Below, one piece after another: positions 1 through 64,000 of a DNA stretch of 64,000 nucleotides. Every line of letters starts with the position of its first letter. Position 1 is the first letter of the stretch. The notes under the pieces are model-generated. The model was not told the origin of the DNA. It searched no databases and saw only the letters and a program-made list of their open reading frames with translations. This DNA comes from Bolinopsis microptera (Eukaryota; Ctenophora; Tentaculata; Lobata; Bolinopsidae): positions 25,447,799-25,511,798 of the forward strand of contig NC_087072.1 in NCBI RefSeq assembly GCF_026151205.1, in the 5' to 3' direction. The position numbers and the translations under genes were made by a program.

Positions 1-1
1 G

Positions 2-895
2 TGCTAATATTGCTGTAAAGAAATCCACCTTTTGTACTGTCACCAAAACAACATTTCTGAGCAACAACAATAACAAAAAAGAACTGATCGACCTTATCTC
101 AAGCATTTTTACTGTAAATGGTATTGAAGGGATCAGAGCTTGTAACGATGCTGATACTTTAATTGCAAAGAAAACATTGGAAATGTCATTCCTTGGCGAT
201 GTTGAATTGAAGGCAGAGGATACCGATATAGTTCAAGTCTATTAGTACATCATTTCAACAGTGACCATCACAATGATATTTATCTAACAACGAAGAAGGG
301 TAAATATTCAATCAAAGAAATATCAAGTCATCTAGATCATAAAGAAAAGGAGATACTTCTTCTAATTCATAGTATTTCAGGTTGTGATAGCGTCAGTGGA
401 CTGTTTGGTTTTAGCAAGGTTAAAGTGCTAAAGAAAGCTCTCACCTTTGATGAGCAAGGTCAGTTGGCAACATTACTTTCGGTGAGAGAATCAAAAGAAA
501 AGATTATTGAGGCAGGCCTCTGTTTCTTGCAGTACATTTATGGTGACAAGAAAAAGACTCTTTCTGCTTTGAGATTCCTAGCATACAATAGGATGGTAGC
601 GAAAAAGAGTCTCAATCCGAATAGGCTACCTCCAACAATAGCTTCAGCAACGGAGCACATCCTTAGAGCTTACTTACAGTACCATAACTGAGTCATGCTT
701 AACGCTGACAGTCTGAATCCCCTTGACTACGGCTGGAAATTGGCTCCTGGTGGCACTTACGAACCAGTTGCACCAGAGTCTATTTTGAACCTTATATGTT
801 GTAACTGTTCTGTCGATGTGGAACAGGCCTGTTTGACTTTCAGATGTTCATGTAGGAAATATGGCTTCAATTGTTTGCCAGCTTGTTGTATGGTA
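2..895 (+). pseudogene. broken copy of a multi-copy PIN/FEN-nuclease-like, Cys-tailed gene family
   Basis: Reading from base 2 gives an open frame to a stop near 242. The sense continues one frame over (LLVHHFNSDHH...), then through an in-frame TGA at 689-691 into a Cys-rich tail ending about 895. Visible landmarks are a D-T-D-I motif near 225-237, a GCDSVSGLFGFSK motif near 380-420 that resembles the acidic and helix-hairpin elements of FEN/PIN-type nucleases, and a C-terminal run of C-x-C and CC pairs (LICCNC, FRCSCRKYGFNC). I recall a dispersed animal family with a DTDxL...TGCDxxSxxxGxGK core, a DYGW motif and a Cys-rich end; the DYGW here is at about 727-738. At least one frameshift and one stop make this a remnant. 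The 5' part lies outside the window. The family assignment is from memory and the function is unknown. Confidence 0.5.
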
Positions 896-2024
896 TGAAC
901 TGCACAAACATTAGACATGATGAACCTGAAGAACAAGCGAATTTTGATTAATATTAACTGTGTATTAATAATTGTCATGGTACTTACTGAGAATACACAT
1001 TTTAGATTAACCGTATTTGTTATTTGTAGATAAGTTTTTAAATAGATTCGAAATAAGCGTAAAAAATAATTTTGTGTATTTTTTTCGAAATTTCAATAAA
1101 ATTGAGAAAAAATTCGAAAAATTCCATTTATTTCGAAAAATAAAGCTCCAATCGTTCTGAAACTATCATTCGCCTGCCATAATGTGGCCATTGCGGTCAT
1201 TTTGCACACCCTATGGAGATCTCAAGACCTTCGGGAGCCGAATAACCAATATTAGGGGTGGGGCGTATGGGTTCCTGGAGAAAAATGACTATAAAAATTT
1301 TTGCCCAAAAGTTTCAGCTGGACGGTTTTTTTTGGTGGTTCCTGGGACCATGGACAACACATTCCTGTAGACAAACCTTTGTTACGAATTTGTTCACAGA
1401 TTGACCCATAAACAGCAATTCTTGCCCTAACTATTTATTTACGTAACTTATCACATTTATATTTCCGCAAAAAGTACCATACGTTTTTAGTGTTGTAATT
1501 AATTTATGAACCATATTAAAATAAACACTTATTTATTATTTGTATGACGAAAATATTACTTTTAAGTATAACAATCACATGAGAATTATTTACATGAATA
1601 TGATACAGTCTGTACAAAATAACATCTTTTAAATTTGTCTAGTAACCCTGCTACTAGATAATATTTGTTTCTTAATACACAGGAGTAAAATAAACGATTA
1701 TAAAATCTCTGGTTATAAATTGAAATGAAGTTAAATAAATATAAGAATAAACACAATATACTAATATCACACTATATATATATATATATACTAATATCAT
1801 ATTTACACTATAATAATGTCTGTCTGAAATGTGACAAAATCCTGACTACTAGTATTATATGTAATATGTAATCGTTATCACTTTATCAGGGCGTTAAACT
1901 GTAAACAATCAGTTAGTTACACATCAGTTAGTAGTAGTGACTCATTAGTTAGTAGTAGTTACACATCAGTAAGTAGTAGTTACACTTTAATTAGTAGTAG
2001 TTACTCATTAACAGAAGCTAATTA
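896..2024. other. AT-rich intergenic stretch with simple repeats
   Basis: No coding region is supportable here. The stretch holds a (TA)n run near 1772-1790 and about four imperfect copies of a roughly 30-bp unit containing TTAGTAGTAGTTAC at 1915-2010, immediately downstream of the DRC12 stop codon. Confidence 0.5.
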
Positions 2025-2189
2025 TTACAACTCTAGGTTGGGTAGCCCGAACTCCCTAAGCTTCCCAATGTTGCGCAGCTGTACCATCTCACAACTCTTC
2101 TGCCAGCGGGATTGTGCTTGCTCTAACTTGCCTGCTACCGCGTCCATAGCTTCTATCAGAATACTCTCATACTTCTTCTCCATATCACT
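2025..2189 (-). CDS. DRC12: DRC12 exon 4 (C terminus)
   Basis: 54 codons plus TAA, starting SDMEKKYESIL after acceptor TTACAG. It holds the family's DMExKYExIL and FGLP signature, which is the strongest evidence for the identity. Confidence 0.8.
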   Translation of the reverse strand, partial: SDMEKKYESILIEAMDAVAGKLEQAQSRWQKSCEMVQLRNIGKLREFGLPNLEL

Positions 2190-3661
2190 CTGTAATAATA
2201 ATACATTACATACTACATTACATTACATACTACATTACATTACATACTACATTACATACTACATTACATACTACATTACATTAACTAGCCCGTAGCCGTG
2301 TTACTCTAAAGTGGTGTATAGAGAAAACAATGCTTATTTAATTTGTCAATTTTTTATTACCATTTCCCTTTCCATTTTCTCGACAGCATCATCGTACTTC
2401 TTCTGTAGATCTGATTTAGCTTTCTCTGTCTCATCTAATTTACTCTTAGTAGTATCCAGCTGAACCTGAAATCATGTACTGTTACTAGAGTGTGTATAGT
2501 AGTGTGTATAGTAGTGTGTATAGTAGAGAGTATAGTAGTGTGTATAGTAGTGTGTATAGTAGTGTGTATAGTAGAGAGTATAGTAGTGTGTATAGTAGAG
2601 AGTATAGTAGTGTGTATAGTAGTGTGTATAGTAGAGTGTATACTAATGTGTATAGTAGAGTGTATAGTATTGTGTTGTATTAATATTGTACATGTTATTT
2701 ACCTGCATGTGAGCGAGGCTTGTCTCCAGCAAATGTATCCGTAGCGCCATTGTACTCTGCATGGTTTTGTATTGCCTGACCATGTCCGCGGATATATCTA
2801 GCTTCTCCTCCTGCTCCTCCTTCACTACGTTCTCCCATTCTGATACCTGTAATGCAATAGTATGTACAATGTAATGTATGTACATTTGTACAATCACATC
2901 AATATCAACCTTAACGACACCTTCGTTTGGGAACCAACTTTGTTTACAATTTACTGGTTAATGTTAACTCAAGAATTTATACATACAATAATATACAATA
3001 ATTATATACCTAAATCTGCTGATATAAAACCAAAATAACTCCGTAATATGTATGTAAAGCTGTAGTACATACATATTTGATATTACATTGCGATGAAAAC
3101 TTGGAACATTTTTACCCCCCCCCCCCCCCCCCCCCCCCCTGCAATCAGTTTCATAGCTATTGTGTCAAAATTACATTAGCGTAATCATTTAGAACCCCCC
3201 CCCCCTCAGCTGATTACGTAATATGTAAAGGACCCCTTATCAAGGCGTACGTTTATAAAAGGCGCGGCATTTCATCTCAATGTAATATGTATGTACTACG
3301 GCTTAAGAATATACACCGCACGAAATTATGGACCTGGAAGTAAGATTAAATACTTCAGCTTAATACACAAATCAAAACAAAATTCTAGAAGACTGACAGT
3401 CTTGTATTGAAAGACGAATATGATTTAGAAGCTCAAGTTGATCTGAAATAATGATAACCTAAAAGTACGGGCTATGAATACCTTTAATTTAAGATCGTTT
3501 GCCTTGGCGTTATTTCTTCGGGCAAGTTCAGACCTTGTCTCGAGTTCGTGTTTCAAGGAATCCACTTCTTGTAAAGTTTTGTTGTACTTATCTTTTACTG
3601 TCAATTCGCCCGGTTCACCCTTCTTTCCTTTTTTCTTCCCCTTCTTCTTTTTTGGAGGCAT
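2025..3661 (-). CDS. DRC12: DRC12 / CCDC153-like dynein regulatory complex subunit, four exons
   Basis: Joining minus-strand exons 3482-3661, 2703-2846, 2361-2465 and 2025-2189 gives 197 codons plus TAA, with all junctions phase 0 and GT/AG. The protein starts MPPKKKKGKKKGKKGEP, a Lys-rich basic head, and is otherwise one continuous coiled coil. It closes with a conserved-looking tail: DMEKKYESIL, then QSQWQK, then REFGLP. Head, length (vertebrate CCDC153 is about 210 residues) and tail match the CCDC153/DRC12 family. These proteins are subunits of the nexin-dynein regulatory complex of motile cilia. The start is the ATG at 3661; the frame upstream is open only through a non-ATG codon. Introns 2 and 3 hold microsatellites. 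No frameshift or missing exon is seen. The main uncertainty is that short coiled coils align poorly; the basic head plus the tail motif carry the call. Confidence 0.8.
2200..2285. repeat. microsatellite of ACATTACATACT-type units in DRC12 intron 3
   Basis: Variable-length units (ACATT, ACATACT) repeat up to about 14 bases from the exon 4 acceptor. The plus-strand frame that includes Tyr/Thr/Ile runs is an artefact of this repeat. Confidence 0.85.
2361..2465 (-). CDS. DRC12: DRC12 exon 3
   Basis: 35 codons, VQLDTTKSK to VEKMEREM, between acceptor TTTCAG and donor GTAATA; coiled coil. It has no ATG of its own and is recognisable only through splicing and family match. Confidence 0.78.
2493..2682. 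repeat. microsatellite GTGTATAGTA / GAGAGTATAGTA in DRC12 intron 2
   Basis: About 19 copies of a 10-bp unit alternating GTGTATAGTA and GAGAGTATAGTA, close to the exon 3 acceptor at 2466. Confidence 0.9.
2703..2846 (-). CDS. DRC12: DRC12 exon 2
   Basis: 48 codons, VSEWENVV to SLAHMQ, between acceptor TTACAG and donor GTAAAT; pure heptad-rich coiled coil. Confidence 0.8.
3482..3661 (-). CDS. DRC12: DRC12 exon 1
   Basis: Residues 1-60, from the ATG at 3659-3661 to NDLKLK, followed by donor GTATTC. It contains the basic Lys/Gly head and the start of the coiled coil. Confidence 0.8.
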
Positions 3662-4389
3662 CACGCTAGACAAGTTGTCAAGTTAAGTCCGCTAATAGTG
3701 TCGGTTGTGCTTAGATTTTAATAGAATATGATAAAAACTGGTGAGGCGAGAAATAAGAGTATGCCTTATCTTAAGAGATAAGAATTGAATTAAGGAGGAG
3801 GCTAATGTACTTTTCACACATCAGCTGATGTCACGTTCGGAAGAAAATGAACGACCGAATTTTCGCGCGAAAATTTTTCAGAGGTAGTGCTGACAGGAGT
3901 TAGTAATATTTTGGACGCGCGTTACAAATATTCCAGCCGTTTGGCCACGAAAGTTGGAGTGTCACAGAAGACGTTTCCCTGAATTTTGTAGTGGATTTTG
4001 TAGTGGATTTTGCGCGCCGCACGTACGTTACAATATTTATTATTGTAGAATCTACGACGGTAGAAGTCAGAAGTCTCAATAAACTGCTCGTACTTATACT
4101 TTTATATACACTTATAAGATATGAAAATCTAAGTAACACATCAACCCCACTCAGGCCGCCTATCCCAAATAGCTTGAAATCTGTGACAAATCCCTAAAAA
4201 TCCAGAATGAGAATCTTTACCCCTGGGCCCTGAAGGGGATTTGTGCTGCTGTATATTTGAAACATGATTGGTGGTTAAATAGGTAGTACATACCCCTAAC
4301 CATCACAAAGACTAAGTTTTAAGCTCTTGAACCACTCAAGCCACTCCCAGAGGCCATGCCAATCCCAAAATGACTGAAATCCTCGTAAA

Positions 4390-6567
4390 GTCCAGATCGA
4401 GAATCTTTACCCCTGTAGTGCTTTTATGTTCCGGGGTAGGTGGGACATGTTTTAGTTTAAAAATGGGTTCTACCTGTTCCAAACCATCATAAAAATCAAG
4501 TTTCGACCTCTCAACCCACTCAGGCCACTGCCAGGGGCCACGCCCATCCCAAAATTACCGAAATCCAGCTAAAAAGCTAAAATCCAGACTTTAAAATCTT
4601 TACCCCTGTAGTGCTTTTATGTTCCGGGGTAGGTGGGACATGTTTTAGTTTTAAAATGGGTTCTATCTGTCCCCAACCATCATAAAAATCAAGTTTCGAC
4701 CTCTTAACCCAATAAGGCCACTCCCAGGGGCCACGCCCATCCCAAAATTACCGAAATCCAGCTAAAATCCAGACTTTAAAATCTTTACCCCTGTAGTGCT
4801 TTTATGTTCCGGGGTAGGTGGGACATGTTTTAGTTTAAAAATGGGTTCTACCTGTTCCAAACCATCATAAAAATCAAGTTTTGACCTCTCAACCCACTCA
4901 GGCCACTCCCAGGGGCCACGCCCATCCCAAAATTACCGAAATCCAGCTAAAATCCAGACTTTAAAATCTTTACCCCTGTAGTGCTTTTATGTTCCAGGGT
5001 AGGTGGGACATGTTTTAGTTTTAAAATGGGTTCTACCTGTCCCAAACCATCATAAAAATCAAGTTTCGACCTCTCAACCCACTCAGGCCACTCCCAGGGG
5101 CCACGCCCATCCCAAAATTACCGAAATCCAGCTAAAATCCAGACTTTAAAATCTTTACCCCTGTAGTGCTTTTATGTTCCGGGGTAGGTGGGACATGTTT
5201 TAGTTTTAAAATGAGTTCTACCTGTCCCAAACCATCATAAAAATCAAGTTTCGACCTCTCAACCCAATCAGGCCACTCCCAGGGGCCACGCCCATCCCAA
5301 AATTACCGAAATCCAGCTAAAATCCAGACTTTAAAATCTTTACCCCTGTAGTGCTTTTATGTTCCGGGGTAGGTGGGACATGTTTTAGTTTAAAAATGGG
5401 TTCTACCTGTTCCAAACCATCATAAAAATCAAGTTTCGACCTCTCAACCCACTCAGGCCACTGCCAGGGGCCACGCCCATCCCAAAATTACCGAAATCCA
5501 GCTAAAATCCAGACTTTAAAATCTTTACCCCTGTAGTGCTTTTATGTTCCGGGGTAGGTGGGACATGTTTTAGTTTTAAAATGGGTTCTATCTGTCCCAA
5601 ACCATCATAAAAATCAAGTTTCGACCTCTTAACCCAATAATACCACTCCCAGGGGCCACGCCCATCCCAAAATTACCGAAATCCAGCTAAAATCCAGACT
5701 TTAAAATCTTTACCCCTGTAGTGCTTTTATGTTCCGGGGTAGGTGGGACATGTTTTAGTTTAAAAATGGGTTCTACCTGTTCCAAACCATCATAAAAATC
5801 AAGTTTTGACCTCTCAACCCACTCAGGCCACTCCCAGGGGCCACGCCCATCCCAAAATTACCGAAATCCAGCTAAAATCCAGACTTTAAAATCTTTACCC
5901 CTGTAGTGCTTTTATGTTCCGGGGTAGGTGGGACATGTTTTAGTTTAAAAATGGGTTCTACCTGTCCCAAACCATCATAAAAATCAAGTTTCGACCTCTC
6001 AACCAACTAAGGCCACTCCCAGGGGCCACGCCCATCCCAAAATTACCGAAATCCAGCTAAAATCCAGACTTTAAAATCTTTACCCCTGTAGTGCTTTTAT
6101 GTTCCGGGGTAGGTGGGACATGTTTTAGTTTAAAAATGGGTTCTACCTGTTCCAAACCATCATTAAAATCAAGTTTCGACCTCTCAACCCACTCAGGCCA
6201 CTGCCAGGGGCCACGCCCATCCCAAAATTACCGAAATCCAGCTAAAATCCAGACTTTAAAATCTTTACCCCTGTAGTGCTTTTATGTTCCGGGGTAGGTG
6301 GGACATGTTTTAGTTTTAAAATGGGTTCTATCTGTCCCAAACCATCATAAAAATCAAGTTTCGACCTCTTAACCCAATAAGGCCACTCCCAGGGGCCACG
6401 CCCATCCCAAAATTACCGAAATCCAGCTAAAATCCAGACTTTAAAATCTTTACCCCTGTAGTGCTTTTATGTTCCGGGCTAGGTGGGACATGTTTTAGTT
6501 TAAAAATGGGTTCTACCTGTTCCAAACCATCATAAAAATCAAGTTTTGACCTCTCAACCCACTCAGG
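4390..6567 (+). repeat. 185-bp tandem repeat, forward block (about 12 copies)
   Basis: Starts of the TTTACCCCTGTAG phrase recur at 4599, 4784, 4969 and 5154, giving a period of 185. Small variants (TTAACCCAATAAGG against CTCAACCCACTCAGG) recur every few units, so multi-unit blocks were copied together. All long frames in it are repeat artefacts. Confidence 0.93.
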
Positions 6568-6574
6568 CCTATTT

Positions 6575-8477
6575 TGATTTACATTTTTAAACTAAAACAT
6601 GTCCCACCTACCCCGGAACATAAAAGCACTACAGGGGTAAAGATTTTAAAGTCTGGATTTAGCTGGATTTCGGTCATTTTGGGATGGGCGTGGCCCCTGG
6701 GAGTGGCCCGAGTGGGTTGAGAGGTCGAAACTTGATTTTTATGATGGTTTGGGACAGGCAGAACCCATTTTTAAACTAAAACATGTCCCACCTACCCCGG
6801 AACATAAAAGCACTACAGGGGTAAAGATTTTAAAGTCTGGATTTAGCTGGATTTCGGTCATTTTGGGATGGGTGTGGCCCCTGGGAGTGGCCCGAGTGGG
6901 TTGAGAGGTCGAAACTTGATTTTTATGATGGTTTGGGACAGGCAGAACCCATTTTTAAACTAAAACATGTCCCACCTACCCCGGAACATAAAAGCACTAC
7001 AGGGGTAAAGATTTTAAAGTCTGGATTTAGCTGGATTTCGGTCATTTTGGGATGGGCGTGGCCCCTGGGAGTGGCCCGAGTGGGTTGAGAGGTCGAAACT
7101 TGATTTTTATGATGGTTTGGGACAGGCAGAACCCATTTTTAAACTAAAACATGTCCCACCTACCCCGGAACATAAAAGCACTACAGGGGTAAAGATTTTA
7201 AAGTTTGGATTTAGCTGGATTTCGGTCATTTTGGGATGGTCGTGGCCCCTGGGAGTGGCCCGAGTGGGTTGAGAGGTCGAAACTTGATTTTTATGATGGT
7301 TTGGGACAGGCAGAACCCATTTTAAAACTAAAACATGTCCCACCTACCCCGGAACATAAAAGCACTACAGGGGTAAAGATTTTAAAGTCTGGATTTAGCT
7401 GGATTTCGGTCATTTTGGGATGGGCGTGGCCCCTGGGAGTGGCCCGTTTGGGTTGAGAGGTCGAAACTTGATTTTTATGATGGTTTGGGACAGGCAGAAC
7501 CCATTTTTAAACTAAAACATGTCCCACCTACCCCGGAACATAAAAGCACTACAGGGGTAAAGATTTTAAAGTCTGGATTTAGCTGGATTTCGGTCATTTT
7601 GGGATGGGCGTGGCCCCTGGGAGTGGCCCGAGTGGGTTGAGAGGTCGAAACTTGATTTTTATGATGGTTTGGGACAGGCAGAACCCATTTTTAAACTAAA
7701 ACATGTCCCACCTACCCCGGAACATAAAAGCACTACAGGGGTAAAGATTTTAAAGTCTGGATTTAGCTGGATTTCGGTCATTTTGGGATGGGCGTGGCCC
7801 CTGGGAGTGGCCCGAGTGGGTTGAGAGGTCGAAACTTGATTTTTATGATGGTTTGGGACAGGCAGAACCCATTTTTAAACTAAAACATGTCCCACCTACC
7901 CCGGAACATAAAAGCACTACAGGGGTAAAGATTTTAAAGTTTGGATTTAGCTGGATTTCGGTCATTTTGGGATGGTCGTGGCCCCTGGGAGTGGCCCGAG
8001 TGGGTTGAGAGGTCGAAACTTGATTTTTATGATGGTTTGGGACAGGCAGAACCCATTTTAAAACTAAAACATGTCCCACCTACCCCGGAACATAAAAGCA
8101 CTACAGGGGTAAAGATTTTAAAGTCTGGATTTAGCTGGATTTCGGTCATTTTGGGATGGGCGTGGCCCCTGGGAGTGGCCCGTTTGGGTTGAGAGGTCGA
8201 AACTTGATTTTTATGATGGTTTGGGACAGGCAGAACCCATTTTTAAACTAAAACATGTCCCACCTACCCCGGAACATAAAAGCACTACAGGGGTAAAGAT
8301 TTTAAAGTCTGGATTTAGCTGGATTTCGGTCATTTTGGGATGGGCGTGGCCCCTGGGAGTGGCCCGAGTGGGTTGAGAGGTCGAAACTTGATTTTTATGA
8401 TGGTTTGGGACAGGCAGAACCCATTTTTAAACTAAAACATGTCCCACCTACCCCGGAACATAAAAGCACTACAGGGG
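6575..8477 (-). repeat. 185-bp tandem repeat, inverted block (about 11 copies)
   Basis: Reverse complement of the forward block. A four-unit segment starting near 7107 is repeated almost exactly starting near 7843 (offset 736), showing a recent block duplication. The block is more homogeneous than the forward one. Confidence 0.93.
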
Positions 8478-8540
8478 TGAAAAGCACTACAAATCCACTA
8501 CAAAAATCAAGGAAACGTGCTCTCGAGTGTCAACTGGCAA

Positions 8541-9021
8541 GCACTGAATAAGACTTCATAAATAAGCAATAAAAGACGAGAATTCTATCCAATTCAAACT
8601 ACATATCAACACTTTTCAAAATAAGTTATTTAAAAGTTGTTATAAATTCATCAACGTTTTAAAAGACTCCAAAGATTCATAAAAAAGCTCAGGTCACACC
8701 ATATATGGTAGTATTACCACACACCATATATGGTAGTATTACCATGGTAACACCATATTAACCTTCCTCAGCCAAACCGCATATTTGAGTTATTTTGCTC
8801 CGCTGAAAAGAGCCTTATTTCAAATAACTTTATTTCATCAAATATATAGAATCTACAATAACTTTCATCACAAAATTCTTGGCTACAAAAAGAGTTGGAA
8901 AAGTTAAACCTCAACTTTCCATTTCACGAGGTGGAAGTTTGGTGAAACAAAATAGATGTTACGTAATAGTTGTCATGGTAACAAAAGTCTTATCAGAAGA
9001 GTAAAAACTAACAACACGTAT
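8541..9021. other. 3' flank of IPO9, with two palindromic ACCATATATGGT copies
   Basis: No coding region. A palindrome ACCATATATGGTAGTATTACC occurs twice in tandem near 8698-8745. The rest is the probable IPO9 3' UTR. Confidence 0.4.
8829..8834 (-). terminator. candidate IPO9 polyadenylation signal AATAAA
   Basis: AATAAA on the minus strand about 190 bases after the IPO9 stop codon. Plausible by position only; other AT-rich hexamers lie nearby. Confidence 0.35.
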
Positions 9022-9078
9022 CTAACTACCGGACACTTGCAGAGAGCTCAGCACCGTACGCTCATTCTCAGTTAGCGC
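9022..9078 (-). CDS. IPO9: IPO9 exon 15 (C terminus)
   Basis: 18 codons plus TAG, ALTENERTVLSSLQVSGS, after acceptor ATTACAG. It matches the short conserved end of importin-9. Confidence 0.85.
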   Translation of the reverse strand, partial: ALTENERTVLSSLQVSGS

Positions 9079-12000
9079 CTGTAATGGTGAAATAGTGAAA
9101 TATTGCAGAGAAATAGTGAAATATTGCAGAGAAATAGTGAAATATTGCAGATAAATAGGGAAATATTGCAGAGAAATAGCGAAATATTGCCGAGAAATAG
9201 TGAAATATTGCAGATAAATAGTGAAATTGACAGAGATTTAGCGAAATTTACAAATATTTGGTGAAATTTACAAAGATTTAGTGTAATTTACAAAGATTTG
9301 GTGTAATTTACAATGATTTGATGTAATTTACAAAGTGATGGTAGTGTCAACGGTGTTAAAGGTGATCCAGCAAGTGTTAAAGGTGTTAAAGGTGACCCAG
9401 CAAGTGTTAAAGGTGTTAAAGGTGATCCAGCAAGTGTTAAAGGTGATCCAGCAAGTGTTAAAGGTGTTAAAGGTGATCCAGCAAGGTGTTAAAGGTGATC
9501 CAGCAAGTGTTAAAGCTTTAAAGGTGTTAAAGGTGATCCAGCAAGTGTTAAAGCTTTAAAGGTGTTAAAGGTGATACAGCAAGTGTTAAAAGTGTTAAAG
9601 GTGTTAAAGGTGATACAGCAAGTGTTAAAGGTGTTAAAGGTGTAATAGAAGAAGTAACTACCAGACAGAGCTGATTGTAGGTGTTATGAGTGGACAGCTG
9701 AGTTAGGAACTGTTGGAGATGACTGTGTAGATCTACTTCGTTCAGTGGGTCGTCTTTAGTGTCTTCGTCCTGAATAATTTCATAAATATACACTAATATA
9801 CATATTAATAATTATACACATTAGTGTTGATGTATATTACACATTAGTGCTGATGTATATTACACATTAGTGTTGATGTACATTACACATTAGTATTAAT
9901 GTACATTATACATTAACGCTTACACGCCGATCAGTGACTTGTATATAACCAGTTAATTAATTAATCAGCTAATTGTTGATAATTAACGAGTTAGTAAACC
10001 TCATCATCGTCATCTCCCAACATATGAGCAAGTTGAGCGATAGAAACGAACTGAGTTTCCACATCCTCCTCCTCCTCATCATCCTCCTCGTCACTAATGT
10101 CTCCGTTCCTCTCTGCTTCTAATTCCTCCAGCACGTTACCTGTAATTAAGTACCTTACTGGACACTATTTCCTCGGATGTAACTGTAATGACTCGCTGTG
10201 TATCTGGTTAGTGCAGGTGCCTATAGGGGGTGTAGGGAACCCCCCCCCCCCCCAGCTCAGATGTATGATCTAGTGAAGTAGTAGGGAGTAGTGTAATTCA
10301 CCTGATCTCACGTAATGAGTACAGGTGGTATATCCTAAACAGGAAGAATTAAATAGAATTTAACCGATATTATATCCACAGATATCCGGTTTAAAGTAAT
10401 TTCCTAGCATATTATACTCTAGTAGCAGGGTGTAGTAGGATATTAGCTTCAGAATTTACGTGATGATCTAACTGATTTATCAACATCTAATTACGTTAAC
10501 TACTTCATCTAATGATATCATTATACCTAAACTTATCGGTATTCCAACTTATCATTACAACTTACATTTCAACTACACGACTCTGTGAACATTCCAGAGA
10601 GAAATGTAAAACTAGAATGTATTGAGAAATGTAAAACTAGTACAATGTATTTGTCAACAAAAATTAAATTGATTTAGAAAATAATATTTTGGTAAATTTT
10701 TTTGACCCCTTACCCCCCCCCCCCCCCCCCCTGGCCTTAACACTATACACACTACACTCACTACACACTTTAGATTTGTTTGGAGAGGCGAATCATTCAC
10801 AGTTTAGGCTCTTGAAATCTTCGAATTAAAAATCATCTTGAGAGAACCTCCTCAAATTATTTGTTATATAGTAGTGTTGAAAGTATTAAACACACTACAC
10901 ACTATATAGTACACTATATAGTACACCCCAGTAATTCTTCCCGCCATTTAAAGAAGCGGCAACCAGCTTAGTGATTTACACGGCTTACAGTGTAGCACTA
11001 TATTATATATACACGTAGAAATCAACAGTTGACATACGCCACTTCTAGCTTTCTATCTGCACATTAGAGGGAGAAATAACGCAGAGCAAGTTAGATACAG
11101 GGTGAGTGAAAAAAACACTACACTTTGTAATTTAATAATTTAAATTAGAAAGCTTATCTCAACCTTTCTGAAAATTTCTAGTCAATAAGTCTGGACCTTT
11201 TCCTGATAGTAGCCGAAGAGTTTTTAAGAATCGGCCAAATATTTTTTCCACAATCAGCAACCCCTTGGAATACCCATTTAGAAATCCTTGCATTTCTCAA
11301 TTTAACCCTAATATTCGGTTATCTAATTAGGACTCCAAATAAAAATATATGGTATTCTGAATGTCGATTTACCGCGCCCCAATTTACCACAAACCCCGAT
11401 AATCGATATACCGCGGTCATCTCCTTTCCCCTAAATAGGGCTTAACATGTATAATGTAAACAAACAAACCCCGATTTACCGCGGATGCATCGGATGTTTC
11501 CTTTCCCCCAAACCCCGCTGTAAATCGGGGTTTTACTGTACATGTCAATATGATATCTACTTGCAAAGTAACGGCTCATGATTGTGTAACATTAAAACTA
11601 ACCGAACTCCTGTACGAGTATCTTGAATATCTTGACAGTGATAGGTATCATAGTGGGACCCTGTTGAGCTTTAGTGGAACGTGTAATCCTCCCCCCTTCT
11701 AGCGATATCTCCTCATCAGATACCATTATGTGAGTGAGGGGTGAATCCTGGGCCAGGAGGTGGGGCAGGAACTTAGTGAGGGCTATTACTGCTACCTTAG
11801 TTTCATACTCCCCTGTAAACATCTCCTGGATCTCACACCTGGAAATAGATTTATATTATATTATAGTATTATATAAGTACTTTATATTACACCTGGCAGG
11901 GAAATAGTTTTATATTATATTATATAAGTACTTTATATTATACTAGAAAGCCCGTGATCACAGTTTACCTAATTTGTGGGCGGTCGTACATTATACATTT

Positions 12001-15000
12001 TTATACAGCAGAAATAATTTTTTCAGTTATAGTAGAGATTATATTTAAGTACTAAGTACTTTATATTATAATATTATATAAGTACTAAGTACTTTAAATA
12101 TTATATTAGCTGAATTTAAAATACACGTGTATAGTGTATACTTTATATTATAGTACTTTATATTATATTAGCTGAATTTAAAATACACGTGTATTTTAAA
12201 AGCTCCTGCTAAAACAAACTTTTCGTATCACTTATATGTATTTTTCTCCTGTATTTGCCGAATTTTTTCGAAAAATACGGGAAATGTTATAATTAATCTG
12301 TTTTAAAGCTAGGGTCCAACACTCGAAACTGCAAATGTAAGTAACCCTAACAAACCTAACAAAGTAACAAACCATGATTTTAGAACGAAGACGAGACCGT
12401 TTTCTCCAGATGGTGTGTTGATGGACTGAAGGAAGGACATGGAACCTTCTAGATCGTGGTTAAAGAGCTTAATAAATACTACTAACAGGCTCTGCTGGAT
12501 TGTAGGTGACTCACTGAAAGTTAACTATGATAAAGTGAAACAATAAACAATTCTAATAGTGAACAATTCAAACAGTGAACAATTGAAACAGTGAACAATT
12601 GAAACAGTGAACAATTGAAACAGTGAACAATTGAGACAGTGTCCAGTGAACAAGTAACAAATAATATGTCTGAACAAATAAGTGGTTATAACTGCTTACT
12701 GCGCGCGATCTCATTGAGAAGTGTTGAATATTACTATAGTATACAATAGTTAGTGTTAAATGTGCAGTTAGAATTGCTCAGTGCATAAAACAAGGTTACC
12801 AGTTTAAGGTTCTACACATGTCATCAATTATTTTCATAGTAGTAACCGTGTATTAGTAATTGTGATACATTTTTATCATCATTTTAACTTTTACTTAACG
12901 TTATATAAACGTCACATCTTACACTAAATTGATAAAATTAGGGTATTTAAATACAGTGATAAAATACCACAAAAAAATATACCAAAAAAAGTATCGAACA
13001 CATATTAGGATGCAGTATATTAACAATTAAATCCCCCCCCCCCGGCCCCCATATGTGACATATTAATTATTAAGGTAGATCCCCCCCCCATATAATGCGT
13101 GACATATTAACAATTAAGATCCCCCTTATGCGATTATGCGATAAACGTACCATTTAGTGAGTTTGTTAAGAACAGCTTGCAGGATCTTACCATTTAGTGA
13201 GTTTGTTAAGAACAGCTTGCAGGATCTTACCATTTAGTGAGTTTGTTAAGAACAGCTTGCAGGATCTTACCATTTAGTGAGTTTGTTAAGAACAGCTTGC
13301 AGGATCTTACCATTTAGTGAGTTTGTTAAGAACAGCTTGCAGGATCTTACCATTTAGTGAGTTTGTTAAGAACAGCTTGCAGGATCTTACCATTTAGTGA
13401 GTTTGTTAAGAACAGCTTGCAGGATCTTACCATTTAGTGAGTTTGTTAAGAACAGCTTGCAGGATCTGGTTGATGTTGAGAGCTGCTCCAGCGTGTTTAA
13501 TAAGACTGGATACCAATCTACCGGAGTAAAGAGCCCCATACTCGCTCATTTCCGGGTCTAACATCTTAGCAATGAGCTGCATAGTGTACTCCATACCAGT
13601 TATACCATTAATAGTTAGAGCGGTGACTTGCTGGAATCCCAGCGCGAGACACGCCCGCACACACTCCCCGCCACTCTGCAGGATAGCTGTACTGTCCTTC
13701 ACACACCCTATTGTAAGAGCCATCGCGGCCGGGAACACTTCCTTAATATACACCTGGGGGAGGGGACATTAGTGAGGTATACACCTGGGGGAGGGGAGAT
13801 TAGTGAGGTATACACCTGGGGGAGGGGAGATTAGTGAGGTATACACCTGGGGGAGGGGAGATTAGTGAGGTATACACCTGGGGGAGGGGAGATTAGTGAG
13901 GTATACACCTGGGGGAGGGGAGATTAGTGAGGTATACACCTGGGGGAGGGGAGATTAGTGAGGTATACACCTGGGGGAGGGGAGATTAGTGAGGTATACA
14001 CCTGGGGGAGGGGAGATTAGTGAGGTATACATCTGGGGGAGGGGAGATTAGTGAGGTATACACCTGGGGGAGGGGAGATTAGTGAGGTATACACCTGGGG
14101 GAGGGGAGATTAGTGAGGTATACACCTGGGGGAGGGGAGATTAGTGAGGTATACACCTGGGGGAGGGGAGATTAGTGAGGTATACACCTGGGGGAGGGGA
14201 GATTAGTGAGGTATACACCTGGGGGAGGGGAGATTAGTTAGGTATACACCTGGGGGAGGGGAGATTAGTGAGGTATACACCTGGGGGAGGGGAGATTAGT
14301 GAGGTATACACCTGGGGGAGGGGAGATTAGTGAGGTATACACCTGGGGGAGGGGAGATTAGTGAGGTATACACCTGGGGGAGGGGAGATTAGTGGGGTAT
14401 ACACCTGGGGGAGGGGAGATTAGTGAGGTATACACCTGGGGGAGGGGAGATTAGTGAGGTATACACCTGGGGGAGGGGAGATTAGTGAGGTATACACCTG
14501 GGGGAGGGGAGATTAGTGAGGTATACACCTGGGGGAGGGGAGATTAGTGAGGTATACACCTGGGGAGGGGAGATTAGTGAGGTATACACCTGGGGGAGGG
14601 GAGATTAGTGAGGTATACACCTGGGGGAGGGGAGATTAGTGAGGTATACACCTGGGGGAGGGGAGATTAGTTAGGTATACACCTGGGGGAGGGGAGATTA
14701 GTGAGGTATACACCTGGGGGAGGGGAGATTAGTGAGGTATACACCTGGGGGAGGGGAGATTAGTGAGGTATACACCTGGGGGAGGGGAGATTAGTGAGGT
14801 ATACACCTGGGGGAGGGGAGATTAGTGAGGTATACACCTGGGGGAGGGGAGATTAGTGGGGTATACACCTGGGGGAGGGGAGATTAGTGAGGTATACACC
14901 TGGGGGAGGGGAGATTAGTGAGGTATACACCTGGGGGAGGGGAGATCAGTGAGGTATACACCTGGGGGAGGGGAGATTAGTGAGGTATACACCTGGGGGC

Positions 15001-18000
15001 GGGGAGATTAGTGAGGTATACACCTGGGGGAGGGGAGATTAGTGAGGTATACACCTGGGGGAGATGTGAGATTAGTGAGGTATACACCTGGGGGAGGGGA
15101 GATTAGTGAGGTATACACCTGGGGGAGATGTGAGATTAGTGAGGTATACACCTGGGGGAGGGGAGATTAGTGAGGTATACACCTGGGGGAGGGGAGATTA
15201 GTGAGGTATACACCTGGGGGAGGGGAGATTAGTGAGGTATACACCTGGGGGAGATGTGAGATTAGTGAGGTATACACCTGGGGGAGGGGAGATTAGTGAG
15301 GTATACACCTGGGGGAGGGGAGATTAGTGAGGTATACACCTGGGGGAGGGGAGATTAGTGAGGTATACACCTGGGGGAGGGGAGATTAGTGAGGTATACA
15401 CCTGGGGGAGGGAAGATTAGTGAGGTATACACCTGGGGAGGGGAGATTAGTGAGGTATAAACCTGGGGGAGGGGACATTAGTGAGGTATACACCTGGGGG
15501 AGGGGAGATTAGTGAGGTATACACCTGGGGGAGGGGACATTAGTGAGGTATACACCTGGGGGAGGGGAGATTAGTGAGGTATACACCTGGGGGAGGGGAG
15601 ATTAGTGAGGTATACACCTGGGGGAGGGGAGATTAGTGAGGTATACACCTGGGGGAGGGGAGATTAGTAAGGTATACACCTGGGGGAGGGGAGATTAGTG
15701 AGGTATACACCTGGGGGAGGGGACATTAGTGAGGTATACACCTAGGGGAGGGGAGATTAGTGGGGTATACACCTGGGGGAGGGGAGATTAGTGAGGTATA
15801 CACCTGGGGGAGGGGACATTAGTGAGGTATACACCTGGGGGAGGGGAGATTAGTGAGGTATACACCTGGGGGAGGGGAGATTAGTGAGGTATACACCTGG
15901 GGGAGGGGAGATTAGTGAGGTATAAACCTGGGGGAGGGGACATTAGTGAGGTATACACCTGGGGGAGGGGAGATTAGTGAGGTATACACCTGGGGGAGGG
16001 GAGATTAGTGAGGTATACACCTGGGGGAGGGGAGATTAGTGAGGTATACACCTGGGGGAGGGGAGATTAGTGAGGTATACACCTGGTGGAGGGGAGATTA
16101 GTGAGGTATCAGGTATACACCTGGGGGAGGGGAGATTAGTGAGGTATACACCTGGGGGAGGGGAGATTAGTGAGGTATACACCTGGGGGAGGGGAGATTA
16201 GTGAGGTATACACCTGGGGGAGGGGAGATTAGTGAAGTATACACCTGGGGGAGGGGAGATTAGTGAAGTATACACCTGGGGGAGGGGAGATTAGTGAGGT
16301 ATACACCTGGTGGAGGGGAGATTAGTGAGGTATCAGGTATACACCTGGGGGAGGGGAGATTAGTGAGGTATACACCTGGGGGAGGGGAGATTAGTGAGGT
16401 ATACACCTGGGGGAGGGGAGATTAGTGAGGTATACACCTGGGGGAGGGGAGATTAGTGAAGTATACACCTGGGGGAGGGGAGATTAGTGAAGTATACACC
16501 TGGGGGAGGGGAGATTAGTGAGGTATACACCTGGGGGAGGGGAGATTAGTGAGGTATACACCTGGGGGAGGGGAGATTAGTGAGGTATACACCTGGGGGA
16601 GGGGAGATTAGTGAGGTATACACCTGGGGGAGGGGAGATTAGTGAGGTATACACCTGGGGGAGGGGAGATTAGTGAGGTATACACCTGGGGGAGGGGAGA
16701 TTAGTGAGGTATACACCTGGGGGAGGGGAGATTAGTGAGGTATACACCTGGGGGAGGGGAGATTAGTGAGGTATACACCTGGGGGAGGGGAGATTAGTGA
16801 GGTATACACCTGGTGGAGGGGAGATTAGTGAGGTATACACCTGGGGGAGGGGAGATTAGTGGGGTATACACCTGGGGGAGGGGAGATTAGTGAGGTATAC
16901 ACCTGGGGGAGGGGAGATTAGTGAGGTATACACCTGGGGGAGGGGAGATTAGTGAGGTATACACCTGGGGGAGGGGAGATTAGTGAGGTATACACCTGGT
17001 GGAGGGGAGATTAGTGAGGTATCAGGTATACACCTGGGGGAGGGGAGATTAGTGAGGTATACACCTGGGGGAGGGGAGATTAGTGAGGTATACACCTGGG
17101 GGAGGGGAGATTAGTGAGGTATACACCTGGGGGAGGGGAGATTAGTGAAGTATACACCTGGGGGAGGGGAGATTAGTGAAGTATACACCTGGGGGAGGGG
17201 AGATTAGTGAGGTATACACCTGGGGGAGGGGAGATTAGTGAGGTATACACCTGGTGGAGGGGAGATTAGTGAGGTATACACCTGGGGGAGGGGAGATTAG
17301 TGAGGTATACACCTGGGGGAGGGGAGATTAGTGAGGTATACACCTGGGGGAGGGGAGATTAGTGAGGTATACACCTGGTGGAGGGGAGATTAGTGAGGTA
17401 TACACCTGGGGGAGGGGAGATTAGTGGGGTATACACCTGGGGGAGGGGAGATTAGTGAGGTATACACCTGGGGGAGGGGAGATTAGTGAGGTATACACCT
17501 GGGGGAGGGGAGATTAGTGAGGTATACACCTGGGGGAGGGGAGATTAGTGAGGTATACACCTGGGGGAGGGGAGATTAGTGAGGTATACACCTGGGGGAG
17601 GGGAGATTAGTGAGGTATACACCTGGGGGAGGGGAGATTAGTGAAGTATACACCTGGGGGAGGGGAGATTAGTGAAGTATACACCTGGGGGAGGGGAGAT
17701 TAGTGAGGTATACACCTGGGGGAGGGGAGATTAGTGAGGTATACACCTGGGGGAGGGGAGATTAGTGAGGTATACACCTGGGGGAGGGGAGATTAGTGAG
17801 GTATACACCTGGGGGAGGGGAGATTAGTGAGGTATACACCTGGGGGAGGGGAGATTAGTGAGGTATACACCTGGGGGAGGGGAGATTAGTGAGGTATACA
17901 CCTGGTGGAGGGGAGATTAGTGAGGTATACACCTGGGGGAGGGGAGATTAGTGGGGTATACACCTGGGGGAGGGGAGATTAGTGAGGTATACACCTGGGG

Positions 18001-21000
18001 GAGGGGAGATTAGTGAGGTATACACCTGGGGGAGGGGAGATTAGTGAGGTATACACCTGGGGGAGGGGAGATTAGTGAGGTATACACCTGGTGGAGGGGA
18101 GATTAGTGAGGTATCAGGTATACACCTGGGGGAGGGGAGATTAGTGAGGTATACACCTGGGGGAGGGGAGATTAGTGAGGTATACACCTGGGGGAGGGGA
18201 GATTAGTGAGGTATACACCTGGGGGAGGGGAGATTAGTGAAGTATACACCTGGGGGAGGGGAGATTAGTGAAGTATACACCTGGGGGAGGGGAGATTAGT
18301 GAGGTATACACCTGGGGGAGGGGAGATTAGTGAGGTATACACCTGGTGGAGGGGAGATTAGTGAGGTATACACCTGGGGGAGGGGAGATTAGTGAGGTAT
18401 ACACCTGGGGGAGGGGAGATTAGTGAGGTATACACCTGGGGGAGGGGAGATTAGTGAGGTATACACCTGGTGGAGGGGAGATTAGTGAGGTATACACCTG
18501 GGGGAGGGGAGATTAGTGGGGTATACACCTGGGGGAGGGGAGATTAGTGAGGTATACACCTGGGGGAGGGGAGATTAGTGAGGTATACACCTGGGGGAGG
18601 GGAGATGTGAGGTATAACTAAAGACTGAAAACTAACATCAGGTAGAGGAGGAGGAGTTTTCCTGATGAAGGTAGTGAGGAGATCCAGGACCTCAGTTCTC
18701 ATGTCCTCCTCATCCTCCTCGCTCTGCTTCTTAGGAGAAGTAGCAGTGGGGGATCTTAGAATCTGGAGCAGGACGGGTACTACATTGTTCTGTATAGACC
18801 CTCTGCATTCCGGTATTTCAGCTAGAGTTATCAGCACGTCATTAACCTGAGAGTAAGAGGGTTAGGGACCAGATATAGGGGGGGTTAGGGACCATATATA
18901 GGGGGGTTAGGGACCAGATATAGGGGGGTTAGGGACCATATATAGGGGGGTAAGGGACCAGATATAGGGGGGTTAGGGACCAGATATAGGGGGTTAGGGA
19001 CCATTATATATAGGGGGTTATGGACCAGATATAGGGGGATTAGGGACCAGATATAGGGGGTTAGGGACCAGATATAGGGGGTTAGGGACCAGATATAGGG
19101 GGTTAGGGACCAGATATAGGGGGGTTAGGGACCAGATATAGGGGGGTTAGGGACCAGATATAAGGGGGTTAGGGACCAGATATAATAGGGGGTTAGGGAC
19201 CAGATATAGGGGGGTTAGGGACCAGATATAGGGGGGTTAGGGACCAGATATTGGGGGGTTAGGGACCAGATATAGGGGGGTTAGGGACCAGATATAGGGG
19301 GGTTAGGGACCAGATATAGGGGGGTTAGGGACCAGATATAGGGGGGTTAGAGACCAGATATAGGGGGGTTAGGGACCAGATATGATATAGGGGGTTAGGG
19401 ACCAGATATAGGGGGGTTAGGGACCATATTATATAGGGGGTTAGGGACCAGATATAGGGGGTTAGGGACCAGATATAGGGGGGTTAGGGACCAGATATAG
19501 GGGGGTAAGGGACCAGATATAGGACAGCAATAGCAGCAAATCTGGGGAAACTTTGAAATACACCACTTTGAAGCATTTGACCACCCCTTAAAAATCACAA
19601 ATTATGAATTCTAGTAATCTGAATATTTACATAGGTCCAAAAATGTCATAGCTTCATGATAGTGCAACGAAATAAATCCCAGAACATTTTGGTGCTGATG
19701 TTACAGTGTACGCGTGCGCGCGCGCGCGTACTTAACCATCTGTAGGCCAACATATTTAGTTTATGCTTAATTTCTTTATATATTATGTCACCACTAGAGT
19801 GCCCAATACTTTTAGTGAAGGTGTAATGTAAAACGGTTAACCACCAACTGTGGTATATCAAAAAAACCCCAAAAGTGTATGTGTGCGCGCGCGCGCGTAC
19901 TTAACCACCTGGAATGGCACAGCATTGAGATATCACCATAATTCCAAAAGCAGAGTACACCATCCAGGTGCCCAAAACTTTTGGCTATGGTCCCAATACC
20001 ATAAAACCTTAGATGTGGCCATAATGTGGTTAAAACATGTTGATTTTGGACCTTCGGTCAACAGAAGCCATCACAAATTAACCATTATTCAGCACAATCT
20101 GACCTTTTGGTGCCTTATTTTGTTTTGATATTTGATTATGAGAGATAGCTGAAGGATAATAAGTGATTTTAAAGATAATGCAACAAAACTTGTGGCCGTA
20201 TGGCGGTTAAAACGACCAAAAACACTAACTTTGGTCAATTTAAGACCTTTATTAACCATGATGGACGCAACATAGGACTCAGCAATGTTTCTGGTCATAT
20301 AAATGAGCAGGTAGTTATATCTAGATAATGTAGCATGGCCAGCTATAGCTTTACAAAGCTAATATGTGCTCTAACAAGAAATGCGGCCGCTTTTCTTTTG
20401 TGGATGGCCGCTCAATTTCCCGATCCGTGATGGAGTATTTGATCATATTCCATACCACCTGTGGACCCCAGTCTTTACTGTTTATAAGCATGCAGATATG
20501 GCGGAGTGACAGGCCGAGCGCCGCCCAGTTGATATAATTCCATATTTAATTTGAAAATCGTGTATATTTCTATGTAACCATATGTTTATTGTTTATGCAA
20601 CCTGACACGGATTTGTGCAAAATAGTAATACTAACTCAAAATAATAATAATATGCTATCAATTAGTCCCTAGCGGGATGCGTACATGATGAAATTAACAA
20701 TGTACTTGAACATTTCAGCACCGCGCGCCAACAATTGTTTAATTCAGATTTTCGCGCAAAATAACTTTGCGCAGGCAGACACGTGGGCAAAACGTACGCA
20801 GACACGCACGCTCGCACGCAGGTACGGTCGCAAAGCTACCATATCCCAAAAAAAACCTTGATCGCTAACCCTTGTCCTTGACTCTTTTGTGCCTTCGGCA
20901 CTTGAGTCATGGATCGGGAAAAAATGGTTAATTAGTGCAAATATAGGGTATTTTCGAGACATTTTAACCACCTTAGCTGCACATTGATCGGAATGCATGA

Positions 21001-24000
21001 ACTTGGGGTCAATTATGCATTTGCAAACAAATATACACTCATTTGGATAGCAAACCATTATCTGAAGTTCATATTGTGGTTAATTTTCACTTTAATAGAT
21101 GCCTTGTTCAACAGCCTAGCAAGTAATATAGCCCTTTTAACCACTTTTATGACAACATTTCTTGATAACTTTTATCAAGACCCTTCAAATGTCCTTTGTT
21201 GACCATAAAATGTTGACTAAAATCATTAATATTAATAATGTTTTGATTGGTGGTTAACAACAAATTTTGACATTTTAACCATCTTTTTAGCACTTTTTAC
21301 AAATATTAACCACCTCAAATCAACCATACTATTAAATTGCACATTTGTGATAAAAAATTATCATCCATGCACAAATGAACAACCACCACTATACATCTAT
21401 AATCAGAGCAATATTTATAGCTCACCGTTCATCTTCAATTTAACCACCATTAGGACCACAAAATGCCCCCCATGAGGTTTGAAAACTTTTGTGATAGTTG
21501 CACCATGATATGATCTCAATATAATGACTACTCAGTTCATAATATCATATCTCAAAATGGTGGTTAACCCTAAAACTGGTATTTTAACCACCATAGCATA
21601 GTGGCCACATAGATGACCCATTAACCACAATTATTCAACATAACCGTACTGCAGTGTTTTGTGCACCAGAAAAACATCACTCCAACATTGAGATTAACCA
21701 CAATGAGCTGCAACATAATGTTGAAGTCAACATACTCAAATTGTGTGAAAAAAAGTCAATGTCCACCAAGTTTCCCCAGATTTGCTGCTATTGCTGAGGA
21801 GGGTTAGGGTTAGGGACCAGATAAAGGGGGGTTAGGGACCAGATATAGGGGGGTTATGGACCAGGTATAGGGGGTTAGGGTTAGGGACCAGATATAGGGG
21901 GTTAGGGTTAGGGACCAGATATAGGGGGGTAAGGGACCAGATATAGGGGGTTAGGGACCAGATATAGGGGGGTTAGGGACCAGATATAGGGGCCAGGGCC
22001 GGGGGGTAAGGGATGAAATATTATACTGAGAGGGAGTTAGGGGATATGGACCATATAAATGGTTCGTTGTGGAAAAATTGAGTACTTTCAACCTGATTTA
22101 ATTAATTATTTAAGTTTCAACCTGATTTAATTGATTGTTTAAGTTTCAACCTGATTTAATTGATTGTTTAAGTTGCAACCTGACTGACGACGAAAGTGTC
22201 ACTAGCGTGTTTAACGAACAGCTCGACCAGGAACGTGTTGACTTTGTCTGCCTCTACAGCTACAATATCAGGTCTGAAGCCCACACTGACTCTGAGGGCG
22301 TCTAGACAGAGCATGAGGAGGTCTCCCTCCATATTACCTGCCAGGTCAAACAGAGAGGGGATTATAAGCTCCATTGACTTGTGCAATACCTGAAACAGTA
22401 CATACTTGTTTGTAATTTTCTACGTAAAGTTTGCAGTGGTGATATCAAATTCCCACTGAAATGCGAAACCGTATAATAAAAATGGCGGTGTAGAATAAAA
22501 AAGTATTACCAGTTTCTCTTCTGGCTCAGTGAGCTCAGCACACATAGCGTAGACCCCCTTCATAGCACCTATCATAACTGCAGCAGGAGTGCCTGGTTTG
22601 AGAGCAGTGCAGGTGTGTTCTAGCAGCGTGTTTAGAGACTCTTCCGAGGGGAGGCGCTTAATGTAGCTCCCTGTCATCCATATTAGTCTCCCTCGTAGAT
22701 AAGGCTTATCTACATTTAGTCCGGGCAACACAACCGTGTTGTAGAAAGCTCCAAAGTTGAAATCCACCTTCTTAGCTTCCAAACACTCCTCCACCACGTC
22801 TCCACTGATGTTCATAGCTGTTGCACACGCTTCATATAACTTCCAGTTATACCCCTCCGCGATATTCCCGCAGGAGGAGATGTGCCGCGTGATGGCGTTC
22901 ATGAGCGCTTCTACGTAGGACGTCTTCAGTTCAGTAGCCAGATCCATGAGCAGCTCCATAGCTCCTGTTCGTACTGTGTAGTTCATGCTATCCTCGTCAT
23001 CATCCTCCACGTACTTCTCTGGGTCTTCATTCCACAACTCCATCTAGCAGAGTTACCATAACGTTAACAATTACTGTACAATCTAACTCCATCTAGCAGA
23101 GTTACCATAACGTTAACAATTACTGTACAATCTAACTCCATCTAGCAGGTATACCATAACGTTAACAATTACTGTACAATCTAACTCCATCTAGCAGGTA
23201 TACCATAACGTTAACAATTACTGTACAATCTAACTCCATCTAGCAGAGTTACCATAACGTTAACAATTACTGTACAATCTAACTCCATCTAGCGGGTATA
23301 CCATAACGTTAACAATTACTGTACAATCTAACTCCATCTAGCAGGTATACCATAACGTTAACAATTACTGTACATTCCACAACTCCATCTAGCAGGTATA
23401 CCATAACGTTAACAATTACTGTACATTCCACAACTCCATCTAGCAGGTATACCATAACGTTAACAATTACTGTACAATCTAACTCCATCTAGCAGGTATA
23501 CCATAACGTTAACAATTACTGTACAATCTAACTCCATCTAGCAGGTATACCATAACGTTAACAATTACTGTACAATCTAACTCCATCTAGCAGGTATACC
23601 ATAACGTTAACAATTACTGTACAATCTAACTCCATCTAGCAGAGTTACCATAACGTTAACAATTACTGTACAATCTAACTCCATCTAGCAGGTATACCAT
23701 AACGTTAACAATTACTGTACAATCTAACTCCATCTAGCAGGTATACCATAACGTTAACAATTACTGTACAATCTAACTCCATCTAGCAGGTATACCATAA
23801 CGTTAACAATTACTGTACAATCTAACTCCATCTAGCAGGTGTACCATAACGTTAACAATTACTGTACATTCCACAACTCCATCTAGCAGAGTTACCATAA
23901 CGTTAACAATTACTGTACAATCTAACTCCATCTAGCAGGTATACCATAACGTTAACAATTACTGTACAATCTAACTCCATCTAGCAGGTATACCATAACG

Positions 24001-27000
24001 TTAACAATTACTGTACAATCTAACTCCATCTAGCAGAGTTACCATAACGTTAACAATTACTGTACAATCTAACTCCATCTAGCAGGTATACCATAACGTT
24101 AACAATTACTGTACAATCTAACTCCATCTAGCAGAGTTACCATAACGTTAACAATTACTGTACAATCTAACTCCATCTAGCAGGTATACCATAACGTTAA
24201 CAATTACTGTACAATCTAACTCCATGTAGCAGGTATACCATAACGTTAACAATTACTGTACAATCTAACTCCATCTAGCAGGTATACCATAACGTTAACA
24301 ATTACTGTACAATCTAACTCCATCTAGCAGGTATACCATAACGTTAACAATTACTGTACAATCTAACTCCATCTAGCAGGTATACCATAACGTTAACAAT
24401 TACTGTACAATCTAACTCCATCTAGCAGAGTTACCATAACGTTAACAATTACTGTACAATCTAACTCCATCTAGCAGAGTTACCATAACGTTAACAATTA
24501 CTGTACAATCTAACTCCATCTAGCAGGTATACCATAACGTTAACAATTACTGTACAATCTAACTCCATCTAGCAGGTATACCATAACGTTAACAATTACT
24601 GTACATTCCACAACTCCATCTAGCAGGTATACCATAACGTTAACAATTACTGTACAATCTAACTCCATCTAGCAGGTATACCATAACGTTAACAATTACT
24701 GTACAATCTAACTCCATCTAGCGGGTATACCATAACGTTAACAATTACTGTACAATCTAACTCCATCTAGCAGGTATACCATAACGTTAACAATTACTGT
24801 ACAATCTAACTCCATCTAGCAGAGTTACCATAACGTTAACAATTACTGTACAATCTAACTCCATCTAGCGGGTATACCATAACGTTAACAATTACTGTAC
24901 AATCTAACTCCATCTAGCAGGTATACCATAACGTTAACAATTACTGTACATTCCACAACTCCATCTAGCAGGTATACCATAACGTTAACAATTACTGTAC
25001 AATCTAACTCCATCTAGCAGGTATACCATAACGTTAACAATTACTGTACAATCTAACTCCATCTAGCGGGTATACCATAACGTTAACAATTACTGTACAA
25101 TCTAACTCCATCTAGCAGGTATACCATAACGTTAACAATTACTGTACAATCTAACTCCATCTAGCAGGTATACCATAACGTTAACAATTACTGTACAATC
25201 TAACTCCATCTAGCAGGTATACCATAACGTTAACAATTACTGTACAATCTAACTCCATCTAGCAGGTATACCATAACGTTAACAATTACTGTACATTCCA
25301 CAACTCCATCTAGCAGGTATACCATAACGTTAACAATTACTGTACATTCCACAACTCCATCTAGCAGGTATACCATAACGTTAACAATTACTGTACATTC
25401 CACAACTCCATCTAGCAGGTATACCATAACGTTAACAATTACTGTACAATCTAACTCCATCTAGCAGGTATACCATAACGTTAACAATTACTGTACAATC
25501 TAACTCCATCTAGCAGGTATACCATAACGTTAACAATTACTGTACAATCTAACTCCATGTAGCAGGTATACCATAACGTTAACAATTACTGTACAATCTA
25601 ACTCCATCTAGCAGGTATACCATAACGTTAACAATTACTGTACAATCTAACTCCATCTAGCAGGTATACCATAACGTTAACAATTACTGTACAATCTAAC
25701 TCCATGTAGCAGGTATACCATAACGTTAACAATTACTGTACAATCTAACTCCATCTAGCAGGTATACCATAACGTTAACAATTACTGTACAATCTAACTC
25801 CATCTAGCAGGTATACCATAACGTTAACAATTACTGTACAATCTAACTCCATCTAGCAGGTATACCATAACGTTAACAATTACTGTACAATCTAAATTCT
25901 AGCAGGTATACCATAACGTTAACAATTACTGTACAATCTAACTCCATCTAGCAGGTATACCATAACGTTAACAATTACTGTACAATCTAACTCCATCTAG
26001 CAGGTATACCATAACGTTAACAATTACTGTACAATCTAACTCCATCTAGCAGGTATACCATAACGTTAACAATTACTGTACAATCTAACTCCATCTAGCA
26101 GGTATACCATAACGTTAACAATTACTGTACAATCTAACTCCATCTAGCAGAGTTACCATAACGTTAACAATTACTGTACAATCTAACTCCATCTAGCAGG
26201 TATACCATATAAATAAATATTATTAAATACCGATACCTATTTTGAAATCGGAGGGAATAATAGGTATTTATAGGTATTTTACCAAAGATCGTCTAGGGCA
26301 GCTAAAAGTTACTTTTTTGGACGTTCCAGAAGATTGTGAGCAACATTAATTTTTGAAATTTTAGGTGAAAAATGAAAATTTCATTAAAAGATTTTTACTT
26401 GAGAATATTTTTAATTGTTGTTTAATTGTTGTTCAAAATGTTCAGAAACTTCTATATTGAAGAGATAGAAAAGTAAATAACGGGGGGTAATACCTGGTAT
26501 TCAGGTATAGACAGGTAGGTGATGGGATAGAAAAGTAAATAACGGGGGTAATACCTGGTATTCAGGTATAGACAGGTAGGTGATGAGATAGAAAAGAACG
26601 TCAGGTAACACTTTCCTTATCATAGCCTTGTATTTCTTACGTTCCGTTAAAGCCTGTATAAACTCGAATATGGCCTGTACCAGACTCCCGAACCCCATCT
26701 CAGATCCGTCACTATCCACCTGAACATGTGAATAGTTTAGGGATTAGATATAGAGGGTGTCAAATGTCAATAGTTTAAGATTTTAGGAGAAGGCTATAGT
26801 GAAACCAAAAGACAATTGAAGTGAAATGTAAAATAGCTAACATCGTCCTCTACATAGTCAGGGTTGTTAACAACTGTAGTGATGTGATTCTCTGCATTCT
26901 TGGTGAGAAGGGTCCACAGCACTGGGAGAGCACTCGATACCTGTAGAAGTTGGTTGATATTTGACCAATTTATGGGCCAAAATCGATCAAATTTGGTGAG

Positions 27001-30000
27001 TATGCCCAAATATGGGCATATAGTTTTTAGCTCATAACTCAGTCCAATCTTAATGAAAATTCATATATTAGGACGCAATGAAACTACCGGACCACGATGT
27101 ATGGGGACTTGCCACCCCATGGCAACATTAAAATATATCGACTCAGTTACATCGTGATGTACGAGTTTAGGGCACCACTAGCCCTAAAGGGGGGGGCACA
27201 ATAGAGCATACTGACTACTAGATAGTACTCACCTTATCTCCCATCTGTTTAGGGAAAGTTTGTACGAGTTTAGATAGGAAGTTAACACACTCAGTCTGTA
27301 GTTTGTAATCCTGTCTGACAGAAACAGTAGCTCCTATCAGGGATATAGTGGTGTCCACCAGACCTGGCAGTATGGGGAACAGTAGGTTCTCATTAGCAGC
27401 GTGGTCCACTGTGTCCATGTGGCTGATTAGAGTGGTAAACACTCCGAATATGGAGAGGACGCGGGCACGTGTAGCTGGCCCGAACGTCTCCGTTTGGAAG
27501 AGTTGGATAAGCCGGGGGAAGAGGACTGGGGCCACTGTGTAGACCTGAAGAGTTAATAGTACTTAACCATCTGAGGTACCGAGAATGATAGATTACAAGT
27601 ACTCGGCAATAAACTACAGTACCTACCGAAGTAAAAAATATCGCATAATTTTTGTGTTTCGAGCTAGGAAGGATGTAGAAACTTTTCCAATGTTGGAAAA
27701 TGTTCGCAATGACCAAATTTATATATAACTATAACCCTTATAGTTATAACTATAAGGCTTATGATTCATAATATGCTCGTAAATGCTTAAAACTTGAACT
27801 TGAAAAACTTTATCGATAACTATTGTGGTCATATTTGGAATTCGATATTTGCATAATATATTTAAGTACCATTTTCGGGCTTTAGTATTGACGATATATT
27901 TTCAAGCATATGTTATTTTTTAGCTCAGTATTCATGATATTTTCTGGGATGACTAGTTCAAACACTGCTGAGTATAAGATTTATCTTAAAAGCGGTGTTA
28001 TTAAATTTCAATTTATTATTATTATTATTATTTTTACACACAGCGTGGTTCACATTACCTGACTGTCAGTAATGTCACTAGCCAGCTCAGAGAGAACCTT
28101 CATAACTCCATGCACTTGGTTAGGGTCCCCAGTTCCCATCATACTCAGCAGCTGGTCAAACAGACCCGTCCAGTTGTCCGGGAAATCTACACAAGCTATC
28201 TCTGATACTACAGCTGCCACAGAGCTCCTGAAACCAAAACTCAGTCATTAACCTCGTTACTATCTCACATTACATACCAAAATACTCATGACACCCCGCC
28301 CCCCCCCCCCCCACATATCAGGGCAGCATGTGCCCCCCCCCCCCCCAGATATACGCCCCCCCCCCCCCCGCAGATATACGCATCAGGGCAGCATGTGTCC
28401 CCCCCCCCCCCCAGTATCAAGGCAGCATGTGTCCCCCCCCCCCCCCAGCATGTTTCCCCCCCCCCCCAGATATCAGGGCAGCATGTGTCACACGCCCCCT
28501 CCCCCCCCCCAAATATACGCCCCCCCCCCCCCCCAGATATATGTATAATCAGGGCAGCATGTGTCCCCCCCCCCAGTATCAGGGCAGCATGTGTCCCCCC
28601 CCCAGTATCAGGGCAGCATGTGTCCCCCCCCCCAGTATCAGGGCAGCATGTGTCCCCCCCCCCCCAGTATCAGGGCAGCATGTGTCCCCCCCCCAGTATC
28701 AGGGCAGCATGTGTCCCCCCCCCCCAGTATCAGGGCAGCATGTGTCCCCCCCCCCAGTATCAGGGCAGCATGTGTCCCCCCCCCCCAGTATCAGGGCAGC
28801 ATGTGTCCCCCCCCCAGTATCAGGGCAGCATGTGCCCCCCCCCCCCCCCAGTATCAGGGCAGCATGTGTCCCCCCCCCCAGTATCAGGGCAGCATGTGTC
28901 CCCCCCCCCCCAGTATCAGGGCAGCATGTGTCCCCCCCCCCCCCCCAGTATCAGGGCAGCATGTGTCCCCCCCCCCCAGTATCAGGGCAGCATGTGTCCC
29001 CCCCCCCCAGTATCAGGGCAGCATGTGTCCCCCCCAGTATCAGGGCAGCATGTGTCCCCCCCCCCCAGTATCAGGGCAGCATGTGTCCCCCCCCCAGTAT
29101 CAGGGCAGCATGTGTCCCCCCCCCCAGTATCAGGGCAGCATGTGTCCCCCCCCCCCCAGTATCAGGGCAGCATGTGTCCCCCCCCCAGTATCAGGGCAGC
29201 ATGTGTCCCCCCCCCCCAGTATCAGGGCAGCATGTGTCCCCCCCCCCCCCAGTATCAGGGCAGCATGTGTCCCCCCCCCCCAGTATCAGGGCAGCATGTG
29301 CCCTCCCCCCCCCAGATATCAGGGCAGCATGTCACATGTGTCCACAGACCACAGTTAGCTTTGCTTCAACACGAGCTGACAATGCATTCCAGTGGATAGT
29401 ATGTGAGCAACTCCTCTAACCTGATTTTACTAAGCCCCCCCCCCCCCCCCCCCCCCCCCCCCAGATATACTGTATAGTATCTGAGCAACTCCTCTAACCT
29501 GATTTTACTAAGCCCCCCCCCCCACCCCCCCCCCCCCCACCCCCCCCCCCCCCCCCCCCCCCCCAGATATCAGGGCAGCATGTCACATGTGTCCACAGAC
29601 CACAGTTAGCTTTGCTTCAACACGAGCTGACAATGCATTCCAGTGGATAGTATCTGAGCAACTCCTCTAACCTGATTTTACTAAGCCCCCCCCCCCACCC
29701 CCCCCCCCCCCCCCCACCCCCCCCCCCCCCCCCCCCCCCCCCCCAGATATCAGGGCAGCATGTCACATGTGTCCACAGACCACAGTTAGCTTTGCTTCAA
29801 CACGAGCTGACAATGCATTCCAGTGGTTACTGGATAGTATCTGAGCAACTCCTCTAACCTGATTTTACTAAGCCCCCCCCCCCCCCCCCCCCCCCCTCCA
29901 GATATACTGGATAGTATCTGAGCAACTTCTCTAACCTGATTTTACTAAGGCTGTCACCCAGACCTGGGAGAATGTTATTCTTGACGACCTCTTTTGTAGC

Positions 30001-30342
30001 TGTGTGTGGACAGTCCTGCCAGGAACTGTCTGCAAACTGTTTGAGTAGTACACCTGCCATCTGACGCACTGATAGAGGGGCGTCCTGAAGTTATCAAGTA
30101 TAAATGAGATGTCTTGAGAAGGAACAAATTTCAATTGTCTTAAGATATATTTCCCTTGACGAGATTAGAAAAATAAAGAAATACAAAAACTGACTAACCT
30201 GTCGGAGTAGAATTGACAGAAGGCTGGTGGCATAGTCTGGATGCGGTTTGAAGACATTGAGTTGCTCCTGGGCTGCATCTTGTTCACTTTTATTAGCCGA
30301 GAGGGCCTGAGATATGAGGGGAGCTATTTGCTCAACAGACAT
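9022..30342 (-). CDS. IPO9: importin-9 (IPO9), complete, 15 coding exons
   Basis: Fifteen minus-strand exons join to 2,997 bases: 998 codons plus TAG (human IPO9 is about 1,041). Exons: 30199-30342, 29936-30084, 28059-28227, 27233-27544, 26842-26940, 26555-26719, 22510-23043, 22180-22389, 18637-18846, 13431-13753, 12373-12513, 11603-11838, 10000-10139, 9662-9769, 9022-9078. All junctions are GT/AG and keep phase. The product is a karyopherin-beta HEAT-repeat receptor for nuclear import, whose family members carry core histones and ribosomal proteins and bind Ran-GTP. Family marks in order: VRQMAGVLLKQF in the importin N-terminal domain, QVHGVMKVLSEL, VDSDGSEMGF, YVEDDDEDSMNYTVR, LQSGGECVRACLA, YSGRLVSSLIKHAG, FTGEYETKVAV with GGRITRSTKA, an acidic loop (about 910-945), and the LTENERTVLSSL end. 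Several introns are expanded by minisatellites built from the gene's own splice sites. Confidence 0.93.
9085..9245. repeat. 24-bp minisatellite (GTGAAATATTGCAGAGAAATA) in IPO9 intron 14
   Basis: About six copies directly next to the exon 15 acceptor, then a diverged GTGAAATTTACAAAGATTTG series to 9335. Confidence 0.85.
9345..9640. repeat. minisatellite of GTTAAAGGTGATCCAGCAA units in IPO9 intron 14
   Basis: Composite 12- and 18-bp units (GGTGTTAAA, GGTGATCCAGCAAGTGTTAAA) end about 20 bases inside the exon 14 donor. Frames through it on either strand are artefacts. Confidence 0.88.
9662..9769 (-). CDS. IPO9: IPO9 exon 14
   Basis: 36 codons, residues 945-980, DEDTKDDPLNEVDLHSHL to YNQLCL, between ATTCAG and GTAGTT. 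Reading on past the donor enters the intronic minisatellite. Confidence 0.9.
9815..9915. repeat. 25-bp minisatellite ACATTAGTGTTGATGTATATTAC in intron 13
   Basis: About four imperfect tandem copies; nothing else is recognised in this intron. Confidence 0.8.
10000..10139 (-). CDS. IPO9: IPO9 exon 13 (acidic loop)
   Basis: Residues 898-944, GNVLEELEAERNGDIS then a D/E-rich stretch and AQLAHMLGDDDDE, between TTACAG and GTTTAC. Acidic tracts at this position are typical of importin-9. Confidence 0.88.
11365..11543. mobile_element. possible decayed pogo/Tigger-type MITE end
   Basis: The right edge ends ATCGGGGTTTTACTG followed by TA; reversed, this is the CAGTAAAACCCCGATTT type of end typical of pogo/Tigger elements with TA targets. 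Internal copies of AAACCCCGATTTACCGCGG support a related repeat. The left end is not recognisable, so the call is tentative. It lies in IPO9 intron 12. Confidence 0.3.
11603..11838 (-). CDS. IPO9: IPO9 exon 12
   Basis: Residues 819-897, WCEIQEMFTGEYETKVAVI to KILVQEF plus one base, with the GGRITRSTKAQQG basic segment. It lies between TTCCAG and GTTAGT. Confidence 0.92.
11829..11940. repeat. duplicated 3' splice site region of IPO9 exon 12
   Basis: The real acceptor (minus strand TCTATTTCCAG/GTGTGAG) is followed about 55 bases upstream in the intron by a second ACTATTTCCCTGCCAG/GTGTAAT in the same AT-rich context (11889-11940): one extra copy of the junction. Confidence 0.65.
12373..12513 (-). 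CDS. IPO9: IPO9 exon 11
   Basis: Residues 772-818: the split Cys codon, then ESPTIQQSLLVVFIKLFNH to FVLKS plus two bases, between TTTCAG and GTTTGT. It is too short and ATG-poor to stand out as a frame, and is placed by family order and phase. Confidence 0.88.
12550..12645. repeat. 16-20-bp minisatellite GTGAACAATTGAAACA in intron 10
   Basis: About six tandem copies roughly 35 bases upstream of the exon 11 acceptor. Confidence 0.85.
13151..13470 (-). repeat. 40-bp array: eight copies of the exon 10 end plus its 5' splice site
   Basis: Unit starts are at 13151, 13191, 13231, 13271, 13311, 13351, 13391 and 13431, the last being the real exon end. On the minus strand each unit carries the last 32 coding bases and ends CTAAATG/GTAAGATC, a strong donor; the outermost copy has GTACGT instead. 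Reading past the first donor gives TGG TAA at once, so only the exon-proximal donor preserves the protein. Confidence 0.93.
13431..13753 (-). CDS. IPO9: IPO9 exon 10
   Basis: 107 codons plus two bases, residues 665-771, VYIKEVFPAAMALTIG to VLNKLTK. It contains LQSGGECVRACLA and YSGRLVSSLIKHAG, among the most family-specific segments. Its acceptor is amplified about 155-fold upstream and its donor 8-fold downstream. Confidence 0.95.
13754..18612 (-). repeat. 31-bp minisatellite: about 155 copies of the exon 10 3' splice site
   Basis: On the minus strand the unit contains TCTCCCCTCCCCCAG/GTGTATACC. This is the exon 10 junction itself (polypyrimidine tract, CAG, then the first exon bases GTGTATA). 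It fills IPO9 intron 9 almost completely. Variants (GGTGGAGG, GAGATGTGAG, GTATCAGGTATAC) recur in the same order several times, as near 16086-16345 and 16999-17040, showing block-wise copying. As 31 is not a multiple of 3, use of upstream copies shifts frame and meets TAA within about three units. The plus strand is G-rich in tracts of 4-5 G. Confidence 0.95.
18637..18846 (-). CDS. IPO9: IPO9 exon 9
   Basis: 70 codons, residues 595-664, VNDVLITLAEIPECRG to RKTPPPLPD, between CTCTCAG and GTTAGT. It includes an acidic QSEEDEEDMR stretch. Confidence 0.9.
18850..19520. repeat. 23-bp minisatellite GGTTAGGGACCAGATATAGGGG, left block
   Basis: About 28 copies begin roughly 10 bases from the exon 9 acceptor. 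On the sense (minus) strand the unit reads CCCCCTATATCTGGTCCCTAACC and carries a branch-point-like CTAAC. The array is interrupted at 19521 by a DNA element and resumes at 21801. Confidence 0.93.
19525..21796. mobile_element. 2.27-kb non-autonomous DNA element with 28-bp TIRs, 4-bp TSD
   Basis: The left end CAGCAATAGCAGCAAATC (continuing TGGGGAAACTT) is matched by the exact reverse complement at 21769-21796. AGGA flanks both sides (19521-19524 and 21797-21800). It splits the 23-bp minisatellite, so it inserted after that array formed. The interior has no long frame. TTAACCA(C/T) or its reverse complement is scattered more than 15 times, possible transposase-binding subterminal sites. Two (CG)n-rich segments occur near 19710 and 19885. 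Families with 4-bp duplications include Sola, Chapaev and Ginger; I cannot assign one. Confidence 0.75.
19708..19920. repeat. tandem pair with alternating (CG)n tracts
   Basis: GTGCGCGCGCGCGCGTACTTAACCA occurs near 19711 and again near 19884 inside the DNA element, in a roughly 173-base repeat. Long CG alternation is rare in this AT-rich window. Confidence 0.7.
21801..22012. repeat. 23-bp minisatellite, right block
   Basis: About nine copies continue the 18850-19520 array beyond the inserted element. Several are fused as GGGTTAGGGTTAGGGACC, a short telomere-like TTAGGG doublet. Confidence 0.9.
22080..22180 (-). repeat. 28-bp repeats carrying the exon 8 donor
   Basis: Minus-strand CAG/GTTGAAACTTAAACAAT occurs about three times downstream of the real donor CAG/GTTGCAACTTAAACAAT, so the exon 8 5' splice site is copied within the intron. 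Confidence 0.8.
22180..22389 (-). CDS. IPO9: IPO9 exon 8
   Basis: 70 codons, residues 525-594, VLHKSMELIIPSLFDLAG to DTFVVSQ, between TTTCAG and donor GTTGCA. The donor neighbourhood is repeated about three more times at 22083-22179. Confidence 0.9.
22510..23043 (-). CDS. IPO9: IPO9 exon 7 (largest)
   Basis: 178 codons, residues 347-524, MELWNEDPEKYVEDDDEDS to EPEEKL. Its acceptor TGCTAG and first bases are the seed of the 49/51-bp array that fills the upstream intron. The exon encodes several HEAT repeats. Confidence 0.92.
23044..26204 (-). repeat. 49/51-bp minisatellite: about 64 copies of the exon 7 3' splice site
   Basis: The minus-strand unit reads ATGGAGTTAGATTGTACAG ... TGGTATACCTGCTAG. 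The exon 7 junction is CTGCTAG/ATGGAGTTGTGGAATG, so every unit carries the acceptor plus the first exon bases. The 51-bp variants (TTCCACAAC on the plus strand) keep even more of the exon sequence. The array occupies most of intron 6. Two junction types, CTCTGCTAG and TACCTGCTAG, are interspersed. In 51-bp runs (25230-25460) the frame stays open, but only as a repeat artefact. Confidence 0.95.
26205..26490. other. remainder of IPO9 intron 6
   Basis: AT-rich unique sequence between the acceptor array and the duplicated exon 6 end. No feature is recognised. Confidence 0.4.
26461..26585 (-). repeat. 61-bp duplication of the IPO9 exon 6 end and donor
   Basis: TACCTGGTATTCAGG recurs at 26491 and 26552. 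Each copy has the last 34 exon bases and about 27 intron bases, giving two identical donors CCAG/GTATTAC. Using the distal donor would append VLPPLF... and meet a stop. Confidence 0.9.
26555..26719 (-). CDS. IPO9: IPO9 exon 6
   Basis: 55 codons, residues 292-346, beginning with the family-typical VDSDGSEMGFGSL and ending LSIPEYQ, between TTCAG and GTATTA. The last 34 bases plus the donor are duplicated 61 bases downstream. Confidence 0.92.
26842..26940 (-). CDS. IPO9: IPO9 exon 5
   Basis: 33 codons, residues 259-291, VSSALPVLWTLLTK to PDYVEDD, between CTACAG and GTTAGC. Confidence 0.9.
27233..27544 (-). CDS. IPO9: IPO9 exon 4
   Basis: 104 codons, residues 155-258, VYTVAPVLFPRLIQLF to FPKQMGDK, between CTTCAG and GTGAGT; HEAT-repeat helices. 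Confidence 0.9.
27545..28058. other. IPO9 intron 3
   Basis: AT-rich. A TATAACTATAA palindrome cluster lies near 27720-27760 and an (ATT)n run near 28010-28030. No gene is seen. Confidence 0.4.
28059..28227 (-). CDS. IPO9: IPO9 exon 3
   Basis: Completes codon 98, then SSVAAVVSEIACVDFPDNW to LASDITDSQ (through residue 154), between TTTCAG and GTAATG. It is not visible as an ATG-started frame. Confidence 0.9.
28288..29330. repeat. poly-C minisatellite C(7-14)AGTATCAGGGCAGCATGTGT in IPO9 intron 2
   Basis: Roughly 33 copies of a 20-base core separated by C runs of varying length. Because C-run length varies, all three plus-strand frames stay open as Pro-rich peptides; these are not genes. In the transcript (minus) sense the runs are poly-G. 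Confidence 0.95.
29334..29935 (-). repeat. repeats of the IPO9 exon 2 end and donor with long poly-C spacers
   Basis: The exon 2 junction (minus strand CTTAGTAAAATCAG/GTTAG) recurs at 29416-29434, 29494-29512, 29667-29685 and 29854-29872 beyond the real one near 29931-29949. Copies sit in a larger repeat that includes ACAGACCACAGTTAGC and C runs of up to about 30. Confidence 0.9.
29936..30084 (-). CDS. IPO9: IPO9 exon 2
   Basis: Residues 49-97, DAPLSVRQMAGVLLKQF to SLSKI plus two bases, between CTTCAG and GTTAGA. It completes the importin-beta N-terminal domain. Confidence 0.9.
30199..30342 (-). CDS. IPO9: IPO9 exon 1 (start codon)
   Basis: Residues 1-48, MSVEQIAPL to ILLRQ, donor GTTAGT. 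The ATG lies 7 bases after a TTTCAG that may be the acceptor of a 5' UTR intron. This junction with its ATG is copied three more times just upstream. Confidence 0.85.
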
Positions 30343-30476
30343 GCTGCTACTGAAATGTATAAAGGTCAGGTGACATGCTGCTACTGAAATGTATAAATGT
30401 CAGGTGACATGCTGCTACTGAAATGTATAAAGGTCAGGTGACATGCTGCTACTGAAATGTAAAAAGGCCAGGTGAC
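30341..30476 (-). repeat. 34-bp tandem repeat carrying the exon 1 acceptor and ATG
   Basis: Four copies of a unit whose minus strand reads CATTTCAGTAGCAGCATGTCA. The innermost copy is the real exon 1 start, so the putative 3' splice site and start codon have been copied upstream. Confidence 0.85.
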
Positions 30477-32760
30477 AGGTTGAGGCCGAATTTAGTGCTG
30501 ATCAGAGCTTATGAGTAATTGCATTCCACCATTTCAAATTCCACAGTTTCCTCTTCTCCCTGGAATATGCTACCCTGATCATTATGAGCCGAAATCATTG
30601 TTACGATATCCGGCCACGTACCTTTCAAACTACTTCTTTAGCAGCCGGATTAAATGGGGGGGGGGGGGGGGGGGGGGCAATGGCATAATATGGACAATTT
30701 TATGCCATTTTAAAATTTAAAATGTAAAAAACCCACAATTTTTTACAAAATTTTAACCTAGTTAAGATTTAAGTTAAGGACGAAATAATTTAAATCAAAT
30801 ATTCATCTAGAATCTAAATAACATTTCGAACACCTAATAGACAATTTTTGCCCTTTTATTGTATTTCGACCTTCAACAATTTTCGAGCTCGAACACAAGG
30901 GTCCGACCTTGTATGTTTTGTAAAATTTTTAAAAAAAATGTATTTTAAATTATATCTTAAATTTGGTACCAAACGTTTTGCCTTTCCAAGCTGAAAATAA
31001 TCCAGTAAAAATAAGTTTTCTACCCCGATATGGGGCAGGCCTCCCCTATAATGCAATAGGAGTTCGGAAGCGGGGAGACTGCCTTTCAATGTATGTATCG
31101 AGAATGACTCGGGCCGAAAATTTTCTAAGCAAAAAATTTTTAAAATTTTCCTGGAAACTACTTTTCCCCAAAGTTCATGTCACCCTGATCATTATTAGCC
31201 GAAAATATTTTTCAGGACCTAGCCCTCGAGAATTTTTCCTGGAAATTAATGAAATTTCTGATTGATATCCCGCCAATTACCTTCTAAACTGTTGGGCTCC
31301 GTGCAGACCACCCTACCTGTGGCTAAAGCTCTAATATACAAAAACAATACATAGCTGGGTGAGAAGTGTGTGGCGTTTCCTTAGCCCTGTGGACCACATA
31401 AAGGCTAGCTTATATTTAACATCTGAACCGAAATTTACAGTACTTTCTTGACGAATACAGGAAAGAAAAAATTTTTTTTAGGAAAGAAAAATTTTTATTT
31501 ACCACAAAACAATCAATACATAATGTTATATTCATAAATAAATTCAAATTTCAATTTCAAACACATATACAGTACGCCGCGCACACAGCCACAATTTTCA
31601 ATTGTTCAGAAATTCGTAGGTCAGCTGTAGTCGCTGCGCACAGGATCTATTTAATTGTTATCTTACAATTACATGTCGCATTTCTTAATTACTAGAGCCA
31701 AAATTTCAGAAGCAAAATAATTTAAAACATATTTCTGTCGTTCACGCAGTACAGGCCGTGAGCACTGCGATCTAATTAATAGATAGGATATAAAATAGTA
31801 TAGTGAAATATCTACAAACTTTACATAAACAAATCTAGGAGAACTCAAAGCTCGTCTTCTGAGGAATGTAGGAATGAGATTGAAGGAAACGTTTTCAGTT
31901 TTGCAGTTTTTAAGTTCAAGATGCTGGTAAATTGTAACCCAATTTTTTTAAAGATTAGATTAGATTAAGAATAATGAAATAAAAATCATCACTAGTTTAA
32001 ACATTCTTCCTGATTTCTTCATTTTTAGAACTGTAAAAATTTTACAGCCTTCGTCATTAAAAAAAACAAAATTTTTTAACATAATTGTGTAACAGTCGTC
32101 AACCAGGCCACTAAAATGAATTGCTATATAATAGGCGTATAGTTTATGTATATTGTGTAATAATCCCTCCGATTTTGATAAATTTTGTACCAAAAGGTGT
32201 CTAAAAATGTAAATATAACAATTTCATATTTAAGCAGAAATTCACTAAAAATGCTTTTTGCGGCGCTTGGTCACTGCGCGCACTTTTTCCGCGCAAATTT
32301 TTCAGTTTTTATAGCTTTTGGCTACAACGTCCACAGTTTTAGTAAATATTCAATATTTGGACCTGTGAATTTTTGAAACATTTTTGAAAAACTTGCTCCA
32401 GCTCCTTCAGATATTATAATTTTGGTACAAAAAGTTGCGTTTGACCAAGTTTATTACAATCCTGTACAAATTATTTCAAAAAATTTGATATTTTAGAAGT
32501 TATAGGTATTTTAAGCAAAACAATTATTCATTTTTCGTCCTTTTTACACACTTGCAATGCACAGGATAGGAGACCCACATAACAGGATAGGAGGCCCACA
32601 TTCAGTTTATATATTGCCATTTCTTAAAATTTAACAGTACTTTTATTCTATTTGCTAACGATACCAATATCTTCACCCGCGCAATATTTGCGTGGGTATC
32701 TATAGCGAGCACGTACGTTTATTCTTGGCCGATAATCTTTCATCCGACCCGTGACATAAC
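30477..32760. other. AT-rich intergenic region upstream of IPO9
   Basis: No coding region. It contains a run of more than 20 G near 30656, and a diverged repeat pair near 30570-30640 and 31180-31300 sharing CCCTGATCATTATKAGCCGAAA and GATATCCSGCC. The IPO9 promoter must lie here, but no motif can be supported. Confidence 0.4.
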
Positions 32761-32916
32761 CAATAACGCTACAAAAGGTATATGATACAGGATCAAGGCC
32801 TCCACACATGCGACGGACATCCCTTTGAACTGAGTGATCGATCTTTCTTCGAAGACTCCGAAATTTCACTCCATTCCGTTCAATCAGCGATTAAAGACGC
32901 TCTTCGGGAAGCTAAG

Positions 32917-34487
32917 TTTCCCCAGAAATCACACCAGGTCAATCCATATCAAGCTGCACTGAACTGTTTTGGCGCCCCAGTGTTATTAGATCACTGTGCA
33001 ATGACCTCAAATCTGGTCTGCAACCAAAAACATCCAGCCCTAGCAACCCTGAAGACAAAAACTTTCTGAAAGCCTTGCTCGCAGTCATCAACACCCGCTT
33101 AGGAGCATTAGGAAACAAAAACCTCCTGTTCAACGGCCTCAGAATTGTCTACTCATTTGACAGGACCTCCAGAATGCCGCTGAAGAACACACACAAAGAC
33201 GATGATATGCCTCTTGTTATCCTCCATATCGGAAAGCCTAGAGACCTCAGCATCACCCCACTCAGATTTAACCCAGCCATAGAGGCCACCGAAGTCTGTG
33301 ATGTGAGCCTAGGCAACTTCAGCCTAGTTACGCTGTCCCCTGAGTCAACTAAACACCTTCACTGCTACTTCCCTCCCGAGACTAAAAGAGGCGATAGCGG
33401 AGATGAACAAGTCCTGATCATTCCATATGTCGAAGATGTACCAGAAGTCAGAGATGACTCAGCAACCTCACTGACAACGAAATCGCAGCTCAACATCAGC
33501 GACATTGAACCCCCCACTCCTGATATAACACCACCAGTATCTACCACTGAAACGTCTGCTAGCCTACTCATAACTACGATCGAGACGTCGCTTCCGATCC
33601 CTACTGGCTCGACTACCGCTCCTGATGCCTACTGCACCAAACACGACATTACAAGTGTCGACCATTCCCTTGAATCAAGAAGCACAACTGATAAACCACA
33701 CAGTGAAAACTCAGTTAATGTCATAGAGGGAGAAGAGATCAACTATGAAATACCTAATGTGAACAACATCGATCCTATTGTGTTTAGATACATTACACTT
33801 GATCTATTTAAAAACGCAGTGAATTCGCACAAAAAGAACGCCTTGATGTCCTTAATGTCAACCCTTGGATTAAAGGGCTCTAACAACGTCACTGCGAATA
33901 AGAAGAAGGTCTGCGATATTCTTGAAACGTGCAAGACCACTGGTAGTACGGAAACAATGAAACTGGTCACACATCTAACCAACAAACTCGGAGACTCGGT
34001 GATTAAATTGGAGCTCCTCGCAAACAATCTCCCCCTGAGTAACTCCGCCCGAGAAAGAAAAAACGACCTTGTTGCATTCTGCAAAAGCCAACACGGGTGT
34101 CATGTAACAACTCGACTCGTTTTTGACCGTCTAGACGAGAAACTACATGGGAACTTACTCTATGACAATACTATCCAGTCACAGAACACCGAATTTCCCG
34201 TAAATGAGCCAAATTCCGATAATCTTGGTGACCACACAACGCCAGATGGACACCCGGCCAGCAGCCCGGATACTAAACCCCACTCCACACCATCCCAGAT
34301 GCAATCTTTTACTGAGAGCTCGAAAAGTAAAAAGTTGAAGAGCAAAAAGAAGAAAAAGCGGGATAAAGACTCTACTGGTTCAGGTGATGCTAGGATCTCT
34401 CTACAAATTGATGAGCAAATCACTCATGATAACAATGATGAAAACAGACAAAACCTGGGTGCTAACCCCGAGGACCACCTAGCCTGA
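32917..34487 (+). pseudogene. LINE ORF1, first part: possible diverged AlkB-like domain
   Basis: The frame is open from a TAA at about 32917 to the stop at 34487. No ATG occurs near the 5' end, so an upstream frameshift (the frame 32782-33069 overlaps it) or unusual initiation is likely. The segment around THKDDDMPL ... VSLGNFSLVTLSPES ... HLHCYFPPE resembles the HxD plus distal His layout of AlkB-type 2OG-Fe(II) dioxygenases. The final Arg motif is not evident, so it may be a degenerate domain. It is followed by a Thr/Pro-rich linker, a helical region, and a Lys-rich segment (KSKKLKSKKKKKRD). Confidence 0.5.
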
Positions 34488-34489
34488 CA

Positions 34490-35989
34490 CAGTCCAGTTG
34501 CAATAACTGCTCAGAGCTGAAACGGTCCATGTCGGTGCTTCAGGATAGCTTGCTTGAACTCAAAGATGAGATGCTACAACAAAAAGCAATCTCTGACCTC
34601 ATTATATCATCGCCAACCACATCGGATAAAAGCATGTCAATTGCCATTAAAAACAAATTAGGCCCAATTGACACCAAACTGAATGGAATTAGGGATGATC
34701 TTGAGAAACTTCGAGCAGCAGTAGATGAGCAGAACATGATATTAGAGAAATTGACCAACTCCAAAGCCCAGTTGTCAGATAAACTAAACACTATGCAAAG
34801 TTTCACTCTTAAAGATATGAAAACAACCAATTCTGCAAACAAAATGAGAATCGAGACCCTTGAAATTGGCCATGAAAACTTAACAAAAGCCACAAAGGCA
34901 ATTGCCAAGTCTACTCTCAACCAAACACACGAGTCAATTTTAGAATTGAAACATGAGCTTCGCCCTACCGTCGAGGCGAATGAAACCACAAGTGCCTCAA
35001 ACAGGACGAGGATAGAGGTTCTCGAGTTAAATGTAGAGGAGACATTACAAGCACTGAGTAGCAGCAACCAATCCTTAGCTGACATCAAAGTAACTGCCCA
35101 TAGTCCTCCTACAACCAACTCCAGGCCAACACTCAGCCATGGCAAACTGAGTACGCTTCGTGACAGCCCAACTAATGCCACAGTGGGTACGCCTCAGACA
35201 ACAGCCCAGTTATGGTCAGAGGTTGCTAAAAAAGACGACAACAAAAGATTCACCGTAGCAAACAAGCATAACACCAAGAATCACCGTGAACAGGACAGAC
35301 TTGGTAACAATGGCCATCGCAACCACGTACTGCTGCGGGAGAACAACAGCAATACAAGCTCCTCCATCAATGACAGGAAAAGCTACAGGCGACACACGGT
35401 ACTCCTGATCCACGATGAGAACTTTGATGAGTTCGATCCAAGACGCTTTAACAGTCAGTTCAATGTTCACTGCTTTAAAGCAACTAGCTACTCTGACTTG
35501 GGAAAGAACTCAAAACAACTTAACAAAACCTTAAAGCGACTCAAACCAGAGTGCATATATATCCACACGGGGATTAATGACTTTCTCTACAAGAAAACGG
35601 GTCTTGTAGGCCACGTGAAGGAACTTTACTTACATCTGCTTAACACCACAGCAGCACAGATATGCTTCTCAGCGCTGATACCCTCCTCTAATGACTCTTA
35701 TATCAATGACAGGTTACGTATCATCAACGAGGAGATCAGAAACCATATAACTTGGCTCCACAACCACAAGCCGGAAGTCAAAGATAGGATCTTCACCTTC
35801 ACAAATGAGAAGATTGGCGACCAAAGCACTTATTCGCCCAGCACAGGCTTCAAACTCAGTCAGAGAGGCCAAAACATGCTCTGGCTTCGCCTCAGGGAAG
35901 GTCTGAGGAAGACATTACGCCTCCCCCGATTAAGTTACCACGAGGGCAACAAAGCAAGACGCAGCACTAACAGGTATAGCGATGACTAA
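34490..35989 (+). CDS. LINE ORF1, second part: CxxC, coiled coil and SGNH-hydrolase-like domain
   Basis: The ATG frame runs 34529-35989 (486 codons). The same frame is open further upstream and includes SSCNNCSELKRS just before the ATG, so the two ORF1 parts were probably one reading frame split by a frameshift near 34460-34487. Residues 1-190 are coiled coil. From about residue 290 an SGNH-like fold is suggested by HTVLLIHDENF, IYIHTGINDFLY and a C-terminal SQRGQNMLWLRL. SGNH esterase-like domains are known in ORF1 of CR1/L2-type LINEs. Catalytic Ser and Asp-His are not clearly preserved. The last bases overlap the ORF2 start by 8. Confidence 0.65.
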   Translation, partial: QSSCNNCSELKRSMSVLQDSLLELKDEMLQQKAISDLIISSPTTSDKSMSIAIKNKLGPIDTKLNGIRDDLEKLRAAVDEQNMILEKLTNSKAQLSDKLNTMQSFTLKDMKTTNSANKMRIETLEIGHENLTKATKAIAKSTLNQTHESILELKHELRPTVEANETTSASNRTRIEVLELNVEETLQALSSSNQSLADIKVTAHSPPTTNSRPTLSHGKLSTLRDSPTNATVGTPQTTAQLWSEVAKKDDNKRFTVANKHNTKNHREQDRLGNNGHRNHVLLRENNSNTSSSINDRKSYRRHTVLLIHDENFDEFDPRRFNSQFNVHCFKATSYSDLGKNSKQLNKTLKRLKPECIYIHTGINDFLYKKTGLVGHVKELYLHLLNTTAAQICFSALIPSSNDSYINDRLRIINEEIRNHITWLHNHKPEVKDRIFTFTNEKIGDQSTYSPSTGFKLSQRGQNMLWLRLREGLRKTLRLPRLSYHEGNKARRSTNRYSDD

Positions 35990-38272
35990 ATCTACATCAA
36001 AGAGGTCCCGGCACTCCCTTAGGTTCCTGTGTTGGAACATCAACCACTCTCGGGACAAAACTGAAGGACCTAAAGTCGACATACCCGAAATCCAAGATCT
36101 CTTCAAAAGCCACGATATCTTTGCACTGCAAGAAACTAAAGGGGAGATTAACTTTAGTAACTACTGCTGCTTTAACTCAAACCGAAAGGGGTCAAATTCT
36201 GGTGGTGTCTGTATTGGAGTCCATAAAAGCCTACAAGCCGGTGTAACTCATGTCCAGATGAACGCCTCGGAGGACATCGTTGTAGTTAAGCTGAAAGCCA
36301 ACTATTTTGATCTTGAGAGGAACACCTATTTAGTTAATTTGTATACGACTCTCCAACCAATGGTTCTTTCAAGAAGCGGAGGAGAGATATAGAAACTGAA
36401 GTCAGCAACTCAACTCTAGAACACCTCCAAGAATTCCTGGCAGATATACCGCTCAGCGAGGATGTCATTCTTCTCGGTGACTTTAACGCTAGAACTGGCA
36501 CAATGGATGACATGATGTCTGACAATAGACACCTGAAAGACTACGAACTTAACGCCCATTACTGCAAACAGCTGACGAAACGCAACAACTCGGACCTTAA
36601 GCTGAACACAAACGGGCGACCCTTCATCGAACTCCTACAAACAACTGGTCTAGTCATTCTCAATGGTAGGACCCTGGGTGACATTTTTGGTGCACCCACT
36701 TGTATTCAACGCCACGGTGTTAGCACTGTTGACTATATCTGCGTATCCACGAGTCTCCACGATAAAATTCGCCAACTCAAAATCGAGAGCATATCCCAGT
36801 ACTCCGATCACAGGCCACTCTCTATGACTATCTCTACCAATCACCTAAAGAGGATCTCTATCAGTAATGACACTAAAGACATCCAGGATGCACCCAAATC
36901 CTTCAAATGGAACAGATCAGAGAATCTCTCTGCCGACTCAGCAACCCAGTTTCGCTCGGCACAGAATGATCAGACATTTAAGGACAAAATAGAACACCTC
37001 CTTAACCAACCAGCGAACTCAGCAGACGAAGCAACACGGCTCAATAGAGATTTGGTCGCAACATATCACAACCTTGCGAATTCAGTTACTACAACCAAAC
37101 GTGGAACACGTACTAACAAGAAAAAATGGTTTGATCTTAACTGCAGGCGTGCGAAAAGTGCGGCTAGTAGAGCTGACAGGAATGCAAATCGCAACCCACA
37201 CAGCAATTTCCTTCGCAATCAGCACTTTCTCAAAAAAAAAGGAGTACCGGGCTATTAAGAGCACGAAAAAGGGGAAATATCTGTTCGAGATGAATCAAAA
37301 GATAAACGAAAGTGGTAATGTTAACTGGGCGGCGCTCAAGCAACTGTCCGAACAACACAAAGATGAAGAGCCATTTGACATTTATGATCTTCTCCTCTTT
37401 CATAAATTTTTTAACGACCTTTACAACCGTAAGTGTAGTAAGAATCACCACGCAGATGATGACGTCGTCTCTACTCCCACAACCGACGAGCTGCAGAACA
37501 CTAAAAACCTAGTCGACACTTTGAATCGAGACTTCACCTTACAGGAGACAAAAGATGCGATCAAGAAACTGAAGAACAACAAGAGTGTGTCCGATGACCT
37601 GATATCAAACGAGATGCTGAAAAACTCCAACGAGCAACTCCAACTTGTTCTAGTTAAGCTTTTTAATGCCTGTCTTCAGTGCGGAACCTACCCTTGGAAC
37701 AACTCTATCACCACTCCACTCCATAAAAAGGGTGACCGTCAGAACCCCGATAACTATCGGGCCATTATCATTGGCAGCTGTCTTGGCAAGCTATTTTCGA
37801 ACTTGCTCCTTAAACGGCTGATAGAATTTAGGGAAATAGCTTGTCCCGACCGACCGTATCAACTGGGATTCAGGAGTGGAGCACAATGTAATGACCACTT
37901 GCTCACCCTGAACACTATCATAGAGAAATATGTCAAAAAAGAGAAGAAGCGACTATTTGCCTGCTTCGTCGATTATCGGAAGGCGTTTGACAGTGTATGC
38001 AGGGATGCACTTCTGTTCAAACTGGGCAACATGGGTCTCTCAGGCAATTTCTTCACTTGCATCAGCCACATGTATAACAACTCGTCAACCCGAGTTAAGC
38101 TGATCCAAAAGCTCTCCGCTGCTATCGACGTTACCATCGGCACAGAACAAGGGCACCCGATGTCCCCTGAGCTCTTCAAAGTTTATATCCACGAACTTTC
38201 CATCAGACTGGAACAAATCGAAGAGTTGAATGTCCCAATTTTAAACGGCATCAAAGTAAGCCACCTCCTATG
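35982..38272 (+). pseudogene. LINE ORF2, 5' part: APE endonuclease and reverse transcriptase to motif B
   Basis: Starts MTKSTSKRSRHSLRFLCWNIN, an APE endonuclease start (WNIN, LQETKGE, GGVCIGV). It shifts frame near 36342 to continue as VILLGDFNART and SDHRPLS, then shifts again at an A9 run near 37240 into the reverse transcriptase. RT landmarks: PLHKKGDRQNPDNYRAI, QLGFRSGAQCNDHL, FVDYRKAFDSV (motif A with catalytic Asp) and GTEQGHPMSPELF (motif B). The coding sequence stops at the LTR insertion (38273). The frameshifts make it non-functional unless they are sequence errors in homopolymers. Confidence 0.85.
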
Positions 38273-38525
38273 TGTTTATTGCTCTGATGTATGCAATGAA
38301 ATCACGATGGTTGTTATCTATCTATCTGAAAACGTATATAATTTGTAATGCAATACATTATAGAATAAATACAAGTAGAAATATCAATAACAGTTCCTAT
38401 CTTACTAGAAAGATTAACTGAAAACTATACTAGGAAAAGCTAAGCACAGTTACAAAGTGTAACACTCTACTCACCACAGTAGAGTTCAGGGTGATCTTGC
38501 TAAAGGGGAAAGATTGGTTAGAACA
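38273..38525 (-). repeat. 3' LTR
   Basis: 253 bp; the CTATG duplication lies directly outside it at 38268-38272. Confidence 0.92.
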
Positions 38526-38536
38526 ATCTCCACCCT
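38526..38536 (-). promoter_or_regulatory. polypurine tract AGGGTGGAGAT
   Basis: Directly adjoins the 3' LTR on its internal side, as needed for plus-strand priming. Confidence 0.65.
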
Positions 38537-38995
38537 ATCTAAGTCTAAAATATAAAAGTTAAAACCCCAGAGGTATGGAACTACTAACTGTGATAGATAA
38601 ATCAATTCAAAAGTCTAAAACAACAACAACATCGATTCAAAAGTATAAAAGGCTTGTTAAAAAAAACAACTTAGAAGAATAAGCTAAATATTGAATAAAT
38701 TAATAATTTAACAATGTCCATTAAAATGTTATAAAAGTTTGTTCATTACAATGTTAAAAGGCATTCTGAAGTATGGTGAGTTCTCAAGTCTCAAGAGCCA
38801 ACTCCGTTGGGTCCAGGTCAGTTTGTAGTAAACTGCAAACCTTTGATATCTGTAGCCTAATTTCTCAATCCTCAGTCCTCACAAAGGAAGCTTTCATCCT
38901 TAATCCTATACTTCTCTCTAAACAGACTGCCCAGACAAAATATAGAGAAACACTCAAGATAGACCGTAGAACTTAACACATTCAGAAATACCAGT
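38537..38995. other. 3' untranslated part of the LTR element
   Basis: AT-rich, without coding potential; this is where pol would be expected in a complete element. Confidence 0.5.
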
Positions 38996-40404
38996 CTAGT
39001 TGTAGTATGTGCTTGGCACTGTTCTCAGGACAAAAACTTCTTCAGACATCATCTCGGCAAACTTGATACTCTCTTCATTTCCATTGGGTTCAACTATGGG
39101 AGGAGGTTTAGGAGGGTCTTTCTTAAGTAGCCAGTCTACTTTGTCTAAATTGACCCCGGAAAAACTTCCGTCTTTTGAAATGACATTCCAGTAGTTCTTG
39201 TTCATGCTGTTGACAGTGTATCCTCTAGACTTAAGCTGCACTTTGTGCCATGTATCCGAACCAGGTTCTTGGAATACCACTGTGTCTCCTTCACTTACTG
39301 CAGTTATCAAGCCTTCATTTTTCTTCATAGGTTTCCTTGCCTTTGGAGGTTTCTTTGTTTGATCCACTTCTTCGGTAGTTCTCTCAATAGTTGTTTCTGG
39401 AGTGTCTTTAACTTCAAATATTGTAGGCTCTGCAGTTCCACCAGGTAGGTTGTTTGTTGTTTCCTGTGGTTCTTCTTGATCTGTCGTTCTAGTAATGGTT
39501 TGGATCTCAGGTTTTACTTGAGCACTTATCTCTTCAGGATCAAGATTTGGAATGTTGAAGTCTCTTAAAGTAGAATTATGATCAAAGTTTGTTTCTTGAG
39601 CTCTGGCGTGAGATCTCTCTTCACTATTCATCTGCTCATCTGCTTCTTGTTTTGGAACCATCATGTTTTCTTCCTGGATTGGGATCGTATAGTGACCTGA
39701 TTGAGTCAACTCTAGCTTGTAATCTTCTCCACGGATGGTAATGGTGTCTGTCTCGAAATTAAGTTGCACTCCCATGTACTTCATTGATTTCAAAGATAAT
39801 AGAAGAGGTATGTCACTGTTAACGATGTGTACTTCAAGCAGAATTTTGTGGGTACAAATTGTGACTGGGATAATCACTTTCTTAGAAGATTCTAGGGTTC
39901 CTACTCCAAATCTAAAGATGATTTCTGCTGGGAATTCTTTAACAGTGCTTCTTGTCTCGTCATCTAGAGAATCTAGAAAGCACGAATACCAGTTTTCCCC
40001 TGCTACTGTTCTACTTGCTCCTGAGTCTGACAAAGCTTTATTGACAGTTTCTCCAACTAGAAAAACAGCTTCTTCTTCTTGACGGACGTTCCATTGGAAG
40101 AATATGGGTTTCGCTGTAGGCATAGGTTTTTCATAGTATTCTTGGTTGTATCCGTAAAACTCTTCATTGTTGGGAATCATGTCTGATAGATAATAAGGAG
40201 TCTGCTGGTTGTAATAGGCTGGGTTGGGCGATCCTTGTCTGTAGCCTGAGTGTTGGTCATAAGGCATGGTGTGTTGTTGGTAAGGCGGCCTTTGGAAGTT
40301 CATTGGCTGTCTGAAAGGAGCTCTAAGAGGGCAGTCTCTGATCCAGTGTCCTGGAGAGTAGCATCCGTAGCAAACCTGTCTGTTGTCATTTCTCTGGCCG
40401 AAAG
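38996..40404 (-). pseudogene. CCHC knuckle and aspartic protease part of the LTR element
   Basis: Continues AFGQRNDNRQ, then CYGCYSPGHWIRDC (CX2CX4HX4C nucleocapsid knuckle), a Tyr/Pro/Gln-rich stretch, and a retropepsin-like active site ALSDSGASRTVAG. A Glu/Thr-rich linker follows, then a GDTVVFQEPGSDTWHKVQL ... WNVISKDGSFSG domain that in related elements I recall lying downstream of integrase. It ends VPSTYYN at TAA. The pol enzymes expected between and after these domains are missing, consistent with an internal deletion fixed in this element. Confidence 0.7.
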
Positions 40405-41009
40405 CCCAGGTCAATATCATTACATATTTCGCATATTAATATACGACATATTTCGAAGGAAAACCACGACATAACAAAATTATTGTTAAATTTTGTTACA
40501 AATTAATTTAATTTCAGAAATAGTTGATTACAGAATTCCTTTAAAAAAAATTTTTCGAATAAATTTCTTGAAAAAATTTTGCGAATATTTTGATATTTTC
40601 ATGACATCCGAAATCATGACATCCGAAATCTTGACATCATGTCATGATTTACAAATATCTGAGAAAGTTCACGCATATTTTTACCTGCATTTTACAGGCA
40701 AAACTTGACATGAAAAACGTCCCCGCATATTTGATCAGATGAGCGCATATTTGACATGGATCTAAATATCTGACGGGGGATATCATATAAAAAATATCCT
40801 TGTGTTTGAAAAATTATATCAAAAAAGTTAAGAATTTTTTAATAAATTTTTCTAGGACTCGCCTGTAGCAGGCTTTGTCCCCCTGGATCGGGCTCTGCCA
40901 ATTTGGATCATTTTGGGGCCCAAAAATTCCCCATCGGGTGATAAAAACCATGACATATTTCACCCAGATATAATAATATACGACATATTTTTAATGATAT
41001 TGACCTGGG
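40405..41009. mobile_element. 605-bp MITE with 8-bp TSD, inserted in Gag
   Basis: Ends CCCAGGTCAATATCATT and its reverse complement, flanked by GCCGAAAG on both sides (40397-40404 and 41010-41017). The 8-bp duplication suggests a hAT-, Merlin- or P-type mobiliser. The interior is AT-rich with short direct repeats (GACATCCGAAATC, GCATATTT). It is the innermost of three nested insertions. Confidence 0.85.
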
Positions 41010-41017
41010 GCCGAAAG

Positions 41018-41744
41018 CTCTCTGTTTTCCTCTAACATTGTTTCCAGGTCTGTTCCTATTGAACATTATTTGCTCTTCTGGGAGAGTATTTGAGTCTATT
41101 GTCTCTTTTTTACCAGCTTCTGTTGGAAGTTGTCCATCGTCTAAAGCTAGATAGCATGGCTCTGCTTTCACTTTAATAGGAAGACCATCAGATTCTTCTG
41201 ATTTGGACTTATTGAGTTGGGAATCAGCCAATCTCATGAGTGATTTCTTCATATCTTCCATTGTCATAGCTGTGCAGGTGGCTCTAGCTAACTTCTCATC
41301 TGCATTGGACAGATTTGCAGCTTTTAGTAATTTATAGGCCAGCACTAGTTCAGGAAGTGTCACTCCTTCTGTCTTCAGTTCTCGTTCTAGACTCTCGAAT
41401 ATCAGGATAAACTCAGTCATTCTCTGTTCTGAGTTTCTTCTTAAATTTTCAAATCTTTCATATTTTCCAAGAGTATCATCACTCTCTAGGTAAATCTCAT
41501 CTAACTTGGCTATAAGTAGCTCAACACCGACTTTAGTCTCAGTTGTCTCAGCATCAGCCTTCTTGGTCTTAAGAAGTGCTTCATCTATGGTTAGAGCAAT
41601 GTCTAATGCTTTGTCTTTGAGAAACATGATCAGCGTCATTGCTTTGTGTTCCTCTGATACCGTTGATACAGTTGCCCATATCTTAGCAAGCTGGCGGTAC
41701 CGTTTATAACCAGTCCCATTAAATGATGGTGTGTCCTTTGACAT
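41018..41744 (-). pseudogene. Gag N-terminal part of the LTR element
   Basis: The ATG at 41744 gives MSKDTPSFNGTGYKRY, then a helical Gag (FNGxGYxxY, ALDIALTID, KYERFENLRR) typical of copia-type Gag. The frame runs into the MITE at 41009 after KQRAFG. The same codon phase resumes on the other side, so the frame was intact before that insertion. Confidence 0.75.
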
Positions 41745-41822
41745 CTTCACAGTAGTTGACGTAGTTGTAGTTGATGTAGTTTGAGTTTTAGTTGACGTCG
41801 TTGTAGTTTGAGCTTGCGCTTG

Positions 41823-41831
41823 CTGCTACCA
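41823..41831 (-). promoter_or_regulatory. primer-binding site TGGTAGCAG
   Basis: Lies one base inside the 5' LTR. It matches the TGGTA(T/G)CAG type expected from initiator-Met tRNA priming. Confidence 0.65.
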
Positions 41832-41832
41832 C

Positions 41833-42085
41833 TGTTTATTGCTCTGATGTATGCAATGAAATCACGATGGTTGTTATCTATCTATCTGAAAACGTATATA
41901 ATTTGTAATGCAATACATTATAGAATAAATACAAGTAGAAATATCAATAACAGTTCCTATCTTACTAGAAAGATTAACTGAAAACTATACTAGGAAAAGC
42001 TAAGCACAGTTACAAAGTGTAACACTCTACTCACCACAGTAGAGTTCAGGGTGATCTTGCTAAAGGGGAAAGATTGGTTAGAACA
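41833..42085 (-). repeat. 5' LTR (transcription on minus strand)
   Basis: 253 bp, identical by eye to the other copy, which indicates a recent insertion. Confidence 0.92.
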
Positions 42086-43381
42086 CTATGGGCTGACGAC
42101 TTAGTCCTCCTAGCACTTGACGCGTTCAGCCTACAATCGTTGCTGAATTGCTTGCACGACTATGCAGAAAAATGGGAGTTATCAGTTAACATCGACAAAA
42201 CCAGTGTGATGGTCTTCAATACAAGTTCACGAACACTTAAATGTTCTTATGGCTTTAAACTAGGAAGCCTGGACATTATACCAGTAAAAAGATACTGCTA
42301 TCTCGGAATCCAATTCTCTCTGAATGGATCGTTTAAGCAAGCTATCGACGAACTTAGGAAGAAAGCTCTACGCTCATTCTTCTCAATGAGGCGAATTATC
42401 AACACGAAAGCGCTCACTACCAGCACGATGCTTAAACTCATCGATAGTCTAGTAAAGCCTGTAGCGACCTATGCATGTCCCGTCTGGCTCTCATCAACAA
42501 ACATCGTAAAGGCTATCCTGTCGAAAAAAGAAGAAGTGAGCCTGCCTAAATCTGCAGCTAAAGATCCGCTCGAAACAACTCATCTGAAGATTCTCAAATG
42601 GATACTAGGCGTTCACAAGAAAGCTAATAACAACTTCTGCTATGGTGACACTGGTAGAACCCCCTGGACAGTTACCGTCATTCCCCAATGTTTAGCTTAC
42701 TTCCATCGGGCATCCCTGGCGGTAGAAGGTAACGTGAACACTCTTTTGCACCACACCTTTCAAGAGCAAAAGCTACTGAATCTAACCTGGTATGATGCGT
42801 GGTCAACTATTGCCAAGATGAGTACAGTCTCCAAGCCGCAGTTATCACCCACCCTAGACGCTTGTGAGTACATACATGAGACATTTGTTGACCATTGGAA
42901 GAGAGATCTCCTCAACCAGCCCAAAATGTCTTTCTACACAGCGGTTAAATTCGAGTTTGGCGAAGAACCCTATTTACAGCTCCCCTGCCGGCTTAAAAGG
43001 GTCAATATTGCTAAACTCCGATCTAGCAGTCACGATCTTAGGATAGAAAAAGGTCGCTACACCAAAGATCAACTCAACACAGCTCTTAAAACGTGTCGCT
43101 TCTGCTGCTCCTCAGAAACGGATGTCATACGTTTTTTAGAGGAGCTCCCCTTCTTTGAAACTCCTATTCTAGAAACCGAAGACCACGTCCTAACTGAGTG
43201 CCCCTACTACCATCAACTCAGGTCCAACCTCTCTGACAACCTCAAAAGCCTGTTGATGCTAAAAGAATATGGAGCAATAATGAACTCACCCCATATAAAA
43301 GAGTTCGGGAAGTACCTTACAGACTCCTCAAATCTACGTAATCCTCCTAAAACGTCCCTTAACCCTCGCAAACAGATGTAG
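42086..43381 (+). pseudogene. LINE ORF2, 3' part: RT motif C, thumb and C-terminal zinc finger
   Basis: Resumes right after the LTR element with LWADDLVLLALD, the catalytic motif C. KTSVMVFN and VKRYCYLGIQFSLNG follow (thumb-side motifs), and a CCHC-like CRFCCSS ... EDHVLTECPYY ... R near the end. The frame is open to TAG at 43381. Its first bases are the 5-base target duplication, so the ORF was continuous with 38272 before the insertion. Confidence 0.85.
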
Positions 43382-43611
43382 TACTCGAACTTTATTTACT
43401 GTATTACCTTAAATTATTATAGACGATCTTCTTTTATTTTCGTGAAATTGTAAACGGTTAAATTTTACTATTTTTAAATGATTCAGTTTTGATAATTCTA
43501 TTTATTCATTTATTCATTTATTCATTTATTCATTCTTGTATAGCCAAGACGAGTCCGTTAGTGTTCTCTCTGGTAATTTCATGTTTAATCCTGTTTAATC
43601 CTGTTTAATCC

Positions 43612-46390
43612 TATGGGCGGTGACTGTAATTTTCTACAACAACTACTAAATCATCCATCCATAAAAGTGATTTACAAAATTAAATAACACCTAAACCTCG
43701 TGTCTCGGTGTTCACTTAAACGGTACTTGGCGGTTGAACTGTGATGTTTAACGTTTGCAGCTGGATTGGAGTCTGATTTGCTCTAACCAGAGCCCTTTCG
43801 CTTGCAGTAGCGCGCGACCGCCGAAGGTGAAACAAGCGCCTCACGCAGTACGCGTATACACATGGCTATGTGAAGACTCTGATATTAGTAAACATGTATA
43901 ACTTTTAAATATTGAACATACTCTTCAACCTGGTAGCGCGGCTGACACTTGTACAAAAATTTTGGCCTGGCTCCCTGCGGTTTCTACGCGTTCGCGACTA
44001 TACCCGTTTGCGATGCCACTGTGTGGACGTAGCTGTGATAAATCTTACATCCTCTTAAAGTACATGCTCTAACTCGGACATCGCAAGCTTAATCAGTTCT
44101 GGGGACTGTTCCTGGGTAGAGTTATGAAGGTTTAAAGCTTTCGTGCCGCGCAATCGCCCCAAAATGGCTAAAAATTTGCACCGTCGAAGAGTAACTTTGC
44201 GCAGGGAATGCGCAAGGTCTACAATATGGTATTTAATATTGATTTTCGACCTCCAGCAGGATAGCCTAGTTCGCTAAGCAGGCGATTGGCTGTGGTAGCT
44301 GAGGGTTCAAATCCCTGTCTAGACTTTAATTTTGTTTTAACTGAAACAAGTTTTCAACAAAAACTTTCTAGTGTTTGGTTAATATTGATTAGTTAATTAT
44401 ATTAAAAGTTATACTCTAGGATGAAATTCATAATTAGAAATGGCAAAGCAGCTATAACTATAAGTATAATACGCAGAGCATCATTATACTAGAATTTTAT
44501 AGAAATAACATTGTCTGTCTCTGATTATTTTTAAATACAAGTAACAGACGTGACCAGTATTGCATCTGCATCGATTAGTATTCAGTTCGGAGTCGTCGAT
44601 ATCAGCTATTACATAATTTTAAATTGCTGCTATAGCTGCAGATATGATTATGAGCAGTTTTTATCAGTCTGATTTGGTCCGTTTTGGGCTGGGCCCAGTT
44701 TGCTAAGGATTCTGTTTCTATCTGGTATAAAACTTGGTATGCTGCGAAAAGAACATTCTGAAGGCAGAAAGCTCTGGATTGGTCTTTAAGTGCCTCTCTC
44801 AACGACAATCCCTCTTTAGCAGTTACTAATACTTGATAGCTCTATTAATTCTGCCTGTCACGGTGGGAAAGGAAGGTCGAGACTGCTTGTTTTAAAACTT
44901 TTTGTAGGGACTATTGACATGTAGTGTTTGGAGAAGGAGGGTAACGAAGGAGCACTTCTTAGTTGTCCAGTGGGCATTACTGTCCACATCTGAAACAGAT
45001 TTTAATAAAAGGAACTAAATAATAATACGGTTGAGTAAAATCAAATCTGAGACTTGAGTGGCGAGTGCAGTAGGGAAAGAAAATCTATAAGTGCATCTCA
45101 AACTGCCAAACTTACTGTTGAAAAATACTGTTTGACAAATACTGTTTGACTACACTTCAATCCACCAGCCTCTCATCATTTTCGATGTGTGAAGCAGCTG
45201 GCGTGAGTTTCGTGGAATTCGTGAAAATCTTCGATAATCCCAGCCTCCAGGAGTTGCTTTTATTTTAGGGTCCTCTCAGAGCTTTAGAGGTTATCGATAT
45301 TCCAGATTATGTCTGCTTTGTTGTCTGTACTTCCGGGGGTTGTATAAACCTGAGAAATTGAACAGTTCAATACCAGAGAGAATGCTGAAGACTTTGAAAG
45401 TTCTGCCAAAATGTTTATTTTCTGTACACAAATCCGAATTTGTCTCTTTAGTGGCGATTTTAGACAAAATTGACCTTCTTTCGGACTAAACTTTGAAACT
45501 GAATTGAAGTTTAAACGATTACCTCTAGAATGGTATTAATGAATTAACAAATTTATCATCAGAAGTCAAGTTATGGTCGATTTTGGAAGCTTGGATATGC
45601 TAAAATTATTAATTACATATTATTATGCGCGGCTCGGTTATATTGCGCGCGCGTGGTCGCTAGGCGCTAGCGCAAAAATTGCTTACATTTTTTTTTTCCG
45701 TTCGGCAGAAAGACAATCGTGACTGACAAACATGTAGAAAACTCACCCAGAACTTCTAGCATATTCTTTAGGGCGGGAAATACTTTGTATGCAGGGTCTG
45801 TGATTATCCCGCTAAATCCGAATTTCTTCCTAATAACACATCACAAAGGCGCGTTCACAATTTTTGCGCGTTATAAACAGCTAGATTCCTTTTAAGTCGT
45901 TCTATAGTTAATCTCACTAGTTCAAAAGGGGGAGACTGATTGGAGAAGAATTGAACCTTTGGTTTCTTCACAAGTAGAAGCACTAAGAAAACACCCAAGT
46001 TGTCCATGATAGAAATAAATAAATAAATAAATAAAGTCAATTTTTACAGCACAGCAATATATATCTAAATATCAGATCCTCTGTAATCATAATGTATAAA
46101 AAAAGGAGCTTTTCTCTGTGCTGAAGGATGAATCAAGGCAGATCATGGTTCTGTTAGCAGGCCACCCTAGTTATGGACAATACATATATATAAAATAATT
46201 AAATTATAATTTTAAAATTGTGTCAAGATTGAACTAAAACATAACTCAGGGTAAAATAGACGTATTCCCTTCGTCAAATTAACTATTTACAATACTAAAC
46301 TTAAACGAACTCTGGGTAAAATAAACGTAATCCCTTTGTCAAACTTGCTATTTACAATAAGTTAATAAATTAATACGGTTGAAAATTATT
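43612..46390. other. gene-free stretch with a decayed tRNA-like sequence
   Basis: No supported gene. GC-rich islands with GCGCGC motifs occur near 43805, 44160 and 45645. An AAATAAATAAATAAA run lies at 46016-46034. A roughly 75-base direct pair (GGGTAAAATARACGTA) lies near 46245-46360. Confidence 0.4.
44262..44326 (+). repeat. tRNA-derived sequence (SINE or tRNA pseudogene)
   Basis: TAGCCTAGTTCGCTAAGCAGG resembles an A box and GGTTCAAATCCC is a near-consensus B box about 45 bases later. The acceptor stem pairs poorly and the T stem has a mismatch, so a functional tRNA is unlikely. It is probably a SINE head or relic. Confidence 0.35.
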
Positions 46391-46626
46391 TCATATTCAA
46401 TAACAATGTAGCATCAATATAATTGATACAAATGAGGAGCATACAGTGAGAATTGCACATAACAGGAGGACTGGAGGTATGGAGCAATAATGATTGACAG
46501 TGCACCTTTCCACTGATGTTCCTAATTTCCTGTAATAGCTTAATAGGCATGGAAATACTTTGATTGCAGGGGATAGATTGGATTCACTTATGTACTGAGA
46601 TAACTTAACCGAAATAACATAACTGT

Positions 46627-48639
46627 CTAGATACATTGGCTAGTGTTGGGTGGGATCATGAATTTATCGTAAGAGTTATCCCCTTGGTAATTCTCATCAG
46701 TTAGCAACATATTCATAAGAGTTTCTTTGTATAACTTAGAAAATTTCTTAACGTCGTCACACTCTCTAAGGGACTTTGGTAATATGTTCCAGGCCTTAGT
46801 TCCTAGATAGTTAAACTCCTTGTGAGATCTTGATTTAGGAGTAAAAAGATTGCAGTTTTCTGCCTCACGTGATCCACCAGAAATATACGAGAATTTCCCG
46901 ATAAAATGCTTTGGACATGTTTCATTGATTATACGGTACATATATGAGCTAAGATGAACCTGTCGTCTCAAATGGAGAGGAAGCCATCCCATATTTTTGT
47001 ATACATTAACCGACCTCTCTCTGATGTTTACATCTAGGGCTATTTTAGCAACCTTTTTGTACATGATATCTAACTCTCCTAGTCGTTTTTTATATGTTCT
47101 TGACCAGATGGTGTCTAAGTAGTCAAAATGTGGCAACATAAGTGCATTAGCAAACATCTTCCTGAACTTAAGAGGGAGAAGTTTTTTTGATCTATACATA
47201 GCACCAATTCTTTTGGATATCTTTTTCTTAATGTTATCAATATGTTCATTAAATGTCAATCTGCTGTCAACTATAAGTCCAAGGTACTTATGGGATTTAG
47301 TTTCACAGATTACCAAAGTAAGGTCATCACAAATTTCAACAAGGATGGCATCAAGGTTAGGCTTAGAGTCAAGGATCATTAGTTTTGTTTTTTCATTATT
47401 CAGGGATAGTTTATTAGCCTGAAGCCATCTGATAACTAATTTCAACTCTTGTTTGATGTTACCATAGTTTCCTCTAGATATATTGTCAAAATATAATGCA
47501 CCGTCATCAGCAAATAGATAAGGTTTAGAAAATAGGCATGCATTAGGCAGGTCATTGATAAAAATGCTGAATAGAATTGGTCCTAATATACTTCCTTGAG
47601 GCACTCCAGAGTTCAATGAATGTAAACTGCTTATCCTACTCCCAACTCTAGTTTGCTGTAATCTATCTGTGAGGAAGCTCCTAAACCAGCTCAATGCAGT
47701 ATCTTTTATTCCATAATGTTTCAGCTTTTGAATGAGAATATCATGGTTAACAGTATCAAATGCCTTTCTGATGTCCAGGAAGATAATTGCAGGATGCTTG
47801 GCACTGTTCTTAGCAGTAAATATACGATCAAACAGATCTAACATGAGATAAGTTGTAGAGTGATCTTTACGGAAACCATATTGATGCTCTGAAAGTATTC
47901 CCTTTTCATCAAGATATTGAGTCAGTTGGGAGTTCACACAAAATTCGATGCACTTTCCAAGAATCGGTAAAATTGAGATTGGTCGATAATTACTAGGATT
48001 CTCAGTATCACCATCCTTATGGATTGGGGTGACTTTTGCAACCTTGCAGCTGTTTGGCATGATGCCACTGGATAAACTCAAATTTACAAGATGTGTTAAT
48101 GGAGCAATAAATGCAGGTAAAATTTGTCTAAACACTCTCAATGGTATATGATCATTAGTGGATTTGCTACAAGGGATACTTGCCACATAGTCTAAGATAT
48201 TGGACTCAGTTATTTCAGTAAAGCTATTCAAGCTGGTCTCGTTGTCAATCTGCTCATTTTGTAGATAAGATAGAAATTCATTTTCATTTTCCAGCTGCAC
48301 TTCTGCTTGGATCTTTGGACCTATTTCAGCAAAATATTTATTGGTGGTTTCAGCATCAAGATTGTTATTGATATTGTTAGCTTTAACAGGCAGATTTGAT
48401 GCTGTCTTTATCGTTTTCCATACACCCTTTAGATCATTCATGGCACACTTGGCTTTCAGTTCTGTTGCTAAGTTAGTCTTCCTATTAATTCTAGACAAAT
48501 AGGTTGAATAGTTTCTCTGCCGTTTATATGCCATCCATAATGAGTCACATTTATTACAGTGTATAAGACCATTTGGATGTATACGTCTGTTCTTGTTGTG
48601 TGTTAAAAATTTACGGTAAAGTTTCCCTTTCAATTTCTT
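46627..48639 (-). pseudogene. LINE ORF2, reverse transcriptase part
   Basis: About 670 codons beginning KKLKGKLYRKF after the insertion (first ATG downstream). RT motifs: TPIHKDGDTENPSNYRPIS, HQYGFRKDHST, FLDIRKAFDTVNHDIL (A), SGVPQGSILGPILFSIFIND (B), FADDGALYF (C), NEKTKLM and HKYLGLIVD. These are classical CR1-like forms. A DYLDTIW ... AWNILPKSLRE C-terminal region is also typical. The catalytic YFAD-type FADD is intact, so only the insertion and missing start disable it. Confidence 0.92.
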
Positions 48640-51048
48640 GGGGGGGGGTCAACCTCATTTTACCTCATTTTACCTCATCCCAATTTTGCCTTTTTTGGCT
48701 GGCCTCGTGAGGTAAAATGAGGTAAATCTCGGCAAAAATTTTAACAGGTAAAATTCTCTAAATCGTCAATTTAGTCACGAAGGAGTATGGAAGGAGTTCT
48801 AAATGTGTGCTCCTCTAATATAAACAGTAAGAAATGGTTAACTTTAGTCGAGGTCTCAGGTCTCTACAATGTCGGGAAGTTCCTGCAGGAATTTGCACAT
48901 TGCGCTTGAAGCGCAAGATTCACAGCGCCAAAAGCGAAGGTCGTAGAGACATGAGACCTTGACTAAAGTTAACCATTTCATACCATTGCTATAAGAGTAT
49001 GCCACTTTCAGAGTCCTGAACACACTCCCATATCTCTTAATCGTCAATTATATGAATTTTACCTGTTAAAATATATCATCTTTTACTGATATCATTTTAG
49101 TTTAACACTGTTAGTTTTAAAAAAGAAAATAATACTTCACACCAAACTAACACACTATATGAGAATATAAAAAGGAAGGTTTTCTTGGAGACCTGGATCG
49201 AGCATCAAAATAGTGTACATTGCTACTGTCATTGTCAAGACTCAAGAATAAGAGGGTCTAGTTGTGGGATTATGCTGGATAACAGATATGATAAGTGGTA
49301 GCATCCTACAAAAGAATGTTAGCTTACTAAGGAATTTTCCTCTTACCGAATCATACAAGAAGTTAACTAAGCTCCTCCTGGTCCTAAGCATTATCTTGTT
49401 TCAGAGGGAATGAGTGATTTAAAAAGATGAGGCCGAAGAGTTAGTTGTGAAGAAAGCATTTGTACTCTGTAATTTCTAAGCTAATTTTTTTCGATATTTT
49501 TAGCTATTTACTGATCTTGTCTTGACGTATCAGTAAGAGATCACTGGACCTCGTTCGCGTTAGTTGTTAGTCATGTTATGCCGATCCAGTTAGTGACGAG
49601 CCATGAAGTAATCATTCGACCTCATTTAATACTGATCCTATCAATGACGAGCTATGTCTACCTTAATTGGAACTTGCTGACTGCATTGGAAAATGGAGAA
49701 CAATCGAGAAATGATAATCAGTGCCAGGATATAATCAAAGTTGAATTTGGAATCCAAGGAAAACCTTCCTTTTTTATATTATCATATTGTGCGTTAGTTT
49801 GGTGTGAAGTATTATGTTGAAAACAAAAATTAACAGTGTTAAACTAAATTGATATCAGTTAAAGATGATATATTTTAACAGGTAAAATTCATATACATGT
49901 AATTGACGATTAAGAGCTGTAGGAGTGTGTTCAGGACTCTGAAAGTGGCATACTCTTATAGCAATGGTAAGAAATGGTTAACTTTAGTCAAGGTCTCATG
50001 TCTCTACGACCTTCGCTTTTGGCGCTGTGAATCTTGCGCTTCAGCGCAATGCGCAAATTCCTGCAGGAACTTCCCGACATTGTAGAGACCTGAAACCTCG
50101 ACTAAAGTTAACCATTTCCTACTGTTTATATTAGAGGAGCACACATTTAAAACTCCTTCCATACTCCTTTGTGACTAAATTGACGATTTAAAAAATTTTA
50201 CCTGTTAAAAATTGGTGAAAAATATGGGCGTGGCCCAAGTCAGTATTATACGAAACCGTAGAGACACAAAAAAATTTTTGGTTGTTCCCGACCCTATAGA
50301 GCAACTAATTAGAGGTGATATCTAATTATTTAAACGAAATGTGGTTTTGTGAACCGCCCTTTATTCTACAGCGAATCATGAACATTGAACATGTACATAA
50401 GAACTTAGAATTGTATGAAGTATGAGTTTATATGTGTAATTTATTATAAAATTACCTTTCACTATGCAATTTCGACATGCAAATTCATGTAGATATCCAA
50501 TCCAGTTCCATGCACAACTGTTGTTTACATTTGGTCTAGTTAGACACAATTTGTTTCAGAGTGACTCGATAATCGCAATATCAAATTAAGATATTATTTA
50601 AATGGTCCATGTCATGCAATGCAGAAATATCCCCATAAATTGGCAACTGCCAAAGTGACACTAAAGTTATTGCTAATTCCTTTACAAAACTTAGCAAGTG
50701 CTATTTACAATATCCTAATGGATCATGGAAATTGAAATGTTCAATTTTCTTTTCATAAATAATAATTATAATGCGAAGTTTTATTTACCCCAAGTTTGGA
50801 GAGTAAGTAGGTTAAACTGGGAAATGCCCCTTCCCAGGGACCACATCACCCCTAATAAAACATTAAATATCATGGGAGACCATGCACAGCCTCGAATTAT
50901 AGTATAATGACTTCGAATAAACCTTTTTTGTCTCTAAAAAAGGCTTAGAAAACTAGATTTATTTACCTCATTTTACCTCATTTTACCTCATCCCAATTTT
51001 GCCTTTTTTGGCTGGCCTCGTGAGGTAAAATGAGGTTGACCCCCCCCC
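48640..51048. mobile_element. 2.4-kb DNA element with G9-starting TIRs, 7-bp TSD
   Basis: Both ends start GGGGGGGGGTCAACCTCATT (continuing TTACCTCA) as inverted repeats, with ATTTCTT duplicated on either side (48633-48639 and 51049-51055). Next to each end lies a roughly 95-base segment, itself nearly palindromic (ACCTCATTTTACCTCATCCC ... GGTAAAATGAGGT). Between them, 48735-49190 and 49748-50210 form a second inverted pair about 450 bases long. No transposase is present. It could be one large foldback-type element or a smaller foldback nested within another. It interrupts the CR1-like ORF2. Confidence 0.82.
48735..50212. repeat. internal inverted repeat, arms about 450 bp
   Basis: The left arm (TTAACAGGTAAAATTC ... 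GGAAGGTTTTC) reads as the reverse complement of 49748-50212 with few changes. Each arm contains its own imperfect palindrome centred on the TCCTGCAGGAA and GCGCTTSAAGCGC segments and bounded by GGTTAACTTTAGTC. Short frames inside are artefacts. Confidence 0.8.
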
Positions 51049-51055
51049 ATTTCTT

Positions 51056-52063
51056 ACTTTCTAAAAATTCTGGAGATGGCTTATGGATGTAATCACTATG
51101 GCACTTAATTTGTTTAATTGGACAGAAGTGATCATAGTAGTGATCAATATGTTCGTTTAAACCATCAACTGCATCATTCAGACTAGTTGAATCTATTATT
51201 GGTCTATAATCACAGGTTTCCAAAAATTCTTTAAGAGCAGTAACATTCATTTTGCTGTGATCTCTTATTAGTAACTTCTTGAATTTTGAGGCCTTATGCA
51301 CATTGAAATCGACAATGAACTTTACGACCTGATGATCTCCTATACAATCATCAAGGACTTTGCAGTCAAGAAACTTGGAGTAAGTGTTTGTTATGACAAC
51401 ATCGATTGTGGTCTTTGTGATTCTGTTTCCTAGTTTAGCAATGCGGGTAATATCCTGAACTACCTGTACCATTCCAAACATTTTCATTGTAATGTCTAAT
51501 TTCTTATAGTTCATACTGCTGATGTTGTTCTGGTCTACATTTACATCACCCAGCCAAATAACATTCTTACTTCCTATACTCATCATGCAGTCTGTCATAT
51601 AATCTAAAAATTTGTCAAGAGGACTAAACAACTCAGATCTGTAGAAACAGCAGATGAAAATATTGCAATCTGTAAGATGGATCCAAATAGCCTCGATTTG
51701 GTCATATTGCAAAACTAAGTTTAGTTGAATCATTTTAAACTTTATGTGCTCACTGATGAGAATGCCACATCCCCCATGACCATTGTCGTTAGGACGGTCT
51801 TTGCGGATAAAAGTAAAATTCTTGGGTAGGTTTAGACTGGCTGAGTCAATATCCGACTTAAGATTTGTTTCATTCAGGCATAAAACATCTAATTTCTCTT
51901 TCCAGATTAGATCTTGGATTTCAAGACATTTTGGCATACCTGTTAGTCCTCCCTGCATGTTGCAATGTCCCACTGCAAGCTTTTTGGCATGGTATGAAAC
52001 TGTGATTTTACTAATGCACGGGTTAATGCAAGAACTGCTGTGAGAGCATGAAAATTTTTCCAA
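51056..52063 (-). pseudogene. LINE ORF2, APE endonuclease part
   Basis: From MEKFSCSHSSSC. APE motifs in order: GHCNMQGGL, CLNETNLKSD, GGCGILISEH, VIWLGDVNVD, TTIDVVIT and CIGDHQVVKF. The frame runs to EFLESKK, where the 48640-51048 element is inserted; the frame beyond it is element sequence. The joining codons resume in phase on the far side. Confidence 0.85.
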
Positions 52064-52229
52064 TTTATGCTGCTATAAACTTGTCAGAATAAGATAAATT
52101 GCAGAACTGGCAAATTTGTATGAGATAATAACAAAACTTTCTAAAACTTCAATAAACATGAGGAACAATGTGTAATTATCCCTTATCTAGAATCTAGATG
52201 AAATAAATGTTAACAATCTTTCTGAAAAT

Positions 52230-53471
52230 TCAAACTTGCTTATGGGCCCAATACTTCAGAAATTTAGCAAGTCGAATAACACCGCTTGTATTGAGGTGAC
52301 AGTTATCAGATATTTTTGCAGATGGTCTGGCAAAATAAAATTCTTTCCTGAATCCACTTCTATTATAGTTAAATAAATTATGGGTGCTAATGTAATTAAA
52401 ACAAGAATCTTTGCTACACATATCCTTAATAACCTTATTCAGCTCTGCCACAACATCATTGCGGCCTTTTGTACTCCTGGGAAGAATATTGAGAACATTA
52501 ATTGTTGCATTCGGATACACTGACTTGAGATAATTTAAGAGATTACTAATGTCACCCGCTGCATCCTTCAGTGACTTTGAGCCAAAATAGACTGTGTTCA
52601 CATTATTAGTTCCTGTCATAATATAAATAATAGATGGGGATGGAACGGAGTGTAGGTCAGTTTTTAGTTTATTTAACATTACTTTGGCATCAGCCCCAGG
52701 ATAAAACAGTTTACTAGCACTAACAGTGGACGATGATAACTTGTCCGCATCAAGAAACCTGAACATAGAGCTGCTTATGAATAGGACAGACTTTTGTGAA
52801 GCTTTGGCTGGCTGTTTGCAAACTGAGAGTGCAGGTGAAGAAGAGTCTGTCAGTTTGTGTCCTGAATGAGGGATGGGTGGGGGCGGTGAACGCAGACCAA
52901 ACTCAGTTGACTGAGTGATCCTAGGGGGCTTCATCAGTCTTAGGGTGATGCTGATCCGGGGTTCATCACACATTTCGTCTGGCAGTATCTCATGTTGAAA
53001 GTCAGCCTGAGACAATTTGGACATGATGAAGACATCTCCATGCTGAAGCTGCACAGAGCCCACAACTTCATTGCTGCCGTTTGATCTAATTTGCAGTGTT
53101 CTCGTCGCACCAAGTGAAATGGTTACAATATCAGAGTGTTCTACAATACATGATTCAGAATCGCTATGAGCTGGCATGAACTCTGCTCCAGTTTCATATA
53201 GATTGACGAGAATACTATTGTGTCTGAAATTGGGTAATATCACATTAATGTAGGAGCTGAGTTTAGCAAGGTAGGAATCATTGTGTACACTTTTTGGGTC
53301 ATGTGTTGCACCTGAATACTCATAGGGAAAGTCACCAAAATAAACTGATTTCCTGTTTTTAAAACCGTGACTGAACTCAAGTTCTTCCATTAATAGATCA
53401 AGTGAAAATTTAGAGAATGGACCATCATCTAGTAGGGTAACTGGTTTCACTGGTGTAGTGATGGGGAACAA
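52230..53471 (-). CDS. LINE ORF1: AlkB-like 2OG-Fe(II) dioxygenase fused to SGNH-hydrolase-like domain
   Basis: 413 codons; the first codon of the open frame is TTG, with no ATG near the start. Residues about 10-180 look like an AlkB-type dioxygenase: SVYFGDFPYEYSG, ILVNLYETGAEFMPAHSDSE (the HxD metal pair), IVTISLGATRTLQIR, VQLQHGDVFIMS, FQHEILP (distal His) and EPRISITLR (2OG-binding Arg). Residues about 225-410 look SGNH-like: SVLFISSSMFRFL, IIYIMTGTNNVN (the G-x-N block) and DNCHLNTSGVIRLA (D-x-x-H). Key residues of both domains appear present. AlkB enzymes remove methyl lesions from nucleic acids; a role in protecting LINE RNA is only a hypothesis. Confidence 0.82.
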   Translation of the reverse strand: MFPITTPVKPVTLLDDGPFSKFSLDLLMEELEFSHGFKNRKSVYFGDFPYEYSGATHDPKSVHNDSYLAKLSSYINVILPNFRHNSILVNLYETGAEFMPAHSDSESCIVEHSDIVTISLGATRTLQIRSNGSNEVVGSVQLQHGDVFIMSKLSQADFQHEILPDEMCDEPRISITLRLMKPPRITQSTEFGLRSPPPPIPHSGHKLTDSSSPALSVCKQPAKASQKSVLFISSSMFRFLDADKLSSSTVSASKLFYPGADAKVMLNKLKTDLHSVPSPSIIYIMTGTNNVNTVYFGSKSLKDAAGDISNLLNYLKSVYPNATINVLNILPRSTKGRNDVVAELNKVIKDMCSKDSCFNYISTHNLFNYNRSGFRKEFYFARPSAKISDNCHLNTSGVIRLAKFLKYWAHKQV

Positions 53472-54109
53472 GTTACAGATATATTCATTGGCCCCGGTGT
53501 TATAGGATCGTAGACAGGGGCAGGGACCAAGTTTGGATATTTGTCTCTGGGCTTAGGGGTGTTGATCCGTGATTCACCAGTAGCAGTAGATACAGGGAGA
53601 TCAGACACATCATCCTCGTCTGCCATAACCTCGTTAACAACAATCTCACTGATAACAATCTCGTTTCCAACAACCTCCTGTGGAACAACCTTGTCCACGA
53701 CATCGTTGTCAACAAACAAACTGTCCGATACAACATCTTCCACAACAATGTCATCTACATCAAACGCTTCTACTTGATTGATAACAACGTGTGACTGAGG
53801 GGTAATGGTTATGATCTCACATTCAATCTCCTCTGATAAGTTCGGCAGCAAATTTTCACACTTAAAACTCTGTTCTTGTATTTGAGTTTGATCTGATATG
53901 AGACTATCATTGTACTGAGCAATGAGATCACTAGTTCTGATAATTTCATTCAATAAAGACAACTTTTTTTCTAAAAAGTCAATCTTGATGTCTTTTGACA
54001 GACAATTGTTACAGTTCTCTGATTTTTCAGACTGGAATGAAAAGTTCAAATGTTCTAAAGGGCGCTCACAAAAGTGGAGACTAATGTCTGAGCTCTGATT
54101 ATTTGACAT
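53447..54109 (-). CDS. LINE ORF1 N-terminal part: CxxC, coiled coil, acidic Val-rich repeats
   Basis: 220 codons from MSNNQSSDIS. It contains ENCNNCLSKD, a CxxC, followed by a short coiled coil (IDFLEKKLSLLNEII). A stretch of VV/DD/EV imperfect repeats (VDDIVVEDVV ... VVGNEIVISEIVV) follows, then a Pro-rich end. Its last 25 bases overlap the next frame, which has no ATG at the junction, so one protein was probably made from both. The CNNC plus coiled coil is also seen in the other LINE. Confidence 0.7.
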   Translation of the reverse strand: MSNNQSSDISLHFCERPLEHLNFSFQSEKSENCNNCLSKDIKIDFLEKKLSLLNEIIRTSDLIAQYNDSLISDQTQIQEQSFKCENLLPNLSEEIECEIITITPQSHVVINQVEAFDVDDIVVEDVVSDSLFVDNDVVDKVVPQEVVGNEIVISEIVVNEVMADEDDVSDLPVSTATGESRINTPKPRDKYPNLVPAPVYDPITPGPMNISVTCSPSLHQ

Positions 54110-55610
54110 AGTTATATTATCAAGAGTTCAATGTTCAGAAGCACAATAAACACTGTAAACGCAATACCTTCAGTCCAGATAGTAGTTTTGATGAGAATAG
54201 TTTTGATGAGAAGGAGGAGGATGAGTAATCTTCAAGTACACTCACAGCAGTCCTTTGCACGTCAACACTTACGCTCGTCTATCATATCTCATACCTCAAA
54301 TTATTTGTTATATAGTAGTGTTGAAAGTATTAAAAGACAAGAAACAAACTTTGCAAAGCAAACTAAACATGCTGACAGCAAATATAACTGAGAAGGAACC
54401 ACTGATCACCAAGAACAAACCCAGGGTAACATATTGGTAATGTCGAACTAGAAGGACCAGCTGTTTCACTACTATCTAAAGACCCTAAATTTGCGTTGCT
54501 AGACAACAGGGGGGGGGGGGTTCAACTACATTTTTGTACATGTACATTTGGCAAAAATCTTATGGCCATGTACATAAATGTACAAAAAATCGGAAATCCC
54601 TGGAAACGGATTGAAAAATTTCCAAAACGTGTTTAAAATGCTAACAATGCTAGTACATTATGCAAAAACAAAGCTCGGGCTAGGGTATCAAGTGGCTAGG
54701 GTACTTAGTGGCTAGGGTACTAAGGGCTGCAACAACTAAGCAATTGTGGTCAGGATAAACTAAGGACTTCATCCCTCAATTATATATAAAGGCTGTAGTC
54801 ATGTGCAGTTAATACTAACAAATAAGCAATAGGTGTGTGTGTGTGTGTACTTTATTTGTGGCATGTGTGTGAACCAAAACACAATAAATTCAGTCAAACA
54901 CTGCACTGTACAAAATAATAGTTCATCTGAATACTGTATAACAAATAACAAATAATTTGAGGTGTACTATGGTAGTCCGATAGACGTAAACCTGACATTA
55001 GGCTATCGGTGAACACAGGGACCACATCATACGTGTGCCCTGCTGAACAAATCAAATAAATAAAATCGAGTATCTTATTGGGTTATTAAAATAAGATATC
55101 TTTTGCTAGAATTTTAAAGTTTAAGCCATAGAGCAATCTTCTCAGTTTTAAAATTTAAAAATAACATTTTACCCTAACTATGATGTGGTGGCATTTCATA
55201 CTTAACTAAAATTCAACTTTGAAAGTCAATAGATTATTAGTCACAACAAAATTATAGTTTAAGACATCCATTTTGCATTGTGTTTCCAATATTAGAATTT
55301 ATGATATGTATTGATTGAATAATTGGTAATAAATTTAACTTTTGTTTTATTAACTTTTGTTTTATTAAACTAACTTGCGTTAAACTTCACTAAAATTTTA
55401 TAATCCAAGGGTATTTAGGGTATCAACATGAATAATAACAGGATTACTGTTTCATCTGGTTTAAAATGTTAGATCAGCACAAATTTCTAATTAATTAACG
55501 TTTTTATATCTCTCAAGCTATATTTATCACAAACAGAAGTGAGTAACTGTTTTATGCTGTTAAATCTGATATAGACACTAGTACACTAAACTTCCTCTGA
55601 ACTTTTTAAG
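54110..55610. other. gene-free stretch
   Basis: Holds an 11-G run at 54507-54518 followed by TTCAACTACATTTTTGTACATGTACA and a nearby inverted GTACATAAATGTAC, a GTGGCTAGGGTAC triplet repeat near 54690-54735, and a (GT)n run near 54833. No coding region is supported. Confidence 0.4.
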
Positions 55611-55619
55611 GTGTGATAG

Positions 55620-56110
55620 ACCTCATGATAAGGGAAGAGGGGGATGTGGTATATTGATTAACCAAAGTGTCAATTACAACTTACTCAACTTAGATATAAC
55701 ATACTCTGATGTATAGAATACTTTGTTAACCAAAAACTTACCCATTATGTTGAAACAAATAAACTACTAACCAACCATCAGTATGGATTTAGGAAAGACC
55801 ATTCAACCACTTTCCTTATGCTTAATCTATTTGTCAAAATATTTATGTCTAAGGAATCGTCGAAGAAACCTGCAATTGCATTCTTGGACATAAAAAGGCT
55901 TTTGACACACTAAGCCATAATATTGTATTGAGAAAAATTTAAGTATTATGGCGTGGATGGCTTTGTCATTAAGTGGTTTTAAAGCTACCTTGGAGGCAGA
56001 AAACAGTGCACCAAAATACGTGGTTATGTAAGTAAACTGCTTCCTGTAAACACAGGTGTGCCACAGGGCAGTATATTAAGTCTATTCATAAACGATCTAA
56101 TTTATTACCT
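55620..56110 (+). pseudogene. decayed CR1-like LINE fragment
   Basis: GRGGCGILIN (endonuclease motif) near 55640 is followed, after a deletion, by reverse transcriptase pieces: NHQYGFRKDHSTTFLMLNLF, AIAFLDIKKAFDT, GVPQGSIL and LFINDL. There are several frameshifts and an internal deletion. It resembles the 46-54-kb LINE closely in these motifs. Confidence 0.75.
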
Positions 56111-56282
56111 ACTATATGTTTTGATTCTATGTCCTTAGAAGGGTATTCTTCTAACAGTTTTTGACTGACTTGAATGTACTGCACAGCATCTTGAAGCTTC
56201 TTTAAATTATTTTTATCCTTCTTGAATTTCTATGTAAATTTCCCAAATTTAATTCTAATTCTAATTCTAATTGTAAACAATT

Positions 56283-56456
56283 CTCAGAAGTTCATATTGT
56301 GGTTAATTTTTTCCCACTGTTTTCACTGCCTTGTTCAACAGCCTAGCAAGTCATATATCCCTTTTAACCAATTTTATGACAACATTTCTCGATAACTTTT
56401 ATCAAAACCCTTGAAGTGTCCTTTATTGTTGACAATAAAATGTTCAAGACTAAAAC
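56283..56456 (+). repeat. dispersed copy of the intron 8 DNA element interior
   Basis: Matches 21060-21225 over about 165 bases with few differences (GAAGTTCATATTGTGGTTAATTT ... CAACAGCCTAGCAAGT ... TTTATGACAACATTTC). The element inserted in IPO9 intron 8 therefore belongs to a family with further copies. Confidence 0.8.
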
Positions 56457-58325
56457 CATGGAAACATGTGCGAACTTTAAATAAGGCTTAAATGCAAATT
56501 TGTATGTAACTGTAAGTTGTAACAGAGCTTTTCATAGATCGAAGTAACGAAATATAATTATAAGTTATAACTGATTAGTAAATACCTCATATTTGTAAAA
56601 TAATCTGAAGAGTAAGGGCTATCTGCTGATGTATGTTGAGGTTGCCTTTCACCGTGTTGAGTGCCGATCTTTTTTTCATTCTTATTGAAGATCTATTGAT
56701 TTTGCAGTGAATTAAAATAACTTAAGTTTTCATGCCACGTTAATCTTAATTAAATGTGTTTAACAAGGACATGAATGTATTTAAATCCCAAAACTGAGTT
56801 GATCCTGTAAATCAACACCCAACGGTTCTCAACTTATCATAACCAGCTGCACACATACATTTTTGAATTCTGTAATTTCGATATTCAGAAGTAAATTTAT
56901 GACCCGTCGAAAAATTTTGATTTCATCATAAAATACACATAAAATTTCTTGACACCCTGCTGTACATGGTCTGAAGATAAAGGAAATAAAATTAAAGAAT
57001 GTGTAACAATCCTTCGACAGATTATAACTTTGTTTTACTGATGAAATATAAATTAAAATCCGTTTTAACTGGATTTAAATAACTGAAGCTGCAAAGACTT
57101 TACATCCCAAACTAACGAAAGATGACTACATTCATTTCAGCGGACTCTAAAAAAATTAAATCACGATTTGCAATTTCAGCTACAGCTGATTTAGAGAGTG
57201 AAGTTTGTGGCAATAGTTTAAATTCGGACCATCTAAAGTCATTCCAAAGGCCCTGTAGCAATACTTGACAATTTTCATGAAACCGAAATCAAACTATCGT
57301 TTTGACTCGCCAAGTCAATTGAAATAATTATTGAAGAAGAAACAACTTAGTTAAAATGAATTTAATCAAATTTGTGTTTGACAAAACAGGTTTTAAATTC
57401 GTTGGTACTACACAGCTACCAACACAATTTTGTAACTTCGAAGCCAAAGTTATGCGGAGGGTAGTCTTCAACGGTTGCAGATTGTAAAATCTAGCAAAAC
57501 ACGCGCCCCTCTGAAAATAAAAAACCCATCTTGGACTAAAATTCAACGAATGATACATGCAGTTAATATCAAATCATTATTTCACAAAAGTTATGTTCAA
57601 TACTAATTATAAGAAAAATGAACTGGGTAGAATTTATGGCATTTAAAAGGTTGTTATAATGACGAAATGCCGTACAAATCGGCGCGTGGCTCTGTGTTTT
57701 CAGTTTACTGATTTATACATTATAACTTAAATATGATCGCAGAAAGAATATTTGCTACCTCCCTTTTGATGCAAAACAATTGAACCATATTGCATATATT
57801 TATATAATTATAATGTAATGTAAGAATGATACTTGTATCAAATATATATTATATTACTACCATATTTATCAACACACAACACTGAATTGAACGCCGCGCG
57901 TATTTGACGGTAACAAATAACATTAACATAAACTATTATTACTAATTAATTCTAATTATAAATTGCTCATCATACAAAATAATCTAACAACACAATATAA
58001 TATTAAGTTGTAAGTGTTGACACATAATGGATCGCTATTCTATTTATATTTCGCGCGGCGCAAGCGACCGTCCGTTAACACACTCGCTGCTTATAATGCA
58101 TGCGTCTATTGCATCATTAATGGAAGGCGCGCCAGTGAAATTTTTGCGCGCGAATTTACGATTTAAACGAAAAGAAACTGCAGGGCTTTTGCATGACTTA
58201 CCTGGGGACCTCAGGCTATCATGTTCATAAACATAGAGATTCGGCGGAATGACAGGCTGAGCGCGGCCCAGTAAGTCAAAATATTGTTACGTACACTTCA
58301 AACCGAAAGCTAGTAAATCAGTATA
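56457..58325. other. AT-rich gene-free stretch
   Basis: No supported coding region. A GCGCGGCGCAAGCGACC-rich patch near 58050 and the phrase CGGAATGACAGGCTGAGCGC near 58243 are present. The latter resembles CGGAGTGACAGGCCGAGCGC near 20503, which suggests another dispersed repeat family. Confidence 0.4.
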
Positions 58326-58329
58326 AACA

Positions 58330-58725
58330 CCAAATTTGCTTCAGCTCCATATATATGTGATATGGCTTCCCGATGAAAAACAAACCGAAGCTACTAAGTT
58401 TCTTGGAGTACTAATCGACGAGAAATTTTCTTGGGGGCCTCATATAACAACACTTAGACGGAAGTTGAACTATGCCTCTGTACCTATAGAGGACTCCACG
58501 CTGATCTTTACCACACAATATTTGAACCCAATCTCACGTACTGTTTATCGGTGTGGGGTGATGCAGCACTGTTTAAGACAGCAAGTATCTGGCTGGCCAA
58601 AAAGCATTGCATACGAGTCCTTTTTGGTGATAAAGTAGCATATTTAGTTCATGACATGTGCAAGAGTAAGAGAATATGATAAGGCGCAGGTTATATCTCC
58701 ACCGAAAGCACATCCAATTTGATAT
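58330..58725 (+). pseudogene. LINE reverse transcriptase C-terminal fragment
   Basis: ATKFLGVLIDEKFSWGPHI is the RT thumb-side motif. After frame changes YLNPHLTYCLSVWG, WLAKKHCIRVLFGDK and FMTCARVREYD follow, typical of the region after RT in Jockey/CR1-type LINEs. It is broken by frameshifts and lies directly before the foldback element. Confidence 0.65.
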
Positions 58726-58744
58726 TAGTCTGAGACGAAACGGA

Positions 58745-61700
58745 ATCTCGTTAGCTTTTCGTGTTAAAAGCGATTTCTCAACGGTTATCACCTCTCTAGA
58801 TGATTCTTAAAACATTTGGACTTTATTGCATTTTTGAAATAAATGCAATAAGGGCGTTTTCGGCCACACCCTTTTTCAGGGTTTCGCGGTCACTCGAATT
58901 TTTGTATTTCAGTCCAGGAAGGTCTTGAAGACTATTCCGATACACCAAAATGTGCCTAATAGCCACATTTATATACAACTTTTGAAGCAACATATACCTT
59001 AAAATGCTTCGTTTCGAAAATATGGCCGAAAAACGGTTTTTGGCTTGACGCAGTTCAAATTTCCGTGATTTTTGGCATTTCCGCCTAGGAAGGTCGTAGA
59101 GACTATTCCGATACACCAAAATGTGCCTAATAGCCACATTTATATACAACTCATGAAGCAACATATACCCTAAAAGGCTTATTTTCGGAAAAGTGGCTTA
59201 AAACTTTAAAAACGGATTTTCGCCGAGCAAACAATGACAATATTCACAAATGGGCTATTGGACTGTTAACTAGAACGGTCTTAAAAACTCATGAGCAACA
59301 TAGCATTGAGTCACTTTGTGTCCAGAAACACCTATTTTATTGGCCATCTCTCTTGGGTCAGGCCAGAAGCATATTTGTGTCTTACGAAAGGGCGATTTTT
59401 CAAAATTACGGTTTCTCTAGTAAAGGTTCAGTTGCTAACAGACAACAGTAAATTGTTTGGAATTGCCGACTCATGCACATCATATACCTGCTCAAAAACG
59501 CTCACTTTAGGATTGATTAGTAAATAAGTTTAACTACTGCATGATTTGTGAAAACTCCAACAATTTTTTATTGGCACCAATTTAGCCAAAATGTAATGAC
59601 CAAAATTCAACTTTCTATTTGTTCATGCCATGAAACTTAACCATGATATGTACTAAGAATACCGCACCTAAAATAATTCGGCACTGTTTCCGGGCCAGAT
59701 TGTTGCTTGACCACTGACCAGTACTGACCAGTACTTCAGAATGACCCCATATCCTTTTTTTCAGTCGCATAGATTTTCCCATCGTATGATAATGCGTGTC
59801 ATTGACTGGCTAGTTCTTCTGTTATTACAGCAGTGAGCTGCCTCGAGATCTTATCTGGGGCATTAGCACAAATACTAGAACATTAAAACTGTAATTATAG
59901 AACCTCAGATAAAGGTTACTTGGCAGAATAGCATTAGCAGGGTCCGAGATTTGACTGAGGGCATCCAGGTAACATACCAGGTCCATATCACCAGTTGACG
60001 TGAATCTTAATTTCGGCATGCAATGCCTTATAAGTTATAAGCTTATAGTAGGATCAAGGGGTTTATATAATAGAAGGTCTCGAGATGCTGATTTGGCTAT
60101 TTAATTTTCACATGTGAACTTTTTCCAGCTGTGGGTAAAGTGGATTTTAGAGCGGGGAGGGGGTCTTAATGATCACAATCTGAACGATCTCTTACTAACG
60201 GGATACTACGGGACCAGGGACGGATCTCGGGCCTAATAGCTGGAGTCTGCACCTAGATGGTCAACGTGAGGATAGCATGAGTATTTGGGATGCTCTGCCT
60301 GCCTTTCAATTTCATAAGGTCTTGTAACCCCGAAAGCTGGTATATCTTATCTAAATTAACCTTGGTTACATCCCGTGCTGTTTCGAATATATTAGATGAA
60401 TTATATGATTAGATTTATAGGTACAATATCAAGCAAAAAGTCTGATCTCCGGTACTGATGTTACACTAACATGATCGAATCTCCGACGCGAGGATCTCCG
60501 AACTCCGATCTTAAAGTTGAATCTCAGAGCCAAAAAGAGGAACCTAAGCCTCGGTTCCTCTTTTTGAGAGTCAAACAGGAAATTCGGTATTATCAACTCA
60601 AAGTCGGATTCGTAGCACAATTGAAAACCAAAGAATAAAAATCTTAATGAATTCCTGACATCCAAATTAATATCAGGTCGTATTCGATTTAGTGGCCCAA
60701 ACTCCAGTAGGTTGCAAGACTAATATATATATAAAGTTCAAGTCGAGGAACACTTTGATTAAGCATCATCCTTGTGACAAGGCTTGTCTAGTTGGAATTT
60801 TCGCATATCATGCAGTAGTTATCTACTAATCACTCCTAAACTGAGCTTTTTAGAGTCGAATCTCGAACCCTACCATTCGGCCAAGTAATCTTAATCTGAA
60901 GTTCTAGAATTATAGTTATAATGTTCTAGTACTAATGTATTAGTGCCCTAGATAAGATGTCGAGGCAGCTGTAATAACAAAAGAGCTAGCCAGTAACCAT
61001 TTGATTAAAAACGAGGAAATGACACACATTATCATACGATGGTAAAATCTATGCGAACCAAACCACTGCAGTATTATTAAACTGCGGCCAACAGATCTCA
61101 AACCAGGGATTACAGACCAGTATTGGTCGAGACAGCGAAATCAATCATAATTTTTAAGTGGGGTACTGGTCAGCGGTCAAGTAACAATCTGGACCGGATC
61201 CAGTGCCGATTTATTTTAGGTCCGGTATAGTATTCTTGGTACATATATCATGATTTCATGGCATAAATAAATATAAAGTTTGAAGTTGACTTTTGGTCTG
61301 GCACATATTATATTTAAAAATTAAATTGGTGCCAAGGAAAAATTGTTGGAGTTTTCACAAATCATGTAGTAGTTATTTACTAATAACTCCTAAAGTGAGC
61401 GTTTTTGTGTACATGACGTGCATGAGTGGCCAACTGTGACCAATTCGCTGTTAGCTGCCGACCCTTTGATCTTAAGAAACCGTAATTTTGAAAAATCGCC
61501 CTTTCGTAAGACACAAATATGCTGCTGGCCTGGCCCATTAAGAGAGATGCCCAATAAAGTAGATCATTATAAAAATTTTGTAGGTGTTTCTGGACACAAA
61601 GTGACTCATCTTACATCTTTTGACAAATGCTATGTTGCTCATGAGTCTTTAAGACCGTTCTAGTTAACAGTCCAATAGCCCATTTGCATTTGTGAATATT

Positions 61701-62186
61701 GTCATTGTTTGCTCGGCAAAAATCCGTTTTTCAGCCACATTTCCGAAAATAAGCCTTTTAGGGTATATGTTGCTTCATGAGTTGTATATAAATGTGGCTA
61801 TTAGGCACATTTTGGTGTATCGGAATAGTCTCTACGACCTTCCTAGGCGGAAATGCCAAAAATCACGGAAATTTGAACTGCGTCAAGCCAAAAACCGTTT
61901 TTCGGCCATATTTTCGAAACGAAGCATTTTAAGGTATATGTTGCTTCAAAAGTTGTATATAAATGTGGCTATTAGGCACATTTTGGTGTATCGGAATAGT
62001 CTTCAAGACCTTCCTGGACTGAAATACAAAAATTCGAGTGACCGCGAAACCCTGAAAAAGGGTGTGGCCGAAAACGCCCTTATTGCATTTATTTCAAAAA
62101 TGCAATAAAGTCCAAATGTTTTAAGAATCATCTAGAGAGGTGATAACCGTTGAGAAATCGCTTTTAACACGAAAAGCTAACGAGAT
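58745..62186. mobile_element. 3.4-kb foldback element with arms of about 1.2-1.3 kb
   Basis: The left arm 58745 to about 59960 is the reverse complement of about 60851-62186, ending ATCTCGTTAGCTTTTCGTG on both sides. The outer 450 bases match closely (for example TTCGGCCACACCCTTTTTCAG against its complement near 62050). Inner parts are diverged with indels. Each arm contains an internal tandem duplication of a segment with CGATACACCAAAATGTGCC. The centre (about 59960-60850) is unique. No transposase. No clear target duplication is seen. Frames of up to 138 codons inside it are artefacts of the repeat. Confidence 0.75.
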
Positions 62187-62963
62187 AGCCTTTTAGAACG
62201 GTTGGGATCCGACTATATGTATGAAATATGTCTATAACTTGCTTGATTCTGCATTAAGTTGATGCTCTCCAACCAAAATTGAACGGGGAATCGTTTAAGA
62301 TCACTTTTGAGGCACCTCGACAAAAGCTACTCACGCTATTGTACTTTTTATGGAGAAATACGTCAGTAGCTTTTTTGGGCTTGTTATCCTCTTTCAAAAG
62401 TATTCCAAGTGATTTGTATATTTCATATATTAATTATGAATACATTGCAAAAGATTTTTTCTTGATTCATGAAGTTTGAAAGAAGTTACTGCAATACGCA
62501 CCATTTGGGCAGTGTGCTTTTGGTGGAGATATTATTTGATTATAATTATAATTCTAATAACCTGGGCCATATGATAACCACACATTCTTCCAACTAGAGC
62601 ACTGCAAACCACTCTTCAAGCAACAAAACATGCTGGCCTTTAAGGATCTATACACATACTGTAGGCCTGTAGGCTGGGGCAATGATACACAACTGAGTAT
62701 AATGAAAGTGTGTTTAAGTATTATCACAGGAACATGTAGATAACAATATATATATACAACTGAAACAAATTTTAAGGTGCTGGAGTTTTTGTCGGGTGGA
62801 AAGGCCACCTGCATTATATGACCTTATCAAATCAAATAAGTTTTAAAACTGAATCCTTTAATCCTATTTAAACTTATTTTCAGAAGTATAGAACTTTAAA
62901 CATATCCTTATTCGTTCCCACTTGTTATCATTGCCATTTTATTATTGTTCTATACTTCTATGT
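62187..62963. other. gene-free AT-rich stretch
   Basis: Nothing recognisable on either strand. Confidence 0.4.
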
Positions 62964-62971
62964 GTATAACT

Positions 62972-63260
62972 CAGTGGCGTAACGAAAGGCCCTGCTGACC
63001 CCGCTGTGCAGGGGGGCGCCGTCTTAGGGGGGCGCCAAATCGTCGTTTGAATGTGGGACAATTTCGAAAACTTAACTAAAGTACTAGCAAAACTGCGCGT
63101 TTTGCTCTAGATACACACTTTTTTAGAGATTTTACCGGCGTATTCTTTAAAATCACCTAATTTGTTTAATTTTAGGGAGGGGCACCAAAAGGGGAGGGGG
63201 CGCCAACAGGGGGGCGCTTTTTTCGGCAGGGGGGCGCCAACAGGCAACGTTACGCCACTG
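62972..63260. mobile_element. hAT-type MITE, 289 bp
   Basis: Ends CAGTGGCGTAACG and CGTTACGCCACTG, flanked by the 8-bp duplication GTATAACT (62964-62971 and 63261-63268). CAGTGGCGTA ends with an 8-bp duplication are typical of hAT elements. The interior has GGGGGGCGCC motifs in several copies and no coding capacity. Confidence 0.93.
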
Positions 63261-63268
63261 GTATAACT

Positions 63269-64000
63269 GTAAATAATATTTCTAACGAAATTCCAAAGTG
63301 GGCATCTATGTAATTTTCAACTTAAATTGTTACCTTCATGCCCACAGTTCACTGTTAAATCATATCTTATTTTATCACTCATTAATTCATTACTTATGAT
63401 GTTTTACATGCAATATTTTTACAGAAAATATTGTAGCCACAAGTTATTATCCTTCACTATAATGAACTGCTAACTTTTAATACCCAGGATATGCTGGTCA
63501 CACACATGTCAGCGAAATTCCCCTAGTCTAGTGTTTTCCAAGTCTTGTTCTGTGAGTAAAGTATGTGTGAGAAAGTCTTTAATAAAATGAATGTATATTT
63601 TTGAATTTTTAATATTTAATTTGATAATGCAGTATAACGAAATTTTTAATTAGCACTGTATAGTTTAAGATATTTATAGCTTATTATAACCATTGATACA
63701 AAGACCATAATTTTTCACCAGCTCTCCAATATCCATCTTAAAGTTGCATTTTATATCCTCAAACTACACAATTTAAACTTAGGCATATTATATAGTGTAG
63801 ACTTTCTGTCACAACAAGACTGTAACCCATAGTAACAAACATAAACAGAACCCCTAACGTCTGCTAACAATTTTCTTCTGATCCTCATATGAGCCCTGTC
63901 TCTAAAAACTCAACTGAACTAGCGTTTTGGTGTGTGCAAAAGCTTTCAGGCACGCACATTCCCTGCCCCGTTAGTTACCTGTCCCTTCAAAATCAAACTA
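63269..64000. other. gene-free AT-rich right edge
   Basis: No coding region, repeat or RNA gene could be supported. Confidence 0.4.

Follow-up and report, generated by a model that had tools for sequence, protein, structure and literature searches.

Mirage-like tandem arrays across exon–intron junctions in an importin-9 gene and other conserved genes of a ctenophore

Introduction

Does a gene whose introns repeat its own splice junctions call for a special way of duplicating DNA at exon edges? The question is raised by a window of 64,000 nucleotides (the whole stretch of DNA analysed here, C1:25447799-25511798 in an assembly of 264.65 Mb and 232 contigs), in which a single gene carries tandem copies of eight exon edges, with repeat units that reach from the exon into the adjacent intron. 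An earlier note on this DNA had argued that so many spanning arrays at one locus are unlikely by chance, that they point either to a junction-linked duplication mechanism, for example at G/C-rich tracts, or to tolerance of arrays only where a junction is kept, and that they are a candidate for a new phenomenon. Here, we combine a gene model, repeat searches, a second copy of the gene, a sample of other conserved genes and a random placement model to ask how much of this argument stands.

Results

Tandem arrays at eight exon edges of one gene

The gene (Table 1), which we take to be importin-9 (IPO9) on the strength of its match to human IPO9, has GT-AG introns throughout (14 of 14) in the model that we built. 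A self-written spliced aligner, given the C-terminal part of the human sequence as query, recovered the same 9 of these 14 introns, which were all it could test, and identity to the human protein was 28/58, 52/177 and 44/105 residues in three of ten exons.

Tandem repeats finder output (TRF, 66 rows for the window) and word counts place tandem copies at all eight edges named in the earlier note, in numbers near those claimed, with stricter word counts lower for the long arrays (57 at the exon 7 acceptor and 139 at the exon 10 acceptor). The exonic portion of the spanning units ranges from 4 to 42 bases. The 31-bp array at the exon 10 acceptor occupies almost the whole of intron 9, and the 8.0 copies of the 40-bp unit at the exon 10 donor are all identical. 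The duplication at the exon 12 acceptor lies under the TRF cut-off and has a local score of 56, whereas the highest score among 300 first-order Markov resamplings is 32.

The unit of intron 9 shows a CTAAT word and pyrimidines ahead of its AG (ACTAATGTCCCCTCCCCCAG), as does that of intron 5 of SF3B1, one of the other genes described below (ACTAATCTCTGTCAG); these words are possible branch points. One of the 13 spanning units listed has a length divisible by three, so that use of a wrong copy would almost always shift the reading frame. Upstream of exon 1, the repeated edge is acceptor-like and lies 7 bases upstream of the start codon (window 30350-30477). This putative splice acceptor could belong to a 5′UTR intron or could receive a trans-spliced leader, a type of leader reported to be frequent among ctenophores.

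Table 1 Features of the IPO9 gene in the window and junction-spanning arrays in other genes
Feature	Window position	Strand	Exonic bases or relation to the junction	Second IPO9 copy
IPO9 (importin-9) gene, 15 exons, 998 aa, ATG at 30342	9022..30349	minus
Upstream edge of exon 1, 34-bp array, 4.1 copies	30338..30477	minus	TTTCAGTAGCAGCATG, edge between	18.1 copies
Exon 2 donor, 5 copies	29400..29949 (start approximate)	minus	14 exonic bases; CTTAGTAAAATCAG, then GTTAGA	4 copies
Exon 6 donor, 61-bp array, 2.2-2.3 copies	26458..26596	minus	42 exonic bases	likewise 2.2-2.3 copies
Exon 7 acceptor, 49-bp array, 64.5 copies (TRF)	23036..26209	minus	8 exonic bases by TRF	43.5 copies
Exon 8 donor, 29-bp array, 3.4 copies	22086..22183	minus	only 4 exonic bases	2.3-2.4 copies
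Exon 10 acceptor, 31-bp array, 156 copies	13747..18616	minus	7 exonic bases	about 329 copies
Exon 10 donor, 40-bp array, 8.0 copies	13148..13467	minus	37 exonic bases	2.0 copies
Exon 12 acceptor, 54-bp duplication, two copies	11835..11946	minus	4 exonic bases	one copy
Intron 2, C-rich 24-34-bp arrays	28297..29332		exon 3 acceptor not crossed
Intron 8, 22-bp array, 30 copies	18859..19523		stops 12 bp short of exon 9 acceptor, no crossing
Intron 14, arrays filling the intron	9089..9643		about 11 bp from exon 15 acceptor, 18 bp from donor
SF3B1 intron 1 donor, 53-bp unit, at least 75 copies			array passes the end of the fetched piece
SF3B1 intron 4 acceptor, 38-bp unit, 9 copies
SF3B1 intron 5 acceptor, 128-bp unit, hand-set
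SF3B1 intron 11 acceptor, 58-bp units, about 40 copies, plus 430-bp repeat
ATP1A copy b intron 3 donor, 33-bp unit, 13 copies
ABCE1 intron 6 acceptor, 28-bp unit, 3 copies
ABCE1 intron 10 donor, 31-bp unit, 16 copies

A second copy of the gene with different array lengths

A genome search with IPO9 exon 7 gives a single further match (C1:25759650-25760183, protein 99% identical), which belongs to a second IPO9 copy 289 kb off on the same contig (C1:25736167-25771999). The fetched part of this copy holds exons 1 to 12, and window 8790-10640, with exons 13-15 and the 3′ flank, matches C1:25736167-25737933 (83% identical over the stretch). Arrays are present at seven of the eight edges in the second copy, six of them with a copy number that differs from the window, and the exon 12 acceptor is single. 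At the exon 1 edge, the second copy and the window have 18.1 and 4.1 repeats by TRF, and 10 and 4 by word count.

Over 582 codons (exons 5 and 7-12; exons 1-4, 6 and 13-15 were left out of the comparison), the copies differ by 33 synonymous and 3 amino-acid changes, an excess which suggests that the genes are under selection and that both copies would have been selected through most of their separate history. Four-fold sites differ at 21 of 276 positions (7.6%). Three exons of the second copy (2, 3 and 6) also contain 1-bp indels, and exon 4 has gained 3 bp relative to the window; these changes are either assembly errors or recent decay. The two copies are either haplotypes (a haplotig) or paralogues: a difference of 7.6% is large for two haplotypes, but ctenophores are also highly heterozygous, with a reported overall single-nucleotide value of 2% for Hormiphora.

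Three of the smaller cases have sequence at their edges that bears on how they began. The exon 12 acceptor in the second copy has GTGT at the exon start and again where the unit would start, the exon 6 donor array has the 10-bp word CTTTTCTATC on both flanks and between copies, and the exon 10 donor array has no common word at its unit ends. All three would fit ordinary small tandem duplications, and the difference at exon 12 is either a gain in one copy or a loss in the other. In intron 12, the second copy holds an array of roughly 25-bp units that is almost 5 kb long (C1:25737983-25742663), and the corresponding array of the window (10599-10651) is limited to about two copies.

Arrays that stop short of junctions and neighbouring repeats

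In the same gene, further arrays in introns 2, 8, 10, 11, 12, 13 and 14 cross no junction, and the earlier note omitted all of them (examples in Table 1). Apart from the count of 20 IPO9 arrays, the array counts given below treat the C-rich arrays of intron 2 and the exon 2 donor array as one.

The window is repeat-rich in other ways. Inside the 22-bp array of intron 8, whose unit is TTAGGG-like, lies an element of about 2.2 kb with inverted ends (AGCAATAGCAGCAAATCTGGGGAAACTT, window 19524-21806); in the second copy, the same array is uninterrupted and has about 61 copies. Two adjoining satellite arrays with a 184-185-bp unit lie close to the 3′ side of IPO9 in opposite orientations (window 4332-8478, 12.1 and 10.3 copies). 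Several long reading frames at window 32770-54130 are retroelement-like in appearance, and part of one of them has 97-100% identical stretches on many contigs.

Junction-spanning arrays in other conserved genes

As a control sample we used 21 genes in 23 pieces, with 240 introns accepted and 26 rejected, an intron being rejected if a flanking exon had less than 38% identity or fewer than 8 aligned residues. These are conserved genes, chosen from human proteins without prior knowledge of the repeats in them, in which the spliced aligner found the exons; most paralogous matches were left out, with GRP94 and a second ATP1A included, and the XPO1 and PRPF8 pieces are without most of their largest introns. 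For SF3B1, ATP1A and ABCE1, longer pieces were taken once arrays had turned up in them, and intron 10 of ABCE1 sits in such an extension.

Counting an array as junction-spanning if it contains at least 3 exonic bases, we found such arrays in 3 of the 21 genes, namely SF3B1, ATP1A and ABCE1 (Table 1), and none that pass the rule in the accepted introns of the remaining 18. A manual exception was made for the array of SF3B1 intron 1, which presumably spans its junction because the unit encodes the end of the adjoining exon. In ACLY, two arrays resemble spanning cases and are excluded by the rule: intron 8 (42-bp unit, 2 copies, 17 exonic bases) has a rejected flank and intron 12 has 2 exonic bases. 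Arrays that merely touch a junction (XPO1 intron 15, SF3B1 intron 2) are uncounted. A view of IPO9 as unique, drawn from the first ten genes (0 of 26 arrays spanning in 123 introns, 2.7 expected, P = 0.047 for a count this low), was dropped once SF3B1, ATP1A and ABCE1 had been seen.

Among arrays with long units (at least 25 bp) and a score of at least 100, 6 of 9 span a junction in IPO9, where the intron 2 donor copies were added to the spanning counts by hand, and 7 of 13 do so in the other genes. The resulting 13 spanning cases comprise 7 donors and 6 acceptors.

Junction spanning varies with unit length in this sample

The chance expectation comes from reducing every array to a single unit, which was then placed randomly over the collapsed intron, with crossings allowed. 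The cut-offs, that of 25 bp included, and the tests were chosen post hoc, and the P values are uncorrected for the number of tests. A coverage profile was set aside, as it misplaced units with long exon overlaps and counted 4 of 7.

Control introns have a median length of 200 bp (123 introns) and, because introns are this short, random units of 30-60 bp often reach an exon edge. Over all arrays with a unit of at least 10 bp and a score of at least 50, 13 of 87 are spanning and 13.3 are expected. The claim that spanning arrays are unlikely by chance thus fails, and the argument behind it has to be corrected: with 200-bp introns, repeat units will frequently reach an exon edge even if no special mechanism is at work.

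The same comparison differs by unit length. With units of at least 25 bp and scores of at least 100, 13 of 22 arrays are spanning versus 7.2 expected (P = 0.003), and, if intron length is limited to 300 bp, versus 8.7 (P = 0.04). IPO9 had been selected for its spanning pattern, and the long-unit count without it is 7 of 13 versus 4.0 (P = 0.04, or P = 0.16 with the cap at 300 bp); the controls minus SF3B1 intron 1 give 6 of 12 versus 3.2 (P = 0.05), and leaving out both IPO9 and SF3B1 gives 3 of 9 versus 2.0 (P = 0.29). Units of 10-24 bp were spanning in 0 of 60 arrays with a score of at least 50 (5.7 expected, P = 0.002) and in 0 of 19 with a score of at least 100 (2.2 expected, P = 0.08).

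Within IPO9 alone, 6 of 20 arrays are spanning versus 3.9 expected (P = 0.15), or 5 of 20 by TRF edges alone (P = 0.34), and the merged long-unit arrays give 6 of 9 versus 3.2 (P = 0.03), a value that becomes P = 0.11 if introns were no longer than 300 bp at array birth. The observation from which the earlier note set out holds for the arrays at all eight edges, but with the non-crossing arrays counted the excess in IPO9 is small.

Short units in the controls lie within 15 bp of an intron end in 17 of 54 cases, compared with 7.7 expected for placement inside introns (P = 0.0008) and 12.3 with crossings allowed (P = 0.07), and a mild preference of arrays for intron ends is possible. The standout feature is the dependence of spanning on unit length, not positions that defy chance. 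The modelled internal exons, 47,916 bases in all, contain one purely exonic array, an acidic low-complexity stretch of IPO9. Together with the short units (0 of 60) and the long ones (13 of 22 spanning), this is compatible with arrays being tolerated where they preserve a junction, the second of the two explanations put forward in the earlier note.

Discussion

A probable filtering of tandem duplications by splicing

We consider it roughly 65% probable that these are mirage-type minisatellites, produced by ordinary tandem duplication and filtered by splicing so that only units with a whole signal cross exon edges. Under this reading, duplications would start at more or less random places, through slippage or end joining, with ends that share 0 to about 10 bp, judging by three cases. 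Those inside coding exons would be eliminated by selection, and one that crosses an edge would survive if its unit carries the entire local splice signal, which for an acceptor unit must include what is needed upstream of the AG. The exon-adjacent copy would then keep the normal site and the remaining copies would turn into intron, in an array that, once formed, may grow and shrink fast. Units of less than about 25 bp would be incapable of carrying a whole signal.

The arrays, their positions, the differences in length between the two gene copies, the recurrence in other genes and, in this sample, the pattern with unit length are all observed directly. We infer the mutational step, the selection step and continued accurate splicing from the genomic sequence. 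No unit shorter than 25 bp crosses an edge in this sample, which fits the need for a whole signal and would equally fit a demand on the spacing of competing sites; at scores of at least 100, however, the lack of junction-crossing short units is non-significant, and the amphioxus units cited below also weigh against a strict limit. The long-unit excess at junctions is unpredicted by purely random seeding, unless introns were shorter at array birth.

That excess, which persists with introns capped at 300 bp and appeared in an earlier variant of the count (controls 7/14 versus 3.75, P = 0.036; IPO9 6/10 versus 2.8, P = 0.016), is what one would see if R-loops, template switching or common CAGGT-like words started duplications preferentially at exon edges. 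Both length classes also lie nearer to intron ends than placement inside introns predicts, and the exon 12 case involves the GTGT with which the exon begins. We nevertheless regard junction-linked mutation as unlikely, given the lack of a net excess across unit lengths, the 3 of 9 cases left once IPO9 and SF3B1 are removed, and the choice of IPO9 for its very pattern. Nor is unit GC high: the 13 units (six from IPO9, the exon 1 edge among them, and seven from other genes) have values between 0.24 and 0.55, compared with 0.44 for the region, which speaks against G/C-rich tracts as seeds. A junction-linked mechanism is not needed for a total that shows no net excess, and the modest long-unit excess leans on IPO9 and SF3B1.

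A further idea, which we hold to be less probable still, is that units are self-correcting: a unit with an AG/GT junction (the slash marking the exon edge) would itself be a GT...AG intron, and the leftover from a wrong copy would be removable by a second round of splicing. An AG before the donor or a GT after the acceptor occurs in 10 of the 13 spanning cases versus 6.6 expected (P = 0.046), a hint that wrong choices may be re-spliced, but the donor and acceptor tests are singly non-significant (P = 0.19 and 0.16), 3 of the 13 cases are without AG/GT, and the test was conceived after the units had been inspected. By far the least credible reading is that a long-read assembler made the copies or their numbers. 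The published assembly of what is probably this species was made with wtdbg, and the second copy, given its 1-bp indels, is perhaps poorly polished; against this stand the same units at the same edges in the two IPO9 copies, similar arrays in other genes on contigs C7, C10 and C13, and the exonic bases within the units.

A wider proposal, which we offer tentatively and on balance doubt, is that mirage arrays may be a general route of intron growth in a non-chordate animal, obeying a rule of whole-signal units of about 25 bp or more, preferably with AG/GT to let a mistaken choice be re-spliced, in which the spliceosome takes the exon-proximal one of up to about 330 near-identical sites. An intron that offers as many as hundreds of almost identical splice sites would in any case be a natural system for studying the choice of the spliceosome between equal sites. 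The two IPO9 copies document kilobase-scale growth or shrinkage of introns at modest sequence divergence.

Comparison with known systems

Ordinary intronic minisatellites (variable number tandem repeats) have comparable unit lengths and identity and equally rapid changes in copy number, and the arrays described here differ from them in that the unit takes in exon sequence and a splice site. Introner elements are one sequence dispersed as introns in many genes; the units here differ between junctions. In the Rogers model, introns are gained through tandem duplication of an AG/GT segment, as in a potato RdRp case (PMC4974935), and it shares with our arrays a tandem duplication with AG/GT that is removable by splicing. 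The donor of IPO9 intron 9 (GAT/GTTAGT; judged by eye, for this intron only) lies outside the repeat unit and is probably not repeat-derived, so that the repeats, unlike in the Rogers model, seem to lengthen existing introns. The passages on intronic minisatellites of C. elegans in PMC4039745 have no bearing on junction-spanning units.

The closest match are the mirages of amphioxus, which are tandem repeats across exon–intron boundaries in Adh3 and in the globins BflGb6 and BflGb9 (PMC3087553), and also in TnC and PGBD5 (PMC3902484). Mirages have AG/GT in many, not all, units and copy numbers that are unlike in two haplotypes (PMC3087553), reportedly leave splicing undisturbed (PMC3087553, PMC3902484) and, for Adh3, show somatic instability. 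These accounts agree with our arrays in a unit that spans the boundary, in affecting donor and acceptor edges, in variable copy number and in the frequency of AG/GT, and arrays of the same kind were thus known before, which refutes the idea of a new phenomenon.

The differences are ones of lineage, scale and unit length. The arrays here are from a lineage that is probably very distant from amphioxus, reach about 329 copies, compared with 6 and 3 in the globin example, and occupy up to eight edges within one gene. No unit below 25 bp crosses an edge in our sample, whereas the Adh3 units are quoted as 10-72 bp in PMC3087553 (2010). Among the listed titles and abstract openings of the open literature, with subscription papers and preprints outside this scope, we found no mirages outside amphioxus. 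The arrays described here belong to an already known kind, the mirages, in what is probably a new lineage and of unusual size, and they extend mirages from amphioxus to a ctenophore (comb jelly), to several conserved genes and to large arrays.
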